Assembly: GCF_035917975.1 (NCBI RefSeq)
Contig: NZ_CP109130.1
Coordinates: 5,456,001-5,520,000 of the forward strand
DNA: 64,000 bases
Direction of reading: 5' to 3'
From: Streptosporangium sp. NBC_01756
GTDB taxonomy: Bacteria > Actinomycetota > Actinomycetes > Streptosporangiales > Streptosporangiaceae
Every line of letters begins with the position of its first letter. Positions within the stretch are counted from its first letter, which is position 1. This document shows positions 1 through 64,000 of this stretch, piece by piece. A program made the translations under genes and the position numbers. The notes below the pieces were generated by a model, which saw nothing but the letters and a program-made list of their open reading frames with translations, ran no database searches and was not told where the DNA came from.

Positions 1-504
1 TCCAGACCCCGTCCCACCCGCCCGCGCCCTGGATCCGGCGTCGCGGAAGCCCGGCATCCGTCCGGCGTCCGCCGGGACGCCCCGGGATCCGGCCAGGTCC
101 GCGCCCGTGGCCCGGGTGAAGAAGGCGCCCTCGACCAGCGCGCCGGTGAAGTCGGCGCCCGTCAGCCTGGCCTGTCCGAGGCCGGCCCGGCTGAGGTCGG
201 CGCCGCGCAGGTCGGCGTAGCGCAGTGTGGCCTGGGTGAGATCGGCCTGCCTCAGGTCGGCGCCGCGCAGGATCGCCCCGGTCAGGTCTTCCTGGAGGAG
301 CTCCACGCCGGCCAGCCTGGCCTCGGTCAGGTCGGCGCAGCGCAGGTCGAGGGGGAGACGGGCCTCTCCGGTGAAGTCCATGCCCCGCAGGTCGAGCCCC
401 TGGCCGGGCAGGCACGGTCCGGCCTCGGCCCGGACGGGAGAGAGGCCCGTCCCCGACAGTGCGAAGATCACGGTGATGAGTGCCAGCGAGACGGAACGGC
501 ACAC
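1..504 (-). CDS. Secreted pentapeptide-repeat protein (3' end outside window)
   Basis: The GTG start at 504 is preceded by GAGGAGG at ideal spacing. The first 27 or so residues form a signal peptide (MCRSVSLALITVIFALSGTG, then a likely cut near VRAEA). From about residue 40 the chain runs in A(D/N)LXX five-residue repeats such as GADLR, QADLT, YADLR, GADLS and GADFT, which form a right-handed quadrilateral beta-helix. The repeats become irregular after about residue 125. The frame is open through base 1, so at least 168 residues are present and the C-terminus is missing. Function is unknown. Cytosolic members of the family include gyrase-protecting proteins, but an exported one is more likely a structural or surface protein. 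Confidence 0.75.
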   Translation of the reverse strand, partial: MCRSVSLALITVIFALSGTGLSPVRAEAGPCLPGQGLDLRGMDFTGEARLPLDLRCADLTEARLAGVELLQEDLTGAILRGADLRQADLTQATLRYADLRGADLSRAGLGQARLTGADFTGALVEGAFFTRATGADLAGSRGVPADAGRMPGFRDAGSRARAGGTGSG

Positions 505-568
505 GGGAACCTCCTCGGAAGCGATCCCGATCGTCTCAGGGGATCATCGCGTTCCGCCGGACACCCGT

Positions 569-2470
569 CTACATCTTCCGCACTTTCTGTACCGAATAAC
601 TTCCGGAGGGTAACCGCAGCCCGCCCGGGACCGGCTGCTCGTCGTTCCCGTGGTTGATCGCGAAGAGCCATTCGCCGCGCCGTACCAGCTCGACGGGGGC
701 CTGCTCCAGCTCCAGCAGGCGGGCGTAGGCGTCGTCGGCGAGGCGGGTGGAGACGTAGCGGGCCGTGCCCGCGCCGTACCGGTGGCGGGTGATCGCCGGC
801 AGGCCCGTGAGGGCGGTCCCGGTGTAGCGGGCCAGTGCCTCGGCTCCCTCCAGGTGGACGTGCTCGCTCCAGAACGTACCGGTCCCGGCAGGCTCGCCGC
901 CGGGGCCGGACAGCGGGACCGCGGTGCCGGGGGCCAGCGGGTGGAACTCCTCGACCCGGATGCCGAGCAGGTCGCGCAGGGCTCCGGGGTAGCCGCCCAG
1001 CCGGATGCGGGCATGCTCGTCGGCGACGCCGCTGAGGAAGGAGACCACGAGGGTGCCGCCGCCTTCGACGTAGCGGCACAGGTTCTCCGCGTCGGCGTCG
1101 GAGATCAGGTAGAGGCTGGGGACGAGCACCATCCTGTATGCCGATAAATCGGTTGATGGGTGGGCGAAGTCAGCGGTGACGCCGTGCCGGTAGAGCACGC
1201 GGTGCGCCTGCCGTACCGCGTCCAGATAGCTCAGCTCCGTGGACGGCAGACCCGGCGACTGCAGCGCCCACCCCGCCTCGACGTCCCAGAGGACCGCCGC
1301 GTCCGCCTCGACCGGTGCCCGTACGGCCTCCTGGAGGACGGGCAGCAGCGCGCCCAGTTCGCAGATCTCCCGGAAGATCCGCGTGTCGGGTCCGGCGTGC
1401 GGCACCATGCCCCCGTGCCAGAGCTCCGAGCCGCCCCGCGAGGCCCGCCACTGGAAGAACATCACCCCTCGCGAGCCCCGCGCGATGTGCGACATGCTCA
1501 GCCTGGCGATCTCTCCGGGCCGCTTGGCGGTCATGCGGGCCCCGCTGGAGGTCACCACCGCCTGCTCCATCAGCAGCCAGGGCCTGCCGCCGGACCAGGA
1601 CCTCGCGAGGTCCGCGCCGAAGGCGGTCTCCGCCGGTGGGTCGTCGGCCGGGTAGTGGTCGATCGCGACCAGGTCCACCTCTTCGGCCCAGTGCCGCTGG
1701 TTCACCGGCACCCAGTCGCCGAAGACGAAGTTCGTGGTGACCGGGACGTCCGGGGTGAGCTCGCGCAGCACCGCCTTCTGCTCGCGGAGGCAGGCGAGCA
1801 TCTCGTCGGAGAGGAACCTCCGGAAGTCGAGAGTCTGGGCGGGGTTGGGGAGGTACTGGGTGGCGCGGGGCGGCATGACCTGCTCCCAGGCCGAGTAGTG
1901 CTGGCTCCAGAACGAGGTGGTCCAGGCGTCGTTCAGCGCGTCCAGCGTGCCGTGCCTGACCTGGAGCCAGGCCCTGAAGGCGGCGGCGACGTGGTCGCAG
2001 TGGCACCGGGTGCCGTACTCGTTGTGGACGTGCCACATGGCCAGGGCGGGATGGTCGCGGTAGCGCTCGGCGAGCGCGGTGGTGATCCGGACGGCGGCGG
2101 CCCGGTACGGCGGGGCGCTCACGCAGTAGGTGTCGCGGCTGCCGTGGGTGAGCCGTACGCCGTCGGCGGTGACGGGGAGCGCGTCCGGGTGGGCCAGGCC
2201 GAACCACGGCGGCGGGGAGGCGGTGGGGGTGGCCAGGTTGACCCTGATCCCCCCGCTGTGGAGCAGTTCGAAGGCCCGGTCCAGCCAGCCGAAGTCGTGG
2301 ACGCCGGGTGACGGTTCCAGCCGCGCCCAGGAGAACACTCCGACGGTGACGAGGTTGACCCCGGCCCGCCGCATCAGCTCGACGTCCTCCTTCACCACCT
2401 CCTCCGGCCACTGCTCGGGGTTGTAGTCCCCGCCGTAGCACAGCCCGTCGAGCCCTCGCGGCCAGTCCAC
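569..2470 (-). CDS. GH42 beta-galactosidase
   Basis: The 633-residue protein has the usual length for glycoside hydrolase family 42. It starts with the family hallmark CYGGDYNPEQWP (residues 11-22). The acid/base is Glu151 in HVHNEYG and the nucleophile Glu302 in WLLMEQA, at the spacing of characterised GH42 enzymes. Cys115, Cys156 and Cys158 recall the metal-cluster cysteines of the family, but the last Cys of the usual cluster is not obvious. There is no signal peptide, so the enzyme should remove terminal beta-galactose from imported oligosaccharides in the cytosol. The GTG start is preceded by AAAGGAA. A TTTGTT-N13-AACTAA operator lies about 10 bp upstream and overlaps the leader. It is divergent from the GH31 gene. 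Confidence 0.93.
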   Translation of the reverse strand: MDWPRGLDGLCYGGDYNPEQWPEEVVKEDVELMRRAGVNLVTVGVFSWARLEPSPGVHDFGWLDRAFELLHSGGIRVNLATPTASPPPWFGLAHPDALPVTADGVRLTHGSRDTYCVSAPPYRAAAVRITTALAERYRDHPALAMWHVHNEYGTRCHCDHVAAAFRAWLQVRHGTLDALNDAWTTSFWSQHYSAWEQVMPPRATQYLPNPAQTLDFRRFLSDEMLACLREQKAVLRELTPDVPVTTNFVFGDWVPVNQRHWAEEVDLVAIDHYPADDPPAETAFGADLARSWSGGRPWLLMEQAVVTSSGARMTAKRPGEIARLSMSHIARGSRGVMFFQWRASRGGSELWHGGMVPHAGPDTRIFREICELGALLPVLQEAVRAPVEADAAVLWDVEAGWALQSPGLPSTELSYLDAVRQAHRVLYRHGVTADFAHPSTDLSAYRMVLVPSLYLISDADAENLCRYVEGGGTLVVSFLSGVADEHARIRLGGYPGALRDLLGIRVEEFHPLAPGTAVPLSGPGGEPAGTGTFWSEHVHLEGAEALARYTGTALTGLPAITRHRYGAGTARYVSTRLADDAYARLLELEQAPVELVRRGEWLFAINHGNDEQPVPGGLRLPSGSYSVQKVRKM

Positions 2471-2479
2471 TCTGGTTCC

Positions 2480-2504
2480 TTTGTTCGGATGGTAACTAAA
2501 CTAA
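2480..2504. promoter_or_regulatory. Predicted ROK operator, copy 1 (GH42 promoter)
   Basis: TTTGTT (2480-2485), 13 bases, then AACTAA (2499-2504): an inverted repeat of TTWGTT. The same pattern with exactly the same spacing occurs at 2582-2606 and 19697-19721, always in front of carbohydrate genes or the ROK regulator. This copy sits between the GH42 start codon and its promoter, so a bound repressor would block transcription. Confidence 0.65.
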
Positions 2505-2581
2505 TTATCCATGGAACGCGGGGCCGGCTCAAGGGCGGCCACCGGTGCTCCCGCTCCGCGGCCGGGACTGAGGCGTTGACG

Positions 2582-2606
2582 TTTGTTGGTTTGGACGTAA
2601 AACTAA
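2582..2606. promoter_or_regulatory. Predicted ROK operator, copy 2 (GH31 and transporter promoter)
   Basis: TTTGTT (2582-2587), 13 bases, AACTAA (2601-2606), identical in both half-sites and spacing to the copy at 2480. It lies 35 bp before the GH31 start and so probably controls the plus-strand run of GH31, sugar-binding protein, two permeases and GH3. Confidence 0.65.
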
Positions 2607-2640
2607 CTCCGAACCGGATGCCTGGAGTGCTGGAGCCCGC

Positions 2641-4929
2641 ATGCCTTACCGTCCCCCGCTGATCGCGCATGAGTACTTCGTCGCGGACCCTCCGGAGCTT
2701 CCCGTCCGCTCGCGCGGCGAGATGGGTCCGTCGGCGCTCACCTCGGCCGAACTGGTGGCGGCCGAGGCGGCCGGAGTGACGCTCAAGGCCGTGACCTCGG
2801 CCGAGGAGACCCTCGTGGTCCAGGTGGGCGTGGCGGGCGAGGGGGTGATCCGGGTCCGGCTCGGCCAGGACGTGGACGCGCGGACCCGCTCGGCCGCCGC
2901 GATCTCCATGGTCACTCCGGGCGCCTTCGCCGGGGCCCGGGTGGAGACGGGCGACGGCACGGTCCTGCTCGACGCGGGCTCGCTCCGCGCGGAGATCACC
3001 CTGGCGCCCTGGCACCTGCGGTTCACCGACGCGGCCGGGGCGACCCTGCTGGAACAGGACAGGGGCCACACCGACATCAGCGGCCGGCTGCGCACCCTGC
3101 CGTTCGGCCGCTCCAGCTCCGGCGGCGCAGTGATCGGCTACCACGAGAGCTTCGCCGCCCCCGCCGACGAGGCGTTCACCGGGTTCGGCGAGTCGTTCAC
3201 CCCGCTGGACAAGCGCGGCCAGCGGCCGGTCATGTGGAACTTCGACGCCTTCGGCGCCGAGTCGCAGCGGGCCTACAAGAACGTGCCCTTCTACCTGTCC
3301 AGCAGGGGATACGGCGTGCTGGTGGACAGCGGGACGCCGGTGGAGTTCGACGTCTGCCAGTCCACGCACAGCTGCGTGCAGATCGTGGTGCCGGACGACC
3401 TGATCGACTACTACGTGATCGCCGGGCCCACCCCGCCGGAGGTGCTCGACCGGTTCGACCTGCTCACCTGCCGCCCGCTGCTCCCGCCGAAGTGGGCGTT
3501 CGGCACCTGGATCTCCTCGGGGTTCTTCGTGGACACCCAGGAGCGGGTGATGGCGCGGGCGCGGAAGATCAGGGAGCGGGGCATCCCGTGCGACGTGCTG
3601 CATCTGGACACCTACTGGCAGACCGACGGGCACTGGTCCGACCTGCGGTGGGACGCCGTCAACTTCCCCGACCCCGGAGGGATGCTGGCGGAGCTGGACG
3701 AGATGGGCTTCAAGGTCTGCCTGTGGATGAACCCGTACATCTCCCGACTGAGTCCGGCGTTCCCGTCCGCCGCACAAGACGGATATTTCTTGAAAAAGCC
3801 TGATGGTGAGGTCTATGTGGCCGACGCCTGGCACGGCTCCTACCCGGCCTGCGGAATCGTCGACTTCACCAACCCCGCCGCGGTGACCTGGTTCCAGGGG
3901 CTGCTCCGGCCGCTGCTGGAGCAGGGGGTGCAGGTCTTCAAGACCGACTTCGCCGAGGGCGTGCCGCACGACGCCGTCGCCTTCAACGGCATGACCGGCA
4001 CCGACCTGCACAACGTCTACACCCTGCTGTTCAACGACGTCGTCGCCGAGGTGACCAGGGAGGTGGCCGGGCACGGCATGGTCTGGGCGCGCTCGTCGTT
4101 CCTCGGCGGGCAGCGCCACTCGGCGCAGTGGAGCGGCGACACCTACACCAGCTATCCGGCGATGGGCAGCACGCTGCGCGGCGGGCTGGCGCACGGCCTG
4201 TCCGGCATCCCGTTCTGGAGCCACGACGCGGGCGGGTTCACCGGCCGCCCCACCGACGACCTGTATGTCCGCTGGACCCAGTTCGGCGCGCTGTCCCCGC
4301 TGCTGCGCCTGCACGGCACCACCAGCCGTGAGCCGTGGGAGTTCCCCGAGGTCGAGGCCCAGGCCGTCGAGGCGCTGAAGCTGCGATACCGGCTCATGCC
4401 GTACCTCTACACGGCGGCGGTGCAGGCCGCGCGGACCGGCGCGCCGATGATGCGGGCCCTGTGCGTCGATCACCCCGACGACCCGGTGGCCTGGCAGGCC
4501 GACCTGGAGTACCTCCTCGGCCGCGACCTGCTGGTGGCCCCGATGACCTCACCCGAGGGCGTCCGGAAGGTCTACCTGCCGGCCGGAGACTGGGTGGACC
4601 ACTGGAGCGGCGAGGTGCTGGCCGGCGGCCGGTACGTCACGGTCTCCACCCCGCTGGACCGCATCCCGCTGTTCGTACGGCGCGGCGCGCTCATCCCCGT
4701 CCTGGCCGAGCCGGGCGGAACCGTCGGAGACGGGCCGTTCGGAGAGATCACGCTGGTCGGCTACGGCGTGGGCGAGAGCCGTACCGTCGTCTCCGATCTC
4801 GACGGGGACACCACGATCACCGCCGTCCCCGACGGGGACGGGCTGCGGGTGACCGTCTCGGGGAACGCGCGGATCACGGGCGTGGAGCTGGTGGGGGCCG
4901 GCGTCCCGGTCGTCATCACCACCATCTAG
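2641..4929 (+). CDS. GH31 alpha-xylosidase-like glycoside hydrolase
   Basis: The 762-residue protein has the domain order of YicI-type GH31 enzymes: N-terminal beta-sandwich, (beta/alpha)8 barrel, and C-terminal beta domains. The nucleophile is Asp436 in FKTDFAEG, where YicI-type alpha-xylosidases have KTDFGE, unlike the WxDMNE of most alpha-glucosidases. The acid/base is Asp500 in WSGDTY, 64 residues on (66 in E. coli YicI). There is no signal peptide, so it acts on imported substrate, probably releasing alpha-xylose from the non-reducing end. The ATG follows CTGGAG. The sugar-binding protein gene starts 9 bases after its stop. An alpha-glucosidase specificity cannot be excluded from sequence alone. 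Confidence 0.9.
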   Translation: MPYRPPLIAHEYFVADPPELPVRSRGEMGPSALTSAELVAAEAAGVTLKAVTSAEETLVVQVGVAGEGVIRVRLGQDVDARTRSAAAISMVTPGAFAGARVETGDGTVLLDAGSLRAEITLAPWHLRFTDAAGATLLEQDRGHTDISGRLRTLPFGRSSSGGAVIGYHESFAAPADEAFTGFGESFTPLDKRGQRPVMWNFDAFGAESQRAYKNVPFYLSSRGYGVLVDSGTPVEFDVCQSTHSCVQIVVPDDLIDYYVIAGPTPPEVLDRFDLLTCRPLLPPKWAFGTWISSGFFVDTQERVMARARKIRERGIPCDVLHLDTYWQTDGHWSDLRWDAVNFPDPGGMLAELDEMGFKVCLWMNPYISRLSPAFPSAAQDGYFLKKPDGEVYVADAWHGSYPACGIVDFTNPAAVTWFQGLLRPLLEQGVQVFKTDFAEGVPHDAVAFNGMTGTDLHNVYTLLFNDVVAEVTREVAGHGMVWARSSFLGGQRHSAQWSGDTYTSYPAMGSTLRGGLAHGLSGIPFWSHDAGGFTGRPTDDLYVRWTQFGALSPLLRLHGTTSREPWEFPEVEAQAVEALKLRYRLMPYLYTAAVQAARTGAPMMRALCVDHPDDPVAWQADLEYLLGRDLLVAPMTSPEGVRKVYLPAGDWVDHWSGEVLAGGRYVTVSTPLDRIPLFVRRGALIPVLAEPGGTVGDGPFGEITLVGYGVGESRTVVSDLDGDTTITAVPDGDGLRVTVSGNARITGVELVGAGVPVVITTI

Positions 4930-4938
4930 GAGACAACC

Positions 4939-6243
4939 ATGTTCAAGATGAGAACGGGCGCGGCCGTGGCGGCCCTGCTCGTGGCCCTGGCCGCCTGCGG
5001 GAGCACCGAGCAGGCCGCGGACAAGCCCGCCGCCCAGGGCCCCCGCGTCCTGAAGCTCTGGCACTACGAGGGCGCAGACAGCGCGATGGGCAAGGCCTGG
5101 GCCGAGGCGGTCAAGCAGTTCGAGGCCTCCCATCCAGGGGTGAAGGTCACGTTCGAGGAGAAGGCGTTCGAGCAGATCCGCCAGTCCGCGGGCATGATCC
5201 TCAACTCCGACGAGGCTCCGGACGTGATGGAGTACAACAAGGGCAACGCCACCGCCGGGCTGCTGTCCAAGCAGGGCCTGCTGACCGACCTGTCGGCCGA
5301 GGCGGCCGAGCGCGGCTGGGACAAGCTGCTCAGCCCCTCGCTCCAGACCACCGCGAAGTATGACGAGCGCGGTGTGATGGGCGGCGACAAGTGGTTCGGC
5401 ATCCCGAACTACGCCGAGTACGTGATGGTCTACTACAACAAGGACGCGTTCTCCAAGCAGGGCATCGAGGTGCCCACGACCTACGACGAGTTCACCGCGG
5501 CGCTGGACACGTTCGCCAGGGCCGGGATCACCCCGCTCGCCGTCGGCGGCGCCGAGTATCCGGCGCAGCAGATCCTCTACCAGCTCGCGCTGAGCAAGGC
5601 GCAGCGGCCGTGGGTCGACGCGCTCCAGCTCTACAAGGGCAAGGTCGACTTCTCCGGGCCGGAGTTCCGCTACGCGGCCGACACCTTCGCCGACTGGGTG
5701 AAGAAGGGCTACATCGGCAAGGACTCGGCCGGGATCAAGGCCGAGGACATGGGCGTGTCCTTCATCGGCGGCAAGTATCCGATCGTGGTGTCGGGGAGCT
5801 GGTGGTACGGCCGGTTCGTCAGCGACATCAAGGACTTCGAGTGGGGCTCGTTCCTCTGGCCGGGCAACGCGATGAGCGCCGGATCCAGCGGCAACCTCTG
5901 GGTCGTCCCCGAGAACGCCAAGAACAAGGACCTCGCCTACGACTTCATCGACATCACGATGAAGAAGGAGATCCAGAACCTGCTCGGCAACTCCGGCGGC
6001 ATCCCGGTGGCGGCCGACGCGTCGGCCATCACCGACGCCAAGAGCAAGGAGCTGATCGAGAACTTCACCAAGCTCTCGGGCTCCGACGGGCTCGCCTTCT
6101 ACCCGGACTGGCCGGCGCCGGGCTACTACGACGTGCTGGTCTCCGGCGTGCAGAACCTGATCAACGGCACCAAGACGTCCGCCCAGGTCCTGGACGAGAT
6201 CGCCGGGCCGTACAACGAGAACCTCGCCGACATCGGCAACTGA
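4939..6243 (+). CDS. ABC sugar importer, substrate-binding lipoprotein
   Basis: 434 residues of the family 1 extracellular solute-binding type. The lipoprotein signal ends in LAAC with Cys20 as lipidation site, followed by a Gln/Ala/Asp-rich linker. The mature part begins VLKLWHYEG and includes YYNKDAF and SGSWWYGRF segments typical of oligosaccharide-binding proteins. AGGAGA precedes the ATG. It sits directly after the GH31 gene and is followed by two permeases, so it should capture the oligosaccharide that the GH31 and GH42 enzymes trim inside the cell. Confidence 0.92.
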   Translation: MFKMRTGAAVAALLVALAACGSTEQAADKPAAQGPRVLKLWHYEGADSAMGKAWAEAVKQFEASHPGVKVTFEEKAFEQIRQSAGMILNSDEAPDVMEYNKGNATAGLLSKQGLLTDLSAEAAERGWDKLLSPSLQTTAKYDERGVMGGDKWFGIPNYAEYVMVYYNKDAFSKQGIEVPTTYDEFTAALDTFARAGITPLAVGGAEYPAQQILYQLALSKAQRPWVDALQLYKGKVDFSGPEFRYAADTFADWVKKGYIGKDSAGIKAEDMGVSFIGGKYPIVVSGSWWYGRFVSDIKDFEWGSFLWPGNAMSAGSSGNLWVVPENAKNKDLAYDFIDITMKKEIQNLLGNSGGIPVAADASAITDAKSKELIENFTKLSGSDGLAFYPDWPAPGYYDVLVSGVQNLINGTKTSAQVLDEIAGPYNENLADIGN

Positions 6244-6291
6244 GGCGACAGCGGCAACTGAGGCAACTGACGCAACTGACGCAACCCCATC

Positions 6292-6319
6292 GCGGCCCGC
6301 GCCTTCGGGTGCGGGCCGC
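6292..6319 (+). terminator. Strong hairpin between binding protein and permeases
   Basis: A 12-bp stem GCGGCCCGCGCC / GGTGCGGGCCGC closes on a TTCG tetraloop, with no T-run. It lies between the binding-protein stop and the permease ribosome site. In importer operons such stems often act as partial terminators or 3'-end stabilisers that keep binding protein above permease. About four degenerate copies of a GCAACTGA unit precede it (6237-6285). Confidence 0.6.
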
Positions 6320-6341
6320 GCGCACACAGAGAGGTCCTCCG

Positions 6342-7220
6342 TTGAAGAGGTCTCGCAGCGGCGGTTACCGGGTGTTCCTGCTGCCGAGCGCCGTGCTGTT
6401 CACGGCGGTCATCGTGGTGCCGTTCCTGATGAACGTCGGGATCGGGTTCACCCGCTGGCAGGGGATCGGGGACCCCCGATGGATCGGGCTGGACAACTAC
6501 ACGCGGCTGTTCGCCGACGAGCGGTTCTGGGCCTCCTTCCGCAACAACGCCGCGCTGGTCGTCGCGATGGCGATCGTCCCCACGGCCCTCGGGCTGGTCC
6601 TGTCGGCGACCCTGTTCGACTACGTGGGCAAGAAGTTCGGTCCCCGTACGGCCGGCGCGCTGCGGGCGGCGTACTACCTGCCGCAGGTGCTGCCGGTCGC
6701 GGTCGCCGGGATCGTCTGGGGATGGATCATGCATCCGCGGTTCGGCGCGCTCAACGAGCTGCTCGGGCTGCTGGGCATGGAACCGAGGAACTGGCTCGGC
6801 GACCCGGCCTGGGCGCTGCCGAGCGTGATGGTGATCATGGTGTGGTTCCAGGTCGGCTACCCGGTCGTGATCTTCATGGCCGGGCTGCAGCGGGTCGACC
6901 CGGCCCTGTACGAGGCAGCCGAGATGGACGGGGCGTCGTGGTGGCGGCGGTTCTGGCACATCACGATCCCGCAGATCCGGCCGGAGATCTACGTGGTCCT
7001 GCTGACCTGCACGATCGCCGCGCTGAAGGTCTTCGGGCCCATCTTCGTGCTCACCCGGGGCGGCCCCGGCGGCGCCACCCTCGTGCCGTCCTACTTCAGC
7101 TACCAGAACTTCTTCGAGAAGGCCAACGTCGGGTACGGCTCGGCGATCGCCACCGTGCTCACCCTCCTGATCATCATGGTGACGGCCTTCTTCCTGCGGA
7201 TTCAGGACAGGGAAAAATGA
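6342..7220 (+). CDS. ABC sugar importer permease (first)
   Basis: 292 residues, MalF/UgpA type with six predicted membrane segments. The first segment is at about residues 11-31. The EAA loop that docks the ATPase reads YEAAEMDGASWWRRFWHI. I chose the TTG at 6342 because AGAGAGG lies eight bases upstream and the protein then starts MKRSRSGGYRVFLLPS, as expected for this family; the frame is open far upstream but without permease-like sequence. The next permease overlaps it by four bases (ATGA), so the two subunits are translationally coupled. Confidence 0.88.
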   Translation: MKRSRSGGYRVFLLPSAVLFTAVIVVPFLMNVGIGFTRWQGIGDPRWIGLDNYTRLFADERFWASFRNNAALVVAMAIVPTALGLVLSATLFDYVGKKFGPRTAGALRAAYYLPQVLPVAVAGIVWGWIMHPRFGALNELLGLLGMEPRNWLGDPAWALPSVMVIMVWFQVGYPVVIFMAGLQRVDPALYEAAEMDGASWWRRFWHITIPQIRPEIYVVLLTCTIAALKVFGPIFVLTRGGPGGATLVPSYFSYQNFFEKANVGYGSAIATVLTLLIIMVTAFFLRIQDREK

Positions 7221-8032
7221 TCCGGAAGTACTCGGTCCTGGTCTCGCTGACCGTGCTGGCCGTCGTGATGCTGGTGCCGTTCGCCATCGTCACGCTCAAC
7301 GCGGTCAAGTCCCCGGCGGACTACTCCTCCGGCGGCCCGCTGAGCCTGCCCGGCAGCCTCTACCTCGACGGGATCGTCCAGTTCTGGAACCGCGTCGACT
7401 TCGGCGGCAAGCTCTGGAACAGCCTGCTGATCAGCGGTTCGGTGGCCGTGCTCGCGGTGCTGCTGTCACTGTTCAACGCCTACGCGCTCGGCATCGGCCG
7501 GGTCCGCGGCCGGACCTGGATCCTGGTGGTGTTCCTGGTGGCCAACACGCTGCCGCAGGAGGCGCTGGTCTATCCGCTCTACTACCTGTCCAAGCAGGTC
7601 GGCCTCTACGACACCCGGCTCGGAGTGATCATCATCTTCACGGTGATCCAGAGCGCCTTCGGCACCTACCTGCTCGCCTCGGTGCTCGGCCGGTTCCCGC
7701 ACGAGATCCTGGAGGCCGCGGCCATCGACGGGGCCGGGAAGTGGCGGGCGCTCTGGCGGATCGTGGTGCCGATCAGCAGGCCGACGCTGAGCGTGCTGCT
7801 CGTCTTCTTCTTCATCTGGACCTGGAACGAGTTCTTCCTGCCGCTCGTCTTCCTGATCTCCAACGAGAACCAGACCGTGCCCGTGGCGCTGGGCGTGCTG
7901 CAGGGGGACAAGATGATGGACGCCACGATGTCGAGCGCCTCGGCGCTGCTGGGCATCCTTCCGGCCGTCGTCTTCTTCCTGATCTTCCAGCGGACCCTCA
8001 CCCGGGGGGTGACCGTCGGTGCGATCAAGTGA
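7217..8032 (+). CDS. ABC sugar importer permease (second)
   Basis: 271 residues, MalG/UgpE type with six predicted membrane segments and the EAA loop LEAAAIDGAGKWRALWRI. It ends in GVTVGAIK, the common tail of carbohydrate permeases (G-x-x-x-GA-x-K). Its ATG overlaps the previous stop (ATGA) and GACAGGGA supplies the ribosome site. No ATPase gene follows. As in many actinomycetes, a shared MsiK-type ATPase elsewhere probably powers the importer. Confidence 0.92.
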   Translation: MIRKYSVLVSLTVLAVVMLVPFAIVTLNAVKSPADYSSGGPLSLPGSLYLDGIVQFWNRVDFGGKLWNSLLISGSVAVLAVLLSLFNAYALGIGRVRGRTWILVVFLVANTLPQEALVYPLYYLSKQVGLYDTRLGVIIIFTVIQSAFGTYLLASVLGRFPHEILEAAAIDGAGKWRALWRIVVPISRPTLSVLLVFFFIWTWNEFFLPLVFLISNENQTVPVALGVLQGDKMMDATMSSASALLGILPAVVFFLIFQRTLTRGVTVGAIK

Positions 8033-8111
8033 CCTTTCCCACGGCCCGCCGCGGACGGCGTCCCGCGCATCCTCTGACCCACCCGCGTCGACCCCCTGAC
8101 CTGGAGGCGCA

Positions 8112-11033
8112 ATGTCCTTCCGCAAGCCCCTGGTGGCGGCAGCCGTACTGGCCCTGACCATGGGGTTGTCCGTGGTCCCCGTCCAGGCGGCCGAGACCCT
8201 CCCCTTCCGCGACCCCACCCTGCCGCTGAGCCGGCGCATCGACGACCTGCTCGGCCGCCTCACCCTGGCGGAGAAGATCTCCTGGCTCCACCAGTACCAG
8301 CCGGCGGTGGACCGGCTGGGCATCGGCCTGTTCAAGACCGGTACCGAGGCGCTGCACGGCGTCGCCTGGTCGACCGACATCGACGACGGCGGCAAGGTCG
8401 TGACCGCCCAGGGGACCGTGTTCCCGCAGGCCGTCGGGCTGGCCAGCACCTGGGACCCGGACCTGGTCGAGCAGGTCGGCGCGGCCGTCGGCACCGAGGC
8501 CCGCGGCTACCACGCCGAGAACCCCCGGACCTGGGGCCTGCAGCTGTGGGCGCCGGTGGTCAACCTGCTGCGCGACCCGCGCTGGGGCCGCAACGAGGAG
8601 GGCTACTCCGAGGACCCGCTGCTCACCGGCGCGATCTCCACCGCGTACGGCACCGGCATCCAGGGCGACGACCCCGACCACCTGCGGGCGGCCCCGGTGC
8701 TCAAGCACTTCCTGGCCAACAACAACGAGGTCCACCGGGACACCACCTCCTCCAGCCTGCGGCCCCGCGTCCTCAACGAGTACGACGTCCCGGCCTTCAG
8801 AACGGCCATCGCGGCCGACGCGGCCACCGGTGTCATGACGGCCTACAACCGGATCAACGGCCGGCCCGCTACGGTCACCGACCTCGACTCCACCGTCCGC
8901 ACCTGGACCGACCGGCCGGTGTTCAACGTCACCGATGCCGGCGGCCCCGGCAACCTCACCGGCTCGCAGGCCTACTACGCCACCCAGGCCGAGGCCGCCG
9001 CCGCGACGATCAAGGCGGGGGTCGCGAGCTTCACGGCGAACGACACCAACGCCGCCCCGACGGTGGACTCGGTCAACGCGGCGCTCGCCCAGGGGCTGCT
9101 GACCACGGCCGACATCGACGGCGCCGTCCGCGACATCCTGGGCATCCGGTTCCGGCTGGGCGAGTTCGACCCGGACGGCGGGCCGTACGGGAAGATCACC
9201 AAGGCCGTGGTGGACAGCCCCGAGCACCGCGCGCTGAACCGCCGGACGGCGGCCGAGGCGATGGTCCTGCTCAAGAACGCGGACAAGGCCCTGCCGCTCA
9301 GCCCGGCGAAGAAGGTCGCCGTGGTCGGGCCGCTGGCCGACACCCTCTACACCGACTGGTACTCGGGGAAGCCGACCTACCGGGTCACCCCGCTCGACGG
9401 GATCAGGGAACGCGCGGCCACCACCGCCGCCGAGGGCGTCGACCGGATCGCGCTCAAGGCCGGCGGCAGATACCTCACCGCGGGCACCGGCGCGGGCGCC
9501 GACCTGAAACTGTCGGCGACCACGGCCGGACCGACCGAGCAGTTCGACGTCTTCGACTGGGGCCAGGGCGTCGTCACCCTGCGCAGCGCCGCCAACGGCA
9601 AATACGTCAGCCGCGCCAACTGGTCCACCCTGGCCAACAGCCAGGACCAGCCCACCGGCTGGTTCGTCCAGGAGCAGTTCAAGCTGGAGGCCCAGTCCGA
9701 CGGCACGACGCTGCTGAGGTACGCCGGTTACGAGACCGCCTACGACTGGTTCGGCCCCGACCAGTACGTCACGGCCGCGGCCGACGGCACCCTCGGCCTC
9801 ACCACCGCCGAGGGCGCCACCCGGTTCACCAGGGAGACCGTGCGCAGCGGCGTCGACGAGGCCGTCGCGGCGGCGAAGGACGCCGACGTGGCGGTGGTCG
9901 TGGTCGGCAGCATGCCGTTCATCAACGGCCGCGAGGACCACGACCGGACCGGCACCGGCCTGGCCGAGGGGCAGCAGGCGCTGGTGGAGGCGGTCCGGAA
10001 GGCGAACCCGAACACGGTGGTGGTGCTGGAGAACAGCTATCCGACGACCGTCGACCGGCTCCAGGACAAGATCCCGGCGATCCTGTGGACCACCCACGCC
10101 GGAGCCGAGACCGGCCACGCGCTGGCCGACATCCTGTACGGCGACGCCAACCCGGCCGGCCGCCTCACCCAGACCTGGCCCCGTGCCGGGACCGAGCTCC
10201 CCGACATCCTCGACTACGACATCATCAAGACCGGCGCGACCTACCTGTACGCCAAGGAGCGCCCGCTCTACGCCTTCGGCCACGGGCTGAGCTACACCAC
10301 CTTCGGCTACCAGGGGCTCCGTGTCACCTCTGTCCCCGACGGCTACGAGGTGAGCGTCCGGGTGACCAACACCGGCTCCCGGGCGGGCGACGAGGTCGTC
10401 CAGCTCTACACCCATCAGCACAGCTCCAGGGTGGAGCAGCCGGTCAGGCAGCTCCGCGGCTTCCAGCGGGTCCACCTCGCGCCGGGCGAGTCGAAGGTCG
10501 TGAAGCTCCCGATCAAGACCGCGGACCTGGCCCTGTGGGACGTGACCCGGGGGCGCTTCACGGTGGAGCCCTCGGTCCACGACGTGCTCGTCGGCTCCTC
10601 CTCCGACCGGATCCGCTGGCGGACCACGGTCAAGGTGTCCGGCGAGCGCATCCCCGCCCGCGACCTGACCAGGGTCACCCGCGCGGCCGACTTCGACGAC
10701 TACGCCGGGGTCGAACTGGTCGACGAGACCAAGGTCAGCGGCGACGCGGTCGGCGCCTCGGCGGGCGAGTGGGTCGCCTTCCGGGACGTGGATCTCGGCA
10801 CCGGGATCGCCGGGGTGAAACTCGGGGTCGCGGCCGTCGCCGCCTCGTCCGTCGAGGTCCGCCTCGGCTCCCCGGCCGGGAAGCTCCTCGGCACCGTCCC
10901 GGTGGCCGCCACCGGCGGGATCTACCAGTGGGCCACGGCCACCGCCCCGCTCGCGGGCGCACGCGGCAAGGGCGACCTCTACCTGGTCGTCAAGGGCGAC
11001 CTGCGGATCAGGGACCTCACCCTGACCCGCTGA
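8112..11033 (+). CDS. Secreted GH3 beta-glucosidase/beta-xylosidase with beta-trefoil insert and CBM6-like tail
   Basis: 973 residues. A signal peptide (about residues 1-27, cut near VQAA) precedes a GH3 barrel carrying RDPRWGRNEEGYSEDP (155-170), a motif common in plant-type and fungal beta-xylosidases and related GH3 enzymes. The nucleophile is Asp275 in FNVTDAGGP. The C-terminal alpha/beta domain is interrupted at about 450-565 by a segment with fascin-like beta-trefoil features (VTLRSAANGKYVS). A fibronectin-III-like domain follows, then a CBM6-like domain from about residue 860. The start follows GGAGGCGC. It should hydrolyse oligosaccharides outside the cell, next to the importer. A paralogue with the same architecture but no signal peptide lies at 21212. 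Exact sugar specificity cannot be read from sequence. Confidence 0.9.
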   Translation: MSFRKPLVAAAVLALTMGLSVVPVQAAETLPFRDPTLPLSRRIDDLLGRLTLAEKISWLHQYQPAVDRLGIGLFKTGTEALHGVAWSTDIDDGGKVVTAQGTVFPQAVGLASTWDPDLVEQVGAAVGTEARGYHAENPRTWGLQLWAPVVNLLRDPRWGRNEEGYSEDPLLTGAISTAYGTGIQGDDPDHLRAAPVLKHFLANNNEVHRDTTSSSLRPRVLNEYDVPAFRTAIAADAATGVMTAYNRINGRPATVTDLDSTVRTWTDRPVFNVTDAGGPGNLTGSQAYYATQAEAAAATIKAGVASFTANDTNAAPTVDSVNAALAQGLLTTADIDGAVRDILGIRFRLGEFDPDGGPYGKITKAVVDSPEHRALNRRTAAEAMVLLKNADKALPLSPAKKVAVVGPLADTLYTDWYSGKPTYRVTPLDGIRERAATTAAEGVDRIALKAGGRYLTAGTGAGADLKLSATTAGPTEQFDVFDWGQGVVTLRSAANGKYVSRANWSTLANSQDQPTGWFVQEQFKLEAQSDGTTLLRYAGYETAYDWFGPDQYVTAAADGTLGLTTAEGATRFTRETVRSGVDEAVAAAKDADVAVVVVGSMPFINGREDHDRTGTGLAEGQQALVEAVRKANPNTVVVLENSYPTTVDRLQDKIPAILWTTHAGAETGHALADILYGDANPAGRLTQTWPRAGTELPDILDYDIIKTGATYLYAKERPLYAFGHGLSYTTFGYQGLRVTSVPDGYEVSVRVTNTGSRAGDEVVQLYTHQHSSRVEQPVRQLRGFQRVHLAPGESKVVKLPIKTADLALWDVTRGRFTVEPSVHDVLVGSSSDRIRWRTTVKVSGERIPARDLTRVTRAADFDDYAGVELVDETKVSGDAVGASAGEWVAFRDVDLGTGIAGVKLGVAAVAASSVEVRLGSPAGKLLGTVPVAATGGIYQWATATAPLAGARGKGDLYLVVKGDLRIRDLTLTR

Positions 11034-11046
11034 CCCGTCGCGGGGT

Positions 11047-11098
11047 CTGTTGAGAAGTGCACGCCGTACGGCGAACGGGGGCGTGCACTTCGCAACAG
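11047..11098. terminator. Bidirectional terminator hairpin
   Basis: Two 19-base arms (11047-11065 and 11080-11098) pair with one mismatch around a 14-base loop. They lie between the convergent GH3 gene and the sigma-factor partner gene, so the hairpin can serve both strands. Confidence 0.8.
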
Positions 11099-11122
11099 GC
11101 GATCGTATACAGGCGGCCGTGC

Positions 11123-12016
11123 TCAGTCGACGAGGTCGTACCACCGGGGGGTGGCGGCCTTCAGCGGGTCGGGAGCGGGGCCGGCCTCGGGGCCGGGGAT
11201 GACGTAGAGGTCGACGGTGTCGGAGCTGTGGTCGCGGGAGCCGTTGACGATCCAGTCGTCCTTAACCCGGTCCGCGGGGACGGTCTGGTCGAAGGAGCCG
11301 CCATCGGGGGGTGTCCAGAGCAGGCGGTAGCCGACTTTCAACCCTCGCCGGTGCAACTCGGCGCGGACGGTCGCGACCGGCCTGCCGTGAACCGGGTAGC
11401 CGTCCAGGGCCTCCTCCCCCGAGGGATCGTAGACGGGTCCCTCGGCGTAGGGCTCGCCCGGCTTGGCGGGGCGGCCGACTCCGAAGACGACCCGGCCGGG
11501 GAAGTCCGCGGGCATCCAGACCTTGCCGCAGAACGCCGACGCGCAGTGCTCCAGGCGCTGTACGCCTATGCTCCCGTGCCATGTGAAGCCCTCGGGGACG
11601 ATCGGGCCGACCAGTGTGCCCACCTCGTCCGGTGCCGCCGGGATGACCTTCACCGTGACGTTCAGTCCGACCGCGCGGAATGCCTCCTCGAAGCGCCGGC
11701 GGTCGGCCGCGGGGTCGGTGATGGTGACGCTGAAGTGGTCGTCGGTCTTCTTGATGGAGACGGCCGCGTTGGCATACTCGGTCGCCGGCCCGCCGAAGGG
11801 CAGCCCGATCGCCACGGCCACGGCCAGGGCGGTGGCCGTGGCGAGCAGGACGGGCAGCCGGGCCCGCCTCAGCCGGGGGAGCCAGGACGGCCGGCGGTGC
11901 GCGGGCGGGGTCGCGGTGATCTCCTCAAGCAGGTCGTGGACGCCCTGGCTCAGGGCGGGCTCGGCGGATCCGGCGGCGGGGTCGATGGCGGACACCATCC
12001 GGTCGATCTTGCTCAT
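11123..12016 (-). CDS. Single-pass membrane protein coupled to ECF sigma factor (possible anti-sigma)
   Basis: 297 residues. The ATG at 12016 overlaps the sigma-factor stop (ATGA) and follows AGGGGAGA, so the two proteins are translationally coupled. The N-terminal 50 or so residues are cytosolic. One membrane segment (about 53-75, LPVLLATATALAVAVAIGLP) leads to an external domain of about 220 residues. A cytosolic segment, one membrane helix and coupling to an ECF sigma gene make an anti-sigma or sigma-associated sensor role likely. I see no HxxxCxxC zinc anti-sigma motif. The external part contains one close Cys pair (CASAFC) and a segment resembling PASTA-like repeats (GYPVHGRPVATVRAELHRRG), but I do not assign a family. 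Confidence 0.72.
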   Translation of the reverse strand: MSKIDRMVSAIDPAAGSAEPALSQGVHDLLEEITATPPAHRRPSWLPRLRRARLPVLLATATALAVAVAIGLPFGGPATEYANAAVSIKKTDDHFSVTITDPAADRRRFEEAFRAVGLNVTVKVIPAAPDEVGTLVGPIVPEGFTWHGSIGVQRLEHCASAFCGKVWMPADFPGRVVFGVGRPAKPGEPYAEGPVYDPSGEEALDGYPVHGRPVATVRAELHRRGLKVGYRLLWTPPDGGSFDQTVPADRVKDDWIVNGSRDHSSDTVDLYVIPGPEAGPAPDPLKAATPRWYDLVD

Positions 12017-12564
12017 CGGTTCTCTCCCCTCAGTACGGCCGTCACATGGACCTCGTCTGTCGTGTCGAGCAGCCGGGCCAGCCGCCTGCGGGCCCGGTAC
12101 AGGCGGAGCCGGGCGGCGGTACCGCTGCAGCCCAGCACCTTGGCGATCTGCGGCCCGGTCAGCCCCTCCCAGCAGGCCAGTGCGAGCACCTCCCGGTCCG
12201 CCGGAACCAGGCTCGCGAAGGCGGATCGGACGGCGTCGGCCCGTGGATCGGCGGACGCCGTCTCCCGGCCGGCGGTCAGCTCGTCGCGGAGCCGTGAGGC
12301 CAGCGCGGTGCGGCGGGAGTCTCCGCGCCGGTGGTTGGCCAGCACGCGGCGGGCGGTGCCGTACAGCCACAGCAGGGTGGCGTCCCCCTCGGGAACGTCG
12401 TCCAGCCGCCGCCACGCGATGAGGAAGGTCTCCGCGATCACATCGGCGACGTCGTCGGCCGAGTCGGTCCGGCGCAGCGCGTAGCGGTGCATCGCCGGAT
12501 AGCAGGCGAGGTAGAGCGCCTCGAAACGATCGCGCGCGCCGGGGGGCACGCGTGGATCCTGCAC
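12013..12564 (-). CDS. ECF-type RNA polymerase sigma factor
   Basis: 183 residues containing sigma region 2 (about 14-80, with YALRRTDSADDVADVIAETF and the -10-binding helix) and region 4 (about 110-165, with a helix-turn-helix in GLTGPQIAKVLGCSG). It directs RNA polymerase to a dedicated regulon. The GTG start follows AGGAGA. Its leader and first seven codons lie within a 67-bp sequence that recurs almost perfectly at 15467-15533, so the native upstream context has probably been split by recombination. The overlapping downstream membrane protein is the likely regulator. Confidence 0.9.
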   Translation of the reverse strand: MQDPRVPPGARDRFEALYLACYPAMHRYALRRTDSADDVADVIAETFLIAWRRLDDVPEGDATLLWLYGTARRVLANHRRGDSRRTALASRLRDELTAGRETASADPRADAVRSAFASLVPADREVLALACWEGLTGPQIAKVLGCSGTAARLRLYRARRRLARLLDTTDEVHVTAVLRGENR

Positions 12565-12611
12565 AGGTGTCTCCTAACCGAGAAGGTGCCGAACACCTGA
12601 TGAGGTGTCCG
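12545..12611. repeat. 67-bp direct repeat, left copy
   Basis: This copy covers the first codons, ribosome site and leader of the sigma-factor gene. It matches 15467-15533 at 66 of 67 positions (A versus G in the hairpin arm). The two copies are in the same orientation and bracket a 2.9-kb block holding TetR, a monooxygenase and a hydrolase. Confidence 0.9.
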
Positions 12612-12616
12612 GCACC
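12585..12616. other. Leader hairpin upstream of sigma factor
   Basis: GGTGCCGAACACCT and AGGTGTCCGGCACC form a 14-bp stem with one mismatch and a GATG loop. It could terminate the TetR transcript coming from the right, or be an operator or leader element for the sigma gene. The right repeat copy keeps only the inner nine base pairs. Confidence 0.5.
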
Positions 12617-12730
12617 TCCGGAAGTGTTTCACCCGCTGGTCAGACGCACCGCCGATGGTCGCGGCCACGGAGCCGGAAGTCTCTCCGCACCTGTCCGGGT
12701 GGGTTGCCCGTCACGGATGTGTCACTGAGT

Positions 12731-13279
12731 TCAGGACAAAGATCCCCTGATGCCGGTGATGATCAATTCGAGGCCGCCGTGGAAGGCGCGGTCGCGGCGG
12801 TCTCTGGGCCAGGCGTCGGCGTCGGTTTTGCGGGCCTGTTCCTCGATCGTGTAGCCGTTGACGTAGGCCAGGACCGTGTCCACGGCGACGGCCGCCGTCT
12901 CTGCGGAGACGCCCGCGGCGGCCAGGGCGGCGATGAGGCCGTGGAAGGTGGCGACGGCCTCGCCGCCCGGGTGGTGGAAGGTGGACATGAGGCGCGCGCC
13001 GTCGCGGTGGGCCAGCATGACCTCGCGCATGCCGGTCGCGACGCCGCGCAGCCGCTCGTCCCAGGTGCCGTCAAGGCGTGGGGCGGCGCCGGTGGGCGGG
13101 GTGGCCAGGTGCGCGACCATGGCGTCCAGCAGGGCCTGCTTGCTGGGGTAGTGCCGGTACAGCGCGCCTGCTTGCACGCCGAGCCGGCTCGCCAGGAGCC
13201 GCATGGTGAGACCGTCCAGGCCGGCCTCGTCGAGCAGGTCGATCGCCGCCCGAAGCACCTCGGCGCGCCGCTGACTCAT
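12731..13279 (-). CDS. TetR-family repressor
   Basis: 182 residues. An N-terminal helix-turn-helix (about 21-45, with LTMRLLASRLGVQAGALYRH) is followed by a TetR-class C-terminal domain similar in layout to tetracycline-type repressors. The ATG at 13279 follows a perfect AGGAGG; the open frame upstream of it has no homologous sequence and crosses the operators. It is divergent from a TetX-like monooxygenase, and two overlapping 19-bp palindromes fill the intergenic region. The simplest reading is autorepression plus control of the monooxygenase and hydrolase, relieved by their substrate. Confidence 0.9.
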   Translation of the reverse strand: MSQRRAEVLRAAIDLLDEAGLDGLTMRLLASRLGVQAGALYRHYPSKQALLDAMVAHLATPPTGAAPRLDGTWDERLRGVATGMREVMLAHRDGARLMSTFHHPGGEAVATFHGLIAALAAAGVSAETAAVAVDTVLAYVNGYTIEEQARKTDADAWPRDRRDRAFHGGLELIITGIRGSLS

Positions 13280-13319
13280 TCGAATCCTCCTAGCCGGGGT
13301 TGACAGTTCGGCCTCATGT

Positions 13320-13338
13320 ACGTGAACAATGTACACGT
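13320..13338. promoter_or_regulatory. TetR operator O1
   Basis: ACGTGAACAATGTACACGT is a 19-bp palindrome with two mismatched pairs. It overlaps O2 by four bases and lies between the divergent TetR and monooxygenase starts. Confidence 0.6.
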
Positions 13339-13353
13339 GAACGACGTTCACGT
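13335..13353. promoter_or_regulatory. TetR operator O2
   Basis: ACGTGAACGACGTTCACGT is a perfect 19-bp palindrome around a central A. Its centre is 15 bp from that of O1, so two dimers could bind side by side. A TTGACA at 13300-13305 upstream could be the -35 of the monooxygenase promoter, placing both operators over its -10 region and start site. Confidence 0.68.
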
Positions 13354-13370
13354 AGGAGGCGGAGGACGGG

Positions 13371-14549
13371 ATGACCGAGCAAGGCGTAGGACGGGTACTG
13401 GTGATCGGGGCGGGGCTCGGCGGGCTGACGCTCGCGCATGCGCTCGTCCGAGCAGGCATCGACGTGCGCGTGTACGAGGCGGACGACGGTAGTGGCGAGC
13501 GGTTCCAGGGATACCGGATCGGGCTGGCGTCGCCCGGGATGGAGGCGTTGCGTGCGAGCCTGCCGCAGCGGCTCTACGAGCTGGTCGAGGTCACCAGCGG
13601 CAGTCTGACCGGGCCGGGGTTGCTGTTCGACGAACAGCTCACGGTGCTCAGCCGTGACCTGGAGGGGCCGCCGGCGGAGGCCAGGGCGGTGGACCGGCAG
13701 GTGCTGCGGCGGATCCTGCTCGGTGAGCTGGGGGACCGGGTCGCGCACGGCAGGCGGCTGGCGGGTTTCGCGGAGGAGCCAGGCGGGACCGTGACCGCCC
13801 GCTTCGCCGACGGCACGCAGGCCACGGGTGAGGTTCTGGTCGGCGCCGACGGCGGGAACTCCGTGGTGCGGCGGCATCTGGTGCCCGAAGTCGGGCTCGT
13901 CGACTCGGATCTGTGCGGGGCGATGGGGCGTACCCCCGTCACCGACCGCTTCCTGCGGCTGGTGCCGGGGCGCGGCACGATGGTGCGGGGGCCCGGGATC
14001 ACGCTGATGCTGGGACGGATGCAGTTCGGCAGGGAGCCGTCCGAGGCCGCCGCCGAGCTCGCTCCCGGGCTGGACATGCCGTACCGCGACAGCTATGTGC
14101 GGTGGGTGCTGATGGTGCCGCCGGAGCATCCGGCGGCCACCGACCCGGGACGCGGCCAACAGGACGCGCGCGAGCTGGTGCTGGACCTCATCGACGGCTG
14201 GCATCCCGACCTGCGGGATCTGGTGCGCTCGGCCGACATGAGCGCCGTCGGCCGGTCCAAGATCTACGACAGGCCGATGCCGTCATGGCCGGTGGGCCGG
14301 GTCACGCTGCTCGGCGACGCCGCGCACCTGACGCTGGCCAGCGGCGGGAACGGCGCGAGCACCGCGATGCAGGATGCCGTGCGGTTGTGCGCGCGGCTGG
14401 CCGCGGTCAATCGAGGCGAACGGGACCTGACCTCGGCGCTGGGGGAGTATCGGGACGACCTGCTGGAGCGCGGGAACGCGGCGGTGGAGTTCGGCAAGCA
14501 GGCGCTGAAGAGGTTCATCCCGGCCACAGCCGCAGGCGACGCGCGATGA
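13371..14549 (+). CDS. FAD-dependent aromatic/TetX-like monooxygenase
   Basis: 392 residues with the class A flavoprotein monooxygenase signature: GxGxxG FAD motif (VIGAGLGGLT, residues 10-19), the DG-type motif VGADGGNS at about 160, and GDAAH at about 315 near the FAD pyrophosphate. It should hydroxylate an aromatic or polyketide-like compound with NAD(P)H and O2. The ATG follows GGAGGCGGAGGACGGG. The downstream hydrolase is adjacent or overlapping and the divergent TetR is the likely regulator, suggesting a small detoxification or drug-inactivation cassette. Substrate unknown. Confidence 0.88.
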   Translation: MTEQGVGRVLVIGAGLGGLTLAHALVRAGIDVRVYEADDGSGERFQGYRIGLASPGMEALRASLPQRLYELVEVTSGSLTGPGLLFDEQLTVLSRDLEGPPAEARAVDRQVLRRILLGELGDRVAHGRRLAGFAEEPGGTVTARFADGTQATGEVLVGADGGNSVVRRHLVPEVGLVDSDLCGAMGRTPVTDRFLRLVPGRGTMVRGPGITLMLGRMQFGREPSEAAAELAPGLDMPYRDSYVRWVLMVPPEHPAATDPGRGQQDARELVLDLIDGWHPDLRDLVRSADMSAVGRSKIYDRPMPSWPVGRVTLLGDAAHLTLASGGNGASTAMQDAVRLCARLAAVNRGERDLTSALGEYRDDLLERGNAAVEFGKQALKRFIPATAAGDAR

Positions 14550-14590
14550 AGGATTCGCCGCGTACTCAGCACACCGACGGAGGGAGCACC

Positions 14591-15439
14591 GTGCCCGAAT
14601 ACGGCAAGGGCCAGGTCCGTTCCGCCGACGGGACGACGATCGGCTACCGGCAACGTGGCCGTGGCCCCGGATTGATTCTCATGCACGGTGGAATGCAGGC
14701 ATCGCAGCACCTCATGAAGCTCGCCGACGCCCTCTGCACCGACTTTCGCGTGTATGTGCCCGACCGGCGCGGGCGTGGCCTGAGCGGACCGTACGGCGAC
14801 GGCTTCGGGATGCAGCAGGAGATCGAAGACCTGCAGGCGCTTGTCACGGCGACCGGGGCTTCGCGGGTCTTCGGGCTGAGCTCAGGTGCGCTGGTCACGC
14901 TGCGCACGGCCCTCGTCACCCCCTCGCTCGACCGGATCGCTCTGTACGAGCCCCCCTTGTCCATCGACGGCTCGGTGCCGGCCGACTGGGTGCGGCGCTT
15001 CGACCACGAAATCGCCGCCGGTAAGCGTTCCTCCGCGCTGATCACGGCATTGAGGGGCCTCGGTGTCGAACCGGTGCTCGGTCGAATCCCACGATTCGTG
15101 ATCGTGCCGTTGATGACGATCGGCTCACGCGTGCAGCGCGACCTTCCTGAAGACGATGTGCCCATCGCCGAGCTGATCCCCACGCAACACTTCGACATGC
15201 GGATCATTCGGGAGATGGCCGACACCGTCGAGGAGTATGCGACGTTGCGGGCGCACGTGCTGCTACTCAACGGGACGAAAAGCCCGGCCTACTTCGGTGC
15301 CGCGCTGAAGCGGCTCGCCACCGTGCTCCCCCATGCGCAGATCATCACCTTGCCGGGCCTCGGGCACTCGGGACCGGAGAACGACGGAGCTCCCCTCCTC
15401 GTGGCCCAGGCTCTGCGTGATTTCTTCGGCGCACGATGA
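14591..15439 (+). CDS. Alpha/beta-hydrolase
   Basis: An alpha/beta-hydrolase fold protein of 283 residues from the GTG at 14591, chosen for its strong GGAGGG site. An ATG at 14546 overlapping the monooxygenase stop (ATGA) would add 15 low-complexity residues and is a real alternative. The oxyanion strand LILMHGG is near residue 30, the nucleophile elbow is GLSSG and the catalytic His lies in GLGHSG. The acidic triad residue is unclear: the usual position reads LLLNGTKSP. It may process the product of the upstream monooxygenase. Confidence 0.82.
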   Translation: MPEYGKGQVRSADGTTIGYRQRGRGPGLILMHGGMQASQHLMKLADALCTDFRVYVPDRRGRGLSGPYGDGFGMQQEIEDLQALVTATGASRVFGLSSGALVTLRTALVTPSLDRIALYEPPLSIDGSVPADWVRRFDHEIAAGKRSSALITALRGLGVEPVLGRIPRFVIVPLMTIGSRVQRDLPEDDVPIAELIPTQHFDMRIIREMADTVEEYATLRAHVLLLNGTKSPAYFGAALKRLATVLPHAQIITLPGLGHSGPENDGAPLLVAQALRDFFGAR

Positions 15440-15466
15440 CAGGCACGGCGTCGACGGGTGCCGGAT

Positions 15467-15533
15467 GGCACGCGTGGATCCTGCACAGGTGTCTCCTAAC
15501 CGAGAAGGTGCCGGACACCTGATGAGGTGTCCG
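15467..15533. repeat. 67-bp direct repeat, right copy
   Basis: Second copy of the sigma-factor leader, including the GTG and codons for MQDPRVP on the minus strand, after which the sequence no longer resembles a sigma factor. This stranded 5' fragment shows that the sigma leader was duplicated when the intervening block arrived or was rearranged. Confidence 0.9.
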
Positions 15534-15631
15534 ACGGCTCACGTTCGCCGCTCATGAGGCGCAAGCCGTACCGGACGGTGAAGAACCGAGCTTTTGGCGT
15601 TGAGATACCTCTCGACCAGCTGTTCGACGCG

Positions 15632-15637
15632 TACGCT
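15632..15637 (+). promoter_or_regulatory. Leaderless -10 element of antitoxin gene
   Basis: TACGCT, six bases, then ATG. This TANNNT-N6-ATG layout puts the transcript start on the start codon, a common arrangement in actinobacteria. No Shine-Dalgarno sequence is present. Confidence 0.5.
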
Positions 15638-15643
15638 GTCGGC

Positions 15644-15964
15644 ATGAGCGAAGCAGCGTTCGAGATCGCCCTGGAGGAACTTCACGCCCACCCGGAGCGC
15701 TGGGACGAGGCCGTCGCCTCTGCGGCTCGGGGCAAGGTGATCGCACTCACCGACAGGGGAGAGCGGCTGGCGGCCGTCGTGTCCGCCGACCAGATCGGTC
15801 TGGTGGAACGTCTGCAGGAGACTGTCGACGTGCTCTCCGACACCGAGGCGGTCATGGCGATCGTCGAGTCGCGAAATTCGATCGCGGCCGGTGAGAGCGT
15901 GTATGGGTCGGTAAAGAACTCAACGAGCCGCTCGCGAGCATCTGCACAGCCCGGCTGCCGGTAG
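15644..15964 (+). CDS. Phd/YefM-type antitoxin, apparently without toxin
   Basis: 106 residues from the ATG at 15644, which fits the leaderless promoter. The N-terminal part (MSEAAFEIALEELHAHPERW, then ARGKVIALTDRGERLAAVVSAD) matches the DNA-binding domain of Phd/YefM antitoxins. A helical segment follows, up to about GESVYGS. The last 20 residues (Ser/Arg-rich, ending AQPGCR) do not look like a toxin-binding tail and may follow a frameshift. No toxin gene follows; the next gene is a convergent permease. It lies next to the rearranged repeat boundary, so it may be a remnant. Confidence 0.65.
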   Translation: MSEAAFEIALEELHAHPERWDEAVASAARGKVIALTDRGERLAAVVSADQIGLVERLQETVDVLSDTEAVMAIVESRNSIAAGESVYGSVKNSTSRSRASAQPGCR

Positions 15965-15970
15965 ACGCAC

Positions 15971-15996
15971 GCCGCACCGAGAGACCGGGGTGTGGC
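15971..15996. terminator. Possible weak terminator hairpin
   Basis: GCCGCACC and GGTGTGGC pair (one G-T) around a ten-base loop between the convergent antitoxin and permease genes. There is no T-run. Confidence 0.35.
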
Positions 15997-16026
15997 ATTT
16001 CCCGGCGGACGGTCCGGCCGGCGTGC

Positions 16027-16926
16027 TCAGCCCTTGACGGCGCCGATGATGACTCCCTTGGTGAAGTGCCGCTGGACGAAGGGGTAGACGAACAGCACCG
16101 GGAGCAGCGCGACCACGACGATCGCCATCTGGATGGCCAGGCTGGGGGGCAGCGCCTGGCCGACGACCGTGACGTTGCCGGTCTGGCCGGAGAACAGGGA
16201 CCGGCCCTGGAGCACGTACTGCCGGAGTACGACCTGCAGCGGCCACTTGGCGTTGTCGTTCAGGTAGAGGACGGCGTTGAAGAACGAGTTCCAGTAGCCG
16301 ACCGCGTAGAACAGGCCGATGACGGCCGTGACGCCCTTCGACATGGGCAGCACGATCTTCCTCAGGATGTGGAACTCGCTCGCCCCGTCGATCCGCGCGC
16401 TGTCGCTCACCTCTTCGGGGATGTTCATGAAGAACGCCCGCATGACCACCAGGTTGAACGCGGTGACCGCGCCCGGCAGGATCAGCGACCAGTAGGTGTC
16501 GATCAACCCCAGGGAGCTGACCAGCAGGTAGTTCGGAATGAGCCCGGGGCCGAACAGGAACGTCAGCAGGATGAGGAACAACATCGGCTTGTGCAGCAGC
16601 GAACCCGGCCGGGACAGGCCGTAGGCGGCCAGCACCGTGACGGTCAGGCTGATGGCCGTGCCGACGAGGGTGACGCCGAGACTGACCATGACCGACCTGG
16701 TCACCACGCCGCCGGAGAAAAGCTCGGCGTACGCGGCGAAGGAGAGCTCGCCGGGCACGGTGACCAGGCCGCCGGCCTCCGACACGGTCTCCTGGGTGGA
16801 GAGGCTGGTCAGCACGACCATGTAGATCGGGAAGAGGACGCACGCCACGATGAGCGTGAGGACGATTCCTTTGACGAGGCCGCCGGCACGGCTCGGCCGC
16901 TCGGCCCAGGCGGGTGAGATAGTCAT
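16027..16926 (-). CDS. ABC importer permease, YtcP/LplC-like
   Basis: 299 residues with six predicted membrane segments and the EAA loop SARIDGASEFHILRKIVLP. It ends HFTKGVIIGAVKG, the typical tail of the YtcP/LplC group, which works with large LplA-type binding proteins on complex oligosaccharides. The ATG at 16926 overlaps the previous permease stop (ATGA). Third gene of the minus-strand importer operon that starts behind the ROK operator at 19697. Confidence 0.92.
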   Translation of the reverse strand: MTISPAWAERPSRAGGLVKGIVLTLIVACVLFPIYMVVLTSLSTQETVSEAGGLVTVPGELSFAAYAELFSGGVVTRSVMVSLGVTLVGTAISLTVTVLAAYGLSRPGSLLHKPMLFLILLTFLFGPGLIPNYLLVSSLGLIDTYWSLILPGAVTAFNLVVMRAFFMNIPEEVSDSARIDGASEFHILRKIVLPMSKGVTAVIGLFYAVGYWNSFFNAVLYLNDNAKWPLQVVLRQYVLQGRSLFSGQTGNVTVVGQALPPSLAIQMAIVVVALLPVLFVYPFVQRHFTKGVIIGAVKG

Positions 16927-17930
16927 GATCGTTTGTAGATTCCCTGCTCGCCGAATCGGTGGGCGACCTTGTTGGCCACGAGGATCAGGATCAGTCCGAC
17001 CAGGCCCTTGACCAGCCCGGCCGCCGCGCCGTAGCTCCACTCGCCGGTCAGCAGCGTGCGCCAGTAGACGAAGGTGTCCAGCACCTCGGCGGCGTCCCTG
17101 CCGACCGCGTCGCGTTGCAGGAAGAACTGCTCGAAGCCGACGTTCAGCGCCTCGCCCAGGCGCAGGATCAGCAGCAGGATGATCACCGGACGCAGGCCGG
17201 GCAGCGTGATGTGCCAGAGCCGCCGCCAGCGTGAGGCGCCGTCCACCGCCGCCGCCTCGTAGAGGTTCTGGTTGATGGCCGCCAGCGCGGCCAGGAAGAT
17301 GATCGTGCCCCAGCCCGCGTCCTTCCAGATCGTCTCCGCGGTCACCAGCACGAGGAAGGTGTCGGGGTTGGTCATGAGGTCGAAGCCGCTGTACCCGTGG
17401 TCCCGCAGCGTCTGGGAGAGCAGTCCGGCACCGCCGAACATCTGCTGGAACAGGGTGACGACCAGCACCCACGAGAAGAAGTGCGGCATGTAGACGATGC
17501 CCTGGATGAACAGGCGCAGGCGGGGCCGTACCACGCTGTCGAGGAGGACGGCCAGCATGATCGGCACGGGGAAGTAGAAGACCAGCTGGAACGTCGTGAT
17601 CGACAGCGTGTTGAGCGTCGCGTCCCAGAAGCTCTCGTCGAGCATGAGCCACTGGAAGTTGGACAGGCCGACCCAGGCGCTGTCGACGAAGCCGACGTAG
17701 GGCGAGTAGTCCTGGAAGGCGATGACGTTGCCGAGCAGCGGCACGTAGTGGAAGACGACCAGCAGGCCGATCGCGGGCAGCGTCATCAGCAGGAGCTGCC
17801 AGTCGCGTCTCAGCCGGGCCGGGAGCGGCCCGCGCGAACTGCGGCTTGTCCTCGCGCCCCTTTTGCCGTCATCCTTGGTGGTGCCGGTGCCGGCGGGTGA
17901 GGTCAGGTCACCCGCCGGCCCGGTGTTCAC
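16923..17930 (-). CDS. ABC importer permease, LplB-like
   Basis: About 335 residues, LplB type: a charged, Ser/Arg-rich N-terminus of 40 residues, then six membrane segments and the EAA loop YEAAAVDGASRWRRLWHI. I favour the GTG at 17930 because AGGGA lies just upstream. A GTG at 17945 would overlap the binding-protein stop and add five residues. Translation is coupled to both neighbours. No ATPase gene is present in this operon either. Confidence 0.88.
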   Translation of the reverse strand: MNTGPAGDLTSPAGTGTTKDDGKRGARTSRSSRGPLPARLRRDWQLLLMTLPAIGLLVVFHYVPLLGNVIAFQDYSPYVGFVDSAWVGLSNFQWLMLDESFWDATLNTLSITTFQLVFYFPVPIMLAVLLDSVVRPRLRLFIQGIVYMPHFFSWVLVVTLFQQMFGGAGLLSQTLRDHGYSGFDLMTNPDTFLVLVTAETIWKDAGWGTIIFLAALAAINQNLYEAAAVDGASRWRRLWHITLPGLRPVIILLLILRLGEALNVGFEQFFLQRDAVGRDAAEVLDTFVYWRTLLTGEWSYGAAAGLVKGLVGLILILVANKVAHRFGEQGIYKRS

Positions 17931-17937
17931 GGAATCC

Positions 17938-19608
17938 CTAAGCACGGCCGTTGTCCCGCAGGACCTTCAGGTAGAAGTCCCGGGCCTCGTCGCCGCCGTC
18001 CCGCCGCCACTCGGTGGCGATCTGCTTGGCGTCGCTGACGGGGCGGCGACCGCGCATGATGTCGGTGAACTTGTCCTCGGTGGGGACCTGCAGGCCGGAG
18101 TACTTCGAGGGCCGCTGGACCCGGATCCCGTCGAACGGGGTCTTCTCGATGTGCGGGAAACCGGCGTTCTGCCACTCCACGTTGGCCTTGACCGCCTCGG
18201 GATAGATCCAGTCGACGTAGAGCGGGCGCCCGCCGAGGAAGATGTAGGTCTGGGCGACCTCCTTGCGGCCGAGGTCGGTGGCCTGCGGGACGTTGTGCGC
18301 GTCGCGTTCGAAGTGCTTGCCCTCCACGCCGAAGGTCGCCAGCTCGTACTCCTTGGTCCCGTACGGCGCCGCGCACCAGTTGAGGATGGAGAGGATCTCC
18401 TCCACCTTCTCCTTGGGCTGCCCCTTCCTGATGAAGGTGAAGATGCCCGCCGCCGTGTTGTGGTACATGAGCGGCTTGCCGCCGTCGTGGGCGAACAACG
18501 GGAAGACGCCGATGTCGAAGTCGGGGTCCTTGCTCCGGTGCTGCTGGAGGAGCTCCTTCCAGCCGCCGAGCCCGTCCCGGTAGACCGTGATCTGCCCGGC
18601 TCCGATCAGCTCCTTCTCGTTGGCGCCCTTGCTGCCGGCGACGCTCGGGTGGATCAGCTCCTCTTCGAAGAGTCTGCGCATGAACGCCAGCATCTGCTCG
18701 TACTCGGGGGTCTCGTACTTGTGGACGAGCTTTCCCCCCTCATAGCGCCACTCCTGCGGGATCCGGAAGATCGGCCAGACCATCTCGTGGATGTCGCCGA
18801 ACGCCCAGCGCTTCGCCTTGGGGTCGGTGATCTCCTTGCCCAGCTGGTACAGCTCCTCGGCGTTCGTGGGGGTGGCGTTCCAGCCGTTCTTGTCGAACAG
18901 GTCCTTGCGGTAGAGCAGGCCGTAGGGGTAGGGCTCGGTGGGGAACGGCACCGCCATCAGCTTGCCGTTCCAGACCGACCACTCCCACGCGGCAGTCGGC
19001 AGGTTGGCCAGCAGGGCGTACGGCTTGACCTTGTCACCCTGCAGGTAGGGGGTGAGGTCCTCGAAGGCCTGATCGACGGCGGTGTTGAAGTCCGCCATCT
19101 TGTCGATCTCCCAGCTCGGGATGACCATGATTTCCGGGATGTCCCCGGAGGCGAGCCGGGCGATCGCCTTGTCGACGTAGACCATGCCGTCGGTGATCTG
19201 GAACTCCACGGTCGCGCCGATGTCGGCGTTGACAGCCTGGAAGTAGGAGTTGTCCGCCAGACCGGGCGGCACCGGTCCCCACAGCGGTGTCATCGCCTTG
19301 TAGGTCCCGCCCTTGCCCGCCTTCTGGGTCAGTGCGGCGGCCGGGGCGGCGGGATAGGTGGTGAAGCCGCCGCTGATGTCGGGCACCCCGGGCAGGGTGG
19401 AGACCGTGCCGGGAAGATCCGGCTTGACGCCGGGGAAGGCCGTGTAGGTGGGGGTCAGCGACGTCAGCTTCTCCGCGGCGGCGGCGGTGGCCCCGCCACC
19501 GCCGGGCCGGGGGCCGCTGGGGGTGGAGCACGCGCTGAGCAGGCCGCCGCCGGCGGCCATGGCGGCGCTGAGCCCCACCAGGCTGAGAAATCCGCGGCGG
19601 CTGGTCAT
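17938..19608 (-). CDS. ABC importer binding lipoprotein, LplA-like, Tat-exported
   Basis: 556 residues, longer than usual binding proteins but normal for the LplA group. The ATG at 19608 (GGAGA upstream) gives SRRGFL, a twin-arginine motif, then a lipobox LLSAC with Cys27 as lipid anchor, so it is probably folded before export. The mature chain has family features such as YGLLYRKDLFDKNGW and VFPLFAHDGG. An in-frame TTG at 19716 would start inside the operator and destroy the signal peptide, so I reject it. It should feed the two permeases downstream. Confidence 0.92.
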   Translation of the reverse strand: MTSRRGFLSLVGLSAAMAAGGGLLSACSTPSGPRPGGGGATAAAAEKLTSLTPTYTAFPGVKPDLPGTVSTLPGVPDISGGFTTYPAAPAAALTQKAGKGGTYKAMTPLWGPVPPGLADNSYFQAVNADIGATVEFQITDGMVYVDKAIARLASGDIPEIMVIPSWEIDKMADFNTAVDQAFEDLTPYLQGDKVKPYALLANLPTAAWEWSVWNGKLMAVPFPTEPYPYGLLYRKDLFDKNGWNATPTNAEELYQLGKEITDPKAKRWAFGDIHEMVWPIFRIPQEWRYEGGKLVHKYETPEYEQMLAFMRRLFEEELIHPSVAGSKGANEKELIGAGQITVYRDGLGGWKELLQQHRSKDPDFDIGVFPLFAHDGGKPLMYHNTAAGIFTFIRKGQPKEKVEEILSILNWCAAPYGTKEYELATFGVEGKHFERDAHNVPQATDLGRKEVAQTYIFLGGRPLYVDWIYPEAVKANVEWQNAGFPHIEKTPFDGIRVQRPSKYSGLQVPTEDKFTDIMRGRRPVSDAKQIATEWRRDGGDEARDFYLKVLRDNGRA

Positions 19609-19696
19609 CGCGTCTCCGGGGGGATGGTTCACGACGCGTTCCCTTCGTTGGTCAGGACGGATCGGGGGTGTCGGCGGAGAGGGCTCCGGGGTAGAA

Positions 19697-19721
19697 TTAG
19701 TTCGTCTTTCGACCAAACAAA
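19697..19721. promoter_or_regulatory. Predicted ROK operator, copy 3
   Basis: TTAGTT (19697-19702), 13 bases, AACAAA (19716-19721). It is the reverse-complement orientation of the two copies near 2500 with identical half-sites and spacing. It lies between the divergent LplA-like importer operon and the ROK gene and would control both, including autoregulation. Confidence 0.65.
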
Positions 19722-19825
19722 TTAGTCGAGGGTGACCTCCGCCACAAGGGACCGCCGATCGCGGGCCGGTGGGAGGCGGTCACAGATTGGTGAACGATGG
19801 GGCATGATGGGGCCAGCCTGGCCGC

Positions 19826-21049
19826 GTGGGAACGGGACTGACCTTGATCACATCTACGACGGATCCACAGCCGGCGGACTTCGCCGACGTCCGGGCCACC
19901 AACCTCGCCGTGGTGCTGAGGTTCGTGCGCGAGCACGCGCCCTGCTCGCGGGCGGACATCGCCGCCTCCACGGGGCTCAACAAGGCGACGGTGTCGAGCC
20001 TGGTCGCCGACCTGATCGACCGCCGCCTGGTGCGGGAGACGGGGCTGACCGAGAACCGGGTCGGCCGTCCGGCCACGATGCTCGTGCTCGACGGCTCGCC
20101 GTACGCCGCGATCGGCGTCGAGGTCAACGTCGACTACGTCACCGCGGTCGCGGTGGACCTGGCGGGGGAGAAGCTGCTGTCCTGGCGGCGGTCCTTCCCC
20201 GGTGCGGCCGTCACGGCCGCCCAGGCCGTGGCGACGGTCGCGGCGATCGTCCGCCGGGTGGGCAGCCGGATGGCCAGGGAGGAGCGCCAGGTCCTCGGTC
20301 TCACGGTGGGGGTTCCCGGTCTGGTCGGCATCGACGGTACCGTGCGCATCGCGCCCAACCTCGGCTGGCGCGACGCCGACCTGTGCGGCGACCTCACCAA
20401 GGCCCTGCGCGACCCCGGCTACCCGGTGCAGGTGGACAACGACGCCAACCTCGCGGCCCTGGCCGAGCACCGCTTCGGCCCCCGGGCGGGGACGGCCAAC
20501 CTGGTCTACCTCACCGGTGAGATCGGAGTGGGCGCCGGGGTCATCCTCGACGGGCGGCTCCGCCGCGGCGGGCGGGGCTACGGCGGAGAGGTCGGCCACA
20601 TCCAGCTCGACCCGCTCGGCGCCGAGTGCCGCTGCGGCCGGCTGGGATGCCTGGAGGCCGTCGCGGGGATCGGCGCGGTCCTGGAGCACGCCGCCCTCTC
20701 CCCCACGGAGGTGGAGATCGAGCTGGACGAGGTGATCCGGCTGGCCCACGCCGCCGACCCCCGGACGCTCACCGTCCTGGCCACCGTGGGGCGCAACCTG
20801 GGCAAGGGCGTGGCGATGATCGCCAACCTGCTCAACCCCGAGCTGGTCATCCTGGGCGGCTACTACGTGCCGCTCGCGCCCTGGCTGCTGCCCGAGGTGG
20901 AGGCCGAGATGCGCGGGCGCACGATCGCGCCGGACGGCGGGGGCTGCGAGGTCGTGGCCTCCACCCTGGGATACGGCGCGGCGGCGCTGGGCGGCGCCGC
21001 CCGGGTGCTCGATTCGGTGGATTCGGGCCGTCTGCCGCGCATCTCTTGA
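19826..21049 (+). CDS. ROK-family transcriptional regulator
   Basis: About 407 residues. The N-terminal winged helix-turn-helix (about 25-75, with CSRADIAASTGLNKATVSSL) is followed by a sugar-kinase-like domain with the ROK signature and a zinc motif C-R-C-G-R-L-G-C-L-E (about 268-277). Active-site-like GVGAGVI and VDNDANLAAL segments are present, as in NagC/XylR-type repressors. Start choice is uncertain: the GTG at 19826 has a weak ribosome site, and a TTG at 19844 has GGGA upstream. Three copies of one inverted repeat in front of the GH42, GH31 and importer operons make this the likely local repressor responding to a sugar. Confidence 0.88.
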   Translation: MGTGLTLITSTTDPQPADFADVRATNLAVVLRFVREHAPCSRADIAASTGLNKATVSSLVADLIDRRLVRETGLTENRVGRPATMLVLDGSPYAAIGVEVNVDYVTAVAVDLAGEKLLSWRRSFPGAAVTAAQAVATVAAIVRRVGSRMAREERQVLGLTVGVPGLVGIDGTVRIAPNLGWRDADLCGDLTKALRDPGYPVQVDNDANLAALAEHRFGPRAGTANLVYLTGEIGVGAGVILDGRLRRGGRGYGGEVGHIQLDPLGAECRCGRLGCLEAVAGIGAVLEHAALSPTEVEIELDEVIRLAHAADPRTLTVLATVGRNLGKGVAMIANLLNPELVILGGYYVPLAPWLLPEVEAEMRGRTIAPDGGGCEVVASTLGYGAAALGGAARVLDSVDSGRLPRIS

Positions 21050-21132
21050 CCTGAGCCGCACAGGCGTGCACCCTTCAGAGGAACTCCGTTCGAAACATGC
21101 GTGTAACGGGCGGAGTTTTCCCGGACCGAATA

Positions 21133-21146
21133 TCGAAGCGCTTCGA
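21133..21146. promoter_or_regulatory. LacI operator, upstream copy
   Basis: Perfect palindrome TCGAAGCGCTTCGA with the central CG step typical of LacI-family operators. Its centre is 40 bp from the second copy. Confidence 0.72.
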
Positions 21147-21172
21147 CAGAGGCGCGTCCTCCCGGCCCCATG

Positions 21173-21186
21173 TCGAAGCGCTTCGA
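21173..21186. promoter_or_regulatory. LacI operator, downstream copy
   Basis: Second TCGAAGCGCTTCGA, here within a 16-bp perfect palindrome (flanking G and C). It lies 26 bp before the GH3 start. Centre spacing of about four helical turns suits cooperative binding by the LacI protein encoded at the end of the same operon. Confidence 0.74.
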
Positions 21187-21211
21187 CGCTCTCAGAGGGA
21201 TGGTCCCCCCG

Positions 21212-23998
21212 ATGAACCAACCGTTCCGTGACCCGCAGCTCCCGCTCGCACAGCGCATCGCGGACCTGCGCGGCAGGTTGTCCCTCCAGGAGAAGATCGG
21301 CCTGCTGCACCAGTACCACGCACCGGTCGGACGGCTCGGCCTGGGCGCCTTCCGCACCGGGACCGAGGCCCTGCACGGCCTGGCCTGGCTGGGCCCGGCC
21401 ACGGTGTTCCCCCAGGCGGTCGGGCTGGCCAGCAGTTGGGACCCCGAGCTGGTCAGGCGGGTCGGCGAGGCGACGAGCGACGAGGTCCTGGCCTTCCACC
21501 ACAAGGACCCGGCCGGCGCCGGTCGCAACGTGTGGGCCCCGGTGGTCAATCCGCTTCGAGACCCGCGCTGGGGCCGCAACGAGGAGGGCTACTCCGAGGA
21601 CCCGTGGCTGACCGGCGTCATGGCCACGGCGTACGCCTCCGGCCTTCGTGGGAGCGATCCCACTGTGCTGAAGACCGCACCCACGCTCAAGCACTTCCTC
21701 GGCTACAACAACGAGACCGACCGCTGCGTCACCTCCAGCAACCTGCCGCCCCGGGTGCTGCACGAATACGAGCTGCCCGCCTACCGGCCCGCCCTGGAGC
21801 ACGGCGCCGCGGTCGCCGTGATGCCCTCCTACAACCTGGTCAACGGCCGCCCGGCGCACCTCAGCCCGCTGATCAACGAGGTGCTGCGCGGCTGGGCGTC
21901 CGACGACGTCCTGGTGGTCAGCGACGCCTACGCGCCCGCCAACCTCGCCGGACTGCAGGCCTACCACGACGACCTCCCCGAGGCCTACGCGCACGCGATC
22001 AAGGCCGGGCTCGACAGCTTCACCCAGGACGACGACCGGACCGAGGCCACCCTGGGCCACATCCGCCAGGCGCTGGAGCGCGGTCTGCTCACCGAGGCGG
22101 ACATCGACGTGGCGGTGGGGCACGCGCTGTCGATCCGCTTCCGGCTCGGCGAGTTCGACCCCGGCACGCCGTACGACCACGTCACCGAGGAGGTCGTCAA
22201 CTGCCCCGAGCACCAGGCACTGGCCCGCGAGGCGGCGCGGCGCTCGATCGTGCTCCTGCGCAACGACGGCATCCTGCCGCTGCCCCCGGGCGGCCGGATC
22301 GCGGTCATCGGCCAGCTCGGCGACACGCTGATGGAGGACTGGTACTCCGGGACGCTCCCGTACGCCGTCACGGCCCGCGCCGGGCTGGCCGAACGGGGCG
22401 AGACCGTCTTCTGCGAGGCCGTCGACCGGGTGACGCTCACCGTCGAGGGCGGCCCCGTCGTCGCCGGCCTCGACGGCGGGCCGCTCGTGGTCGGGGCCCC
22501 CGGCGCCGTACCGGAGACCGGCCTGTTCGACCTCTTCGACTGGGGCGGCGGCTCGTACGCGCTGCGGGCCGTGGCGACCGGGCGCTACCTGTCGGTGGAC
22601 GACGACGGGGTGCTGGTCAACGACCAGCCGGGCCCCAACGGCTGGGAGGTGCGCCAGACCTTCCGGACGGAGCCCCGGCCACGCGGGGCGCTGGCGCTCC
22701 GGCACATCTCCACCGGCCGCTACGTCGCGCTGGACGGCGAGGTGTTCCGGCTGGCCGACGACGCCGACGCGGCGGCCTGGCTGACCATGGAGCAGGTCGT
22801 CGACGGCGCCGCGGCGGCCGCCGCCCTCGCCGCGACGGCGGACGTGGCCGTGGTGGTGGTCGGCGACCACCCGCTGGTCAACGGCAGGGAGACCGAGGAC
22901 CGGCTCAGCCTGGCGCTGCCCGCCGCACAGCAGGCCGTGGTCAGGGCCGTGTGTGCGGCCAACCCGCGGACCGTCATGGTGATCAGCAGCGGTTACCCGG
23001 TGACCTGGGACGGGGAGGGGCCGCCCGCGGTGCTGTGGTCCTCGCACGGCGGCCAGGAGTACGGGCACGCGCTGTCCGAGGTGCTGTTCGGCGACGCCGA
23101 CCCCGAGGGGCGGCTCACCCAGACGTGGTACCGGTCGGAGTGCGACCTGCCCGACCTGCTCGACTACGACATCATCGCCTCCGACGCGACCTACCAGTAC
23201 TACCGGGGCACCCCGCTCCACCCCTTCGGCCACGGTCTCAGCTACACCACCTTCGGCTACGCCGACCTGACCGTCTCGGTGGCGGACGGCCGGGTCACCG
23301 CCTCGGCCACCGTCACCAACACCGGCTCCCGTGCCGGGGTCGAGGTCGTCCAGATCTACACCCACCAGCGGCGTTCACGGGTCAAGCAGCCGCAGCGCCG
23401 GCTGCGCGGTTTCGTCAAGGTACGGCTCGCGCCGGGGGAGAGCGAGACGGTCACCTGGAGCATGGACGTCCGGGAGCTGGCCTTCTGGGACGTGACCCGG
23501 AACAGGTTCGTCGTCGAGGACGCGCCCCACAAGATCATGATCGGCCGTTCCGCCCGCGACATCCACCTGTGCGCCCCCTTCCACGTCGAGGGCGAGCACA
23601 TCCCACCCCGCGCCGCCCTCGCGGGCCCGATCTCCGCCGTCGACCACGACGAGTACGACGCGGTGGCGTTCGTGGACGCGGCCAAGGTCTCCGGCGACGC
23701 CGTACGGTCCACCGCCGAGGGCGGGTGGATCCTGTTCCGCTCGGTCGACCTGGGGACCGGGGCGGCCGCCTGCCTGGCCCGCGCGACCGGCGTGGAAGGC
23801 GGCATGATCACCCTGCGGCTGGACGATCCCCTCTACGGCCCGGTCGCCGGTGTCCTGCCCGTCCCCACGGGTGGCCGCTACGACCTCGCCGAGATCCGTG
23901 CGGGGCTTGCGGAGGCCGGCGGAGTCCACGATCTTTATGTGGTGTTCGAGAACACCGGGATCACCCTGGCCTCCCTCGCCTTCGAGGGGACCGCGTGA
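21212..23998 (+). CDS. Cytosolic GH3 beta-glycosidase with beta-trefoil insert and CBM6-like tail
   Basis: 928 residues from the ATG at 21212. An upstream in-frame ATG at 21170 would place a LacI operator inside the coding region, and the paralogue aligns from PFRDPQLPL. The nucleophile is Asp238 in VVVSDAYAP, and RDPRWGRNEEGYSEDP is present as in the secreted paralogue at 8112. A fascin-like segment (about 400-510), a fibronectin-III-like domain and a CBM6-like end follow the same order. There is no signal peptide, so it should cleave imported oligosaccharides. It forms an operon with the LacI gene, which overlaps its stop. Confidence 0.9.
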   Translation: MNQPFRDPQLPLAQRIADLRGRLSLQEKIGLLHQYHAPVGRLGLGAFRTGTEALHGLAWLGPATVFPQAVGLASSWDPELVRRVGEATSDEVLAFHHKDPAGAGRNVWAPVVNPLRDPRWGRNEEGYSEDPWLTGVMATAYASGLRGSDPTVLKTAPTLKHFLGYNNETDRCVTSSNLPPRVLHEYELPAYRPALEHGAAVAVMPSYNLVNGRPAHLSPLINEVLRGWASDDVLVVSDAYAPANLAGLQAYHDDLPEAYAHAIKAGLDSFTQDDDRTEATLGHIRQALERGLLTEADIDVAVGHALSIRFRLGEFDPGTPYDHVTEEVVNCPEHQALAREAARRSIVLLRNDGILPLPPGGRIAVIGQLGDTLMEDWYSGTLPYAVTARAGLAERGETVFCEAVDRVTLTVEGGPVVAGLDGGPLVVGAPGAVPETGLFDLFDWGGGSYALRAVATGRYLSVDDDGVLVNDQPGPNGWEVRQTFRTEPRPRGALALRHISTGRYVALDGEVFRLADDADAAAWLTMEQVVDGAAAAAALAATADVAVVVVGDHPLVNGRETEDRLSLALPAAQQAVVRAVCAANPRTVMVISSGYPVTWDGEGPPAVLWSSHGGQEYGHALSEVLFGDADPEGRLTQTWYRSECDLPDLLDYDIIASDATYQYYRGTPLHPFGHGLSYTTFGYADLTVSVADGRVTASATVTNTGSRAGVEVVQIYTHQRRSRVKQPQRRLRGFVKVRLAPGESETVTWSMDVRELAFWDVTRNRFVVEDAPHKIMIGRSARDIHLCAPFHVEGEHIPPRAALAGPISAVDHDEYDAVAFVDAAKVSGDAVRSTAEGGWILFRSVDLGTGAAACLARATGVEGGMITLRLDDPLYGPVAGVLPVPTGGRYDLAEIRAGLAEAGGVHDLYVVFENTGITLASLAFEGTA

Positions 23999-24999
23999 GA
24001 GGGCGGGCGGTGACGATCGCCGAGGTCGCCCGGCACGCGGGAGTGGCGGTGAGCACGGTCTCCTACGTGCTCAGCGGGAAGCGCGCGATCTCCGCCGACA
24101 CCCGGCGGCGGGTGCTCGACAGCGTGCGCGTGCTCGGATACCACCCCAACGCCGGGGCCAGGGCGCTGGCCAGCAAGCGGTCCAACGTCATCGCGCTGGT
24201 GCTGCCGCTCCGGGCCGGGATGCACGTCCCGGTGCTGATGCAGTTCGCCACCTCGGTGGTCACCGCGGCCCGGCGGTACGACCACGACGTGCTGCTGCTG
24301 ACCGCCGACGAGGGAGCCGACGGGCTCCGCCGGGCGGCGGCGAGCGCGCTGGTGGACGGCCTGGTGCTGATGGACGTGGAGCTCGACGACAGCAGGGTGC
24401 CGCTGCTGCGGGAGCTCGCCGAGCCGAGTGTGCTGATCGGCTTCCCCGCCGACACGGCCGGGCTGACCTGTGTCGACCTGGACTTCGACCGCGCGGGTGC
24501 GCTCTGCGTGGAGCACCTGGCCGAGCGTGGGCACCGCGACGTCGCGCTGCTCGGCGCCCCCGCCGTGGTCTACGAGCGGGGGACCGGCTTCGCCCGCCGC
24601 ACCCGGGAGGGGTTCACCCGGGCGATGACCGACCACGGCCTGACCGGGGTGGCGCTGCCCTGCGAGGACACCTTCGACCAGGTGTCCGCCGCGCTGGGGG
24701 AACTGCTGGAGGCCCGGCCCGGCCTGTCCGGGCTGGTCGTCCACAACGAGGCCGCGGTCAACCACGTGCTCGGGGCGCTGCGCCAGTACGGCAGGCGGGT
24801 GCCCGACGAGGTCGCGGTGGTGGCGATCTGCCCCGACGACATCGCGGAACGGTCCAGCCCGGCGCTCACCTCGGTGCTGATCCCGGCCGAGGAGGTCGGC
24901 CGGCAGGCGGTCCGGCTCCTGATGGACAAGCTCGCGGGCCATGCCGTACCCGACGGCACGCTGCTGGAGCCCCGGCTGACCGCGCGCCGCAGCAGCTGA
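23995..24999 (+). CDS. LacI-family repressor
   Basis: 334 residues. The GTG at 23995 overlaps the GH3 stop (GTGA) and follows GAGGGGA. A second GTG at 24010 is possible. The DNA-binding domain begins VTIAEVARHAGVAVSTVSYV and ends in a hinge helix around NAGARALASKRS. A periplasmic-binding-like sensor domain fills the rest. The two TCGAAGCGCTTCGA palindromes before the operon fit the LacI-family operator type, so it probably represses the GH3 gene and itself until a sugar binds. Confidence 0.92.
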   Translation: MRGRAVTIAEVARHAGVAVSTVSYVLSGKRAISADTRRRVLDSVRVLGYHPNAGARALASKRSNVIALVLPLRAGMHVPVLMQFATSVVTAARRYDHDVLLLTADEGADGLRRAAASALVDGLVLMDVELDDSRVPLLRELAEPSVLIGFPADTAGLTCVDLDFDRAGALCVEHLAERGHRDVALLGAPAVVYERGTGFARRTREGFTRAMTDHGLTGVALPCEDTFDQVSAALGELLEARPGLSGLVVHNEAAVNHVLGALRQYGRRVPDEVAVVAICPDDIAERSSPALTSVLIPAEEVGRQAVRLLMDKLAGHAVPDGTLLEPRLTARRSS

Positions 25000-25051
25000 G
25001 CGGGCCGTGCCACGCCGCCGGCGGCACGTGTGAGCCCGGCCCCGGCATGAC

Positions 25052-25086
25052 GACGGGCGCGCCTCCCTGAGGGAGACGCGCCCGTC
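25052..25086. terminator. Bidirectional terminator hairpin
   Basis: GACGGGCGCG / CGCGCCCGTC (10 bp) plus an inner CTCCC / GGGAG with a three-base loop. It sits between the convergent LacI and TPM-domain genes. Confidence 0.85.
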
Positions 25087-25102
25087 CGGCTGTCAGGGAC
25101 GA

Positions 25103-26461
25103 CTACCAGTCGCCGCCGCCGAAGTCACCGCCGCCGAAGTCGCCTCCGCCGCCGAAGTCACCCCAGCCGCCACCGCCGAAGTCACCGCCGCCGCCGAAGT
25201 CGCCTCCACCGTCGGCCGCCGCGCCGTCGGCATAGCCGGCGCCGTAGCCGCCCATGCCCCAGCCGCCGCCCATCATGCTGCCGAGCATCGTGCCGACGAG
25301 CATGCCGGTCATGACGTCGCCGAAACCGCCGTAGTAGCCGTAGGCGTAGGGCTGGTAGGCCGGGCCCGCGTCGTAGTAGGGGCGGCGCTGGCCGTTGACC
25401 ATGACCTCACGGGTCTGCGGCTCGAAGCCGCGCTCGATGGCATCGGCGTCGGCCGCACAGGCCGGCACCTCGCGCACCGCGCCACCGGGCGGGGCCCAGC
25501 GGACGTCGCGGAACGAGGGGCCGTGCTGCGGGTTGAAGAAGCAGGGCGAGCGCCGCTCGGGGAGCGGCTGGTGGTTGACGCGCGCCTTCACGCAGGCGAG
25601 GGCGTAGCGGCCCTCCTCCAGCGCGGTGGTCACGCCGCGCAGCTCGTCGGGGCGCTTGACCGCGACCAGCTCCGTCTTGGCCCGCTCGTAGGAGTCGAGG
25701 GCGCGCTGCCAGTCCTGCTGGTGCTCGGCGCCGTCGCCGAGCAGCTTGACGTCGGTGTCGAGGTCGGTGATCTCCTCGCCGAACTTGGTGACGTCCTCGT
25801 CCACGGTCTGCTTGACCGCGGCCAACTCGGCGGCCTCACGGGCCGCACGCTGCTGCTTCTTCTTGCGGGAGTAGAAGAAGATGCCCGCGCCACCGGCCAG
25901 GGCCAGCACCAGGATGCCGATCAGCACACCGCCGCCGCCTCCACCGGAGGAGCCGGAACCGGAGCTGGAGCCGACGCCCGCGCCGACGGCCGCGTCGTCC
26001 GCCAGCTTGACGAAGTTGATCACGTTGTCGGTCGGGCTGCTGGCCGTCTTGGCGCGGCCCAGCAGCTCGTCGACGTCGACGCCCTTGACGGTGGAGATGC
26101 CGAACGGCTCGCTGCCGCTCATCAGCAGCACGGTGGACTTGCCGCCGATGTCCTTGCGGACCGAGGTCAGCAGGGTCCGCGCCTGCGACTGGCTGGTGAT
26201 CGAGCCCTTGGGCAGCAGCCCCACGTAGACCGAGGAGGTCTGCTCGGCGGCGCTGCGCATGGCGTCTGCGGCGTCGGCGGGGATATCCGCGGCCGGGTCG
26301 GCGTAGAAGTGATCGCCGTCCTTCAGGCCCGCGGAGATCGTGCCGGGGTCGGGCGCCGCGGCACTGGCCGCCGGCGCGATCATGAAGATGGCCAGCAGCC
26401 CGGCGAGCAGCGCGACGATCGCGGCACCGAGACGACCTGGCGCGGTTTTTGTGGTGATCAC
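25103..26461 (-). CDS. TPM-domain (YgcG-like) membrane protein
   Basis: 452 residues from the GTG at 26461, with GGAGG nine bases upstream. A signal peptide or signal anchor (about 9-35) leads to a TPM-type external domain (about 40-170) containing SSVYVGLLPKGS. A Gly/Ser linker and a membrane helix (about 178-200, VLIGILVLALAGGAGIFFY) follow. Next comes a basic segment and a probable coiled coil (about 205-300), then a Tyr/Gly-rich region. The C-terminus is a run of GGGDF/GGGGD units ending GGGDW, as in many TPM proteins. Function in actinomycetes is unclear; the family is linked to envelope or photosystem quality control. Confidence 0.78.
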   Translation of the reverse strand: MITTKTAPGRLGAAIVALLAGLLAIFMIAPAASAAAPDPGTISAGLKDGDHFYADPAADIPADAADAMRSAAEQTSSVYVGLLPKGSITSQSQARTLLTSVRKDIGGKSTVLLMSGSEPFGISTVKGVDVDELLGRAKTASSPTDNVINFVKLADDAAVGAGVGSSSGSGSSGGGGGGVLIGILVLALAGGAGIFFYSRKKKQQRAAREAAELAAVKQTVDEDVTKFGEEITDLDTDVKLLGDGAEHQQDWQRALDSYERAKTELVAVKRPDELRGVTTALEEGRYALACVKARVNHQPLPERRSPCFFNPQHGPSFRDVRWAPPGGAVREVPACAADADAIERGFEPQTREVMVNGQRRPYYDAGPAYQPYAYGYYGGFGDVMTGMLVGTMLGSMMGGGWGMGGYGAGYADGAAADGGGDFGGGGDFGGGGWGDFGGGGDFGGGDFGGGDW

Positions 26462-26475
26462 GGCAGAAAGCCTCC

Positions 26476-26493
26476 TTCGTCCTGAAGGACGAA
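26476..26493. promoter_or_regulatory. Inverted repeat beside TPM ribosome site
   Basis: TTCGTCCT-GA-AGGACGAA, eight-base perfect arms, directly abuts the GGAGG of the TPM gene. On mRNA it would form a small stem ending at the ribosome site. As DNA it could be an operator. Confidence 0.5.
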
Positions 26494-26692
26494 TGAGTGG
26501 ACGGCAGAGTTCCCTACTATCCGACCGTATCCTCTCCGGGGCGACATGGTGCGGAGAGATCGCCCTCAGGTCCGTCGCGCCGAGCAGGGCCCGCCGGTGC
26601 CCGCTCACCGTCTCAACCGGCGATCCGCCCCAAGTGAGCGACGGCCGAGCCGTCGCCGAGAGCGTGGCGCACGCCGTGGTGAGGAGAACCAC

Positions 26693-26710
26693 GGGCCCCG
26701 GACGGGGCCC
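26693..26710 (-). terminator. Terminator of the carboxylase alpha-subunit gene
   Basis: GGGCCCC / GGGGCCC with a four-base loop, extended by CCAC / GTGG across a small bulge, begins ten bases after the stop codon on the minus strand. Confidence 0.75.
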
Positions 26711-26719
26711 AGGTGGTGG

Positions 26720-28468
<1,749 letters not shown>

Positions 28469-28807
28469 CGACGTTGTTCCCTTCCTTGACATCTGTGAAC
28501 AAGGGGCCGGCGGGCCTCCAAGGGAGTGTAAGCGCCCCCTGATCGCGGGGCCTCGCCGGGGCGTTGCCCGCCGAACGCACTCCGCTGAGGCGCCTCTTCC
28601 CACCGGGGTGTAGTTGTCACCGCAATCTCATACATCGCTCTTAACTCTTTACATCACGAAAAATCAACTCGAAAAGGAACGTTACCTCCTTCGCGTGTCC
28701 GGGAAGGTTCATATCCGCTCGGCATAATCCCGGTATCACTGTGATCCACTCGCCTATCGTGATTTCGTTTGGCGAGCCCCCCGACACCGATCCCGAAGGA
28801 GACTGGC
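28469..28807. other. Intergenic region, divergent promoters
   Basis: 339 bp between the carboxylase and WXG100 genes. It is richer in A and T than its surroundings, notably 28615-28770. ATCAC-T-GTGAT at 28734-28744 is a perfect short palindrome about 65 bp before the WXG100 start and may be an operator. I see no open frame with coding character. Confidence 0.4.
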
Positions 28808-29080
28808 ATGAGCCAGAACTTGCTCGGCGGCAATCCCGCGGAAATGCAGCAGATGGCCACCCAGTTCACCCAGCAGGCCGACCAGGTGAGGGCCACGATG
28901 GCCGCCCTGGACCGGGAGGCCGCCAAAGTCGGCACCGCCTGGACCGGCCCCGGAGCCCAGCGTTTCACCGAGGCCTGGCAGAACTACCGCGCGGCCTTCC
29001 AGCGGATGTCCGAAGAGCTCGCCGAGGCTTCCCGGGTCATCAACACCTACCGCGGCAACATCGAGTCGGCCACGCGCTAG
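28808..29080 (+). CDS. WXG100 (ESAT-6-like) secreted protein
   Basis: 90 residues, the exact size class of WXG100 proteins: two helices joined by the hallmark turn W45-T-G47. The ATG follows AAGGAG at seven bases. The C-terminus ends INTYRGNIESATR and lacks a clear YxxxD/E signal, since RGNIE follows the Tyr. It is convergent with the EssC-like ATPase that ends 200 bp downstream and is the likely substrate or structural component of that secretion system. Confidence 0.92.
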   Translation: MSQNLLGGNPAEMQQMATQFTQQADQVRATMAALDREAAKVGTAWTGPGAQRFTEAWQNYRAAFQRMSEELAEASRVINTYRGNIESATR

Positions 29081-29126
29081 CCGGACCTCCTGGACGCCCT
29101 GGCCCATGCGGACCGGGGCGTCTGCT

Positions 29127-29297
29127 CATGTGACGGGCCCGGACGGGGAGCGGCCGGGTACGGCTCACCGGCCGGGAATCCGGCACGGGCGATCCGTCCT
29201 GACGGCCGCCCGGACGGGAGCGGCCTGGCACGGCTCGCCGGCCGGGAACCCGGCACGGAGCGACCCGGCACGGGCGATCTGTCATGTGACGGCCGCC
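29127..29297. repeat. Imperfect tandem repeat at the end of the EssC-like gene
   Basis: A block starting TGACGG(C/G)C...GGACGGG recurs at about 29130, 29200 and 29287. Units of 70-88 bp share CGGCCGGGAA and CCCGGCACGG elements. The last anchor is the 3' end of the ATPase gene itself, so the intergenic copies look like decayed duplications of it. No other gene is seen between 29081 and 29281. Confidence 0.65.
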
Positions 29298-32200
29298 TGG
29301 ACGGGGGTCACCGACCCCAGGACGACCAGCAGGCCACGGCCGGGCGGGCCGCCGACCGCGCCGCGGGGGAGCCGGATCGTGAAGAGGTCTCCGTCAGCGG
29401 GGCTCTGCGCCGACAGCAACAGGCCGGTGCGGGCCTTGCGGGCCTCGGCGGCGAAACCGCGGTACGCGGTGGTCAGGTCGCCGGTGGCGCCTCCGACGAT
29501 CAGGCCGTGCTCGCCGTCGCGGCCGCTCCGGAGCACCTGCTCCAGGGCGGTGCCGAGAGGACTGTCCGGAGAGATCAACTCGGCGTCGTCAACGATCACC
29601 ACATAGCGCTCCTGTCCCGCCACGGCCCCGGTCAGGTCGCCGTCCGCGTCGAGCACGGCCAGCACCCCCGGGGCGTCCGCCATCGCGCGCAGCGGGCTGC
29701 GCCGGGGGGTGACCAGGACCACCGGCGTGCCCTGGGCCAGCAGGGAGTGGGCGGCGGTCAGCAGGGCCGAGGAGCGGCCGGACCTGGGCGGGCCCGCCAC
29801 GATCGCGCCAGGCCCGTGGGCGAGCAGATCGACGCCGAGCGGGGCCAGCGAGTCGCCCCCGGCGCCGAGGAGCGCCCACAGGGGCGAGGGAGGCGTGAAG
29901 GAGGGGGCCAGCTCCATCGCCTGCGCCGCGGTGATCCGCATCGGCAGCGCGTCGACCCGCAGGGGCGGTTCGGAGTCCCCGACCCACCCGCCGGACTCCG
30001 CCGCGCTCCCGGGGAAGCGGGTGGGCACCGCCCGGATCAGCGCCTGGAGCGCGCCGACCTGGGCCGGGCCGGAGGGGTCGTCGCAGAGCAGGGCGATCTG
30101 GCTCTCGGCGATGCCGTACTCGCCGGTCGCCAGGGCCCGGCCGGGGGCGAGCGTGGCGGGCAGGTCCCTGACGGGCAGCCCGGCCAGGCCGTAGTCGGCG
30201 GGGTCGGCCAGGCGCATGATCAGCCGGTCGTCGAAGACCGTGGAGATCTGCCCGATCAGCGCCGACCGGTCGCCGGTCACCACGGCGCGCAGCCCGACCG
30301 CCGGGCCCTCCCGGAGGAGCTGCATCAGCGACTCGATCAGCCGTCCGTAGTCGTAGCCCTCGAACGCGGCGACGAACCCCTCCCATCGGTCGAGCATCAG
30401 CACCAGCCAGGGCAGCCGCGGCCCTCCGGAGACGGCGCGCAGCTCGGCCAGCGAGGCGTATCCGGCCTCGGCGAGCAGCTGCTGCCGTCGCCCGATCTCG
30501 GCACGCAGCCGCGCCAGCAGCCGCTCCACCCGGTCGAACTGGTCGCGGGTCACCACCGCCCCGCAGTGCGGCAGCGCCATCAGCGGCAGCAGTGCCCCCG
30601 AGCCGCAGTCGATCGCGTGCACGTGCACGTCCTGCGGGGACGCCCCGGCCGCGATCGCCCCCGCCAGCGTGCGCAGCGCGGTGGACCGTCCGCTCCGTGC
30701 GGCACCCGCGAGCAGCAGGTGTCCGCCGTGCGCGAGGTCCAGCGCCAGTGCCCGCCGCTCCTGCGCCCACGGCAGGTCCGTCACCCCGAACACCAGCGGC
30801 GGAACCTCCTCGATCCCGGCCCGGTACGGCGGCGCGCCACCGGGCGGATCGGCGAGTCCGGGGGCGACCACGAGGTCGCCGAGCGGTTCGAGCCAGGGAC
30901 TGGGCTGGTCCGGCACCCCGGCGACCCGGGCGGCGTCGGCCAGGGCGTCGGCGAGGATGGACAGGTCGGTGACGGGTGCCCCCTCGGCGGCCGCCTCGGG
31001 TGCGAGCGGGGACCGGCCCAGAGCCCGCCAGCCGACCTCCGTCACCCGCGCCCTGACGCCGGTGAGGCTCCCCGGGCTCCGGCCGCCGATCCTGGCGGTC
31101 TGCACGGCGGTCGCCGCGCCGGCGCCCGACTTCACATAGCACCGGCCGGGGGCGGACTTGGGGATGTGTGCGGCCTCCGGGCGGCCGATGACGTCGGCCG
31201 ACTCGGCCGCCTCCGTCACCCGCAGCGCGATCCGCAGCGAGGTGTTCGCCTGGATGTCGGCGGTGACCACACCGCCGGGCCGCTGGGTCGCCAGGATGAG
31301 GTGGATGCCGAGCGAACGACCCCGTCTGGCGATGTCCACCAGCCCCGTCATGAAGTCGGGCAGCTCGCTGACCATGGCCGCGAACTCGTCGATGACCAGC
31401 ACCAGCCTGGGCAGCGCCACCGGAGGTTCGGCGCGCCCGCGCAGGGGCCTGGCCGGCGTCCTGCCACCGGCGACGAGGAGGTCGCGGGAGGCGCGGGCCG
31501 TCTGCGCGTCACGGAGCTCGTGGTAGTCCTCGATGTCCTTCGCCCCGGCGGCCAGCAGCAGGCGTTCCCTCCGGCGGATCTCGGCGGCCAGGGAGGTCAG
31601 GGCCCGCTGCGTCAGGTGGCCGTCCAGGTCGCTGACCATGCCGACCGTGTGCGGGAGCCGTACGCACTCCTTGAAGGCGGCCCCGCCTTTGTAGTCGATC
31701 AGCACGAACGTCATCTCGTCCGGTCGGTTGGCCACGGCGAGCGAGCAGATCAGCGTCTGCAGCAGCTCCGACTTGCCCGCGCCGGTGGTACCCGCGATGA
31801 GCGCGTGCGGGCCGTCCAGGCGCAGGTCGACGGTGAAGGGGCCGTCGGGGCCGATCCCGATCACGGCCTCGGTGGTACGGCCCCAGCGCCCGGCCAGGGC
31901 CGCGCCGGACACCGAGGGCAGCTCCAGCAGCTCCAGCAGCCGTGCCGAGGAGGGCAGGGTGAGGCTCGCGTCGTCCCTGCTCACATCGCGGATCGGGGCC
32001 AGGGCGCGGGCGAGCCGGTCGCACCAGGTGGCCGAGACCTGGTCGGCGAGGATCTCACCGAGGTCGTCCAGGCCGCCGCCGCGCAGCCGCAGGCGGCCGT
32101 CGGCGGTCACGTCGGCGACGGTGGCGCACTCCTCGGGCAGCAGCCGCTGGTCGTCGTCGATGGCCAGGGTGTAGACGCCGGCCCGGGGGCCCTGGCGGAG

Positions 32201-33862
32201 CACCTGCGGCATGCCGGGCAGCGCGCGCAGGACCTGGGCGCCGTCCAGGACGACCAGCACGTCGTAGGGGCGCTCGTCGTAGACCGGGGCGGCCTCCGTC
32301 TTCTCCGGGCCGCCGCCGAGGTCGCCCCAGCCGGTCGGGACGCGGCCCGTTCTGATCAACGGGCCGTCCTCCTCGCCGAGCCGTCCGTCGATCAGCGCGG
32401 TCAGTTCGCTCACCCGGTGGGCGGCGGCCTCCGGATCGGCCCCGACCAGTGCCACGCAGTCCTCGCCGCCGTGCGGGGCGCAGTGCGGCAGCCAGCGGAC
32501 CCAGTTCCATCGCTCGTCCCCGTCGCCGTGCGCGCAGAGCACCACGATCGCCAGGTCACGGGGGCTGTGCAGGGCGGCGGCCTGGCCGACCAGCCAGCGG
32601 GCCAGCCCGGCCGTCGTCTGCCGTGGCCCGGTCAGGCCGGCGACGCCCAGGCGGCGCAGCGCCAGCGCCACCGGCACCGCGTGGCAGTCCGGGGGGTCGG
32701 GCAGCGGGGTGTCCGCCGCGGCGGAGCGTTCCGGGGCGAACTCGATGCCGGCGGGCAGGTCGGCGAGACCGACCCGGAGGCGGAGCGCGTCGGGGTCGTG
32801 GTCGCGGCGCTCCCACAGCCGCCGGCGGGGGCCGGTCGCGGTGAGCAGCAGCTCGGCGGGGTCGGGCGCGGCTGCCCGGCGCTCGGCCTCGTCGGCGGCG
32901 CGGGCCTCCTCCACCGCGGCCTCGAAGGTCTTCAGCCGCTCCTTGTACTGCTTGACCTGCTGGCGATACTGCTTGCGCCCGTGCCGCCGGTCACTCCACC
33001 ACTGACCGATCATGATCAGTGGGGTCATCAGCGCGAACAGCAGGTAGTACCAGGTCTTGAGCGCCACCGCCATGGCCACCCCGAGCCCGGCGGGCAGGAA
33101 CGCGGTCAGCAGCTGCAGCCGCATGGTCTCGGCGCGCTTCGGCTCGGCGGGGACCTCGAACCGCCGCCCGCCGCCCGCGGCGCGGAGCCGGGGTGGCCGG
33201 TTGTAGGCGAGTCCTCCGTCGGGCTGGGCGTCCAGGTGCGCGTCGGGGGGCTCCACGGCCTTCAGGGTCAGCACGGTCGCGCCGCAGGTCAGCACGGCGT
33301 GCTCAGGCCACGGCGCGGGCCCTTCGAGGGGGTCGCGGTCCAGGAGGGGGTCGGCTCCCGCCACGGGCTCCACGGTGATGGCGTCGGGGGTGAGCCTGAT
33401 CACGGCGGCCTGGCCGGGCAGTCGCCGGTCCGGGACGGCCACCGCGCAGGCGGGGTCGGAGCCGATGGTGTGGACGCCCAGGCTGAGGCGGTGCACGGAC
33501 CCGGCGGCGGGCCCGCCGACCACCCGGATCTCGACGATGCCGCCGGGCTCCTCGGCCACCGTGGCTCCGGCCAGATCGCGGTCGAGGGTGACGAGGTCGC
33601 CGTCGCGGAGCAGGCCGAGCGCGGGGGCGTCGGGATCCAGCGGGCGGCCGTCCAGCCAGAGCGTCGGGGGCGCGGCGCCGGGAGAGTCGTGGCCCAGCCC
33701 GTAGGGGGCCTTGCTCCGGGTCAGCCGCACCACGTTGGTCGGCCGCTCGCCGGCCTGTCCGGCCAGCGACTCCGCCAGCCGCGCCACCGTGGTCGTCTCG
33801 TCGCCCTCGACCACGACATCGCGGTCGGTGTGCTCGCTGAGCACGGTGAGCATGATCCGCAT
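29282..33862 (-). CDS. EssC-like FtsK/SpoIIIE ATPase of type VII secretion, FHA N-terminus
   Basis: 1526 residues. The N-terminal 220 or so residues include an FHA-like domain (about 105-205, with HTIGSDPACAV), then two membrane segments (about 248-290) and a charged coiled region. Three FtsK/SpoIIIE modules follow. Module 1 has an intact Walker A, GTTGAGKSELL (about 690), and Walker B LVLVIDEFAAM. Modules 2 (about 1050, GAARSGRST) and 3 (about 1350, GPPRSGRSS) have Arg where the Walker Lys should be. FHA plus three ATPase modules in one chain resembles Firmicute EssC more than mycobacterial EccC. ATG with GAGGAG upstream. It powers export of WXG100-type proteins. No EccB, EccD or EccE homologue is in the window. 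Confidence 0.9.
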   Translation of the reverse strand: MRIMLTVLSEHTDRDVVVEGDETTTVARLAESLAGQAGERPTNVVRLTRSKAPYGLGHDSPGAAPPTLWLDGRPLDPDAPALGLLRDGDLVTLDRDLAGATVAEEPGGIVEIRVVGGPAAGSVHRLSLGVHTIGSDPACAVAVPDRRLPGQAAVIRLTPDAITVEPVAGADPLLDRDPLEGPAPWPEHAVLTCGATVLTLKAVEPPDAHLDAQPDGGLAYNRPPRLRAAGGGRRFEVPAEPKRAETMRLQLLTAFLPAGLGVAMAVALKTWYYLLFALMTPLIMIGQWWSDRRHGRKQYRQQVKQYKERLKTFEAAVEEARAADEAERRAAAPDPAELLLTATGPRRRLWERRDHDPDALRLRVGLADLPAGIEFAPERSAAADTPLPDPPDCHAVPVALALRRLGVAGLTGPRQTTAGLARWLVGQAAALHSPRDLAIVVLCAHGDGDERWNWVRWLPHCAPHGGEDCVALVGADPEAAAHRVSELTALIDGRLGEEDGPLIRTGRVPTGWGDLGGGPEKTEAAPVYDERPYDVLVVLDGAQVLRALPGMPQVLRQGPRAGVYTLAIDDDQRLLPEECATVADVTADGRLRLRGGGLDDLGEILADQVSATWCDRLARALAPIRDVSRDDASLTLPSSARLLELLELPSVSGAALAGRWGRTTEAVIGIGPDGPFTVDLRLDGPHALIAGTTGAGKSELLQTLICSLAVANRPDEMTFVLIDYKGGAAFKECVRLPHTVGMVSDLDGHLTQRALTSLAAEIRRRERLLLAAGAKDIEDYHELRDAQTARASRDLLVAGGRTPARPLRGRAEPPVALPRLVLVIDEFAAMVSELPDFMTGLVDIARRGRSLGIHLILATQRPGGVVTADIQANTSLRIALRVTEAAESADVIGRPEAAHIPKSAPGRCYVKSGAGAATAVQTARIGGRSPGSLTGVRARVTEVGWRALGRSPLAPEAAAEGAPVTDLSILADALADAARVAGVPDQPSPWLEPLGDLVVAPGLADPPGGAPPYRAGIEEVPPLVFGVTDLPWAQERRALALDLAHGGHLLLAGAARSGRSTALRTLAGAIAAGASPQDVHVHAIDCGSGALLPLMALPHCGAVVTRDQFDRVERLLARLRAEIGRRQQLLAEAGYASLAELRAVSGGPRLPWLVLMLDRWEGFVAAFEGYDYGRLIESLMQLLREGPAVGLRAVVTGDRSALIGQISTVFDDRLIMRLADPADYGLAGLPVRDLPATLAPGRALATGEYGIAESQIALLCDDPSGPAQVGALQALIRAVPTRFPGSAAESGGWVGDSEPPLRVDALPMRITAAQAMELAPSFTPPSPLWALLGAGGDSLAPLGVDLLAHGPGAIVAGPPRSGRSSALLTAAHSLLAQGTPVVLVTPRRSPLRAMADAPGVLAVLDADGDLTGAVAGQERYVVIVDDAELISPDSPLGTALEQVLRSGRDGEHGLIVGGATGDLTTAYRGFAAEARKARTGLLLSAQSPADGDLFTIRLPRGAVGGPPGRGLLVVLGSVTPVQAAVT

Positions 33863-34682
33863 CGCCGCTCTCCTCGGGTCGACCCGGGTCCAAGGTACAG
33901 AGTGGGAACGGTCCAGGAGGAGCTGTTTGCGGCAATCCCACGGCGCAGCGGCAGGTATGTGGAAAACATGTCAGCCTGTGGACAACTGTCGGGGGAAGTT
34001 GACCGGCTATGCCGTTCTTAATGGGCTTATGTGGATTCAAGGTGCCAAAGAGGTGGAGAGTTCACCGTACGAGGCTGTGGAAAACCCGGCCGGACACCGG
34101 CGTGTCCCGCCAGGGCCGGGTCTTGGTCCGGGACCGGGTTCAGCACCGGGTTCGGGGCCCGGTCCGGAGTGCGCGGGCCTCCTGCGGGCGGCCCTGCGCC
34201 CCGCCGGTCCCGGAGGTGGCTCCGGACGCCTCCCCGGGTTCCCGATCGCCGCATTCGATGCCGCCGTGAACGAACGCCATGACCGAATCCCTGTCCGAAA
34301 AGCCTGATACGTCTGGCTCCATGTGTGCTCAGAGCGAGATGGCGGAGGCCAATGGATTTTCCCCGTCCGAACAGGGCGGAAGGCATGGGAGGCGCGCGAT
34401 CCTCCCGCTGCGGAGTAGGGAAATACGACTTCCGCGGTAATGGCATGTGTAAATATTGGTGGGTTGTTACGCGAGTCAATCTTGTCCCTTATCACCCGGA
34501 TAAGTGGCCTGTCACCTATCCGGTCCGCCAGTTTTCTCCATGGCGACGTTGACAGAATCCTTCCTATCAAACGAGCATGGGTCCTGGCTTTTGTCCGCCA
34601 GTTCATCGGCATGGTGCGCATAATGGCGTAAATTCAACCAGTAGTTCCCATATTTGTGATCACTCTGGGAGACCCCCTGCCC
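33863..34682. other. Long intergenic region with DnaA-box-like sequences
   Basis: 820 bp between the divergent EssC-like and Tad operons. 33892-33897 reads TACCTT on the minus strand, a possible -10 for the ATPase gene. 33958-34084 holds TGTGGAAAA, TGTGGACAA and TGTGGAAAA in one orientation plus TGTGGATTC. 34100-34220 is a low-complexity CCGGGTTC/GGGCCCGG stretch. 34330-34680 is relatively AT-rich, with CATAAT at 34619-34624 as a possible -10 for the Tad operon. Open frames here lack coding character. Confidence 0.5.
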
Positions 34683-35384
34683 ATGAGGACCAGCGAGAAG
34701 CCAGCAGGCCGTCCGCCGGTGAACGCCGAGCGGCAAGGCTCGGCGGGCGCCCTTTCCGGACCGGCGTCACGCAAACTCCCCGTCCCCCCACGCGAGCGCA
34801 GACCCGCGCTCGCGGCTCTGGCCCTGCTGCTCATTCTGGGCGGCGCCCTCGCGACCACGCTGCTGGTCCTGCGCAGCGGAGACCGGGTCGCCGCGATCCA
34901 GATCGTCCAGCAGGTCGGCACCGGCCAGCGCATTCCGCTGGCCGCCATGCAGGAGGTCCAGATCGCCGACACCGGCATCGGTTACGTCTCCTACACCGAC
35001 CGCCCCCGCGTCGCCGAGAACTACGCCCGTGTCACCCTGCTGCCCGGCACCCTCCTGACCAGGGAGATGGTCGTCTCCTCCAGCGAGGAGCTGGGCCCGG
35101 GCAAGGCGCGGGTGGGTCTGGCCCTCAAACCCGGCCAGCTCCCCTCGAAGCTGACGCAGGGCGACCGGGTCCAGGTCGTCCACGTGCCGGGCCGGGGCGG
35201 GACGGCCGACACGCAGAGTCGCGTGCTCGCACAGGCCGCCCTCGTCGACAGCGTCGGGGGCTCGGGCAAGAGCGGCTCGTCCGGCCAGGTGACGATCATC
35301 GTGGACGCCACGGTGTCGCCGACGATCACCGCCTACGCCTCCAACGGCGAGATCGCCCTGGCCGAGCTGCCGGGAGCGCGCTGA
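34683..35384 (+). CDS. SAF/CpaB-like Tad pilus assembly protein
   Basis: 233 residues from the ATG at 34683 (GGGAGA upstream; a GTG at 34656 is possible). A Pro/Arg-rich cytosolic N-terminus precedes one membrane helix (about 42-65, ALAALALLLILGGALATTLL). An SAF-like beta-clip domain follows (about 75-150, with IPLAAMQEVQI and LPGTLLTREMV), then a beta domain. In Tad systems CpaB/RcpC with this layout is thought to help assemble or stabilise the secretion channel. First gene of a tightly packed operon running to at least 40907. Confidence 0.8.
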   Translation: MRTSEKPAGRPPVNAERQGSAGALSGPASRKLPVPPRERRPALAALALLLILGGALATTLLVLRSGDRVAAIQIVQQVGTGQRIPLAAMQEVQIADTGIGYVSYTDRPRVAENYARVTLLPGTLLTREMVVSSSEELGPGKARVGLALKPGQLPSKLTQGDRVQVVHVPGRGGTADTQSRVLAQAALVDSVGGSGKSGSSGQVTIIVDATVSPTITAYASNGEIALAELPGAR

Positions 35385-35385
35385 C

Positions 35386-36141
35386 GTGGCTCTCATCGTG
35401 CTGGCTGCGGACAAGGGGGCGCCGGGCGTCACCACGGCGGCCACCGCGCTCGGCGCGATCTGGCCGCGCCCGGTGCTGCTCGCCGAGTGCGACCCGGCCG
35501 GCGGGGACATCGCCTACCGGCTCCCCGCCGCCGACGGCGGCGTGCTCAATCCCGCCCGCGGCCTGCTCACCCTGGGCGCCATGGCCCGCCGCGGCCTGCA
35601 GCCCGACCAGATCCACGAGCACACCCAGAAGATCGTGGGAGGTCTCGACGTGCTGGCCGGACTGACCCACGGCGAGCAGGCCGCCGGACTCACCTGGCTC
35701 TGGAGCCCGCTCGGCCGGGCACTGGCCGCGCTGCCGCACGCCGACGTGCTGGCCGACTGCGGCCGCCTCGGCGCGCACCCCGAGACGGCCGAGCTGACGG
35801 CCGAGGCCGCGATGGTGGTGCTGTTCACCAGGGCGAGCCTGGACCACGTCGCCCACCTGCGAGAACGCCTGCAGATCATGCCCCGGACCCCGCAGGTCGG
35901 GGTGGTGGTGATCGCCGACCCCAGGCAGTACCGCACGACGATCGACGAGGTCCGCCGGATCGTCGCCACCACGGGCCGGGAGGTCGCCTTCGTGAGCGGG
36001 CTCGCCCACGACCCCAAGGGCGCGGAACTGCTACGCGGCCAGTGGGGCGGACGCCTGGACCGCTCCCTGCTGATCCGCACCGCCCGCGAGCTCGCGGGCC
36101 GGCTGGCCGCCCAGGTCCGCGCCCCGGAGCCCGCCGCATGA
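35386..36141 (+). CDS. CpaE-like MinD/ParA-type ATPase
   Basis: 251 residues starting MALIVLAADKGAPGVTT. The P-loop is a deviant Walker A (KGAPGVTT) and AECDPAGGD is the switch I-type segment. In Tad loci CpaE (TadZ) positions the pilus machine. The frame begins one base after the previous stop and the next gene overlaps by four bases. There is no receiver domain. A very similar fold is used by chromosome-partition ATPases, but context decides for pilus assembly. Confidence 0.82.
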   Translation: MALIVLAADKGAPGVTTAATALGAIWPRPVLLAECDPAGGDIAYRLPAADGGVLNPARGLLTLGAMARRGLQPDQIHEHTQKIVGGLDVLAGLTHGEQAAGLTWLWSPLGRALAALPHADVLADCGRLGAHPETAELTAEAAMVVLFTRASLDHVAHLRERLQIMPRTPQVGVVVIADPRQYRTTIDEVRRIVATTGREVAFVSGLAHDPKGAELLRGQWGGRLDRSLLIRTARELAGRLAAQVRAPEPAA

Positions 36142-37439
36142 CCATCGACCACACGCTGGTGAAGCGTTTCCGGCAGGAGGTCGGCGACCGGCTGGCCCAC
36201 CAGCGCCGCCTGGACCAGGCCAGCGGCCTGGTGCCGATGAGCGGTGAGGACGAGCGCCAGTTCGCCCGCGCGCTGATCGCGCAGGTGCTGGAGGAGTTCG
36301 CACGCGGCGAGATCGGCGTCGGCCGGACCCCGCCCACGGCCGAGGAGGAGGAGGCGCTCGCCGCCGGGATCCACGCGGCGCTGTTCGGGGTCGGCCGCCT
36401 GCAGCCGCTGCTGGACGACCCCGAGGTCGAGAACATCGACATCAACGGCTGCGACCGGGTCTTCGTCGGTTACGCCGACGGCCAGGAGATCATGCGCGAG
36501 CCGGTGGCCGAGTCCGACGACGAGCTGGTCGAGCTGATCCAGATCCTCGCCGCCTACAGCGGCCTGTCCAGCAGGCCGTTCGACACCGCCAACCCCCAGC
36601 TCGACCTGCGCCTGCCGGACGGCTCCCGGCTGTCGGCGGTGATGGACGTGACGATCCGCCCGTCCGTCTCCATCCGCCGCTCCCGGCTGGGCAAGGTCTT
36701 CCTCACCGACCTGGTGGGAAACGGCACGCTCACCCCCGAGGTGGGCCGTTTCCTCTCGGCGGCGGTGGCGGCCAGGAAGAACATCATGATCTCCGGCTCC
36801 ACCAACGCGGGCAAGACGACCCTGCTGCGCGCGCTGGCCAACGAGATCCCGCCGTCCGAACGGCTGATCACCGTGGAACGCGCGTTGGAGCTCGGCCTCG
36901 ACCAGTTCGCCGAGCTCCATCCCAATGTGGTGGCCTTCGAGCAGCGGCTGCCCAACTCCGAGGGCCAGGGCGAGATCACCATGGCGGAGCTGGTCCGCCG
37001 CTCGCTGCGGATGAACCCGTCCCGGGTGATCGTCGGAGAGGTCCTCGGCGACGAGATCGTCACCATGCTCAACGCGATGACCCAGGGCAACGACGGCTCG
37101 CTCTCCACCATCCACGCCAACTCCTCGATGGAGGTCTTCAACCGCATCGCCACCTACGCCCTCCAGGCCGCCGAACGCCTGCCGATCGACGCGACCCACA
37201 TGCTCATCGCCGGCGCGATCGACTTCGTGGTCTTCATCGAGAAGCGCAACGAGTACGCCGCGGGCGGGCGGCTGCGCCGCTTCGTGTCGAGCGTGCGCGA
37301 GGTGGCGGGCGTGGACGGCCGGGTGCTCTCCTCGGAGGTGTTCGCGCTCTCCCCCGACGGCCGGGTGCTGCCGCACGCCCCCCTGTCCTGCATGGAGGAG
37401 CTCGCCCACTACGGCTACGAACCGGGGGGCTGGTCATGA
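36138..37439 (+). CDS. cpaF: CpaF/TadA secretion ATPase
   Basis: 433 residues of the GspE/VirB11 type. The N-terminal domain (about 1-190) is followed by the RecA-like motor with Walker A GSTNAGKTT (about 220-228), an Asp-box-like stretch, Walker B RVIVGEVLGDE, and the His box STIHANS. It is the hexameric motor that drives Flp pilus assembly with TadB and TadC. The ATG overlaps the previous stop (ATGA). Confidence 0.95.
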   Translation: MTIDHTLVKRFRQEVGDRLAHQRRLDQASGLVPMSGEDERQFARALIAQVLEEFARGEIGVGRTPPTAEEEEALAAGIHAALFGVGRLQPLLDDPEVENIDINGCDRVFVGYADGQEIMREPVAESDDELVELIQILAAYSGLSSRPFDTANPQLDLRLPDGSRLSAVMDVTIRPSVSIRRSRLGKVFLTDLVGNGTLTPEVGRFLSAAVAARKNIMISGSTNAGKTTLLRALANEIPPSERLITVERALELGLDQFAELHPNVVAFEQRLPNSEGQGEITMAELVRRSLRMNPSRVIVGEVLGDEIVTMLNAMTQGNDGSLSTIHANSSMEVFNRIATYALQAAERLPIDATHMLIAGAIDFVVFIEKRNEYAAGGRLRRFVSSVREVAGVDGRVLSSEVFALSPDGRVLPHAPLSCMEELAHYGYEPGGWS

Positions 37440-37528
37440 TCTCCGTTCCGCTCGGGCCGTACCTCTGGGGAAGGTCCGCCGCGATCTCCGTCCCGCCCGT
37501 GCCGTACACCCGGGGAGGCCGGTTGTGA
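37436..37528 (+). CDS. Possible 30-residue coupling peptide from tandem duplication
   Basis: An ATG overlapping the cpaF stop (ATGA) opens a frame MISVPLGPYLWGRSA... that ends overlapping the tadB GTG. Its DNA contains two extra copies of the first codons of tadB (ATC-TCC-GTY-CCG and ATC-TCC-GTC-CCG-CCC; tadB itself has ATC-CCC-GTC-CCG-CCC). It may be a short coupling peptide that carries ribosomes from cpaF to tadB, or simply scar sequence. No known function. Confidence 0.3.
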   Translation: MISVPLGPYLWGRSAAISVPPVPYTRGGRL

Positions 37529-38412
37529 TCCCCGTCCCGCCCGGGCTCTTCGACCCGCTGACGCTGCTGGCCGGCGCGGCGGTCGGCGCGGGGCTGTTCC
37601 TGCTCGCCCTCGCCCTGTACGGCACGCGTCCCCGCCCCGCCGCCCCGGGGCGGAAGGCCGGCCGGCGCGCGTTCGTCCGGGCCCTGTCCACCCGGTTCGC
37701 GGCCGGTGCCGTCGCGGGAGTGCTGGTGCTGGTGGTGACCGGCTGGCCGGTCATGGCGGTGGGAGCCGTCCTCCTCGCCCTGGGATGGCGGGGCCTGTCC
37801 GGCGGCGCCGCCGAGGAGCGTACGGCGATGCGGCGGCTGGAGGGACTGGCCGCCTGGACCGAGTCACTCCGCGACACCATCGCCGGAGCAGCGGGCCTGG
37901 AGCAGGCGATCCCGTCCTCGATCCGGGCCGCGGCGCCCATGCTCCGCCCGCACCTGCTCGCGCTGGTGGATCGCCTGCACACCCGGATGCCGCTGCCCGA
38001 CGCGCTCCGGCTGTTCGCCGAGGAGCTCGACGACCCCTCGGCCGACCTCGTCGTGGCCGCGCTGATCCTCAACTCCAAGCTGCGCGGTCCCGGCCTGCGC
38101 GAGGTGCTCGGCGCGCTCGCCGTCTCCGCCCGGGAGGAGCTCGACATGCGCCGGCGGGTCGAGGCCGAGCGCCGCTCCACGCGGCGCAGCGTGCAGATCG
38201 TGGTCGGTACGGCCATCGCCTTCGCCGTCTCGCTGGTCGTGTTCAACCCCTCCTACGTCGAGGAGTACGACAACGCTCTCGGCCAGGCCGTCCTCGTGGT
38301 GGTCGCCGGGTTCTTCGGCGCCGGGTTCGCCTGGATGCGCCGCCTGGCCCGCTTCGACAAGCCCGCCCGCATACTGGGCCTGCCCTCCGGAGGCGAGGTG
38401 CGCGATGACTGA
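37525..38412 (+). CDS. tadB: TadB, inner-membrane Tad platform protein
   Basis: 295 residues with a GspF-type domain. Membrane segments are at about 13-34, 56-90 and two near the C-terminus (about 225-275). The cytosolic helical region between them (LEGLAAWTESLRDTIAGAAGLEQAI) is typical of TadB. The GTG start follows GGGGAGG. It forms the membrane platform with TadC and receives torque or movement from CpaF. The stop overlaps the tadC start by eight bases. Confidence 0.9.
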   Translation: MIPVPPGLFDPLTLLAGAAVGAGLFLLALALYGTRPRPAAPGRKAGRRAFVRALSTRFAAGAVAGVLVLVVTGWPVMAVGAVLLALGWRGLSGGAAEERTAMRRLEGLAAWTESLRDTIAGAAGLEQAIPSSIRAAAPMLRPHLLALVDRLHTRMPLPDALRLFAEELDDPSADLVVAALILNSKLRGPGLREVLGALAVSAREELDMRRRVEAERRSTRRSVQIVVGTAIAFAVSLVVFNPSYVEEYDNALGQAVLVVVAGFFGAGFAWMRRLARFDKPARILGLPSGGEVRDD

Positions 38413-39340
38413 ACCCCTGCTCGCCGGAGGGCTGCTCGGACTGGGCCTGTTCCTGCTGGTCCGGGCGCTGTTCCCGGCCAGGCCGGGACTGGTGACCCGA
38501 CTGCTGGCGCTCGACGCTGCCAGGGAGGGCACGGCCGTCCCGCGCATGCAGCTCATCCTGCCCGACGAGGAGGTCAGCGCCTTCCGGCGGAGGCTGGGCG
38601 TACGGCTGGCGCACTTCTACGCGGCCCGGGGCTGGGAGGCCCACTCCGCCAAGGCGGACCTGGCCCTGCTCGGCAGATCGTTCGAGGGATTCCTGGCCAC
38701 CAAGGTGCTGCTGGCCGTGTCCGGGCTGCTGGCGTTCCCGCTGCTGGTCGGCTGGCTGGTGCTGATGGAGCTGGGCATCTCGCTCGCGATCCCGCTCTGG
38801 GCGGCCCTGGCCGTCGCCGGGGTCTTCTTCGTCCTGCCCGACCTGCAGATCAAACGGGACGCCGCCCGGAAGCGCCGGGACTTCCGGCACGTCGTCGGAG
38901 CCTTCCTGGACCTCGTCGCGATGAACCTGGCGGGCGGGCGCGGTGTGCCGGAGGCGCTGATGATGGCGGTCTCGGTGGGCACCCCGGACGCCGGCGACGA
39001 GGGGGTCAACTGGGCGATGACCCGGATCCGCGAGGCGCTCGGCAACGCCCGGATCGTCGGCATCACCCCCTGGCAGGCCCTCGGGCAGCTCGGTGACGAG
39101 ATCAACGTGGACGAGCTGCGCGACCTGTCCGCCGCGCTCGGCCTGGTCGCCGACGACGGCGCCAAGGTCCGCGCCTCCCTCACCGCCCGCGCCGCGACCC
39201 TGCGGCGCCGCGAACTCGCCGAGGTGGAGGGACAGGCAGGTGAGCGCTCCCAGTCGATGCTCGTCGCCCAGCTCCTGCTCTGCGCCGGCTTCGTGATCTT
39301 TCTCAGTTTTCCGGCCGCTATGAAGATGTTGGGGTCCTGA
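38405..39340 (+). CDS. tadC: TadC, inner-membrane Tad platform protein
   Basis: 311 residues, second GspF-type platform protein. Membrane segments lie at about 6-22, 100-145 and near the end (MLVAQLLLCAGFVIFLSFPAA). The cytosolic GspF domain runs from about 160 to 280 with FLDLVAMNLAGGRGVPEALMM. The ATG at 38405 overlaps tadB. It partners TadB in the pilus assembly machine. Confidence 0.9.
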   Translation: MTEPLLAGGLLGLGLFLLVRALFPARPGLVTRLLALDAAREGTAVPRMQLILPDEEVSAFRRRLGVRLAHFYAARGWEAHSAKADLALLGRSFEGFLATKVLLAVSGLLAFPLLVGWLVLMELGISLAIPLWAALAVAGVFFVLPDLQIKRDAARKRRDFRHVVGAFLDLVAMNLAGGRGVPEALMMAVSVGTPDAGDEGVNWAMTRIREALGNARIVGITPWQALGQLGDEINVDELRDLSAALGLVADDGAKVRASLTARAATLRRRELAEVEGQAGERSQSMLVAQLLLCAGFVIFLSFPAAMKMLGS

Positions 39341-39342
39341 CC

Positions 39343-39591
39343 ATGCTGAGCCACCCGTGGATCGTCTATACGACCGCCTTCCTGAGCGTACGGATCGACA
39401 AGGCGCGCAACGCCCCCTCCCGGGGGGCCTCGGCCGTCGAGTGGGTCATCATCACGGCCATCATCGCCGGGGTCGCGCTCGGTCTCGCCACGCTCATCAA
39501 AACCCTGGTCGAGGGGAAGCAGAACGAGATCTCCTCCCAGTTCGGCGGCGGAGGTGGCGGAGGTGACCAGGGTGGCGACGGAGAGCCGTAA
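39343..39591 (+). CDS. Flp-type (type IVb) pilin
   Basis: 82 residues. A 27-residue basic leader ends in SRG, followed by ASAVEWVIITAIIAGVALGLATLI. This is a class III prepilin sequence with Glu at +5 after the likely cleavage site G/A and a single hydrophobic helix. The C-terminus is Gly-rich (GGGGGGGDQGG). It should be the main Flp pilin, cut by a TadV/CpaA-type prepilin peptidase, which is not in the window. Weak GGGG ribosome site; two bases separate it from tadC. Confidence 0.85.
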   Translation: MLSHPWIVYTTAFLSVRIDKARNAPSRGASAVEWVIITAIIAGVALGLATLIKTLVEGKQNEISSQFGGGGGGGDQGGDGEP

Positions 39592-39991
39592 CCGGCAGCG
39601 GGGCGCCGCCGTCATCGAGCTGGCGATGATCATGCCGGTGGTGCTCGCCGTCATCCTGCTCGTCGTGCAGTTCGCCCTCTGGTTCCACGGGCGGCAGGTG
39701 ACCGACGCCGCCGCCCGGGAGGGAGCCCGGCTCGCCCGGGTCGACACCGACTCCTGGGAGGGCGACGCCACGGCGCGGGCCGACGAGGTGCTCAAGGCCG
39801 TCGGCCCGAAGCTCCTCGACGGCGCCACCGTCACGGCCTGGGAGGAGGGCGACCAGCGAGGCGTCGAGATCACCGCGACGGCGGTCCAGGTCGTCCCGCT
39901 GCTGCCGTCCACGACGTTCACCATCACCTCGCGGTTCGGCGGCCCGATCGAGTGCTTCCGCCCCGACGACGGGAGCGAGGGATGCCCGTGA
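39563..39991 (+). CDS. TadE-like minor pilin (first)
   Basis: About 142 residues. The GTG at 39563 is placed eight bases after GGAGG; GTGs at 39554 and 39572 are alternatives. RQRGAAVIELAMIMPVVLAVILLVVQFA is the TadE signature: short basic leader, Glu at +5 and a hydrophobic helix. An exposed domain with AAREGARLARVD follows. It overlaps the pilin gene at the start and the next TadE gene at the end, so stoichiometry is probably set by coupling. Confidence 0.85.
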   Translation: MTRVATESRNRQRGAAVIELAMIMPVVLAVILLVVQFALWFHGRQVTDAAAREGARLARVDTDSWEGDATARADEVLKAVGPKLLDGATVTAWEEGDQRGVEITATAVQVVPLLPSTTFTITSRFGGPIECFRPDDGSEGCP

Positions 39992-40482
39992 CCTCCCCGG
40001 CCCCCTCCGGCCGGCGCCGCGGACATACGCGGCACCGGCGGGTACGGCCCGCGTCCGCGCGGCACGGGGGAGCGCGGCACCGGGGGCCGTGGCACGGCGC
40101 CGAACGCGGGTCGCTGACGGCCGAGACGGTGCTGCTGGCCCCGGTCTTCCTGCTCTTCCTGCTCTTCCTGGTCGGCGCCGGCCGGATGGTGGAGGCCCAG
40201 GGCGAGGTCAACGGCGCGGCCAGGGACGCCGCCAGGGCCGCCTCGGTCGAGCGCACCATGTCCGACGCCGAGGCCGCCGCCGACGCGGCGGCCCAGGAGT
40301 CGCTGTCGGGCGACTGCACGCCCGAGGTGAGCCTGGCCGGTTCGAAATGGGAGGAGGGCGGCCAGGTCCGGGCCGAGGTGACCTGCTCGCTGGATCTGGA
40401 CTTCCTCGGGTTCGGCGCCGCCAAGGACATGAGGGGCGACTCAGTGGTCCCGCTGGAGCAGTACCGGAGGGTCGAGGATTGA
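39982..40482 (+). CDS. TadE-like minor pilin (second)
   Basis: 166 residues. The ATG at 39982 has GGGAG six bases upstream and overlaps the previous gene by ten bases. An unusually long Arg/His-rich leader of about 50 residues precedes RGSLTAETVLLAPVFLLFLLFL, which has the Glu+5 pattern of TadE-like pilins. Two Cys in the exposed part may form a disulfide. Confidence 0.82.
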   Translation: MPVTSPAPSGRRRGHTRHRRVRPASARHGGARHRGPWHGAERGSLTAETVLLAPVFLLFLLFLVGAGRMVEAQGEVNGAARDAARAASVERTMSDAEAAADAAAQESLSGDCTPEVSLAGSKWEEGGQVRAEVTCSLDLDFLGFGAAKDMRGDSVVPLEQYRRVED

Positions 40483-40907
40483 ACCGCGCCGGTGACCGGG
40501 GGTCGATGTCGGTCTTCACGGTGATCTTCTCGGTGGCCGTCTTCCTGCTGGCCGGGCTCCTGGTCGACGGCGGGGCCGCGATCAACGCGCGGCTGCGGGC
40601 GGCCGACATCGCCGAGCAGGCGGCCCGGTCGGCCGCCGACCAGATCGACGAGGAGCACCTGCGCGCCACCGGACAGGCCCGGCTGCTGGACGAGGGCACC
40701 GCCTGCGGCAAGGCCGAGGAGATCGTCTCGGCCCACACCGTCGACGAGGTCCAGCTCGCCCAGTGCACGGCGGGCGGGGGCCAGGCCGAGGTCACCGTAC
40801 GGGTCTCCGTGACGTGGAAAGCGTTCTTCCTCGCCGCCTTCGGCTTTTCCGGCTCGGGAATGGAGGCCGAGGCCACTGCCGGTCCGGACACGGGGGAGGA
40901 CGACTGA
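40479..40907 (+). CDS. TadE/TadG-like pilus-associated protein
   Basis: 142 residues. The TTG at 40479 overlaps the previous stop and follows GGAGGG at eight bases. The N-terminus RGSMSVFTVIFSVAVFLLAGLLVDGG resembles the Flp/Tad-associated (TadG, Rv3660c-neighbourhood) leader, here without the +5 Glu. The exposed part has two Cys and a hydrophobic segment near the end (FFLAAFGFSG). Last of the uninterrupted Tad run; 138 bp without a gene separate it from the LysM protein. Confidence 0.78.
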   Translation: MNRAGDRGSMSVFTVIFSVAVFLLAGLLVDGGAAINARLRAADIAEQAARSAADQIDEEHLRATGQARLLDEGTACGKAEEIVSAHTVDEVQLAQCTAGGGQAEVTVRVSVTWKAFFLAAFGFSGSGMEAEATAGPDTGEDD

Positions 40908-41045
40908 CGGCCCGGGGCGGCCGGGGCGGTCCCGGCGGACCGGACGGGCGGGCGGGACGGGCCGCGCCGAACGCCCTAGACCAATTGCCGCGAAGCGCTG
41001 GCCGAGCGGGTGAAGGACGACGAATCTGGACGGGGAGGGAAATCC

Positions 41046-43826
41046 ATGCCCACGCGACAGCCCATGCGCATCAGGCCCAGACGCACCGCCGGTGATCTGC
41101 TCGCCGGGTTCGGCGCGCTGGTGGCGCTGCTCGGGCTCCTCGGTGGGGTCCCCTACGCCCTGCTCCGGCTGGCCGGGCCGCCGATCCCGCCGGAGCTGCT
41201 CGACATCGACCTGCTGACCAGCCAGGTCGGCACGGGGACGATCATCGCGATCCTGGTCCTGCTGGTCTGGCTGGCCTGGTTGCAGCTCGCCGTCTGCGTG
41301 GTCGTCGAGGTCTACGCGGGGTTGCGGCGGGTCGGCATGCCGGCCAGGGTGCCGCTGTCCGGAGGCACCCAGGCGCTGGCCAACCGGCTGGTCTCCGCGG
41401 TGCTGCTGCTGTTCACCGTGTCGGCGGTCGTCGTACCGCTCGCGAAGGCGGGCGGCCTGCCGGCCGACCGCCCGGCCGTCGCCTCCGTCGCCCTGTCCGC
41501 ACCGGTCGCCGAGGAACGGGCGCCGCTGGTGCCCGTGGAGAAGGCCAAGAAGGTCTACGTGGTGCAGCCGCCGCACGGACGGCACCACGAGAGCCTGTGG
41601 GAGATCGCCGACAAGTGCCTCGGTGACGGCCGTCGCTATCCGGAGATCTACCGCCTCAACCAGCACAAGGAACAGCCTGACGGCAGCCGCCTGCACATGG
41701 CGGACCTGATCAGGCCCGGCTGGGTCCTGGACATGCCGGATGACGCGAGGAACGTCCACATCGTCCCGGCCACCCAGCACCGCGACGCCACGCTCAAGGA
41801 CCACCCGGACAGGCCGGCCGAGCTCGACGGCCGCACCCAGACCTTCACTCCCCATCGCCTGGACGTTCCGGTGGAGGTCCGGCCGGAGGTGTCCCGTCCG
41901 GCGGAGCAACGTTCTCCCCGGGAGACGGTCACCGAGCACCGGCCCGGCAACGGCGGCCACGGCCGGGAGCCGGCCGCGGTCACCGATCCCGCCGCGCAGG
42001 ACTCCGGACTCGGGATGCTCGACTATCTGGCGGGGGCCTCGCTGGCGGCGGCCGGGCTGCTGGCCGCGCTCGGCCGCAGACGCAGGCAGCAACTGTGGTA
42101 CCGGGCGTTCGGGCACCGGATCGTCCGGCCGAGGGACGACGCGGCCCAGGCGGAGCTGGCGCTCCGGCTCGGCGCCGACGCTCCGGGAAGCCGGATGCTG
42201 GACATCGGGCTGCGTCTCCTCGGCAGGTCCCTGGCCGCCCAGAACCGCGTTCCGCCCACGATCTACGCCGCGCACCTGTCCTCGCGGACCCTCGACCTGT
42301 GGATCCACCCGCCCGACCGCGACGCCCCCACGCCCTGGGCCGCCCACGACGACGGCCAGGTGTGGCGGCTGCCGGCCCACGAGGGCCGGATGCTCGACGA
42401 GCAGGCGCTCGCCGGGGCGCCCGCACCGTACCCGGGCCTGGTCTCGCTGGGCTCCAACGACGGAGGCCGGGTGCTCGTCGACCTTGAGGCGGCGCACGGG
42501 TTGATCAGCCTGACGGGTGCGCAGAGCACCGCCGCGCTCGCCGCGCTCGCGGTGGAGCTGGCGACCAACCGCTGGTCGGACCGGATGCGCGTCACGCTCG
42601 TCGGGTTCGGAGAGGAGCTGGCCGTGATCGCCCCCGACCGGATCCGTTACGCGGGCAGCCTGGCCGAGGTGCTGCCCGAGCTGGAGGCCGCGGCCGGCGG
42701 GCGCGGCCACGGCGGCGACGTGCTCACCGGCCGGATCCACGGCCGCGCCGCCGACCCGATCTGGTCCCCGCACTACGTGCTGTCCGCGGTCGCCCCGAGC
42801 GCCGACGAGGGCCGCCGCCTCGCGCTGCTCGCCAGGAAGGGCGTCCGTACGGCCGCCGGCTACGTGGTGGCGGGCGACGTCCCGCACGCCACCTGGAACT
42901 GGAAGATCACCGAGGACGGTCGTGCGACCGTGGACGCGCTCGGCTTCGAGGTGACCGCGCAGCTTCTGCCCCGCCGCCACTACCGGGCGCTGATCGACCT
43001 GTTCGACACGGCCGGGCGGCTCGACGGCGAGCCCCTGCCCGAGGAGCTGGCACCGGTCACGCAGACGCCCTCGATCGAGGTGCGGATCCTCGGCCCGGTC
43101 GAGATCACCGGCCCGTCGCCGTTGGAGGAGGGGCGGGCCGCGATCGCCGTCGAGCTCGTCGTCTACCTGGCGACCCACCCGGGCGGCGTCCACCCCGTCG
43201 TACTCGGCGGCATCCTCTGGCCGAGAGGCGTGCAGGCCGTGGTCAGGGACGCCACGATCGCCCGGGTCGTCGCGTGGCTGGGCACCGACAGCACCGGGCG
43301 GCCCAACCTCTTCACCGACGAGTCGGGGCGGTTGCGTCTCGGGCCCGAGGTGCGGACCGACTGGATGCTCTTCCGCGACTTCGTCCGCCGGTCCCACGTG
43401 GATGCCCCGCTGCGCGCCGTACTCCTGGAGAGGGCCCTGAACCTGGTGCGCGGCCCGCTGCTGAACGGCCGCCCGCCCGGACGGTACGCCTGGCTGGCCG
43501 CCGACGACCTGGAGTACGACGTGAACGCCGGGGTCGCGGACGCCGCCCACCGGCTCTGCGAGGTACGGCTGGCCGGCAACGAGGCCTCCCAGGCCGTCGC
43601 GGCGGTGCGGGCCGGGCTGCTGCTGGCCGGCGACGACGAGGGGCTCTGGCGGGACCTGCTGCGCGCCACCCACCTCACCGGTGACCCCGGCCGGATGCGT
43701 GCCGTGGTCGAGGCCCTGCACCGCCGCCCCGGCCATGCCGACGGGGGCGGGATGGCGCCGGAGACGGAGGCGCTCGTCGACGAGCTGCTGCCCTCGTGGC
43801 GGATGCGATCGGCGCCGACGGCATGA
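41046..43826 (+). CDS. Large membrane protein with LysM and BTAD-like domains
   Basis: 926 residues from the ATG at 41046 (GGGAGGG upstream). Membrane segments lie at about 14-40, 60-85 and 108-128. A LysM-like segment follows (about 170-225, with ESLWEIADKCLGDGRRYPEIYRLN), then another hydrophobic segment near 320-335. A long domain of about 340-680 is of unknown fold, and the last 230 residues resemble the winged-helix plus TPR layout of bacterial transcriptional activator (BTAD) proteins: IEVRILGPVEITG..., ERALNLVRGPLL, AAVRAGLLLAGDDEGLWRDLL. It probably links the envelope to the Tad machine, but its exact role is not known. Confidence 0.78.
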   Translation: MPTRQPMRIRPRRTAGDLLAGFGALVALLGLLGGVPYALLRLAGPPIPPELLDIDLLTSQVGTGTIIAILVLLVWLAWLQLAVCVVVEVYAGLRRVGMPARVPLSGGTQALANRLVSAVLLLFTVSAVVVPLAKAGGLPADRPAVASVALSAPVAEERAPLVPVEKAKKVYVVQPPHGRHHESLWEIADKCLGDGRRYPEIYRLNQHKEQPDGSRLHMADLIRPGWVLDMPDDARNVHIVPATQHRDATLKDHPDRPAELDGRTQTFTPHRLDVPVEVRPEVSRPAEQRSPRETVTEHRPGNGGHGREPAAVTDPAAQDSGLGMLDYLAGASLAAAGLLAALGRRRRQQLWYRAFGHRIVRPRDDAAQAELALRLGADAPGSRMLDIGLRLLGRSLAAQNRVPPTIYAAHLSSRTLDLWIHPPDRDAPTPWAAHDDGQVWRLPAHEGRMLDEQALAGAPAPYPGLVSLGSNDGGRVLVDLEAAHGLISLTGAQSTAALAALAVELATNRWSDRMRVTLVGFGEELAVIAPDRIRYAGSLAEVLPELEAAAGGRGHGGDVLTGRIHGRAADPIWSPHYVLSAVAPSADEGRRLALLARKGVRTAAGYVVAGDVPHATWNWKITEDGRATVDALGFEVTAQLLPRRHYRALIDLFDTAGRLDGEPLPEELAPVTQTPSIEVRILGPVEITGPSPLEEGRAAIAVELVVYLATHPGGVHPVVLGGILWPRGVQAVVRDATIARVVAWLGTDSTGRPNLFTDESGRLRLGPEVRTDWMLFRDFVRRSHVDAPLRAVLLERALNLVRGPLLNGRPPGRYAWLAADDLEYDVNAGVADAAHRLCEVRLAGNEASQAVAAVRAGLLLAGDDEGLWRDLLRATHLTGDPGRMRAVVEALHRRPGHADGGGMAPETEALVDELLPSWRMRSAPTA

Positions 43827-44542
43827 GCGGGGCGACAGGAACCATGCCGGCCCGCGCGGGCCGATGGCTCCGGGCGGCGGGTGTCCCCGGTGCGGCGGGC
43901 GTGTGCGCGGTGACCGCACTGACCTTGCTGGTCTCGGTGGGCTGTTCCGCGCCGGAGCCCAGGCCGTTCACCCCCTCCGACCTCCCTGCCGGGGACCCGA
44001 GCGCGTCGGGGCAGGCCGTGGGCGCCCCGACGAAGCCGGCCGGGCCGAGGACGGAGACGGTCCGGGTCGCGCCCGGCGTCCGGGTGGTGGTCGAGCGGCC
44101 GGTCACCGCCGACCAGGACACCGCCGGGATGATCGACGCCCTCCGCGACTACCGGGCCGGATCGTTCAAGGCGGTCGTCACCGGGGGGCAGGACACCGCC
44201 TATCTCAAGGCGGTCCAGGACGACGCGAGCGCGGACGCGCACCGATGGGTCGGGGAGTTCCTCGACCAGCGCAGGTCGGTGCGCGGGACCTCCCGGTTGT
44301 ACGCGTTGAACGTCAGCTCCGTCACCGGCGGTGGAGCGGTGCTGCACGCGTGTGTGGACGAGACCGGGATGCGGCTCCTGGACTCGGGGACCGGCAAGGC
44401 GGTCCGCGCACAGCCCGCCTGGACCAGGGAGCCCTTCTTCCAGCTCGTCGGGCTGCGGCGGGGCGACGACGGGATCTGGCGGATCAGACTGCTCAAACAC
44501 GCCGAACTCCCCAGTGAACCCGCGAAGGGATGTGTTCGATGA
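43823..44542 (+). CDS. Lipoprotein of unknown function (Tad locus)
   Basis: 239 residues. The ATG overlaps the LysM-protein stop (ATGA); an in-frame ATG at 43844 is possible. A signal segment ends in LLVSVGC, giving a lipid-anchored Cys near residue 41 in a long N-terminus. A Pro/Ala/Ser-rich linker precedes a compact domain with YRAGSFKAVVTGG and YALNVSSVTGGGAVLHACVDE. The pattern recalls small nuclear-transport-factor-like folds, which I only suggest. It is coupled to both neighbours, so it is probably part of the same envelope assembly. Confidence 0.6.
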   Translation: MSGATGTMPARAGRWLRAAGVPGAAGVCAVTALTLLVSVGCSAPEPRPFTPSDLPAGDPSASGQAVGAPTKPAGPRTETVRVAPGVRVVVERPVTADQDTAGMIDALRDYRAGSFKAVVTGGQDTAYLKAVQDDASADAHRWVGEFLDQRRSVRGTSRLYALNVSSVTGGGAVLHACVDETGMRLLDSGTGKAVRAQPAWTREPFFQLVGLRRGDDGIWRIRLLKHAELPSEPAKGCVR

Positions 44543-45534
44543 TCATGAATGTGGTCGTTGCGGGGCTGATGGTGCTCGCCTCGGACCCGGGTGGCGGCAG
44601 CGGCAGCCAGGACGTCCAGGTCCAGAGCAGCCAGGACGGCAGGACGTCCAGGCTCAGCCTGAAGAACTCCCAGATCGTCATCAGCGGGAACGGTGCGGGA
44701 GGGAAGAGCGACGGCTATCGGCTCAAGCGCCCCTGCTGGTACGAGCCGGCTCAGGACGCCGAGGGCATGATGAAGTTCCAGCAGCAGACGACGCGCGTCG
44801 ACCCGTATGAGCCGAAGTCGCGCTCGGAGACGCTTGAGCCGTTCAAGGAGAAGCTCGGCAAGGAGGGGCGCTGGTGGACGATCGCCCACGACTCGTCCGA
44901 CCCCAAGGGACTGAGCTGCCAGATGTCGATGGACACCTACGTGTTCGTGCCGCCCAACACGACACCCCCGGGCGGAATCACCCTCGCCGAACTCGCCGAC
45001 ATCGCCCGCGCCGCGCTGACCGTGCCGGAGCCGAAGATCAAGCTCAATCCGGACGTCAGGAGCTACGTCAACCTGCCGACCTGGGTCTGGCTCGACAACG
45101 CCGGTGAGACCACCAGGTCGGTGACCGCGACGCTGCCCGGGGTCATGAGCGCGACCGTGGTCGCCACCCTGAGCGACCTCACGATCGAATCGGGGACGAG
45201 CGACGACCGCGCCGAGGTGAAGGGGTCGGGCGCCGCTCCCGCCAAGGCGGGCTCCGCTCCTGCCGACGCAGGAGGCCCTCCTGCCAAGGCGGGGGGCGGC
45301 TGCGGGCCGACCGGCACGCCGTACGCCAAGGGTGGGACGTTCACCTGTGGCGTCACCTACCGGCGTGCCTCGGCCGACCAGCCGCGCGACGTCTACACAC
45401 TGACCGTCACCTCCGTCTGGAACGTCGCGGTGCAGGACAACGTGGTGCCCGTCGCCTACGACCCGATCCAGGCCAGTGCCACCCGCGACGTCGAGGTGGG
45501 CGAGGTGCAGACCACGGTCCGGGGCTCGGGATGA
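44539..45534 (+). CDS. Exported protein of unknown function (end of Tad operon)
   Basis: 331 residues. The ATG at 44539 overlaps the lipoprotein stop and follows AAGGGA; an ATG at 44530 is also in frame. A short hydrophobic start (MIMNVVVAGLMVLAS) looks like a signal peptide. The chain has four well-spaced Cys, a WVWLDNAGETT segment and a low-complexity PAKAGSAPADAGG linker at about 234-250. I do not recognise a family. Coupling to the lipoprotein and LysM genes suggests a shared envelope role. Confidence 0.6.
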   Translation: MIMNVVVAGLMVLASDPGGGSGSQDVQVQSSQDGRTSRLSLKNSQIVISGNGAGGKSDGYRLKRPCWYEPAQDAEGMMKFQQQTTRVDPYEPKSRSETLEPFKEKLGKEGRWWTIAHDSSDPKGLSCQMSMDTYVFVPPNTTPPGGITLAELADIARAALTVPEPKIKLNPDVRSYVNLPTWVWLDNAGETTRSVTATLPGVMSATVVATLSDLTIESGTSDDRAEVKGSGAAPAKAGSAPADAGGPPAKAGGGCGPTGTPYAKGGTFTCGVTYRRASADQPRDVYTLTVTSVWNVAVQDNVVPVAYDPIQASATRDVEVGEVQTTVRGSG

Positions 45535-45637
45535 GCGGTCACGGCACGAGGGCCGGGGCCTTCGTCCGGGGCTCGGGATGAGCGGTCACGGGACGAGGGA
45601 TGAGCGGTCACGGGACGAGGGCCGGGGCCAGGGCCTT
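45517..45637. repeat. Short tandem repeats between two convergent genes
   Basis: Three units begin at 45517, 45564 and 45597 and share GGGATGAGCGGTCACGGSAC. They span the stop codons of both convergent genes (45534 and 45608), so repeat turnover could change either C-terminus. Confidence 0.7.
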
Positions 45638-46123
45638 CTCGTGGGTGAGCAGCCAGTGCTTGACCGGTGTGCCGTAGTAGTAACCGCCGAAGCCGCCGGT
45701 GGACGGCAGGATGCGGTGGCACGGGACGAATGGCGCGATCAGGTTCTGCGCGCACGCCGACCCCGCCGCCCTGGCCGCCGTCCTCGGCAGTCCCGCCCGC
45801 TCGGCGAGCTCGGCATAACTGATGGTGGTCCCCGCCGGGACCTCCCGCAGCGCCGTCAGGAGCCGGTGCCGGGTGGGCGTGCCCGGCTGCTCCACCTCGA
45901 CCTTGTCGAGGGCCGTCAGCTCGCCGTCCAGGTAGTCCCGTACGGCCTGCGCCGCGTGTCCCAGGTCCTCCACCCGGGTGAGTCCGTGTGCCTGGAGCCG
46001 GGGCGAGAGCCGCAGGAACATCTCGTGCGGGTCGGCGGTGAAGCCCGCCGCGACGACGACCCCTTCGCGAGCCAGCAGAGCCAGCGGGCCGGTGGGTGTG
46101 GGCAGGATCTGTGCCTCGATCAT
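45608..46123 (-). CDS. ogt: Methylated-DNA--protein-cysteine methyltransferase
   Basis: 171 residues. The acceptor is Cys135 in FVPCHRI. The winged-helix segment LREVPAGTTISYAELAERAG precedes it and GGFGGYYYG follows. It removes O6-methyl from guanine in a suicide reaction. The ATG overlaps the Ada-AlkA stop (ATGA), so both repair activities are made together. Confidence 0.95.
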   Translation of the reverse strand: MIEAQILPTPTGPLALLAREGVVVAAGFTADPHEMFLRLSPRLQAHGLTRVEDLGHAAQAVRDYLDGELTALDKVEVEQPGTPTRHRLLTALREVPAGTTISYAELAERAGLPRTAARAAGSACAQNLIAPFVPCHRILPSTGGFGGYYYGTPVKHWLLTHEKALAPALVP

Positions 46124-47523
46124 TTCGCACTCCAGAGGTGTAGTGCGGCGTAGGCCCGCCAGGGCCGCCACCGCTCGATGTGGTCTTCCGGGATGCCCAG
46201 GCACGCCATGGCCCGCCGCAGTCCGAGGTCACCCTCGGGCCACGCGTCCGGGTCGCGCAGTGCCCGCAGCGCGATGTAGCCGGCCGTCCACTGTCCGATC
46301 CCCGGGATCTCCAGCAGGCCGGCCACGGCCTCTCCCGGCTCCTGGGCCCCGTCCAGGTCGATCTCCTCGGCCGCCACCTTCGCGGCGAGTGCCTTCAGCG
46401 TGGTCACCCGTCGGCCGGTCAGCCCGAGGCCGTCGAGATCGGCCTCCAGGAGTTCGGCGGCGGTGGGGAACAGGTGGGTGAACCCCTCCGCGCCGGCGGG
46501 ACGGCCGGCGCGGAGGGTGATGCGGCCGAGGATGGTGCGGGCGCCGGCGACGGAGATCTGCTGGCCGACCACGGCGCGGACGGCCACCTCGAATCCGTCC
46601 CAGGCACCGGGGACCCGCAGCCCGGGGCGGGCGGCGACGAGCGGGGCCAGGGATGTCTCCCCGAGCGCGCCGGCGATGGCCTCGGGGTCGGCGTCGAGGT
46701 CGAACAGGCGGCGGCAGCGGGCGACGACGCGGGCCAGGTGGCGGGTGTCGTCGAGGCTCACCTCCAGCCGGACGTAGCCGGGTGCCGGGGTGAGGGTGAT
46801 CGAGCCGCCCGGGACGGCGCGGCTGTAGGCCGTCCCGTCCACGTGCTCCAGCCCGGGGATCGCCCGTCCCGCCAGGAACCCCATCAGCGTCTCCGTCTCG
46901 TACGGCTCGCGCCGGTGCAGCCGGAGTGTCAGCGAGCTGTCGCTGACGGCCCGGCCCGCGGTGGCCCGCAGTTCGCCGGGGGTGAAGCCGTAGGTCTCCT
47001 TCATGGTCGCGTTGAACTGCCGCACGCTGCCGAATCCCGAGGCGAACGCCACATCGGTGATCGGCAGTCCGGTCTCGGTCAGCAGTTGCTTGGCCAGCAG
47101 CAGCCGCTTCGTCCGGACCACGGCCAGCGGGCCGACGCCGATCTCGGTGGTGAACAGCCGGTGCAGGTGCCGCTCGGTGATGTGCAGCCGGGTGGCCAGC
47201 TTCGCGATGCCGCCCTCGTCGGCCACGCCCTCGTCGATCAGCCGGAGTGACCGGCCGATCAGGTCGCCCCGGTAGTCCCAGCCGGGGTCGCCGGGGCTGA
47301 GCTCCGGGCGGCACCGCTTGCACGGCCGGAACCCGGCGGCCTCGGCGGAGGCGGCGTGCCGGTAGAAACGCACGTTGCGGGAGGCCGGTGTGCGCGCCGG
47401 GCAGATCGGACGGCAGTAGATACGGGTGGAGGTGACCGCCGTGTAGAACCGCCCGTCGAACCGGACGTCCCGAGCGGCCACCGCGCGGTAACAGGAAGCG
47501 AAGTCAAGCTTTTCGACGGACAC
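46120..47523 (-). CDS. Ada-type regulator fused to AlkA DNA glycosylase
   Basis: 467 residues. The GTG at 47523 suits the leaderless promoter and gives MSVEKLDFASCYRAV. The Ada zinc domain has Cys37, Cys41, Cys68 and Cys71 (CRPIC...CKRC), with Cys37 the expected methylphosphotriester acceptor. An AraC-type helix-turn-helix follows (about 95-185), then an AlkA N-terminal domain and an HhH-GPD domain (about 345-460, with LLEIPGIGQWTAGYIALRAL and the catalytic Asp in WPEGDLG). It both senses alkylation and excises 3-methyladenine-type lesions. This split, with Ogt separate, is common in actinobacteria. Confidence 0.94.
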   Translation of the reverse strand: MSVEKLDFASCYRAVAARDVRFDGRFYTAVTSTRIYCRPICPARTPASRNVRFYRHAASAEAAGFRPCKRCRPELSPGDPGWDYRGDLIGRSLRLIDEGVADEGGIAKLATRLHITERHLHRLFTTEIGVGPLAVVRTKRLLLAKQLLTETGLPITDVAFASGFGSVRQFNATMKETYGFTPGELRATAGRAVSDSSLTLRLHRREPYETETLMGFLAGRAIPGLEHVDGTAYSRAVPGGSITLTPAPGYVRLEVSLDDTRHLARVVARCRRLFDLDADPEAIAGALGETSLAPLVAARPGLRVPGAWDGFEVAVRAVVGQQISVAGARTILGRITLRAGRPAGAEGFTHLFPTAAELLEADLDGLGLTGRRVTTLKALAAKVAAEEIDLDGAQEPGEAVAGLLEIPGIGQWTAGYIALRALRDPDAWPEGDLGLRRAMACLGIPEDHIERWRPWRAYAALHLWSAK

Positions 47524-47530
47524 ATGAATG

Positions 47531-47536
47531 ACGTTA
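47531..47536 (-). promoter_or_regulatory. Leaderless -10 element of ada-alkA
   Basis: TAACGT on the minus strand, seven bases, then the GTG start. No ribosome site is visible, so transcription probably begins at the start codon. Confidence 0.45.
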
Positions 47537-47590
47537 TCCCCAGCGCAGGGCATGCGGCTGGCGGGAATCGGACATGAGCGTCGGGGAGCG

Positions 47591-48538
47591 TCACTTGGAG
47601 GAGACGCCGACTCCGATCTCGAACTCGCGGTAGACGCGGGCCCAGAAGCCGTCGCGGAGCCAGACCCGCGCCTCGGGGTACGGGCGCAGGGAGTGGCCGA
47701 GCTCCTTCTCCGCCTCGATGAGGAGCTCGGTGTCGATGACCGTGGGAAGGATCGGGCCGGGCAGCAGGTCGCGGATGTTGTCGCGGCCACGGGTGAGGAT
47801 CCACTTCTGCGCCACGTGCTCGCCGACCTCCTCGACCCGGGGCCTGCTGGGGCCGAGCTTGGTGACCTGGCCGGCCGGGGCCTTGGGTTTGGCCGCGGCG
47901 GCGGTGCGGGCGGCGAACACCTGGGCCGGGGAGGGGGCCGCGGGGGCCACGGGGACCGTGACCGGGACGGGGGCGCGGCTGAAGTAGGAGCGCAGGAAGT
48001 CAGCGGTGATGATCTCGACGGTGTCGGACTCCCAGACCAGGCGTTCGGCCTGGTTGGTGCCGTACGGAGGCTCGACGCCCCACAGGTGGATCCGCACGCC
48101 GTAGGCCTGGGCGGCCTCGACGGCCGGGACCATGTCCTCGTCTCCGGCCAGCAGGACCGTGTCGCTCACCGCGTGGTGCCTGGCGAGCGCCTCCAGATCA
48201 CTTCTGATCTGCGCGTCCACGCCTTTCTGCTGGCCCCGCGCGTTGAGGTTGCCCAGGCGCACCTTGACCCAGGGGAGCTGGGCGATGACGCGCTGGTCCA
48301 CGGTCGGCACCCGGTCGCGGGCGGCGTCGTACCAGTAGATTCTCAGCAGCTCACCGTGAATGCGGGCTTCCGCGTGTTTCTGCAGTGCCTGGATGAGCTC
48401 GTCGGCCGCGACGCGGTATTCCTTGCGTTCTTTGGCACCGAGAAGCACTTCTCCCGCAGCCGCGTACAGATACCCCACGTCCACCAAGACTGCGTACTTC
48501 GCGGCAACGGGATGGGAGGTGAGGTCCAGGATGGTCAT
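47591..48538 (-). CDS. NYN-domain (PIN-like) putative RNase
   Basis: 315 residues. The N-terminal NYN/LabA-type nuclease fold occupies about 14-185: Asp20 in VLVDVGYL, the acidic KGVDAQI, and AGDEDMVPAVEAA form the expected metal site. A Pro/Ala linker (about 188-225) leads to a C-terminal domain of about 85 residues. The ATG follows GGAGG. Members are thought to cut or mature RNA, but no substrate is known here. Upstream lies the acyl-CoA carboxylase operon on the same strand, 101 bp away, so it may have its own promoter. Confidence 0.85.
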   Translation of the reverse strand: MTILDLTSHPVAAKYAVLVDVGYLYAAAGEVLLGAKERKEYRVAADELIQALQKHAEARIHGELLRIYWYDAARDRVPTVDQRVIAQLPWVKVRLGNLNARGQQKGVDAQIRSDLEALARHHAVSDTVLLAGDEDMVPAVEAAQAYGVRIHLWGVEPPYGTNQAERLVWESDTVEIITADFLRSYFSRAPVPVTVPVAPAAPSPAQVFAARTAAAAKPKAPAGQVTKLGPSRPRVEEVGEHVAQKWILTRGRDNIRDLLPGPILPTVIDTELLIEAEKELGHSLRPYPEARVWLRDGFWARVYREFEIGVGVSSK

Positions 48539-48639
48539 GTCGTCCTCCAGGCCTCGGAACTAGCTGATCGGCTGACTATATGCGCCCATTTCTTAGATAG
48601 TCCCAACTCTCGCGCAAGTTGACACCCCGTTCTCGGGAT

Positions 48640-48837
48640 CTATCTCGGTAGGCCGCTCGATCTCCAAGCGCCTTGTCCAGAGGGAAGAGGTTTTCGCATG
48701 TGATGTGAGGGATTATGCCAATTTTCGGATTTCCGGATGGCTTTCGTCGCAGGAGTCCCACGCGACGCCAGCGCGATCACCAGCGCGGCGACCTCTTCCG
48801 GCGTCGCGTCCCCATGGACGATCTTCAGATGCGTCAT
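48640..48837 (-). CDS. accE: Acyl-CoA carboxylase epsilon subunit
   Basis: 65 residues. The ATG overlaps the beta-subunit stop (ATGA). The start [20 protein letters not shown] is the typical epsilon-subunit pattern (V-x-G-x-x-x-xEEVAAL), and the rest is short, basic and Trp-containing. Epsilon subunits bridge the alpha and beta parts of actinobacterial acyl-CoA carboxylases and raise activity. Confidence 0.85.
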
Positions 48838-50426
48838 AGCGGAATGTTCCCATGCTTCTTCGGAGGAAGGCTCGCGCGCTTGTTGCGCAGGGCGCGCAGC
48901 GCCCTGACAATCTGGACACGGGTCTCGGACGGGCGGATCACTCCGTCTACATACCCGCGTTCCGCGGCGAGATACGGATTGGCGAGCGTGTCCTCGTAGG
49001 CGGCGACGAAACGGGCCCGCTCGGCGTCGGGGTCGTCGGCCGCGGCGAGCTCGCGCCGGTAGAGGATGTTGACCGCGCCCTGGGCGCCCATCACCGCGAT
49101 CTGCGCGGTCGGCCAGGCCAGGTTGACGTCCGCGCCCAGGTGCTTGGAGCCCATCACGTCGTAGGCTCCGCCGTACGCCTTGCGGGTGATCACCGTGACC
49201 AGCGGGACGGTCGCCTCCGCGTAGGCATAGAGCAGCTTGGCGCCGCGGCGGATGATGCCGTTCCATTCCTGGTCGGTGCCGGGGAGAAAACCCGGTACAT
49301 CAACAAATGTCAGAACCGGAATGTTGAACGCGTCGCACGTCCGGACGAATCTCGCGGCTTTCTCCGAGGCCGCGATGTCGAGCGTGCCGGCGAAACTCAT
49401 CGGCTGGTTGGCGACGATTCCCACCGAGCGGCCTTCCACCCGGCCGAAACCCACGACGATGTTGGGTGCGAACTGCGCGTGCACCTCAAGGAATTCGCCG
49501 TCGTCCAGGACATGCTCGATCACCGTGTGCATCTCATACGGCTGGTTGGCCGAATCCGGGATCAGCGTGTCGAGGTCTCGGTCCTCCTCGGTGATGGAAA
49601 GGACCGGTTCGACGTCGAAGGCCGGAGCCTCGTCCAGGTTGTTGGAGGGAAGATAGGACAGCAGCGCTCTGGCGAACTCCAGGCAGTCGGCCTCGTCGGC
49701 GGCCTCGTAGTGCGCGACGCCCGACCGGGAGTTGTGCGTGTGGGCGCCGCCCAGCTCCTCGAACGTCACCTCCTCACCGGTGACCGTCTTGATGACGTCG
49801 GGGCCGGTGATGAACATGTGCGATTTCTCCGACACCATCAGCACGAAGTCGGTGAGGGCGGGGGAGTAGACCGCACCGCCCGCGCACGGGCCCATGACCA
49901 GCGAGATCTGCGGAATCACCCCGGAGGAGTGCACGTTCCTCTTGAAGATCTCGGCGTACAGGCCCAGCGAGACGACGCCCTCCTGGATGCGCGCCCCGCC
50001 GGAGTCGTTGATGCCGACCACCGGGCAGCCGGTCTTCAGGGCATGGTCCATGACCTTGACGATCTTCTCGCCGAAGACCTCGCCCAGCGACCCGCCGAAC
50101 ACCGTGAAGTCCTGGGAGAACACCGCCACCGGGCGGCCGTCCACCGTGCCGTGGCCGGTCACCACGCCGTCGCCGTAGGGGCGCTCGCGTTCCAGGCCGA
50201 AACTCGTGGACCGGTGCCTGGCCAGCTCGTCGAACTCCACGAAACTGCCCTCGTCCAGGAATGCGAGAACCCGCTCCCTGGCGGTCATCTTGCCCTTGGC
50301 GTGCTGCTTCTCCACCGCGCGCGCGGAACCCGCGTGCGCCGCCTCGTCCAGGCGGCGCTCCAGGTCGGCGAGCTTTCCCGCAGTGGTGTGAATATCGATC
50401 CCGGCAGCTACCGGTTCGGGGCTCAT
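48834..50426 (-). CDS. accB: Acyl-CoA carboxylase beta subunit (carboxyltransferase)
   Basis: 530 residues, full length for PccB/AccB-type carboxyltransferases with two crotonase-like halves. The first half contains the oxyanion-forming [13 protein letters not shown] and the second [15 protein letters not shown]. It transfers carboxyl from biotin to acetyl- or propionyl-CoA. The residue after GGAYDV, which helps set chain-length preference in studied enzymes, is Met here; specificity cannot be fixed from that alone. The start follows AGGAG at eleven bases. The alpha subunit at 26720 is about 20 kb away. Confidence 0.94.
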
Positions 50427-50647
50427 CGGATGGTCAACTCCTGTTCGCTCACGCGGTTCGCGCCCACGCGGCCCGGGGTTCGACGCGCCCTTCCCGGCGC
50501 CTCACTCCGCTCGCCGCGCCAGGCTCGCTCCTGCCCATCCTCAGCAGGGTAACCGTCTTCTGACAGGACGAACTATCGGGGGCGTCCGTTCGTTGCTCGC
50601 GGAGAGACCTCACTCTCAAAAACGTAAATTCTGCCAAAGTGGGTGCT

Positions 50648-51433
50648 ATGACCGACAATGCTGACGCGGTACGCACACGACAGCTGTTCAAGAGATTCGG
50701 CCAGCAGGTGGCCGTGGGCGGCGTCGATCTCGTCGTTCCCCGGGGCAGTTTCGCCGGGCTGGTCGGCCCGAACGGCGCCGGCAAGACCACCACGCTCAGC
50801 ATGGTCACCGGCCTGCTCCGCCCGGACGGCGGCGACATCCTCATCGACGACCTCGACGTCTGGCGCGACCCGGTCCCGGTCAAGGCCCGCATCGGCGTGC
50901 TTCCCGAGGGGTTGCGCCTGTTCGAGCGGCTCTCCGGCCGGGAGCTGCTCTCCTACAACGGACAGCTCCGGGGCATCCCCCGGGCCGAGGTGGAGCAGCG
51001 TGCCGAGGGACTGCTGAAGGTCATGGACCTGGCGGAGTCGGCGGACAAGCTCGTCGTCGACTACTCGACCGGCATGCGCAAGAAGATCGGCCTGGCCGCC
51101 GCGCTACTGCACAACCCCCGAGTGCTCTTCCTGGACGAGCCGTTCGAAGGGGTGGACCCGGTCAGCGCCAACACACTGGTCGAGGTGCTCCGGCGCTACA
51201 CCGCCTCCGGCTCGACCGTCGTCTTCTCCAGCCACGTCATGGAGCTCGTCGAGCGCCTGTGCGACTGGGTCTCGGTGATGAACCGCGGCCAGATCGTCGC
51301 GCAGGGCCCCCTGGACGAGGTCCGCGCGGGACGCAGTCTCAATGAGGCCTTCCTCGGCCTGGTCGGCGCCGGCGGCAGTGGCAGCGGCAGCGGAGAGGAG
51401 GGCCTGTCATGGCTGGGCGCGACTCCGGCGTGA
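50648..51433 (+). CDS. ABC transporter ATPase (ABC-2 exporter type)
   Basis: 261 residues with Walker A GPNGAGKTT (about 45), the signature YSTGMRKKIGLA (LSGGQ-like) and Walker B VLFLDEPFEGVD. The start is uncertain: the ATG at 50648 has no clear ribosome site, whereas TAAATT at 50625-50630 lies eight bases before an in-frame GTG at 50639, which would fit a leaderless transcript. The C-terminus is a Gly/Ser-rich tail. The permease gene overlaps its last 25 bases, so the two form one exporter. Confidence 0.92.
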   Translation: MTDNADAVRTRQLFKRFGQQVAVGGVDLVVPRGSFAGLVGPNGAGKTTTLSMVTGLLRPDGGDILIDDLDVWRDPVPVKARIGVLPEGLRLFERLSGRELLSYNGQLRGIPRAEVEQRAEGLLKVMDLAESADKLVVDYSTGMRKKIGLAAALLHNPRVLFLDEPFEGVDPVSANTLVEVLRRYTASGSTVVFSSHVMELVERLCDWVSVMNRGQIVAQGPLDEVRAGRSLNEAFLGLVGAGGSGSGSGEEGLSWLGATPA

Positions 51434-53208
51434 ACGCGGCGGGTGAGGATCCCCAGGCGGTGGTTCCCGGGGCGAACGCGGCGGGTCAGGATCCCCAGGC
51501 GGTGGTTCCCGAGGTGAACGCGGCGGGTCAGGATCCCCAGGCGGTGGTTCCCGAGGTGAACGCGGCGGGTCAGGACCCCGTTTTCGGCGCCGGCGGGGTG
51601 ACCTCCGGCGCGGGCGGCTCCGGCGGAGACGGCCCCGCCAGGGTGGGACCCGCGATCTTCGTCCGGCTCAAGCTCCGGCTGGTCGCCGGAAACCTGCGCG
51701 GCAGCACCCAGCGTCTGCTCGGGTTCGTCTTCACCGTCATCGCCGCGTTCGCCGTCGCGGCCCTCGGGTTCTTCCTGATGGCCACGCTCCGCCTCGCGCC
51801 CGCCGACATCGCGACGGATGTCGGAATCGTGCTGTTCACCGTCCTCCTGGTGGGCTGGGCGGTCGTCCCGCTGCTGGCGTTCGGCCTGGACGACACGCTC
51901 GACCCGGCCCGGCTGTCGCTGTTCCCGCTGCGGACCGGCCAGCTCGCCGTCGGCATGTTCGCCGCCTCGGTCACCGGCGTCTGGCCGATCGCCACGCTGG
52001 TCATCACGGCCGGGGCCGTCGCGGGCCTGGCCGCCGGGATCGGCGGGGTCCTGCTGGGCGTCGTCGCGGTGCTGCTGCAGTTCGCGCTCTGCATCGTCAC
52101 CTCGCGGCTGGTCACCACGGCCCTGTCCGGCGTCCTGCGCACCCGCAGGGGCCGGGACGTGCTCGCCGTCTCGGTGATCTTCTTCATTCTGGCGGCCCAG
52201 CTTCCCAACCTGCTGCTCAACGGCAACATGGTCACCGACCCCGCCGCGGCTCTGCGCGGCGTCGCCTCGGTGCTGCGCTGGACCCCGCCGGGCATGGCCG
52301 CGCACGCCATCGCCGACGGAGGACTCGCCGCGGTCGGCGAACTGGCCTTCCTCGCCGTCCTGGTCGTCGTGGTGGGATGGCTCTGGATCGCGGCGCTCCG
52401 CCGCGCGCTGGTCTCCACGGACGCCTCCACCGAGGGGGCCTCGGTCCGCAACTCCAAGGGCCTGCTGGCCCGGATCCTGCCCGACGGACCGCTGGCAGCC
52501 GTCGCCACCAAGGAGCTCAAGTACGCCCGCCGCGATCCCCGGGGGCGGGTCGGCTGGTTCGCCGCCATCGCCGTCAGCGGCATCATGGCCTTCTCCCTGA
52601 GCCGCGATGGGAACGGGGCGGGAGGTGTCGCGCTGGCGGTCGCCCCCGCCTGCCTCGGCGGGGTGATGATCGCCCTGCAGTCGTCCAACTCCTTCGGCAT
52701 CGACGGCCGCTCCCTGTGGATGAACTCCGTGGTCTACAGCACGGGCCGGGACTGGCGGGCCGACCTCGCCGGGCGGCACCTGGCCGTCGCGACGATCGCC
52801 GTGCCGCTGCTGACCGTGCTGGCCGTGGTCGCCGCCGTCCTCGCCGGGAACCTGGCCTGGGCCGTTCCGGCCGCGCTCACCGCCTGGGGCGTCCTCGGCG
52901 TCGGGCTCGGGCTGGGTGCCCTGACGAGCGTGTTCCTGCCGTACACGGTGCCCGACCGGCTCAACGCTTTCACCGGCGCCGCCCCCGGGCAGGGCGGTGT
53001 CGCCTTCGCCGCCTCCTTCGGAGCGATGATCGGAAGCAGCCTGCTGGCGCTGCCGGTCGCGCTGCCGGTCCTCCTGGGTCTCACCTGGGTCAGCGCCCTG
53101 GCCGTGCCGTACGGCCTGCTGATCTCCTGGGGCGGTCGCCGGATCGCCGGTGACCTCGGGTTCAGTCGCTACCCCGCGATCTTGGCATCGACCTCCCAGC
53201 CGACCTGA
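51409..53208 (+). CDS. ABC-2-type permease with repeat N-terminus
   Basis: 599 residues. Residues 8-57 or so consist of three and a half 14-residue repeats (VNAAGQDPQAVVPE type) encoded by 42-bp DNA repeats, then a Gly-rich linker and about ten to twelve membrane segments from residue 90 on. It resembles two-part ABC-2 exporters of actinomycetes and works with the ATPase just upstream; substrate unknown. The repeats keep frame, so copy-number change would only shorten or lengthen a flexible cytosolic tail. Confidence 0.85.
   Translation: MAGRDSGVNAAGEDPQAVVPGANAAGQDPQAVVPEVNAAGQDPQAVVPEVNAAGQDPVFGAGGVTSGAGGSGGDGPARVGPAIFVRLKLRLVAGNLRGSTQRLLGFVFTVIAAFAVAALGFFLMATLRLAPADIATDVGIVLFTVLLVGWAVVPLLAFGLDDTLDPARLSLFPLRTGQLAVGMFAASVTGVWPIATLVITAGAVAGLAAGIGGVLLGVVAVLLQFALCIVTSRLVTTALSGVLRTRRGRDVLAVSVIFFILAAQLPNLLLNGNMVTDPAAALRGVASVLRWTPPGMAAHAIADGGLAAVGELAFLAVLVVVVGWLWIAALRRALVSTDASTEGASVRNSKGLLARILPDGPLAAVATKELKYARRDPRGRVGWFAAIAVSGIMAFSLSRDGNGAGGVALAVAPACLGGVMIALQSSNSFGIDGRSLWMNSVVYSTGRDWRADLAGRHLAVATIAVPLLTVLAVVAAVLAGNLAWAVPAALTAWGVLGVGLGLGALTSVFLPYTVPDRLNAFTGAAPGQGGVAFAASFGAMIGSSLLALPVALPVLLGLTWVSALAVPYGLLISWGGRRIAGDLGFSRYPAILASTSQPT
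51430..51578 (+). repeat. 42-bp in-frame tandem repeats
   Basis: Units start at 51430, 51472, 51514 and 51556 (last partial). They are nearly identical (for example GTGAACGCGGCGGGTCAGGA) and each encodes 14 residues. Low divergence suggests recent expansion. Confidence 0.92.
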
Positions 53209-53260
53209 ATGGTCTAGTCCAATAGGTGAGACCGCTCGCCGCCGGAGAAAACGGACTGGC

Positions 53261-53266
53261 TACGCT
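53261..53266 (+). promoter_or_regulatory. Leaderless -10 element of ppc
   Basis: TACGCT, seven bases, ATG. The same TACGCT occurs before the antitoxin gene at 15644. No Shine-Dalgarno sequence is present. Confidence 0.55.
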
Positions 53267-53273
53267 GGCAACC

Positions 53274-55913
53274 ATGTCCGCCATCGCGCACCATGAGGCA
53301 GAACGTTCTTCCGCCGTCACCGAGATGCCCGACGAGCTACGCGCGGACGTGCGACTGCTCGGCGAGCTGTTGGGGCAGGTCGTCGCCGAGCACGGCGGTG
53401 ACGACCTGCTCGCCGACGTCGAACGTCTTCGCAAGGCCGTCATCGCGGCACGTCGCGGAAAGATCTCGGTCGACGAGATCACCGCGATGGTCGCCGAATG
53501 GCCCGTCGAACGGGCGGTCCACATCGCCCGGGCGTTCACCTGCTACTTCCACCTGGCCAACCTGGCCGAGGAGCATTTCCGCATCCGTACGCTCCGGGTC
53601 CGCGACACCGGTGAGGAGCCGCTGCCCGAGTCCCTGGCGCAGGCCGTACAGGAGCTCGGCGGCGAGCGTGTCACCGAGCTGGTGGAGGGACTGCGACTGC
53701 ACCCGGTGCTGACCGCGCACCCGACCGAGGCCCGCAGGCGCGCGGTGGTCACCGCGATCCAGCGGATCAGCGGTCAGCTCGCCGCCTACAACAGCCCCGA
53801 GCGGGGTGCCGCCGAACGGGCCGAGACCCGGCGGCGGCTGCTGGAGGAGATCGACCTGCTCTGGCGGACCTCGCAACTCAGGTCCACCAAGATCGACCCG
53901 CTGGACGAGGTCCGGACCGCGATGGCGGCCTTCGACGAGACCCTGTTCCGGGTGGTGCCCCTGGTCTACCGCTCGCTGGACGCCGCGCTCGGCGAGGGCA
54001 CCGGCACCCGCGAGCCGCTGGCCCGCGCCTTCATCCGCTACGGCAGCTGGATCGGCGGCGACCGTGACGGCAACCCCAACGTCACCGCCAAGGTGACGAG
54101 GGACGCCCTGCTCATCCAGTCCGAGCACGTGCTGATCGCCCTGGAGAACGCCACCCACCGGATCGGCCGCACCCTCACCCTGACCTCCGGCTACACCCCG
54201 GCCTCGCCGGAGCTGCGGGCCGCGCTCACCGCCGCCGAGAACGACCACCCCGAGCTGGTCTCGGAGATGGCCACGCGCTCCCCGCAGGAGCCGCACCGGC
54301 AGTGGCTGCTGTTCGTCGCCACCCGGATCGTGGCGACCCGGCAGCGCGGTCTCGACCTGGCCTACCGCTCGCCCGACGAGCTCCTGGCCGACCTGCGGAT
54401 CGCCCAGGCGTCGCTGGTCGCGGCCGGAGCGAAGCGTCAGGCGTACGGTGAGCTGCAGCACCTGATCTGGCAGGTGGAGACGTTCGGTTTCCATCTGGCC
54501 GAGCTTGAGGTGCGCCAGCACTCCCAGGTCCACGCCGCCGCGCTGGCCGAGCTCGCCGCCGGGCAGCCCTCCGAGCGCACCGAAGAGGTCCTGGCCACCA
54601 TCCGGACGATCGGCTGGATCCAGGAGCGGTACGGGGTGACCGCCTGCTCCCGCTACGTCGTCTCCTTCACCCGTTCGGCCGACGACATCGCCGCCGTCTA
54701 CGCGCTGGCCGGGCACGCGCTCGGCGACAGGGCGCCGCAGCTCGACGTGGTCCCGCTGTTCGAGTCGGGCGCCGACCTGGCGGCCGCCCCGGCAGTGCTG
54801 TCGGGGATGCTGGAGATCCCCGGCATCCAGCGCCGCCTCGCCGCGAACGGCCGCCGCCTGGAGGTCATGCTCGGCTACTCCGACTCCGCCAAGGAGCTCG
54901 GCCCGGCCGCGGCGACCCTGAAGCTGTACGAGGCCCAGGAGGCGCTGGCCGCGTGGGCAGCCGAGCACGACGTCCGGCTGACGCTGTTCCACGGCCGGGG
55001 CGGCGCGCTCGGCCGAGGCGGCGGCCCGGCCAACCGGGCGGTGCTCGCCCAGGCACCGGGTTCGGTCGGCGGCAGGTTCAAGGTCACCGAGCAGGGCGAG
55101 GTCATCTTCGCCCGCTACGGCCACGCCGCCATCGCCCGCCGCCACATGGAGCAGGTCACCTCGGCGGTGCTGCTCGCCTCCACCCCGTCCATCGAGGCCC
55201 GTACGGCGGACGCCGCCGGACGCTTCCGCACCGTCGCGGAGCAGGTCGCCTCCGCCTCGGAGAAGGCCTACCGGTCGCTGACCGAAGCACCCGGCTTCCC
55301 CGAATGGTTCTCCCTGGTCAGCCCGTTGGAGGAGATCGGCTCGCTCCGGCTCGGCTCCCGCCCCGCCCGGCGTGGCCTCGGCGCCCCCCGGTCCCTGGAC
55401 GACCTGCGGGCCATCCCGTGGGTGTTCGCCTGGGCCCAGACCCGGGTGAACCTGCCCGGCTGGTACGGCCTGGGCAGCGGTCTGGAGGCGGTGATCTCGG
55501 AGTCCGGCCTGGACGAGCTGCGCGCCGCCTACCGTGAGTGGCCGCTGTTCGCCTCGCTGCTGGACAACGTGGAGATGTCGCTGGCCAAGACCGACCGGGA
55601 GATCGCGGCCCGCTATCTCGCGCTGGGTGGCCGGGACGACTTCGTCGAGCAGGTCCTGCGCGAGTACGACCGCACCCGGCGCCTGGTGCTGGAGATCACC
55701 GGCCACACCCGGCTGCTGGAGAACCGCAGGGTGCTGTCCCGCGCGGTCCAGCTCCGCGACCCCTACGTGGACGCGCTCTCCCACCTGCAGCTCCGCGCGC
55801 TGTCGACGCTCCGTGCCGCCGACGGGCTGTCGGAGGAGGAGCGCGAGAGCCTGTCCACGTTGCTCCTGCTGTCGGTCAACGGCGTCGCCGCCGGCCTGCA
55901 GAACACCGGCTGA
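53274..55913 (+). CDS. ppc: Phosphoenolpyruvate carboxylase
   Basis: 879 residues from the ATG at 53274, the leaderless start. Key motifs are VLTAHPTEA with catalytic His149, GGDRDGNP, and LFHGRGG with His573 and Arg575. The chain ends in the invariant QNTG. It converts PEP and bicarbonate to oxaloacetate, replenishing the TCA cycle. The neighbours (ABC exporter upstream, GNAT downstream) are unrelated, and it appears to be a single-gene unit. Confidence 0.97.
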   Translation: MSAIAHHEAERSSAVTEMPDELRADVRLLGELLGQVVAEHGGDDLLADVERLRKAVIAARRGKISVDEITAMVAEWPVERAVHIARAFTCYFHLANLAEEHFRIRTLRVRDTGEEPLPESLAQAVQELGGERVTELVEGLRLHPVLTAHPTEARRRAVVTAIQRISGQLAAYNSPERGAAERAETRRRLLEEIDLLWRTSQLRSTKIDPLDEVRTAMAAFDETLFRVVPLVYRSLDAALGEGTGTREPLARAFIRYGSWIGGDRDGNPNVTAKVTRDALLIQSEHVLIALENATHRIGRTLTLTSGYTPASPELRAALTAAENDHPELVSEMATRSPQEPHRQWLLFVATRIVATRQRGLDLAYRSPDELLADLRIAQASLVAAGAKRQAYGELQHLIWQVETFGFHLAELEVRQHSQVHAAALAELAAGQPSERTEEVLATIRTIGWIQERYGVTACSRYVVSFTRSADDIAAVYALAGHALGDRAPQLDVVPLFESGADLAAAPAVLSGMLEIPGIQRRLAANGRRLEVMLGYSDSAKELGPAAATLKLYEAQEALAAWAAEHDVRLTLFHGRGGALGRGGGPANRAVLAQAPGSVGGRFKVTEQGEVIFARYGHAAIARRHMEQVTSAVLLASTPSIEARTADAAGRFRTVAEQVASASEKAYRSLTEAPGFPEWFSLVSPLEEIGSLRLGSRPARRGLGAPRSLDDLRAIPWVFAWAQTRVNLPGWYGLGSGLEAVISESGLDELRAAYREWPLFASLLDNVEMSLAKTDREIAARYLALGGRDDFVEQVLREYDRTRRLVLEITGHTRLLENRRVLSRAVQLRDPYVDALSHLQLRALSTLRAADGLSEEERESLSTLLLLSVNGVAAGLQNTG

Positions 55914-55981
55914 TCCCCTTCCCCGTGGGGAGGAGATTCTCGTCCGGCCTGGGCCGGGCCTTCCACGCTGAAAGGATGTCG

Positions 55982-56470
55982 ATGATCCGCCTGGCCACCC
56001 CCGGGGACCTGCCGGCGATCGAGGAACTCGTCGCGGCGGCCTACCAGCCGTGGGCGGACCTGATCGGGGTCCGCCCCAAGCCGATGGACGACGACTACGC
56101 CGCGCATGTCGCGGCCGGTCGGATCCACCTGCTCTGCGAGGTGACGGGACCGGACATCCTCGACGACGAGACCGAGGTGCTCGGTCTCGTCGTGCTGGCC
56201 CCCGAGCCCGATGCGCTCCTGGTGGACAACGTCGCCGTCCGTCCCGACCGGCACGGCGGCGGCCTGGGCCGGCGGCTGCTGGCCTTCGCCGAGGACCGGG
56301 CCGCCGCACTGGGCCTGCCCGCGCTGCGGCTCTACACCAACGCGCGGATGGAGTCGAACATCGCGCTATACGGGCGCCTCGGCTATGAGATCACCGAACG
56401 CCGCCAGGTGGGGCCGCGTGAGGTGGTCTTCATGAGGAAACGACTCGCTCCGGAGACGAGTAGAGGGTGA
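55982..56470 (+). CDS. GNAT-family N-acetyltransferase
   Basis: 162 residues from the ATG at 55982, with AAAGG six bases upstream; the ATG at 55976 is too close to that site. Acetyl-CoA-binding motif A is VAVRPDRHGGGLGRRLL and motif B contains LYTNARMESNIALYGRLGY. Substrate unknown: members of this subgroup acetylate small molecules or protein N-termini. Confidence 0.88.
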   Translation: MIRLATPGDLPAIEELVAAAYQPWADLIGVRPKPMDDDYAAHVAAGRIHLLCEVTGPDILDDETEVLGLVVLAPEPDALLVDNVAVRPDRHGGGLGRRLLAFAEDRAAALGLPALRLYTNARMESNIALYGRLGYEITERRQVGPREVVFMRKRLAPETSRG

Positions 56471-56558
56471 AGCGCTTCTCGGAGAGAAATCCGACGGGAT
56501 CTGCCAGCAAGGGCGCGTGACGGGTTACCAGAAGGGAATGGGATGGCCTCTCGACGCC

Positions 56559-57428
56559 TCAACCGAACAGGACATCAGTCGAATTCGCGGTGGCCGCGAG
56601 ACGGATCCATGCCTCGATCTGATCGATATCGGTGCAATTCGTGATGCGTTCCCTGGCGTCGTCGGACACGTCGATCCCTCGCGCGGAGAGGACGGCCAGG
56701 AGAGCTTTTGTCTCGCCTTCGGCTCGGCCCTCTTCCCGGCCCTCTGCGACGTATTTCCGGGCGAAATCGCTTTGGTATTCGTAGGTGCCGGTCTCCATCA
56801 TCAGCTCCAGAGAAAGTCGGGCGGCGGGTGGAAGCGCCATGAGTACGAAATCAGAGTACAGCCGGGCCTGGTCGTCATCGAGGGCGTCGAGCGCGCCGAA
56901 CAACGCTCGGAGCACATCGGCCCCTTCCGGTGCTCCTCCGTGCGCCATCGCGGACAGTACGGCCAGTTCGGGGGTGCGAGCGGCTTCCTTGGCATCGGTC
57001 ACCATCGGCACGGCCTCGGGGCCGATGACGAGCGGAGCGAGTGTCCAGCCGGGATGTCCCAGAGGGATCGGGGTCGCACACCACATGGCGGTCCGGGTGT
57101 TGGTGCAGATCACCAGCAATACCGTGGGGCAGCGCGTCCGGGCACGGAGGGTGGCCAGATAGACCGGCCAACTCCACCTTTTGTCCTTGTCCTGGCCTCG
57201 CTGCACCTCCACCACCACCGCCAGCGCCGGTTCGTCGGCCAGGGTGAGCATCACCACCGCGTCCGCCCGGTATTCCGTCGGTGTGCAGTCGGTGAACTCC
57301 TCCGACTCCAGTCGGGCCTCACTGTAGGTGGGAACTGTGACGCCCAGCGCATCCACCAGCAGTTCGGCGGCGAGGGACGGACGGTTGCGGAAGAGATGGA
57401 TCAGGGTTTCGTGTTCCTGCGATGGCAT
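56559..57428 (-). CDS. PD-(D/E)XK-like protein of unknown function
   Basis: 289 residues. Residues 50-80 read YRADAVVML...LAVVVEVQRG, the D...ExQ pattern of PD-(D/E)XK-type nucleases. The C-terminal part carries a charged helix (KYVAEGREEGRAEGE), as in Rpn/transposase-like PD-(D/E)XK proteins. ATG start at 57428 with no strong ribosome site. Codons are less GC-biased than in the neighbours. It lies beside a very AT-rich segment (57464-57544). Such genes are often mobile or multi-copy; I see no partner gene. Confidence 0.68.
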   Translation of the reverse strand: MPSQEHETLIHLFRNRPSLAAELLVDALGVTVPTYSEARLESEEFTDCTPTEYRADAVVMLTLADEPALAVVVEVQRGQDKDKRWSWPVYLATLRARTRCPTVLLVICTNTRTAMWCATPIPLGHPGWTLAPLVIGPEAVPMVTDAKEAARTPELAVLSAMAHGGAPEGADVLRALFGALDALDDDQARLYSDFVLMALPPAARLSLELMMETGTYEYQSDFARKYVAEGREEGRAEGETKALLAVLSARGIDVSDDARERITNCTDIDQIEAWIRLAATANSTDVLFG

Positions 57429-57463
57429 GACCGTCAGATTACTCAGGGCATTCGATTCGGAGG

Positions 57464-57544
57464 AAGTTTTTTCGAAATTCTTAGCAGCGTTAATCGATAA
57501 GAGTAACTTTATCTAATTTATCGATAAAGGGAGTTTTATATAGG
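57464..57544. other. AT-rich island with paired ATCGATAA sites
   Basis: Roughly 28 percent GC by my count in a strongly GC-rich genome. ATCGATAA occurs at 57493 and 57520, 27 bp apart, the second within the perfect palindrome TTTATCGATAAA (57517-57528). It lies between the start of the PD-(D/E)XK gene and the end of fdhD. Confidence 0.75.
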
Positions 57545-57569
57545 TGGTCGGGATTTCGATGGCGGGAGT

Positions 57570-58418
57570 TCAGCGGACGACTCGCTCCGGGGCCGAGTAG
57601 AGGTTGAAGCGCTCCTCGCGGAGGAAGCCGACCAGCGTCATCCCGAACTCCCTGGCCAGGTCGACGGCCAGGGAGGAGGGCGCGGAGACCGCGCAGACGA
57701 CCGGCACCCCCGCCGCGAGGGCCTTCTGCATGATCTCGTAGCTGCTGCGCCCGCTGACCATCAGGATGTGCCCGCCCAGCGGCAGCCTGCCGTCCATCAG
57801 GGCCCGGCCGACCAGCTTGTCCACCGCGTTGTGCCGTCCCACGTCCTCGCGGACCGTCACGAGCTCTCCCTCCGGGGTGAACAGCCCGGCCGCGTGCAGC
57901 CCGCCGGTCCTGCCGAACACGCCCTGACGTTCCCGTAGCCGGTGCGGCAGGCCGTACAGGATTTCGGGGGAGATCCGCAGGTCGTCCCCGGCGGGCAGGG
58001 GGGAGCAGCGGCCGCGCAGGGCGTCGAGGCTGGCGGTGCCGCAGACGCCGCAGGCGCTCGACGTCATGAAGTGCCGGTCGAGGCCGGGCAGATCGGGCAG
58101 CGGTCCGCCGCGCAGCCGTACCGTCACCGTGTTGTAGCGCGCCTCGGGGGGCACGTCGTCGTCGGTGCAGTAGGCGATGGAGGAGACGTCCTGCGGGGTG
58201 ATGACGCCTTCGCCGTACAGGAACCCGGCCGCGAGCTCGAAGTCGTGGCCCGGAGTCCGCATGGTGATCGCGAGAGTGCGGCGTGCCTCGCCCGCCTGGA
58301 TCCGGATCTCCAGTGGTTCCTCGGTGGCCAGGTCGTCGCGGTGGTCCCGGACGACCCCGGCCGACACCTCCCTGACCCGGGCCCGGGTGGTCGGCCCCGG
58401 CCTCATGACGCTCTCCAT
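57570..58418 (-). CDS. fdhD: FdhD, sulfur carrier for formate dehydrogenase
   Basis: 282 residues from the ATG at 58418, with GGCGGAG six bases upstream; the open frame extends further without family sequence. The sulfur-transfer Cys pair is Cys123-Gly-Val-Cys126 in SACGVCG. VREDVGRHNAVDK and MVSGRSSYEIMQKA are family hallmarks. It hands sulfur from a cysteine desulfurase to the bis-MGD molybdenum cofactor of formate dehydrogenase, whose genes are not in the window. Confidence 0.95.
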   Translation of the reverse strand: MESVMRPGPTTRARVREVSAGVVRDHRDDLATEEPLEIRIQAGEARRTLAITMRTPGHDFELAAGFLYGEGVITPQDVSSIAYCTDDDVPPEARYNTVTVRLRGGPLPDLPGLDRHFMTSSACGVCGTASLDALRGRCSPLPAGDDLRISPEILYGLPHRLRERQGVFGRTGGLHAAGLFTPEGELVTVREDVGRHNAVDKLVGRALMDGRLPLGGHILMVSGRSSYEIMQKALAAGVPVVCAVSAPSSLAVDLAREFGMTLVGFLREERFNLYSAPERVVR

Positions 58419-58587
58419 CGGCACTCCGCCTTCCCCGGCCGGTTCCGGCCTCGTGGCGCCATCCTCTCGCTCCCCGACCTGTGCGGACAGCCGTCTCCGT
58501 GGCCGAGAACCGGCCACGGGGACAGTATTCCCTGGTCATTGGAGTAATTGGGTAACGAGTGGTCGGTAAGGGAGGGAAGATGGCTAT

Positions 58588-59412
58588 GTGCTCGACTCGC
58601 CGTTCACCGATCTCGACCGCCCGCCGCTCTCCCAGGCGGCGCTCAACCGCGCCCTGGTCCGCCCCGGCAGCCTGTGGTCCGGCATCACCGTCGTCGACAG
58701 GACCGGTTCGACGAACGCCGACCTCTCGGCATCCGTCCGTGACGGCGCCCGGCAGGGAGCCGTGCTCATCGCCGAGGCGCAGTTCGCCGGCCGCGGCAGA
58801 CTCGGCCGCTCCTGGAGCGCGCCGCCGCGCTCCAGCCTGATGTTCTCGGTGCTGCTGCGGCCCGAACCCGCCGCGGCCAGGCAGGGCTGGCTGCCGCTGC
58901 TGGTCGGTCTGGCCGTCGCGTCGGCTGTGCGCAGCGTCGCCGAGCTGGACGTCCGGCTGAAATGGCCCAACGACCTGCTGGTCGGGGAGCGCAAGCTCGC
59001 CGGCGTGCTCGCCGAGCGGGTGGACAGCGCGGTGATCGTGGGCGTCGGGCTCAACGTGAGCCTCCGCGCCGACGAGCTGCCCGTGGAGACCGCCACCTCG
59101 CTGGCCGTCGAGGAGGCCGCCTGCGTCGACCGCGACCCGCTCATCCGGGCAGTCCTGCGGGAGATCGAGATCCACTACCGCGAGTGGTCGCAGGCGGACG
59201 GCGACGCCGACGCGTGCGGGCTGCGGGCGGCCTACCTCGCGATGAGCGCGACGGTCGGCCGCGAGGTCAGGGTGGAGCTGCCGGGGGAGCGGGTGCTCAC
59301 CGGGACGGCCACCGGCGTCGACCATGCGGGCCGTCTGCTCGTCCGGTCCAAGGACGGGGAGCAGACGCTGAGCGCCGGCGACGTCGTGCACGTCCGACCG
59401 CACGCCTCCTGA
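58588..59412 (+). CDS. birA: Biotin--[acetyl-CoA carboxylase] ligase
   Basis: 274 residues with no N-terminal DNA-binding domain, the monofunctional type. The biotin-loop is GRGRLGRSW, followed by KWPNDLLVGERKLAG, and a small C-terminal beta domain is present. It attaches biotin to the Lys of the BCCP domain encoded at 26720. The start is a GTG; GGGAGGGAAG lies about eleven bases upstream. Confidence 0.95.
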   Translation: MLDSPFTDLDRPPLSQAALNRALVRPGSLWSGITVVDRTGSTNADLSASVRDGARQGAVLIAEAQFAGRGRLGRSWSAPPRSSLMFSVLLRPEPAAARQGWLPLLVGLAVASAVRSVAELDVRLKWPNDLLVGERKLAGVLAERVDSAVIVGVGLNVSLRADELPVETATSLAVEEAACVDRDPLIRAVLREIEIHYREWSQADGDADACGLRAAYLAMSATVGREVRVELPGERVLTGTATGVDHAGRLLVRSKDGEQTLSAGDVVHVRPHAS

Positions 59413-59432
59413 CGCGGGGCGTCCGAGCATGC

Positions 59433-59438
59433 CACGAT
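59433..59438 (+). promoter_or_regulatory. Leaderless -10-like element of PH-domain gene
   Basis: CACGAT, seven bases, ATG; no Shine-Dalgarno sequence. Weaker than TACGCT or TACGAT. Confidence 0.35.
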
Positions 59439-59445
59439 TTGCCCT

Positions 59446-59946
59446 ATGGGTCTGCCTGATCACCACCTGACGGAGGGGGAGCTGCGCATCCGCGCGTTCC
59501 ACCCTCACTGGAAGCGCCTCATCGTGCCGTTCCTCGCGCTGGTCCTCATCATCGCCGGGTCCGGTGCCGCCCTGTATTTCATGCCCGTCTTCGAATACAT
59601 CTTCTACGCGCGCGTGGCGGTGGCCGTGCTCGCCGTCGGACTGCTGACGGTGTGGTCGTTCGTGCCGTACCTGCAGTGGAAGAACACCTCGTACGTGCTC
59701 ACCTCGCACCGGTTCACGATCAGTACGGGTGTGCTGAACAAGTCCACCGACGACATCCCGATGAGCAAGGTCAACACCGTCAGCGCCGAGCAGACGCTGG
59801 CGGAGCGGATTCTCGGCTGCGGCACGCTCAACGTGGAGTCGGCCGGCGAGCAGGGGCACATCACGCTGCGCGACATCCCGCAGATCCAGGACGTGCGGGC
59901 CGAGCTGTTCCGCGCACTCGACGACGCGGTGGACGGGGAGCCGTGA
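59446..59946 (+). CDS. PH-domain (bPH2/YdbS-like) membrane protein
   Basis: 166 residues. Two membrane segments (about 25-46 and 53-74) precede a bacterial PH-like domain (about 75-160): NTSYVLTSHRFTISTGVLNKSTDDIPMSKVNTV follows the bPH2 pattern, split here across strands. The family is common in actinomycetes, and its function is unknown; a role in membrane or envelope stress has been suggested. It stands alone between birA and the cyclase. Confidence 0.85.
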   Translation: MGLPDHHLTEGELRIRAFHPHWKRLIVPFLALVLIIAGSGAALYFMPVFEYIFYARVAVAVLAVGLLTVWSFVPYLQWKNTSYVLTSHRFTISTGVLNKSTDDIPMSKVNTVSAEQTLAERILGCGTLNVESAGEQGHITLRDIPQIQDVRAELFRALDDAVDGEP

Positions 59947-60005
59947 GGACGGCAGGTGACATAACGTGATCTCCTGGACATAGAGCGGAAGATGAAGAAC
60001 GGAAG

Positions 60006-60998
60006 ATGAGCGGAGGGGAAGTGACGGGACGTCCGACGGCCGAGCAGATCGAAAGCCTCTTCGTCGGCTCGTCGCCCCGCTACACGCGGGTCCAGGTGGC
60101 CCGGCTCGCCGGGGTGCCGCAGGACCTCGCCGCGCGGATCTGGCGGGCTCTCGGGTTCGCCACGCTGGCCGACGACGCGGTGGCCTTCACCGACGCCGAC
60201 GTGGCCGCGCTCGAACGGGTCCGGACGATGACGGAGAGCGGGCTGCTGGACGACCCCACGGTCATCCGGCTGGCCAGGGCGCTGGGCCAGACGACCGCCA
60301 GACTCGCGCAGTGGCAGGCCGAGATCATGATCGGCACTGTGCTCGACCCTTCCGAGCGGCCGACCGACGCCGACCTCGCGACGATCCTGGAGACCTCCCG
60401 GCTGCTGCTCCCGGACTTCGAGCGGGTGCTGGTCCACGTCTGGCGTGCCCAGCTCGCCGCCGCCGGCACCCGGTTGCTGGCCATCACCGACCTCACCGAC
60501 GAGGTCGTGCCCAGCCGGCTGACCCTCGCGGTGGGCTTCGCCGACCTCGTCTCCTTCACCCAGGTCTCCCGTCAGCTGAGCGAACGCGCCCTGGCCGACC
60601 TCGTGGAGGGGTTCGAGTCACGGGCCTCCGACGTGGTCGCCGCGCATGGGGGTCGGCTGGTCAAGACGCTCGGCGACGAGGTGCTGTTCACCGCCGCCGA
60701 CCCGCGTGCGGCCGCCGCGATCGCACTGGAGTTCGTCGAGGTGATCCGGCGTTACGGTCTCGAGGTGCGGATCGGGCTGGCCTACGGCCCCGTCCTGCCG
60801 GTGATGGGCGACGTCTTCGGCACCACCGTCAACCTGGCGGCCCGGCTGACGGCCATCGCCCGGCCGGGCACGATCCTCATCGACGACAAGCTGGCCGAGG
60901 CCGTCGAGGGGACGCCCGGAATGGAGGTGGGCCGTCTCCGGCGGCGGCCCGCCCGCGGTCTCGGGGTGGTCCAGCCGTACGTGCTCCGCCGGGCCTGA
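60006..60998 (+). CDS. Class III adenylate/guanylate cyclase with N-terminal regulatory domain
   Basis: 330 residues. The N-terminal part (about 1-160) is a helical regulatory domain with a MerR-like VARLAGVPQDLAARIWRALG segment, common in actinobacterial cyclases. The cyclase domain (about 175-330) has the metal-binding Asp in FADLVSFT and in LGDEVLF, the base-contacting Lys in LVKTLGD, and TTVNLAARL. It is cytosolic, making cAMP most likely. The start is ATG 60006 or GTG 60021 (GGAGGGG upstream of the latter). Confidence 0.9.
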   Translation: MSGGEVTGRPTAEQIESLFVGSSPRYTRVQVARLAGVPQDLAARIWRALGFATLADDAVAFTDADVAALERVRTMTESGLLDDPTVIRLARALGQTTARLAQWQAEIMIGTVLDPSERPTDADLATILETSRLLLPDFERVLVHVWRAQLAAAGTRLLAITDLTDEVVPSRLTLAVGFADLVSFTQVSRQLSERALADLVEGFESRASDVVAAHGGRLVKTLGDEVLFTAADPRAAAAIALEFVEVIRRYGLEVRIGLAYGPVLPVMGDVFGTTVNLAARLTAIARPGTILIDDKLAEAVEGTPGMEVGRLRRRPARGLGVVQPYVLRRA

Positions 60999-61041
60999 CG
61001 GTCCCGATACGCCTGGTAATGATGGGTGTGCGGGCCGGTCC

Positions 61042-61059
61042 GTGAAAATGCTGTTTCAC
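61042..61059. promoter_or_regulatory. Inverted repeat upstream of mscR
   Basis: GTGAAA-N6-TTTCAC, a perfect 6-6-6 inverted repeat 40 bp before the dehydrogenase start. It could be an operator for a formaldehyde- or thiol-responsive regulator; no regulator gene is adjacent. Confidence 0.4.
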
Positions 61060-61098
61060 CGGTAACCAAGTTGGACGATCTGAAGATGAGGTGCAGGC

Positions 61099-62184
61099 AT
61101 GCCGTACACCGTGCAAGGCGTGGTCGCGCGTGGCAAGGGCGAACCCGTCTCCCTGGAGACCGTCATCGTGCCGGACCCCGGTCCCGGCGAGGCGGTGGTG
61201 AACGTTCAGGCCTGCGGTGTCTGCCACACCGACCTGCACTACCGCGAGGGCGGCATCAACGACGACTTCCCGTTCCTGCTCGGCCATGAGGCCGCCGGGG
61301 TGGTCGAGGCCGTCGGCGAAGGGGTCACCGAGGTGGCTCCGGGAGACTACGTGATCCTCAACTGGCGGGCGGTCTGCGGGGACTGCCGCGCCTGCCGGCG
61401 TGGCCGTCCCTGGTACTGCTTCAACACCCACAACGCGACCCAGCGGATGACCCTGGAGGACGGCACGCCGCTCAGCCCGGCCCTGGGCATCGGCGCCTTC
61501 ATCGAGAAGACCCTGGTCGCGGCCGGGCAGTGCACCAAGGTCGACCCCGCGGCCCCCGCGACGGTGGCCGGCCTGCTCGGCTGCGGGGTGATGGCGGGCA
61601 TCGGCGCCGCCGTCAACACCGGCGCCGTGAGCCGTGGTGACAGCGTGGCCGTCATCGGCTGCGGCGGGGTCGGCAGCGCCGCCGTCCACGGCTCCCTGCT
61701 GGCCGGCGCCACCAAGATCATCGCGGTGGACATCGACGACCGCAAGCTCGCCTGGGCCAGGGAGTTCGGGGCCACCCACACGGTCAACTCCAGCACCACC
61801 GACGCGGTGGAGGCGATCCGGGAGATCACCGGCGGCGACGGCGCGGACGTGGTGATCGAGGCGGTGGGCCGCCCGGAGACCTACAAGCAGGCCTTCTACG
61901 CCCGTGACCTGGCCGGGACCGTGGTCCTGGTGGGCGTGCCCACCCCGGAGATGACGGTGGAGCTTCCGCTGCTGGACGTCTTCGGCCGCGGCGGGGCGCT
62001 GAAGTCCTCCTGGTACGGCGACTGCCTGCCCAGCCGTGACTTCCCCATGCTCATCGACCTCTACCTGCAGGGACGGCTGAAGCTGGACGGTTTCGTCTCC
62101 GAGACGATCGGCCTCGGCGACGTCGAGGAGGCCTTCGCCAAGATGCACCGCGGTGAGGTCCTCCGCTCGGTGGTGGTCCTGTGA
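61099..62184 (+). CDS. mscR: S-(hydroxymethyl)mycothiol dehydrogenase
   Basis: 361 residues, zinc-dependent medium-chain alcohol dehydrogenase. Catalytic zinc ligands are Cys39 in ACGVCHTD and the GHEAAG His. A structural lobe holds C-G-D-C-R-A-C...C, and the NAD motif is GCGGVGS. The sequence is of the mycothiol-linked formaldehyde dehydrogenase type, with a long [13 protein letters not shown] segment. It oxidises S-hydroxymethyl-mycothiol, the adduct of formaldehyde. The metallo-hydrolase gene overlaps its stop, as in other actinobacteria. Confidence 0.93.
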
Positions 62185-62798
62185 TCGACAGGATCGTCAC
62201 CTCGGGGACGTTCTCGCTGGACGGCGGGACGTGGGACGTGGACAACAACGTCTGGGTGGTCGGCTCCGACACCGAGGTCGTCGTCATCGACGCGGCACAC
62301 GACGCCGACGCCATCGTCCGGGGGATCGGCGGCCGTGCGGTCAGGGCGATCGTCTGCACCCACGGGCACAACGACCACATCAACGCCGCGGCCGACCTCG
62401 CCGCACGGGTGGACGCGCCGATCCTGCTCCACCCGGCCGACCAGGTCCTGTGGGAGATGGTGTACGGCGACACGCCGTACACGCCACTGGAGGACGGCCA
62501 GGTGCTCTCGGTGGGCGGGGTCGACCTCACCGTGCTGCACACGCCGGGCCACGCGCCGGGCGCGGTCTGCCTGCACGCTCCCGGGCTCGGCGCGGTCTTC
62601 ACCGGTGACACCCTGTTCAGGGGCGGTCCCGGCGCGACGGGCAGGTCCTTCTCCTCGTTCGAGACGATCGTCGACTCGATCCGGGGGCGGCTGCTGACCC
62701 TGCCGGAGGACACGGTCGTGCACACCGGTCACGGTGACTCCACCACGATAGGCGAGGAGGCTCCGCACCTTCAGGAGTGGCTGGCCCGGGGGCACTGA
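62181..62798 (+). CDS. MBL-fold hydrolase, probable S-formylmycothiol hydrolase
   Basis: 205 residues of the metallo-beta-lactamase fold. The metal motif is HGHNDH ([12 protein letters not shown]), followed by [13 protein letters not shown] and FTGDTLF. The GTG overlaps the mscR stop. Paired with mscR it should release formate from S-formyl-mycothiol, or act as a glyoxalase II-type esterase. Together the two genes detoxify formaldehyde. Confidence 0.88.
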
Positions 62799-62854
62799 GG
62801 CCGCCGGACGGCCGGCGAGATGGCGGGGAGTAAGTCTGATGTGTCCCAGGTCAC

Positions 62855-62873
62855 GTAGGCAAGCCTTACCGAG
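62855..62873. promoter_or_regulatory. IdeR/DtxR-type iron box, weaker copy
   Basis: Matches the 19-bp consensus TTAGGTTAGGCTAACCTAA at about 12 of 19 positions (GTAGGCAAGCCTTACCGAG). Confidence 0.4.
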
Positions 62874-62882
62874 TGGGTTAGA

Positions 62883-62901
62883 TTAGGTGTGCCTAACCTA
62901 C
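62883..62901. promoter_or_regulatory. IdeR/DtxR-type iron box, stronger copy
   Basis: TTAGGTGTGCCTAACCTAC matches the IdeR/DtxR consensus at 15 of 19 positions. It is 33 bp before bfd. Bfd-Bfr control by an iron-sensing regulator is well known in actinobacteria; whether this site represses or activates is not clear. Confidence 0.7.
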
Positions 62902-62933
62902 GTTGTCGCTCCACGAGAGGCTTCTCCCCTGCC

Positions 62934-63113
62934 ATGTACGTATGTGTCTGCCGTGCGGTCACCGAGAACGACGTGCACGACTGCATCGCGGACGGTGCGA
63001 GAAGCGCGCGGCAGATCCGGGACGCCACCGGCGCCGGAGGGGACTGCGCTTCTTGCGTCCGGAAGATCTGTGCGATCCTTAAACGGTCCGAAGAGTTGAC
63101 GCCGACCGCGTAG
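62934..63113 (+). CDS. bfd: Bacterioferritin-associated ferredoxin
   Basis: 59 residues. Cys4, Cys6, Cys38 and Cys41 form the [2Fe-2S] site of the BFD fold (CVC...GGDCASC). The ATG at 62934 has GAGAGG at a long distance; the open frame upstream crosses the iron box and is not coding. Bfd docks on bacterioferritin and reduces its stored iron for release. The bfr gene follows 18 bases later. Confidence 0.92.
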   Translation: MYVCVCRAVTENDVHDCIADGARSARQIRDATGAGGDCASCVRKICAILKRSEELTPTA

Positions 63114-63131
63114 CCCGAGGAGCCTGCCATC

Positions 63132-63614
63132 ATGCAGGGCGACAAGAAGATCATTGAATTGCTCAACGAGCAGCTCACCTCTGAGCTGACCGCCATCAAC
63201 CAGTACTTCCTGCACGCCAAGATGCAGGAGAACTGGGGATATACCAAACTCGCGGCGTACACCCGCGCCGAGTCCTTCGACGAGATGCGTCACGCGGAGA
63301 AGCTGACGGATCGCATCCTCTTCCTTGAGGGGCTCCCCAACTACCAGAAGCTGGGCACCCTGCACATCGGTCAGACCGTGCAGGAGCAGCTCCGCGCCGA
63401 CCTGGCCATCGAGGTCGAGGTCGTCACCCGCCTGCGGCCCGCCGTCGTGCTGATGCGGGAGAAGGGCGACACCACCTCCGCCCGTCTCTTCGAGGAGATC
63501 CTCGAGGACGAGGAGCACCACATCGACTACCTGGAGACCGAGCTGGGACTCATCGAGAGTCTCGGTGAGCAGCTCTATCTGGCCCGCTACGCCGAGCCTC
63601 CGTCGCCGTCCTAG
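63132..63614 (+). CDS. bfr: Bacterioferritin
   Basis: 160 residues, a full-length four-helix bundle. All ferroxidase ligands are present: Glu18, Glu51, His54, Glu94, Glu127 and His130. Met52 is the haem ligand between subunits. It stores iron as a 24-mer and protects against iron-driven oxidative damage. It is in an operon with bfd behind the iron boxes and ends in a strong terminator. Confidence 0.97.
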   Translation: MQGDKKIIELLNEQLTSELTAINQYFLHAKMQENWGYTKLAAYTRAESFDEMRHAEKLTDRILFLEGLPNYQKLGTLHIGQTVQEQLRADLAIEVEVVTRLRPAVVLMREKGDTTSARLFEEILEDEEHHIDYLETELGLIESLGEQLYLARYAEPPSPS

Positions 63615-63646
63615 GTTGATTTGTCCGAACGCTGCCGATAGTCCAA

Positions 63647-63680
63647 ACACGCCCACCGCGACCCTTGCGGATGGGCGTGT
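63647..63680 (+). terminator. Terminator of bfd-bfr
   Basis: ACACGCCCA / TGGGCGTGT, then an inner CCGC / GCGG after a one-base bulge, followed by a T-rich GTGTTTTGT. Looks rho-independent. Confidence 0.85.
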
Positions 63681-63870
63681 CGTGTTTTGTCGGCGAGGTC
63701 ATTGGCAGGCCTGTCCTTTCAAGGCCCTTCCGATGCGGGAGCCGTACCGCGCGGCCCTGAACCGTTGCGGGACGACTATCCGGGATTTATCAGTGTTTGC
63801 CCAGGTCAATGGATGGGTCAATGACAAGTCAAACCGCGCGCTGTACCCGGGAAACGATCCTCTAAGGTCC

Positions 63871-63876
63871 TACGAT
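63871..63876 (+). promoter_or_regulatory. Leaderless -10 element of response regulator gene
   Basis: TACGAT, six bases, ATG; no ribosome site. Confidence 0.55.
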
Positions 63877-63882
63877 CGCAAC

Positions 63883-64000
63883 ATGACCTGTGTACTTCTC
63901 GCCGAGGACGACACCTCGATCTCCGAGCCGCTGGCGCGCGCACTGCGCCGTGAGGGCTACCAAGTCGAGGTGAGCCCCGACGGCCCGCAGGCCCTGGAGC
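63883..64000 (+). CDS. OmpR-type response regulator (5' fragment, continues beyond window)
   Basis: The frame begins MTCVLLAEDDTSISEPLARA and runs off the edge after 39 residues. AEDD is the acidic pocket of a receiver domain, and EGYQVEVSPDGPQAL fits strands and helices 1-2 of CheY-like receivers. The phosphorylated Asp and the output domain are outside the window, so the OmpR assignment is by resemblance of the first residues. The start is set by the leaderless TACGAT promoter. 268 bp without a gene lie between it and bfr. Confidence 0.78.
   Translation, partial: MTCVLLAEDDTSISEPLARALRREGYQVEVSPDGPQALE

Follow-up and report, generated by a model that had tools for sequence, protein, structure and literature searches.

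Three copies of a 25-bp inverted repeat in two distant sugar operons of Streptosporangium sp. NBC_01756 are probably the operators through which a single ROK-family repressor controls the uptake and degradation of xyloglucan oligosaccharides, as judged from sequence comparison. The window, i.e., the whole stretch of 64,000 nucleotides that was analyzed, contains the following sites and genes of the two operons.

2480..2504, + strand: operator O1, TTTGTTCGGATGGTAACTAAACTAA, before the GH42 gene, ~9 bp from its GTG start
2582..2606, + strand: operator O2, TTTGTTGGTTTGGACGTAAAACTAA, 34 bp ahead of the GH31 start
19697..19721, − strand: operator O3, TTTGTTTGGTCGAAAGACGAACTAA, in the intergenic region of the divergent LplA and ROK genes
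569..2470, − strand: GH42 beta-galactosidase (PF02449, E 1.2e-134; beta-galactosidases in the PDB)
2641..4929, + strand: GH31, YicI-type, probable alpha-xylosidase (PF01055; best PDB matches YicI)
4939..6243, + strand: solute-binding protein, importer 1 (PF01547, PF13416; sugar-binding proteins in the PDB)
6243..7220, + strand: ABC permease 1, importer 1 (PF00528; start uncertain)
7217..8032, + strand: ABC permease 2, importer 1 (PF00528 in the same frame; start chosen by us)
8112..11033, + strand: GH3 with CBM6 (signal-peptide-like N-terminus, by our reading)
16027..16926, − strand: LplC-type permease, importer 2 (PF00528)
16923..17945, − strand: LplB-type permease, importer 2 (PF00528)
17938..19608, − strand: LplA-type solute-binding lipoprotein, importer 2 (weak NCBIfam and PDB binding-protein matches)
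19826..21049, + strand: ROK-family regulator with N-terminal helix-turn-helix, presumed repressor (PF00480 at residues 96-394; MarR_2 and HTH_IclR at 29-71)
21170..23998, + strand: GH3 with CBM6, following ROK in the same direction (no evident signal peptide, by our reading)

We propose that the ROK protein encoded at 19826-21049 recognizes the three sites as its operators and, in the absence of inducer, would repress four putative units: GH42; GH31-importer 1-GH3; importer 2 (LplABC); and ROK-GH3. Bound to the intergenic region shared by the LplA and ROK genes, the repressor would block both divergent units. The inducer would be a sugar set free from xyloglucan oligosaccharides after their import, such as isoprimeverose, xylose, or a xyloglucan fragment; on binding to the ROK domain, it would cause the protein to leave its operators.

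Three copies of a rare inverted repeat

In a scan of the window, TTTGTT-N13-AACTAA was found exactly at 2480-2504 (+), 2582-2606 (+), and 19697-19721 (−). With up to two mismatches allowed, the sole extra matches in the window were the same three sites on the opposite strand, and thus each site is an imperfect inverted repeat. A preceding sequence-only reading had placed the sites at 2480, 2582, and, reversed, 19697, about 17 kb apart and in front of GH42, GH31/importer, and LplA-importer/ROK genes; coordinates, spacing, and distance are all correct, and the gene scan recovered all three gene contexts. Its description of the 25 bp holds for the identical half-sites and spacing, whereas its view that all 13 inner bases differ does not, because G is common to the three sites at positions 8 and 12. 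A tally of distinct sites, 22 from ROK regions and 9 from GH31, likewise shows G at position 8 throughout. The half-site orientation is constant in the same sites (TTTGTT on the left, AACTAA on the right); the search admitted W at positions 3 and 23 and fixed the remaining half-site positions.

The motif is exceptionally rare. A first-order Markov model predicts ~1e-5 exact matches per window, and 100 dinucleotide shuffles yielded a mean of 0.03 matches per window at up to two mismatches. In the single-contig genome of 9,002,924 bases, the relaxed pattern TTWGTT-N13-AACWAA occurs at these three places only, compared with 0 for the reversed control; hence, the whole-genome scan for unrelated matches that had been suggested as a check returned three sites in 9.0 Mb, all at the named promoters. 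Allowing one mismatch genome-wide added one place (229492) vs. 5 control places, i.e., noise level, and a search of the same genome with the composite promoter-operator at three mismatches retrieved the GH31 promoter only (control, 1 per strand). Neither of these searches for a wider regulon in this genome recovered anything further.

Gene content and probable substrate

The GH31 protein scores 584 bits against the NCBIfam alpha-xylosidase model, below the cut-off of 606, and contains the active-site stretch KTDFAE. The N-terminus of the GH3 protein encoded at 8112..11033 suggests that this enzyme is probably secreted. A Pfam search with the LplA-type protein (17938..19608) gave no family. Between the two operons lie genes for a TetR regulator, an FAD oxidoreductase, and a hydrolase, with no evident link to them, as well as a 430-aa frame without a Pfam family (11123-12415, − strand). 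Elsewhere in the window, an FtsK/SpoIIIE-type protein of 1526 aa (29282-33862, − strand), with a sub-threshold Yop-YscD_cpl match, may be a type VII secretion ATPase.

An ABC importer together with GH42, GH31, and GH3 enzymes is encoded behind shared putative operators. The GH42 and GH3 families are poly-specific. The nearest NCBIfam model for GH3 is a beta-xylosidase, which it matches with 413 bits, far short of the cut-off of 1250. A genuine ROK regulon dedicated to another sugar, e.g., galacto-, gluco-, or xylan-derived oligosaccharides, would fit these matches, and it would also fit the behavior of the GH74 gene of the same genome. This gene (G000:C1:6788469-6790676, L105), which encodes a xyloglucanase relative, lies 1.3 Mb from the window, and its upstream region contains no operator; the TTAGTT-N8-AAACTA found there, followed by TTGACG, was discounted because its spacing differs. 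The secreted xyloglucanase therefore appears to stand outside the regulon in this genome. We nevertheless regard another sugar as unlikely, given that the GH31 is closest to the YicI alpha-xylosidase and that the importer, GH42, GH31, and GH3 make up the set described for Ruminiclostridium cellulolyticum, in which an ABC importer and the cytosolic enzymes Gal42A, Xyl31A, and Glu3A act on xyloglucan oligosaccharides (PMC8576529). This match makes xyloglucan fragments the likely signal.

Sites in related genomes point in the same direction. Among the sites listed, one precedes a GH74 gene in G051, on a contig other than that of ROK, and the closest solved relatives of its product are xyloglucanases. 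Two more, again among those listed, precede GH35 genes, in G139 on the same contig as ROK, at a distance of 307 kb, and in G065 on a different contig. In G119 and G097, the listed sites include one before an LplABC-GH42 cluster on a contig other than that of ROK. Other sites in ROK-bearing relatives have no evident link to the pathway: two in G065 lie at the start of TnpB-like (OrfB_IS605) genes (L088:6339 and L090:5879), and those in L095 (G051) lie at a pectate-lyase-like gene and a binding-protein/VWA gene. The TnpB-gene sites may be copies carried by the element and are probably a coincidence; L094 in G139 would be the same case, judging from its identical 25 bases.

The ROK protein and its association with the site

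The protein encoded next to O3 combines a ROK domain (PF00480) with an N-terminal helix-turn-helix, the organization of ROK-family transcription factors, and can be aligned along almost all of its sequence with 1z05, a ROK-family regulator, and with Mlc. The ROK zinc motif, GHx(n)CxCGxxGCxE, is retained, with GHIQLDPLGAECRCGRLGCLE aligned to GHTQVDPYGKRCYCGNHGCLE of Mlc.

Of 150 genomes of the bacterial family, 57 carry a ROK orthologue, defined by at least 55% identity. The site precedes ROK in 30 of the 30 best ROK loci of relatives and in 43 of 47 named orthologues (71-92% identity). The latter come from Streptosporangium, Nonomuraea, Planobispora, Planomonospora, Planotetraspora, Thermocatellispora, Sphaerimonospora, Spongiactinospora, and Microtetraspora, all nine being genera of Streptosporangiaceae, and from one [Actinomadura] parvosata record. 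None of the four orthologues that lack the site (L136, L143-L145) has an LplA match next to it, and the same is true of seven ROK orthologues that keep the site. Overall, the site is present in 52 of the 57 ROK-bearing genomes vs. 20 of the 93 without an orthologue (p ~1e-17, a value that is only a guide because related genomes are counted as independent), and in the 5 ROK-bearing genomes that have no site, the GH31 is missing as well. The family sample contains 144 sites in 72 of 150 genomes, compared with 4 control matches.

The target genes yield a consistent picture. GH31 orthologues were fetched by protein alone, to avoid choosing loci by the motif, and the site lies upstream of GH31 in all 30 loci so obtained (48 genomes with a match; control, 0). 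Of the 150 family genomes, 46 encode a GH31 that is at least 65% identical, a count that leaves out two 48% matches (G032 and G082), and every one of the 46 has both the site and the ROK gene. The search upstream of orthologous clusters that the sequence-only reading had called for thus found the motif at ROK and GH31 alike. The association is looser for the other targets: among 30 GH42 loci, a strict site is present within 400 bp in 10, a one-mismatch site in 5, a two-mismatch site in 2, and none in 13. Eight of the 10 strict loci have a site of their own, 9-12 bp before the matched start, and 2 have only the site shared with GH31. Two of the 13 site-less loci (L264 and L265) are part of an LplABC-GH42 cluster with the site at LplA. 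Across the 20 loci L065-L084, importer 1 comes after GH31 in 15 and is missing in 5, all from genus g33; G123 has only a fragment of it, and none was found in G005. In the latter genome (L087:11196-16399), a LacI gene, an importer, and ADP-ribosylglycohydrolase genes adjoin GH31 in its stead, so that a cluster of a different sugar type took the place of importer 1. Another variant is seen in L085 (G142:C1:4115001-4135000), where the ROK is 96% identical and its operator is kept, with no GH31 match at E 1e-200 and with GH42 and GH3 as fragments only; the regulon seems to be decaying there.

Beyond the named orthologues, the ROK homologues of Glycomyces (50-53% identity) are accompanied by a more symmetric TTAGTT-N13-AACTAA, within 400 bp in 16 of 19 cases and further upstream in 3. 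The Glycomyces loci (L151-L157, L159-L166, L174, L177, L178, and L183) carry a nearly constant TTAGTTCGGCTATTCGATAAACTAA ~250-650 bp upstream of the match. For the homologues of Nocardiopsis, Streptomonospora, and Acrocarpospora (44-52% identity), an exact site was found within 400 bp upstream in 0 of 12, a count that leaves out L176, where the sequence ends at the gene, and four have a two-mismatch site.

These data bear on whether another regulator, be it a ROK paralogue or a member of a different family, binds the three sites and the neighboring ROK is a bystander. The genome of strain NBC_01756 has 5 ROK matches at E<1e-40, the neighboring ROK included, and homologues with ~50% identity adjoin similar sites in other genomes, which leaves some room for such a regulator. 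Against it, G123 has ROK paralogues with 45-46% identity, yet only two sites among those listed, located at the orthologue and at GH31. The regulator genes within the cluster also differ among three genomes of the genus: among the Pfam-scanned frames between the two operons of the window, TetR is the sole other regulator gene, the corresponding interval in G123 holds ABATE/CGNR-type and PadR genes, plus an ECF sigma factor beyond GH31, and that in G005 a LacI gene. Of the regulators encoded in the cluster, ROK is the sole one common to the three. The TetR gene (12731-13459) was rejected as the regulator: a search of 70 loci of relatives, only a few of which span the interval, gave no match to it at E 1e-20, and two spanning loci, L086 and L087, hold other regulator genes there. 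A bystander role for the neighboring ROK is accordingly quite improbable, and it very likely acts as the repressor through the three predicted operators. That one ROK repressor runs both importers and the enzymes, which had been put forward as probable, is supported by the rarity of the site, its association with ROK and GH31, and the distant targets in relatives.

Position of the operators in the promoters

The following promoter elements were assigned around O1 and O2.

2576..2581, + strand: TTGACG, adjoining O2 without a gap, presumed GH31 −35
2599-2604, + strand: AAAACT, presumed GH31 −10, inside O2 after a 17-bp spacer (our reading)
2504..2532, − strand: promoter-like TTGAGC-17-GATAAT for GH42 (generic promoter scan)

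In this arrangement, O2 is presumably wedged into the GH31 core promoter, between the −35 and the presumed −10, although the generic promoter scan called the GH42 promoter only and did not call that of GH31. The arrangement is conserved: the bases directly before the GH31-locus operator are TTGACG or TTGACC in 28 of 30 loci and TTGATT in the other 2. The same composite, TTGACG-TTTGTT-N13-AACTAA, is read at the GH35 and GH74 promoters of relatives, and TTGACS-TTWGTT-N13-AACWAA was found in 16 of the 394 genomes of a class-wide sample, all 16 belonging to the same family as strain NBC_01756. O1 abuts the −10-like hexamer GATAAT and would cover the region where GH42 transcription starts, next to the ribosome-binding site; GGATAA stands immediately before the operator in each of the 8 GH42 loci that have a site of their own. 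Given these positions at GH31 and GH42, and that of O3 between LplA and ROK, a bound repressor would block RNA polymerase. A ROK protein that activates, rather than represses, some of the promoters is a very remote prospect, because a location immediately behind the −35-like hexamer in all 30 GH31 loci, or 9-12 bp before the GH42 start, suits blocking. Finally, promoters are rich in A and T, and a −10-like word overlaps one of the half-sites, but an origin of the sites as chance matches of AT-rich words has a negligible probability, being ruled out by the shuffles, the Markov estimate, the rarity in the genome, and the presence of the site in all 30 ROK and all 30 GH31 loci examined, even though these loci share ancestry.

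Relationship to known regulatory systems

The xyl operator of Bacillus subtilis is printed as TTAGTTTGTTTGGGCAACAAACTAA (PMC12034463), and a xylA operator is given for XylR of Anaerocellum bescii (PMC12285236); by our check, TTAGTTTGTTTGGGCAACAAACTAA and the A. bescii xylA operator both fit TTWGTT-N13-AACWAA exactly, which assigns the operator of the window to the known XylR/ROK class. As in those systems, a 25-bp inverted repeat of this pattern lies before the gene of a ROK-family regulator and before its presumed targets. Unlike in those systems, the repeat of the window is looser, with the outer six bases and G8 constant, and asymmetric (TTTGTT/AACTAA), and none of the three genome sites lies at xylose isomerase or xylulokinase genes, in contrast to the XylR xylose regulon. 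The ROK of the window resembles the PDB chain of XylR only weakly (E 1.3e-14). The predicted XylR regulons of Firmicutes, with autoregulatory sites, reach the uptake and degradation of alpha- and beta-xylosides (PMC2873477), a precedent for alpha-xyloside use under a ROK regulator that lowers the novelty of the present case. Those regulons are, however, centered on xylose isomerase and kinase, belong to another phylum, and, in the available portion of that article, come with no mention of a GH42/LplABC set.

Among actinobacteria, CsnR, a ROK repressor of Streptomyces with a predicted regulon in Streptosporangium roseum (PMC6097792, PMC4856308), similarly has palindromic boxes, both at its own gene and at a gene for polysaccharide degradation, but differs in its operator (GGTAGGAAACTTTCCTATC within the printed site) and its substrate, chitosan. 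As for other regulators of xyloglucan use, R. cellulolyticum relies on activation by the two-component system XygS/XygR (PMC8576529), whereas the one-component ROK of the window presumably represses, and in Thermotoga maritima, GloR and CelR are the predicted regulators of a xyloglucan-oligosaccharide importer locus (PMC3750489), GloR being a LacI-family protein, with its effector given as unknown in that article, vs. a ROK in the window. Searches of open-licence articles turned up no actinobacterial regulator of xyloglucan use and no ROK regulator tied to xyloglucan.

The system, very likely a XylR-type ROK regulon, is an ordinary kind of bacterial regulation with clean evidence. We consider it reasonably likely that Streptosporangiaceae possess a dedicated ROK repressor that senses xyloglucan oligosaccharides and acts at a composite promoter-operator in which TTGACG is fused to TTTGTT-N13-AACTAA. 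With this analysis, two importers and four glycosidases receive a presumed regulator, an operator, and a probable substrate, and the range of XylR-type operators now takes in what is probably the use of xyloglucan by actinobacteria. The motif is of help in predicting genes of this kind in related genomes, where it pointed to GH74 and GH35. If the proposed mechanism is correct, much of the xyloglucan regulon would be readable by pattern across genomes, and the ROK protein would represent a one-component, repressor-based alternative to the clostridial two-component control.
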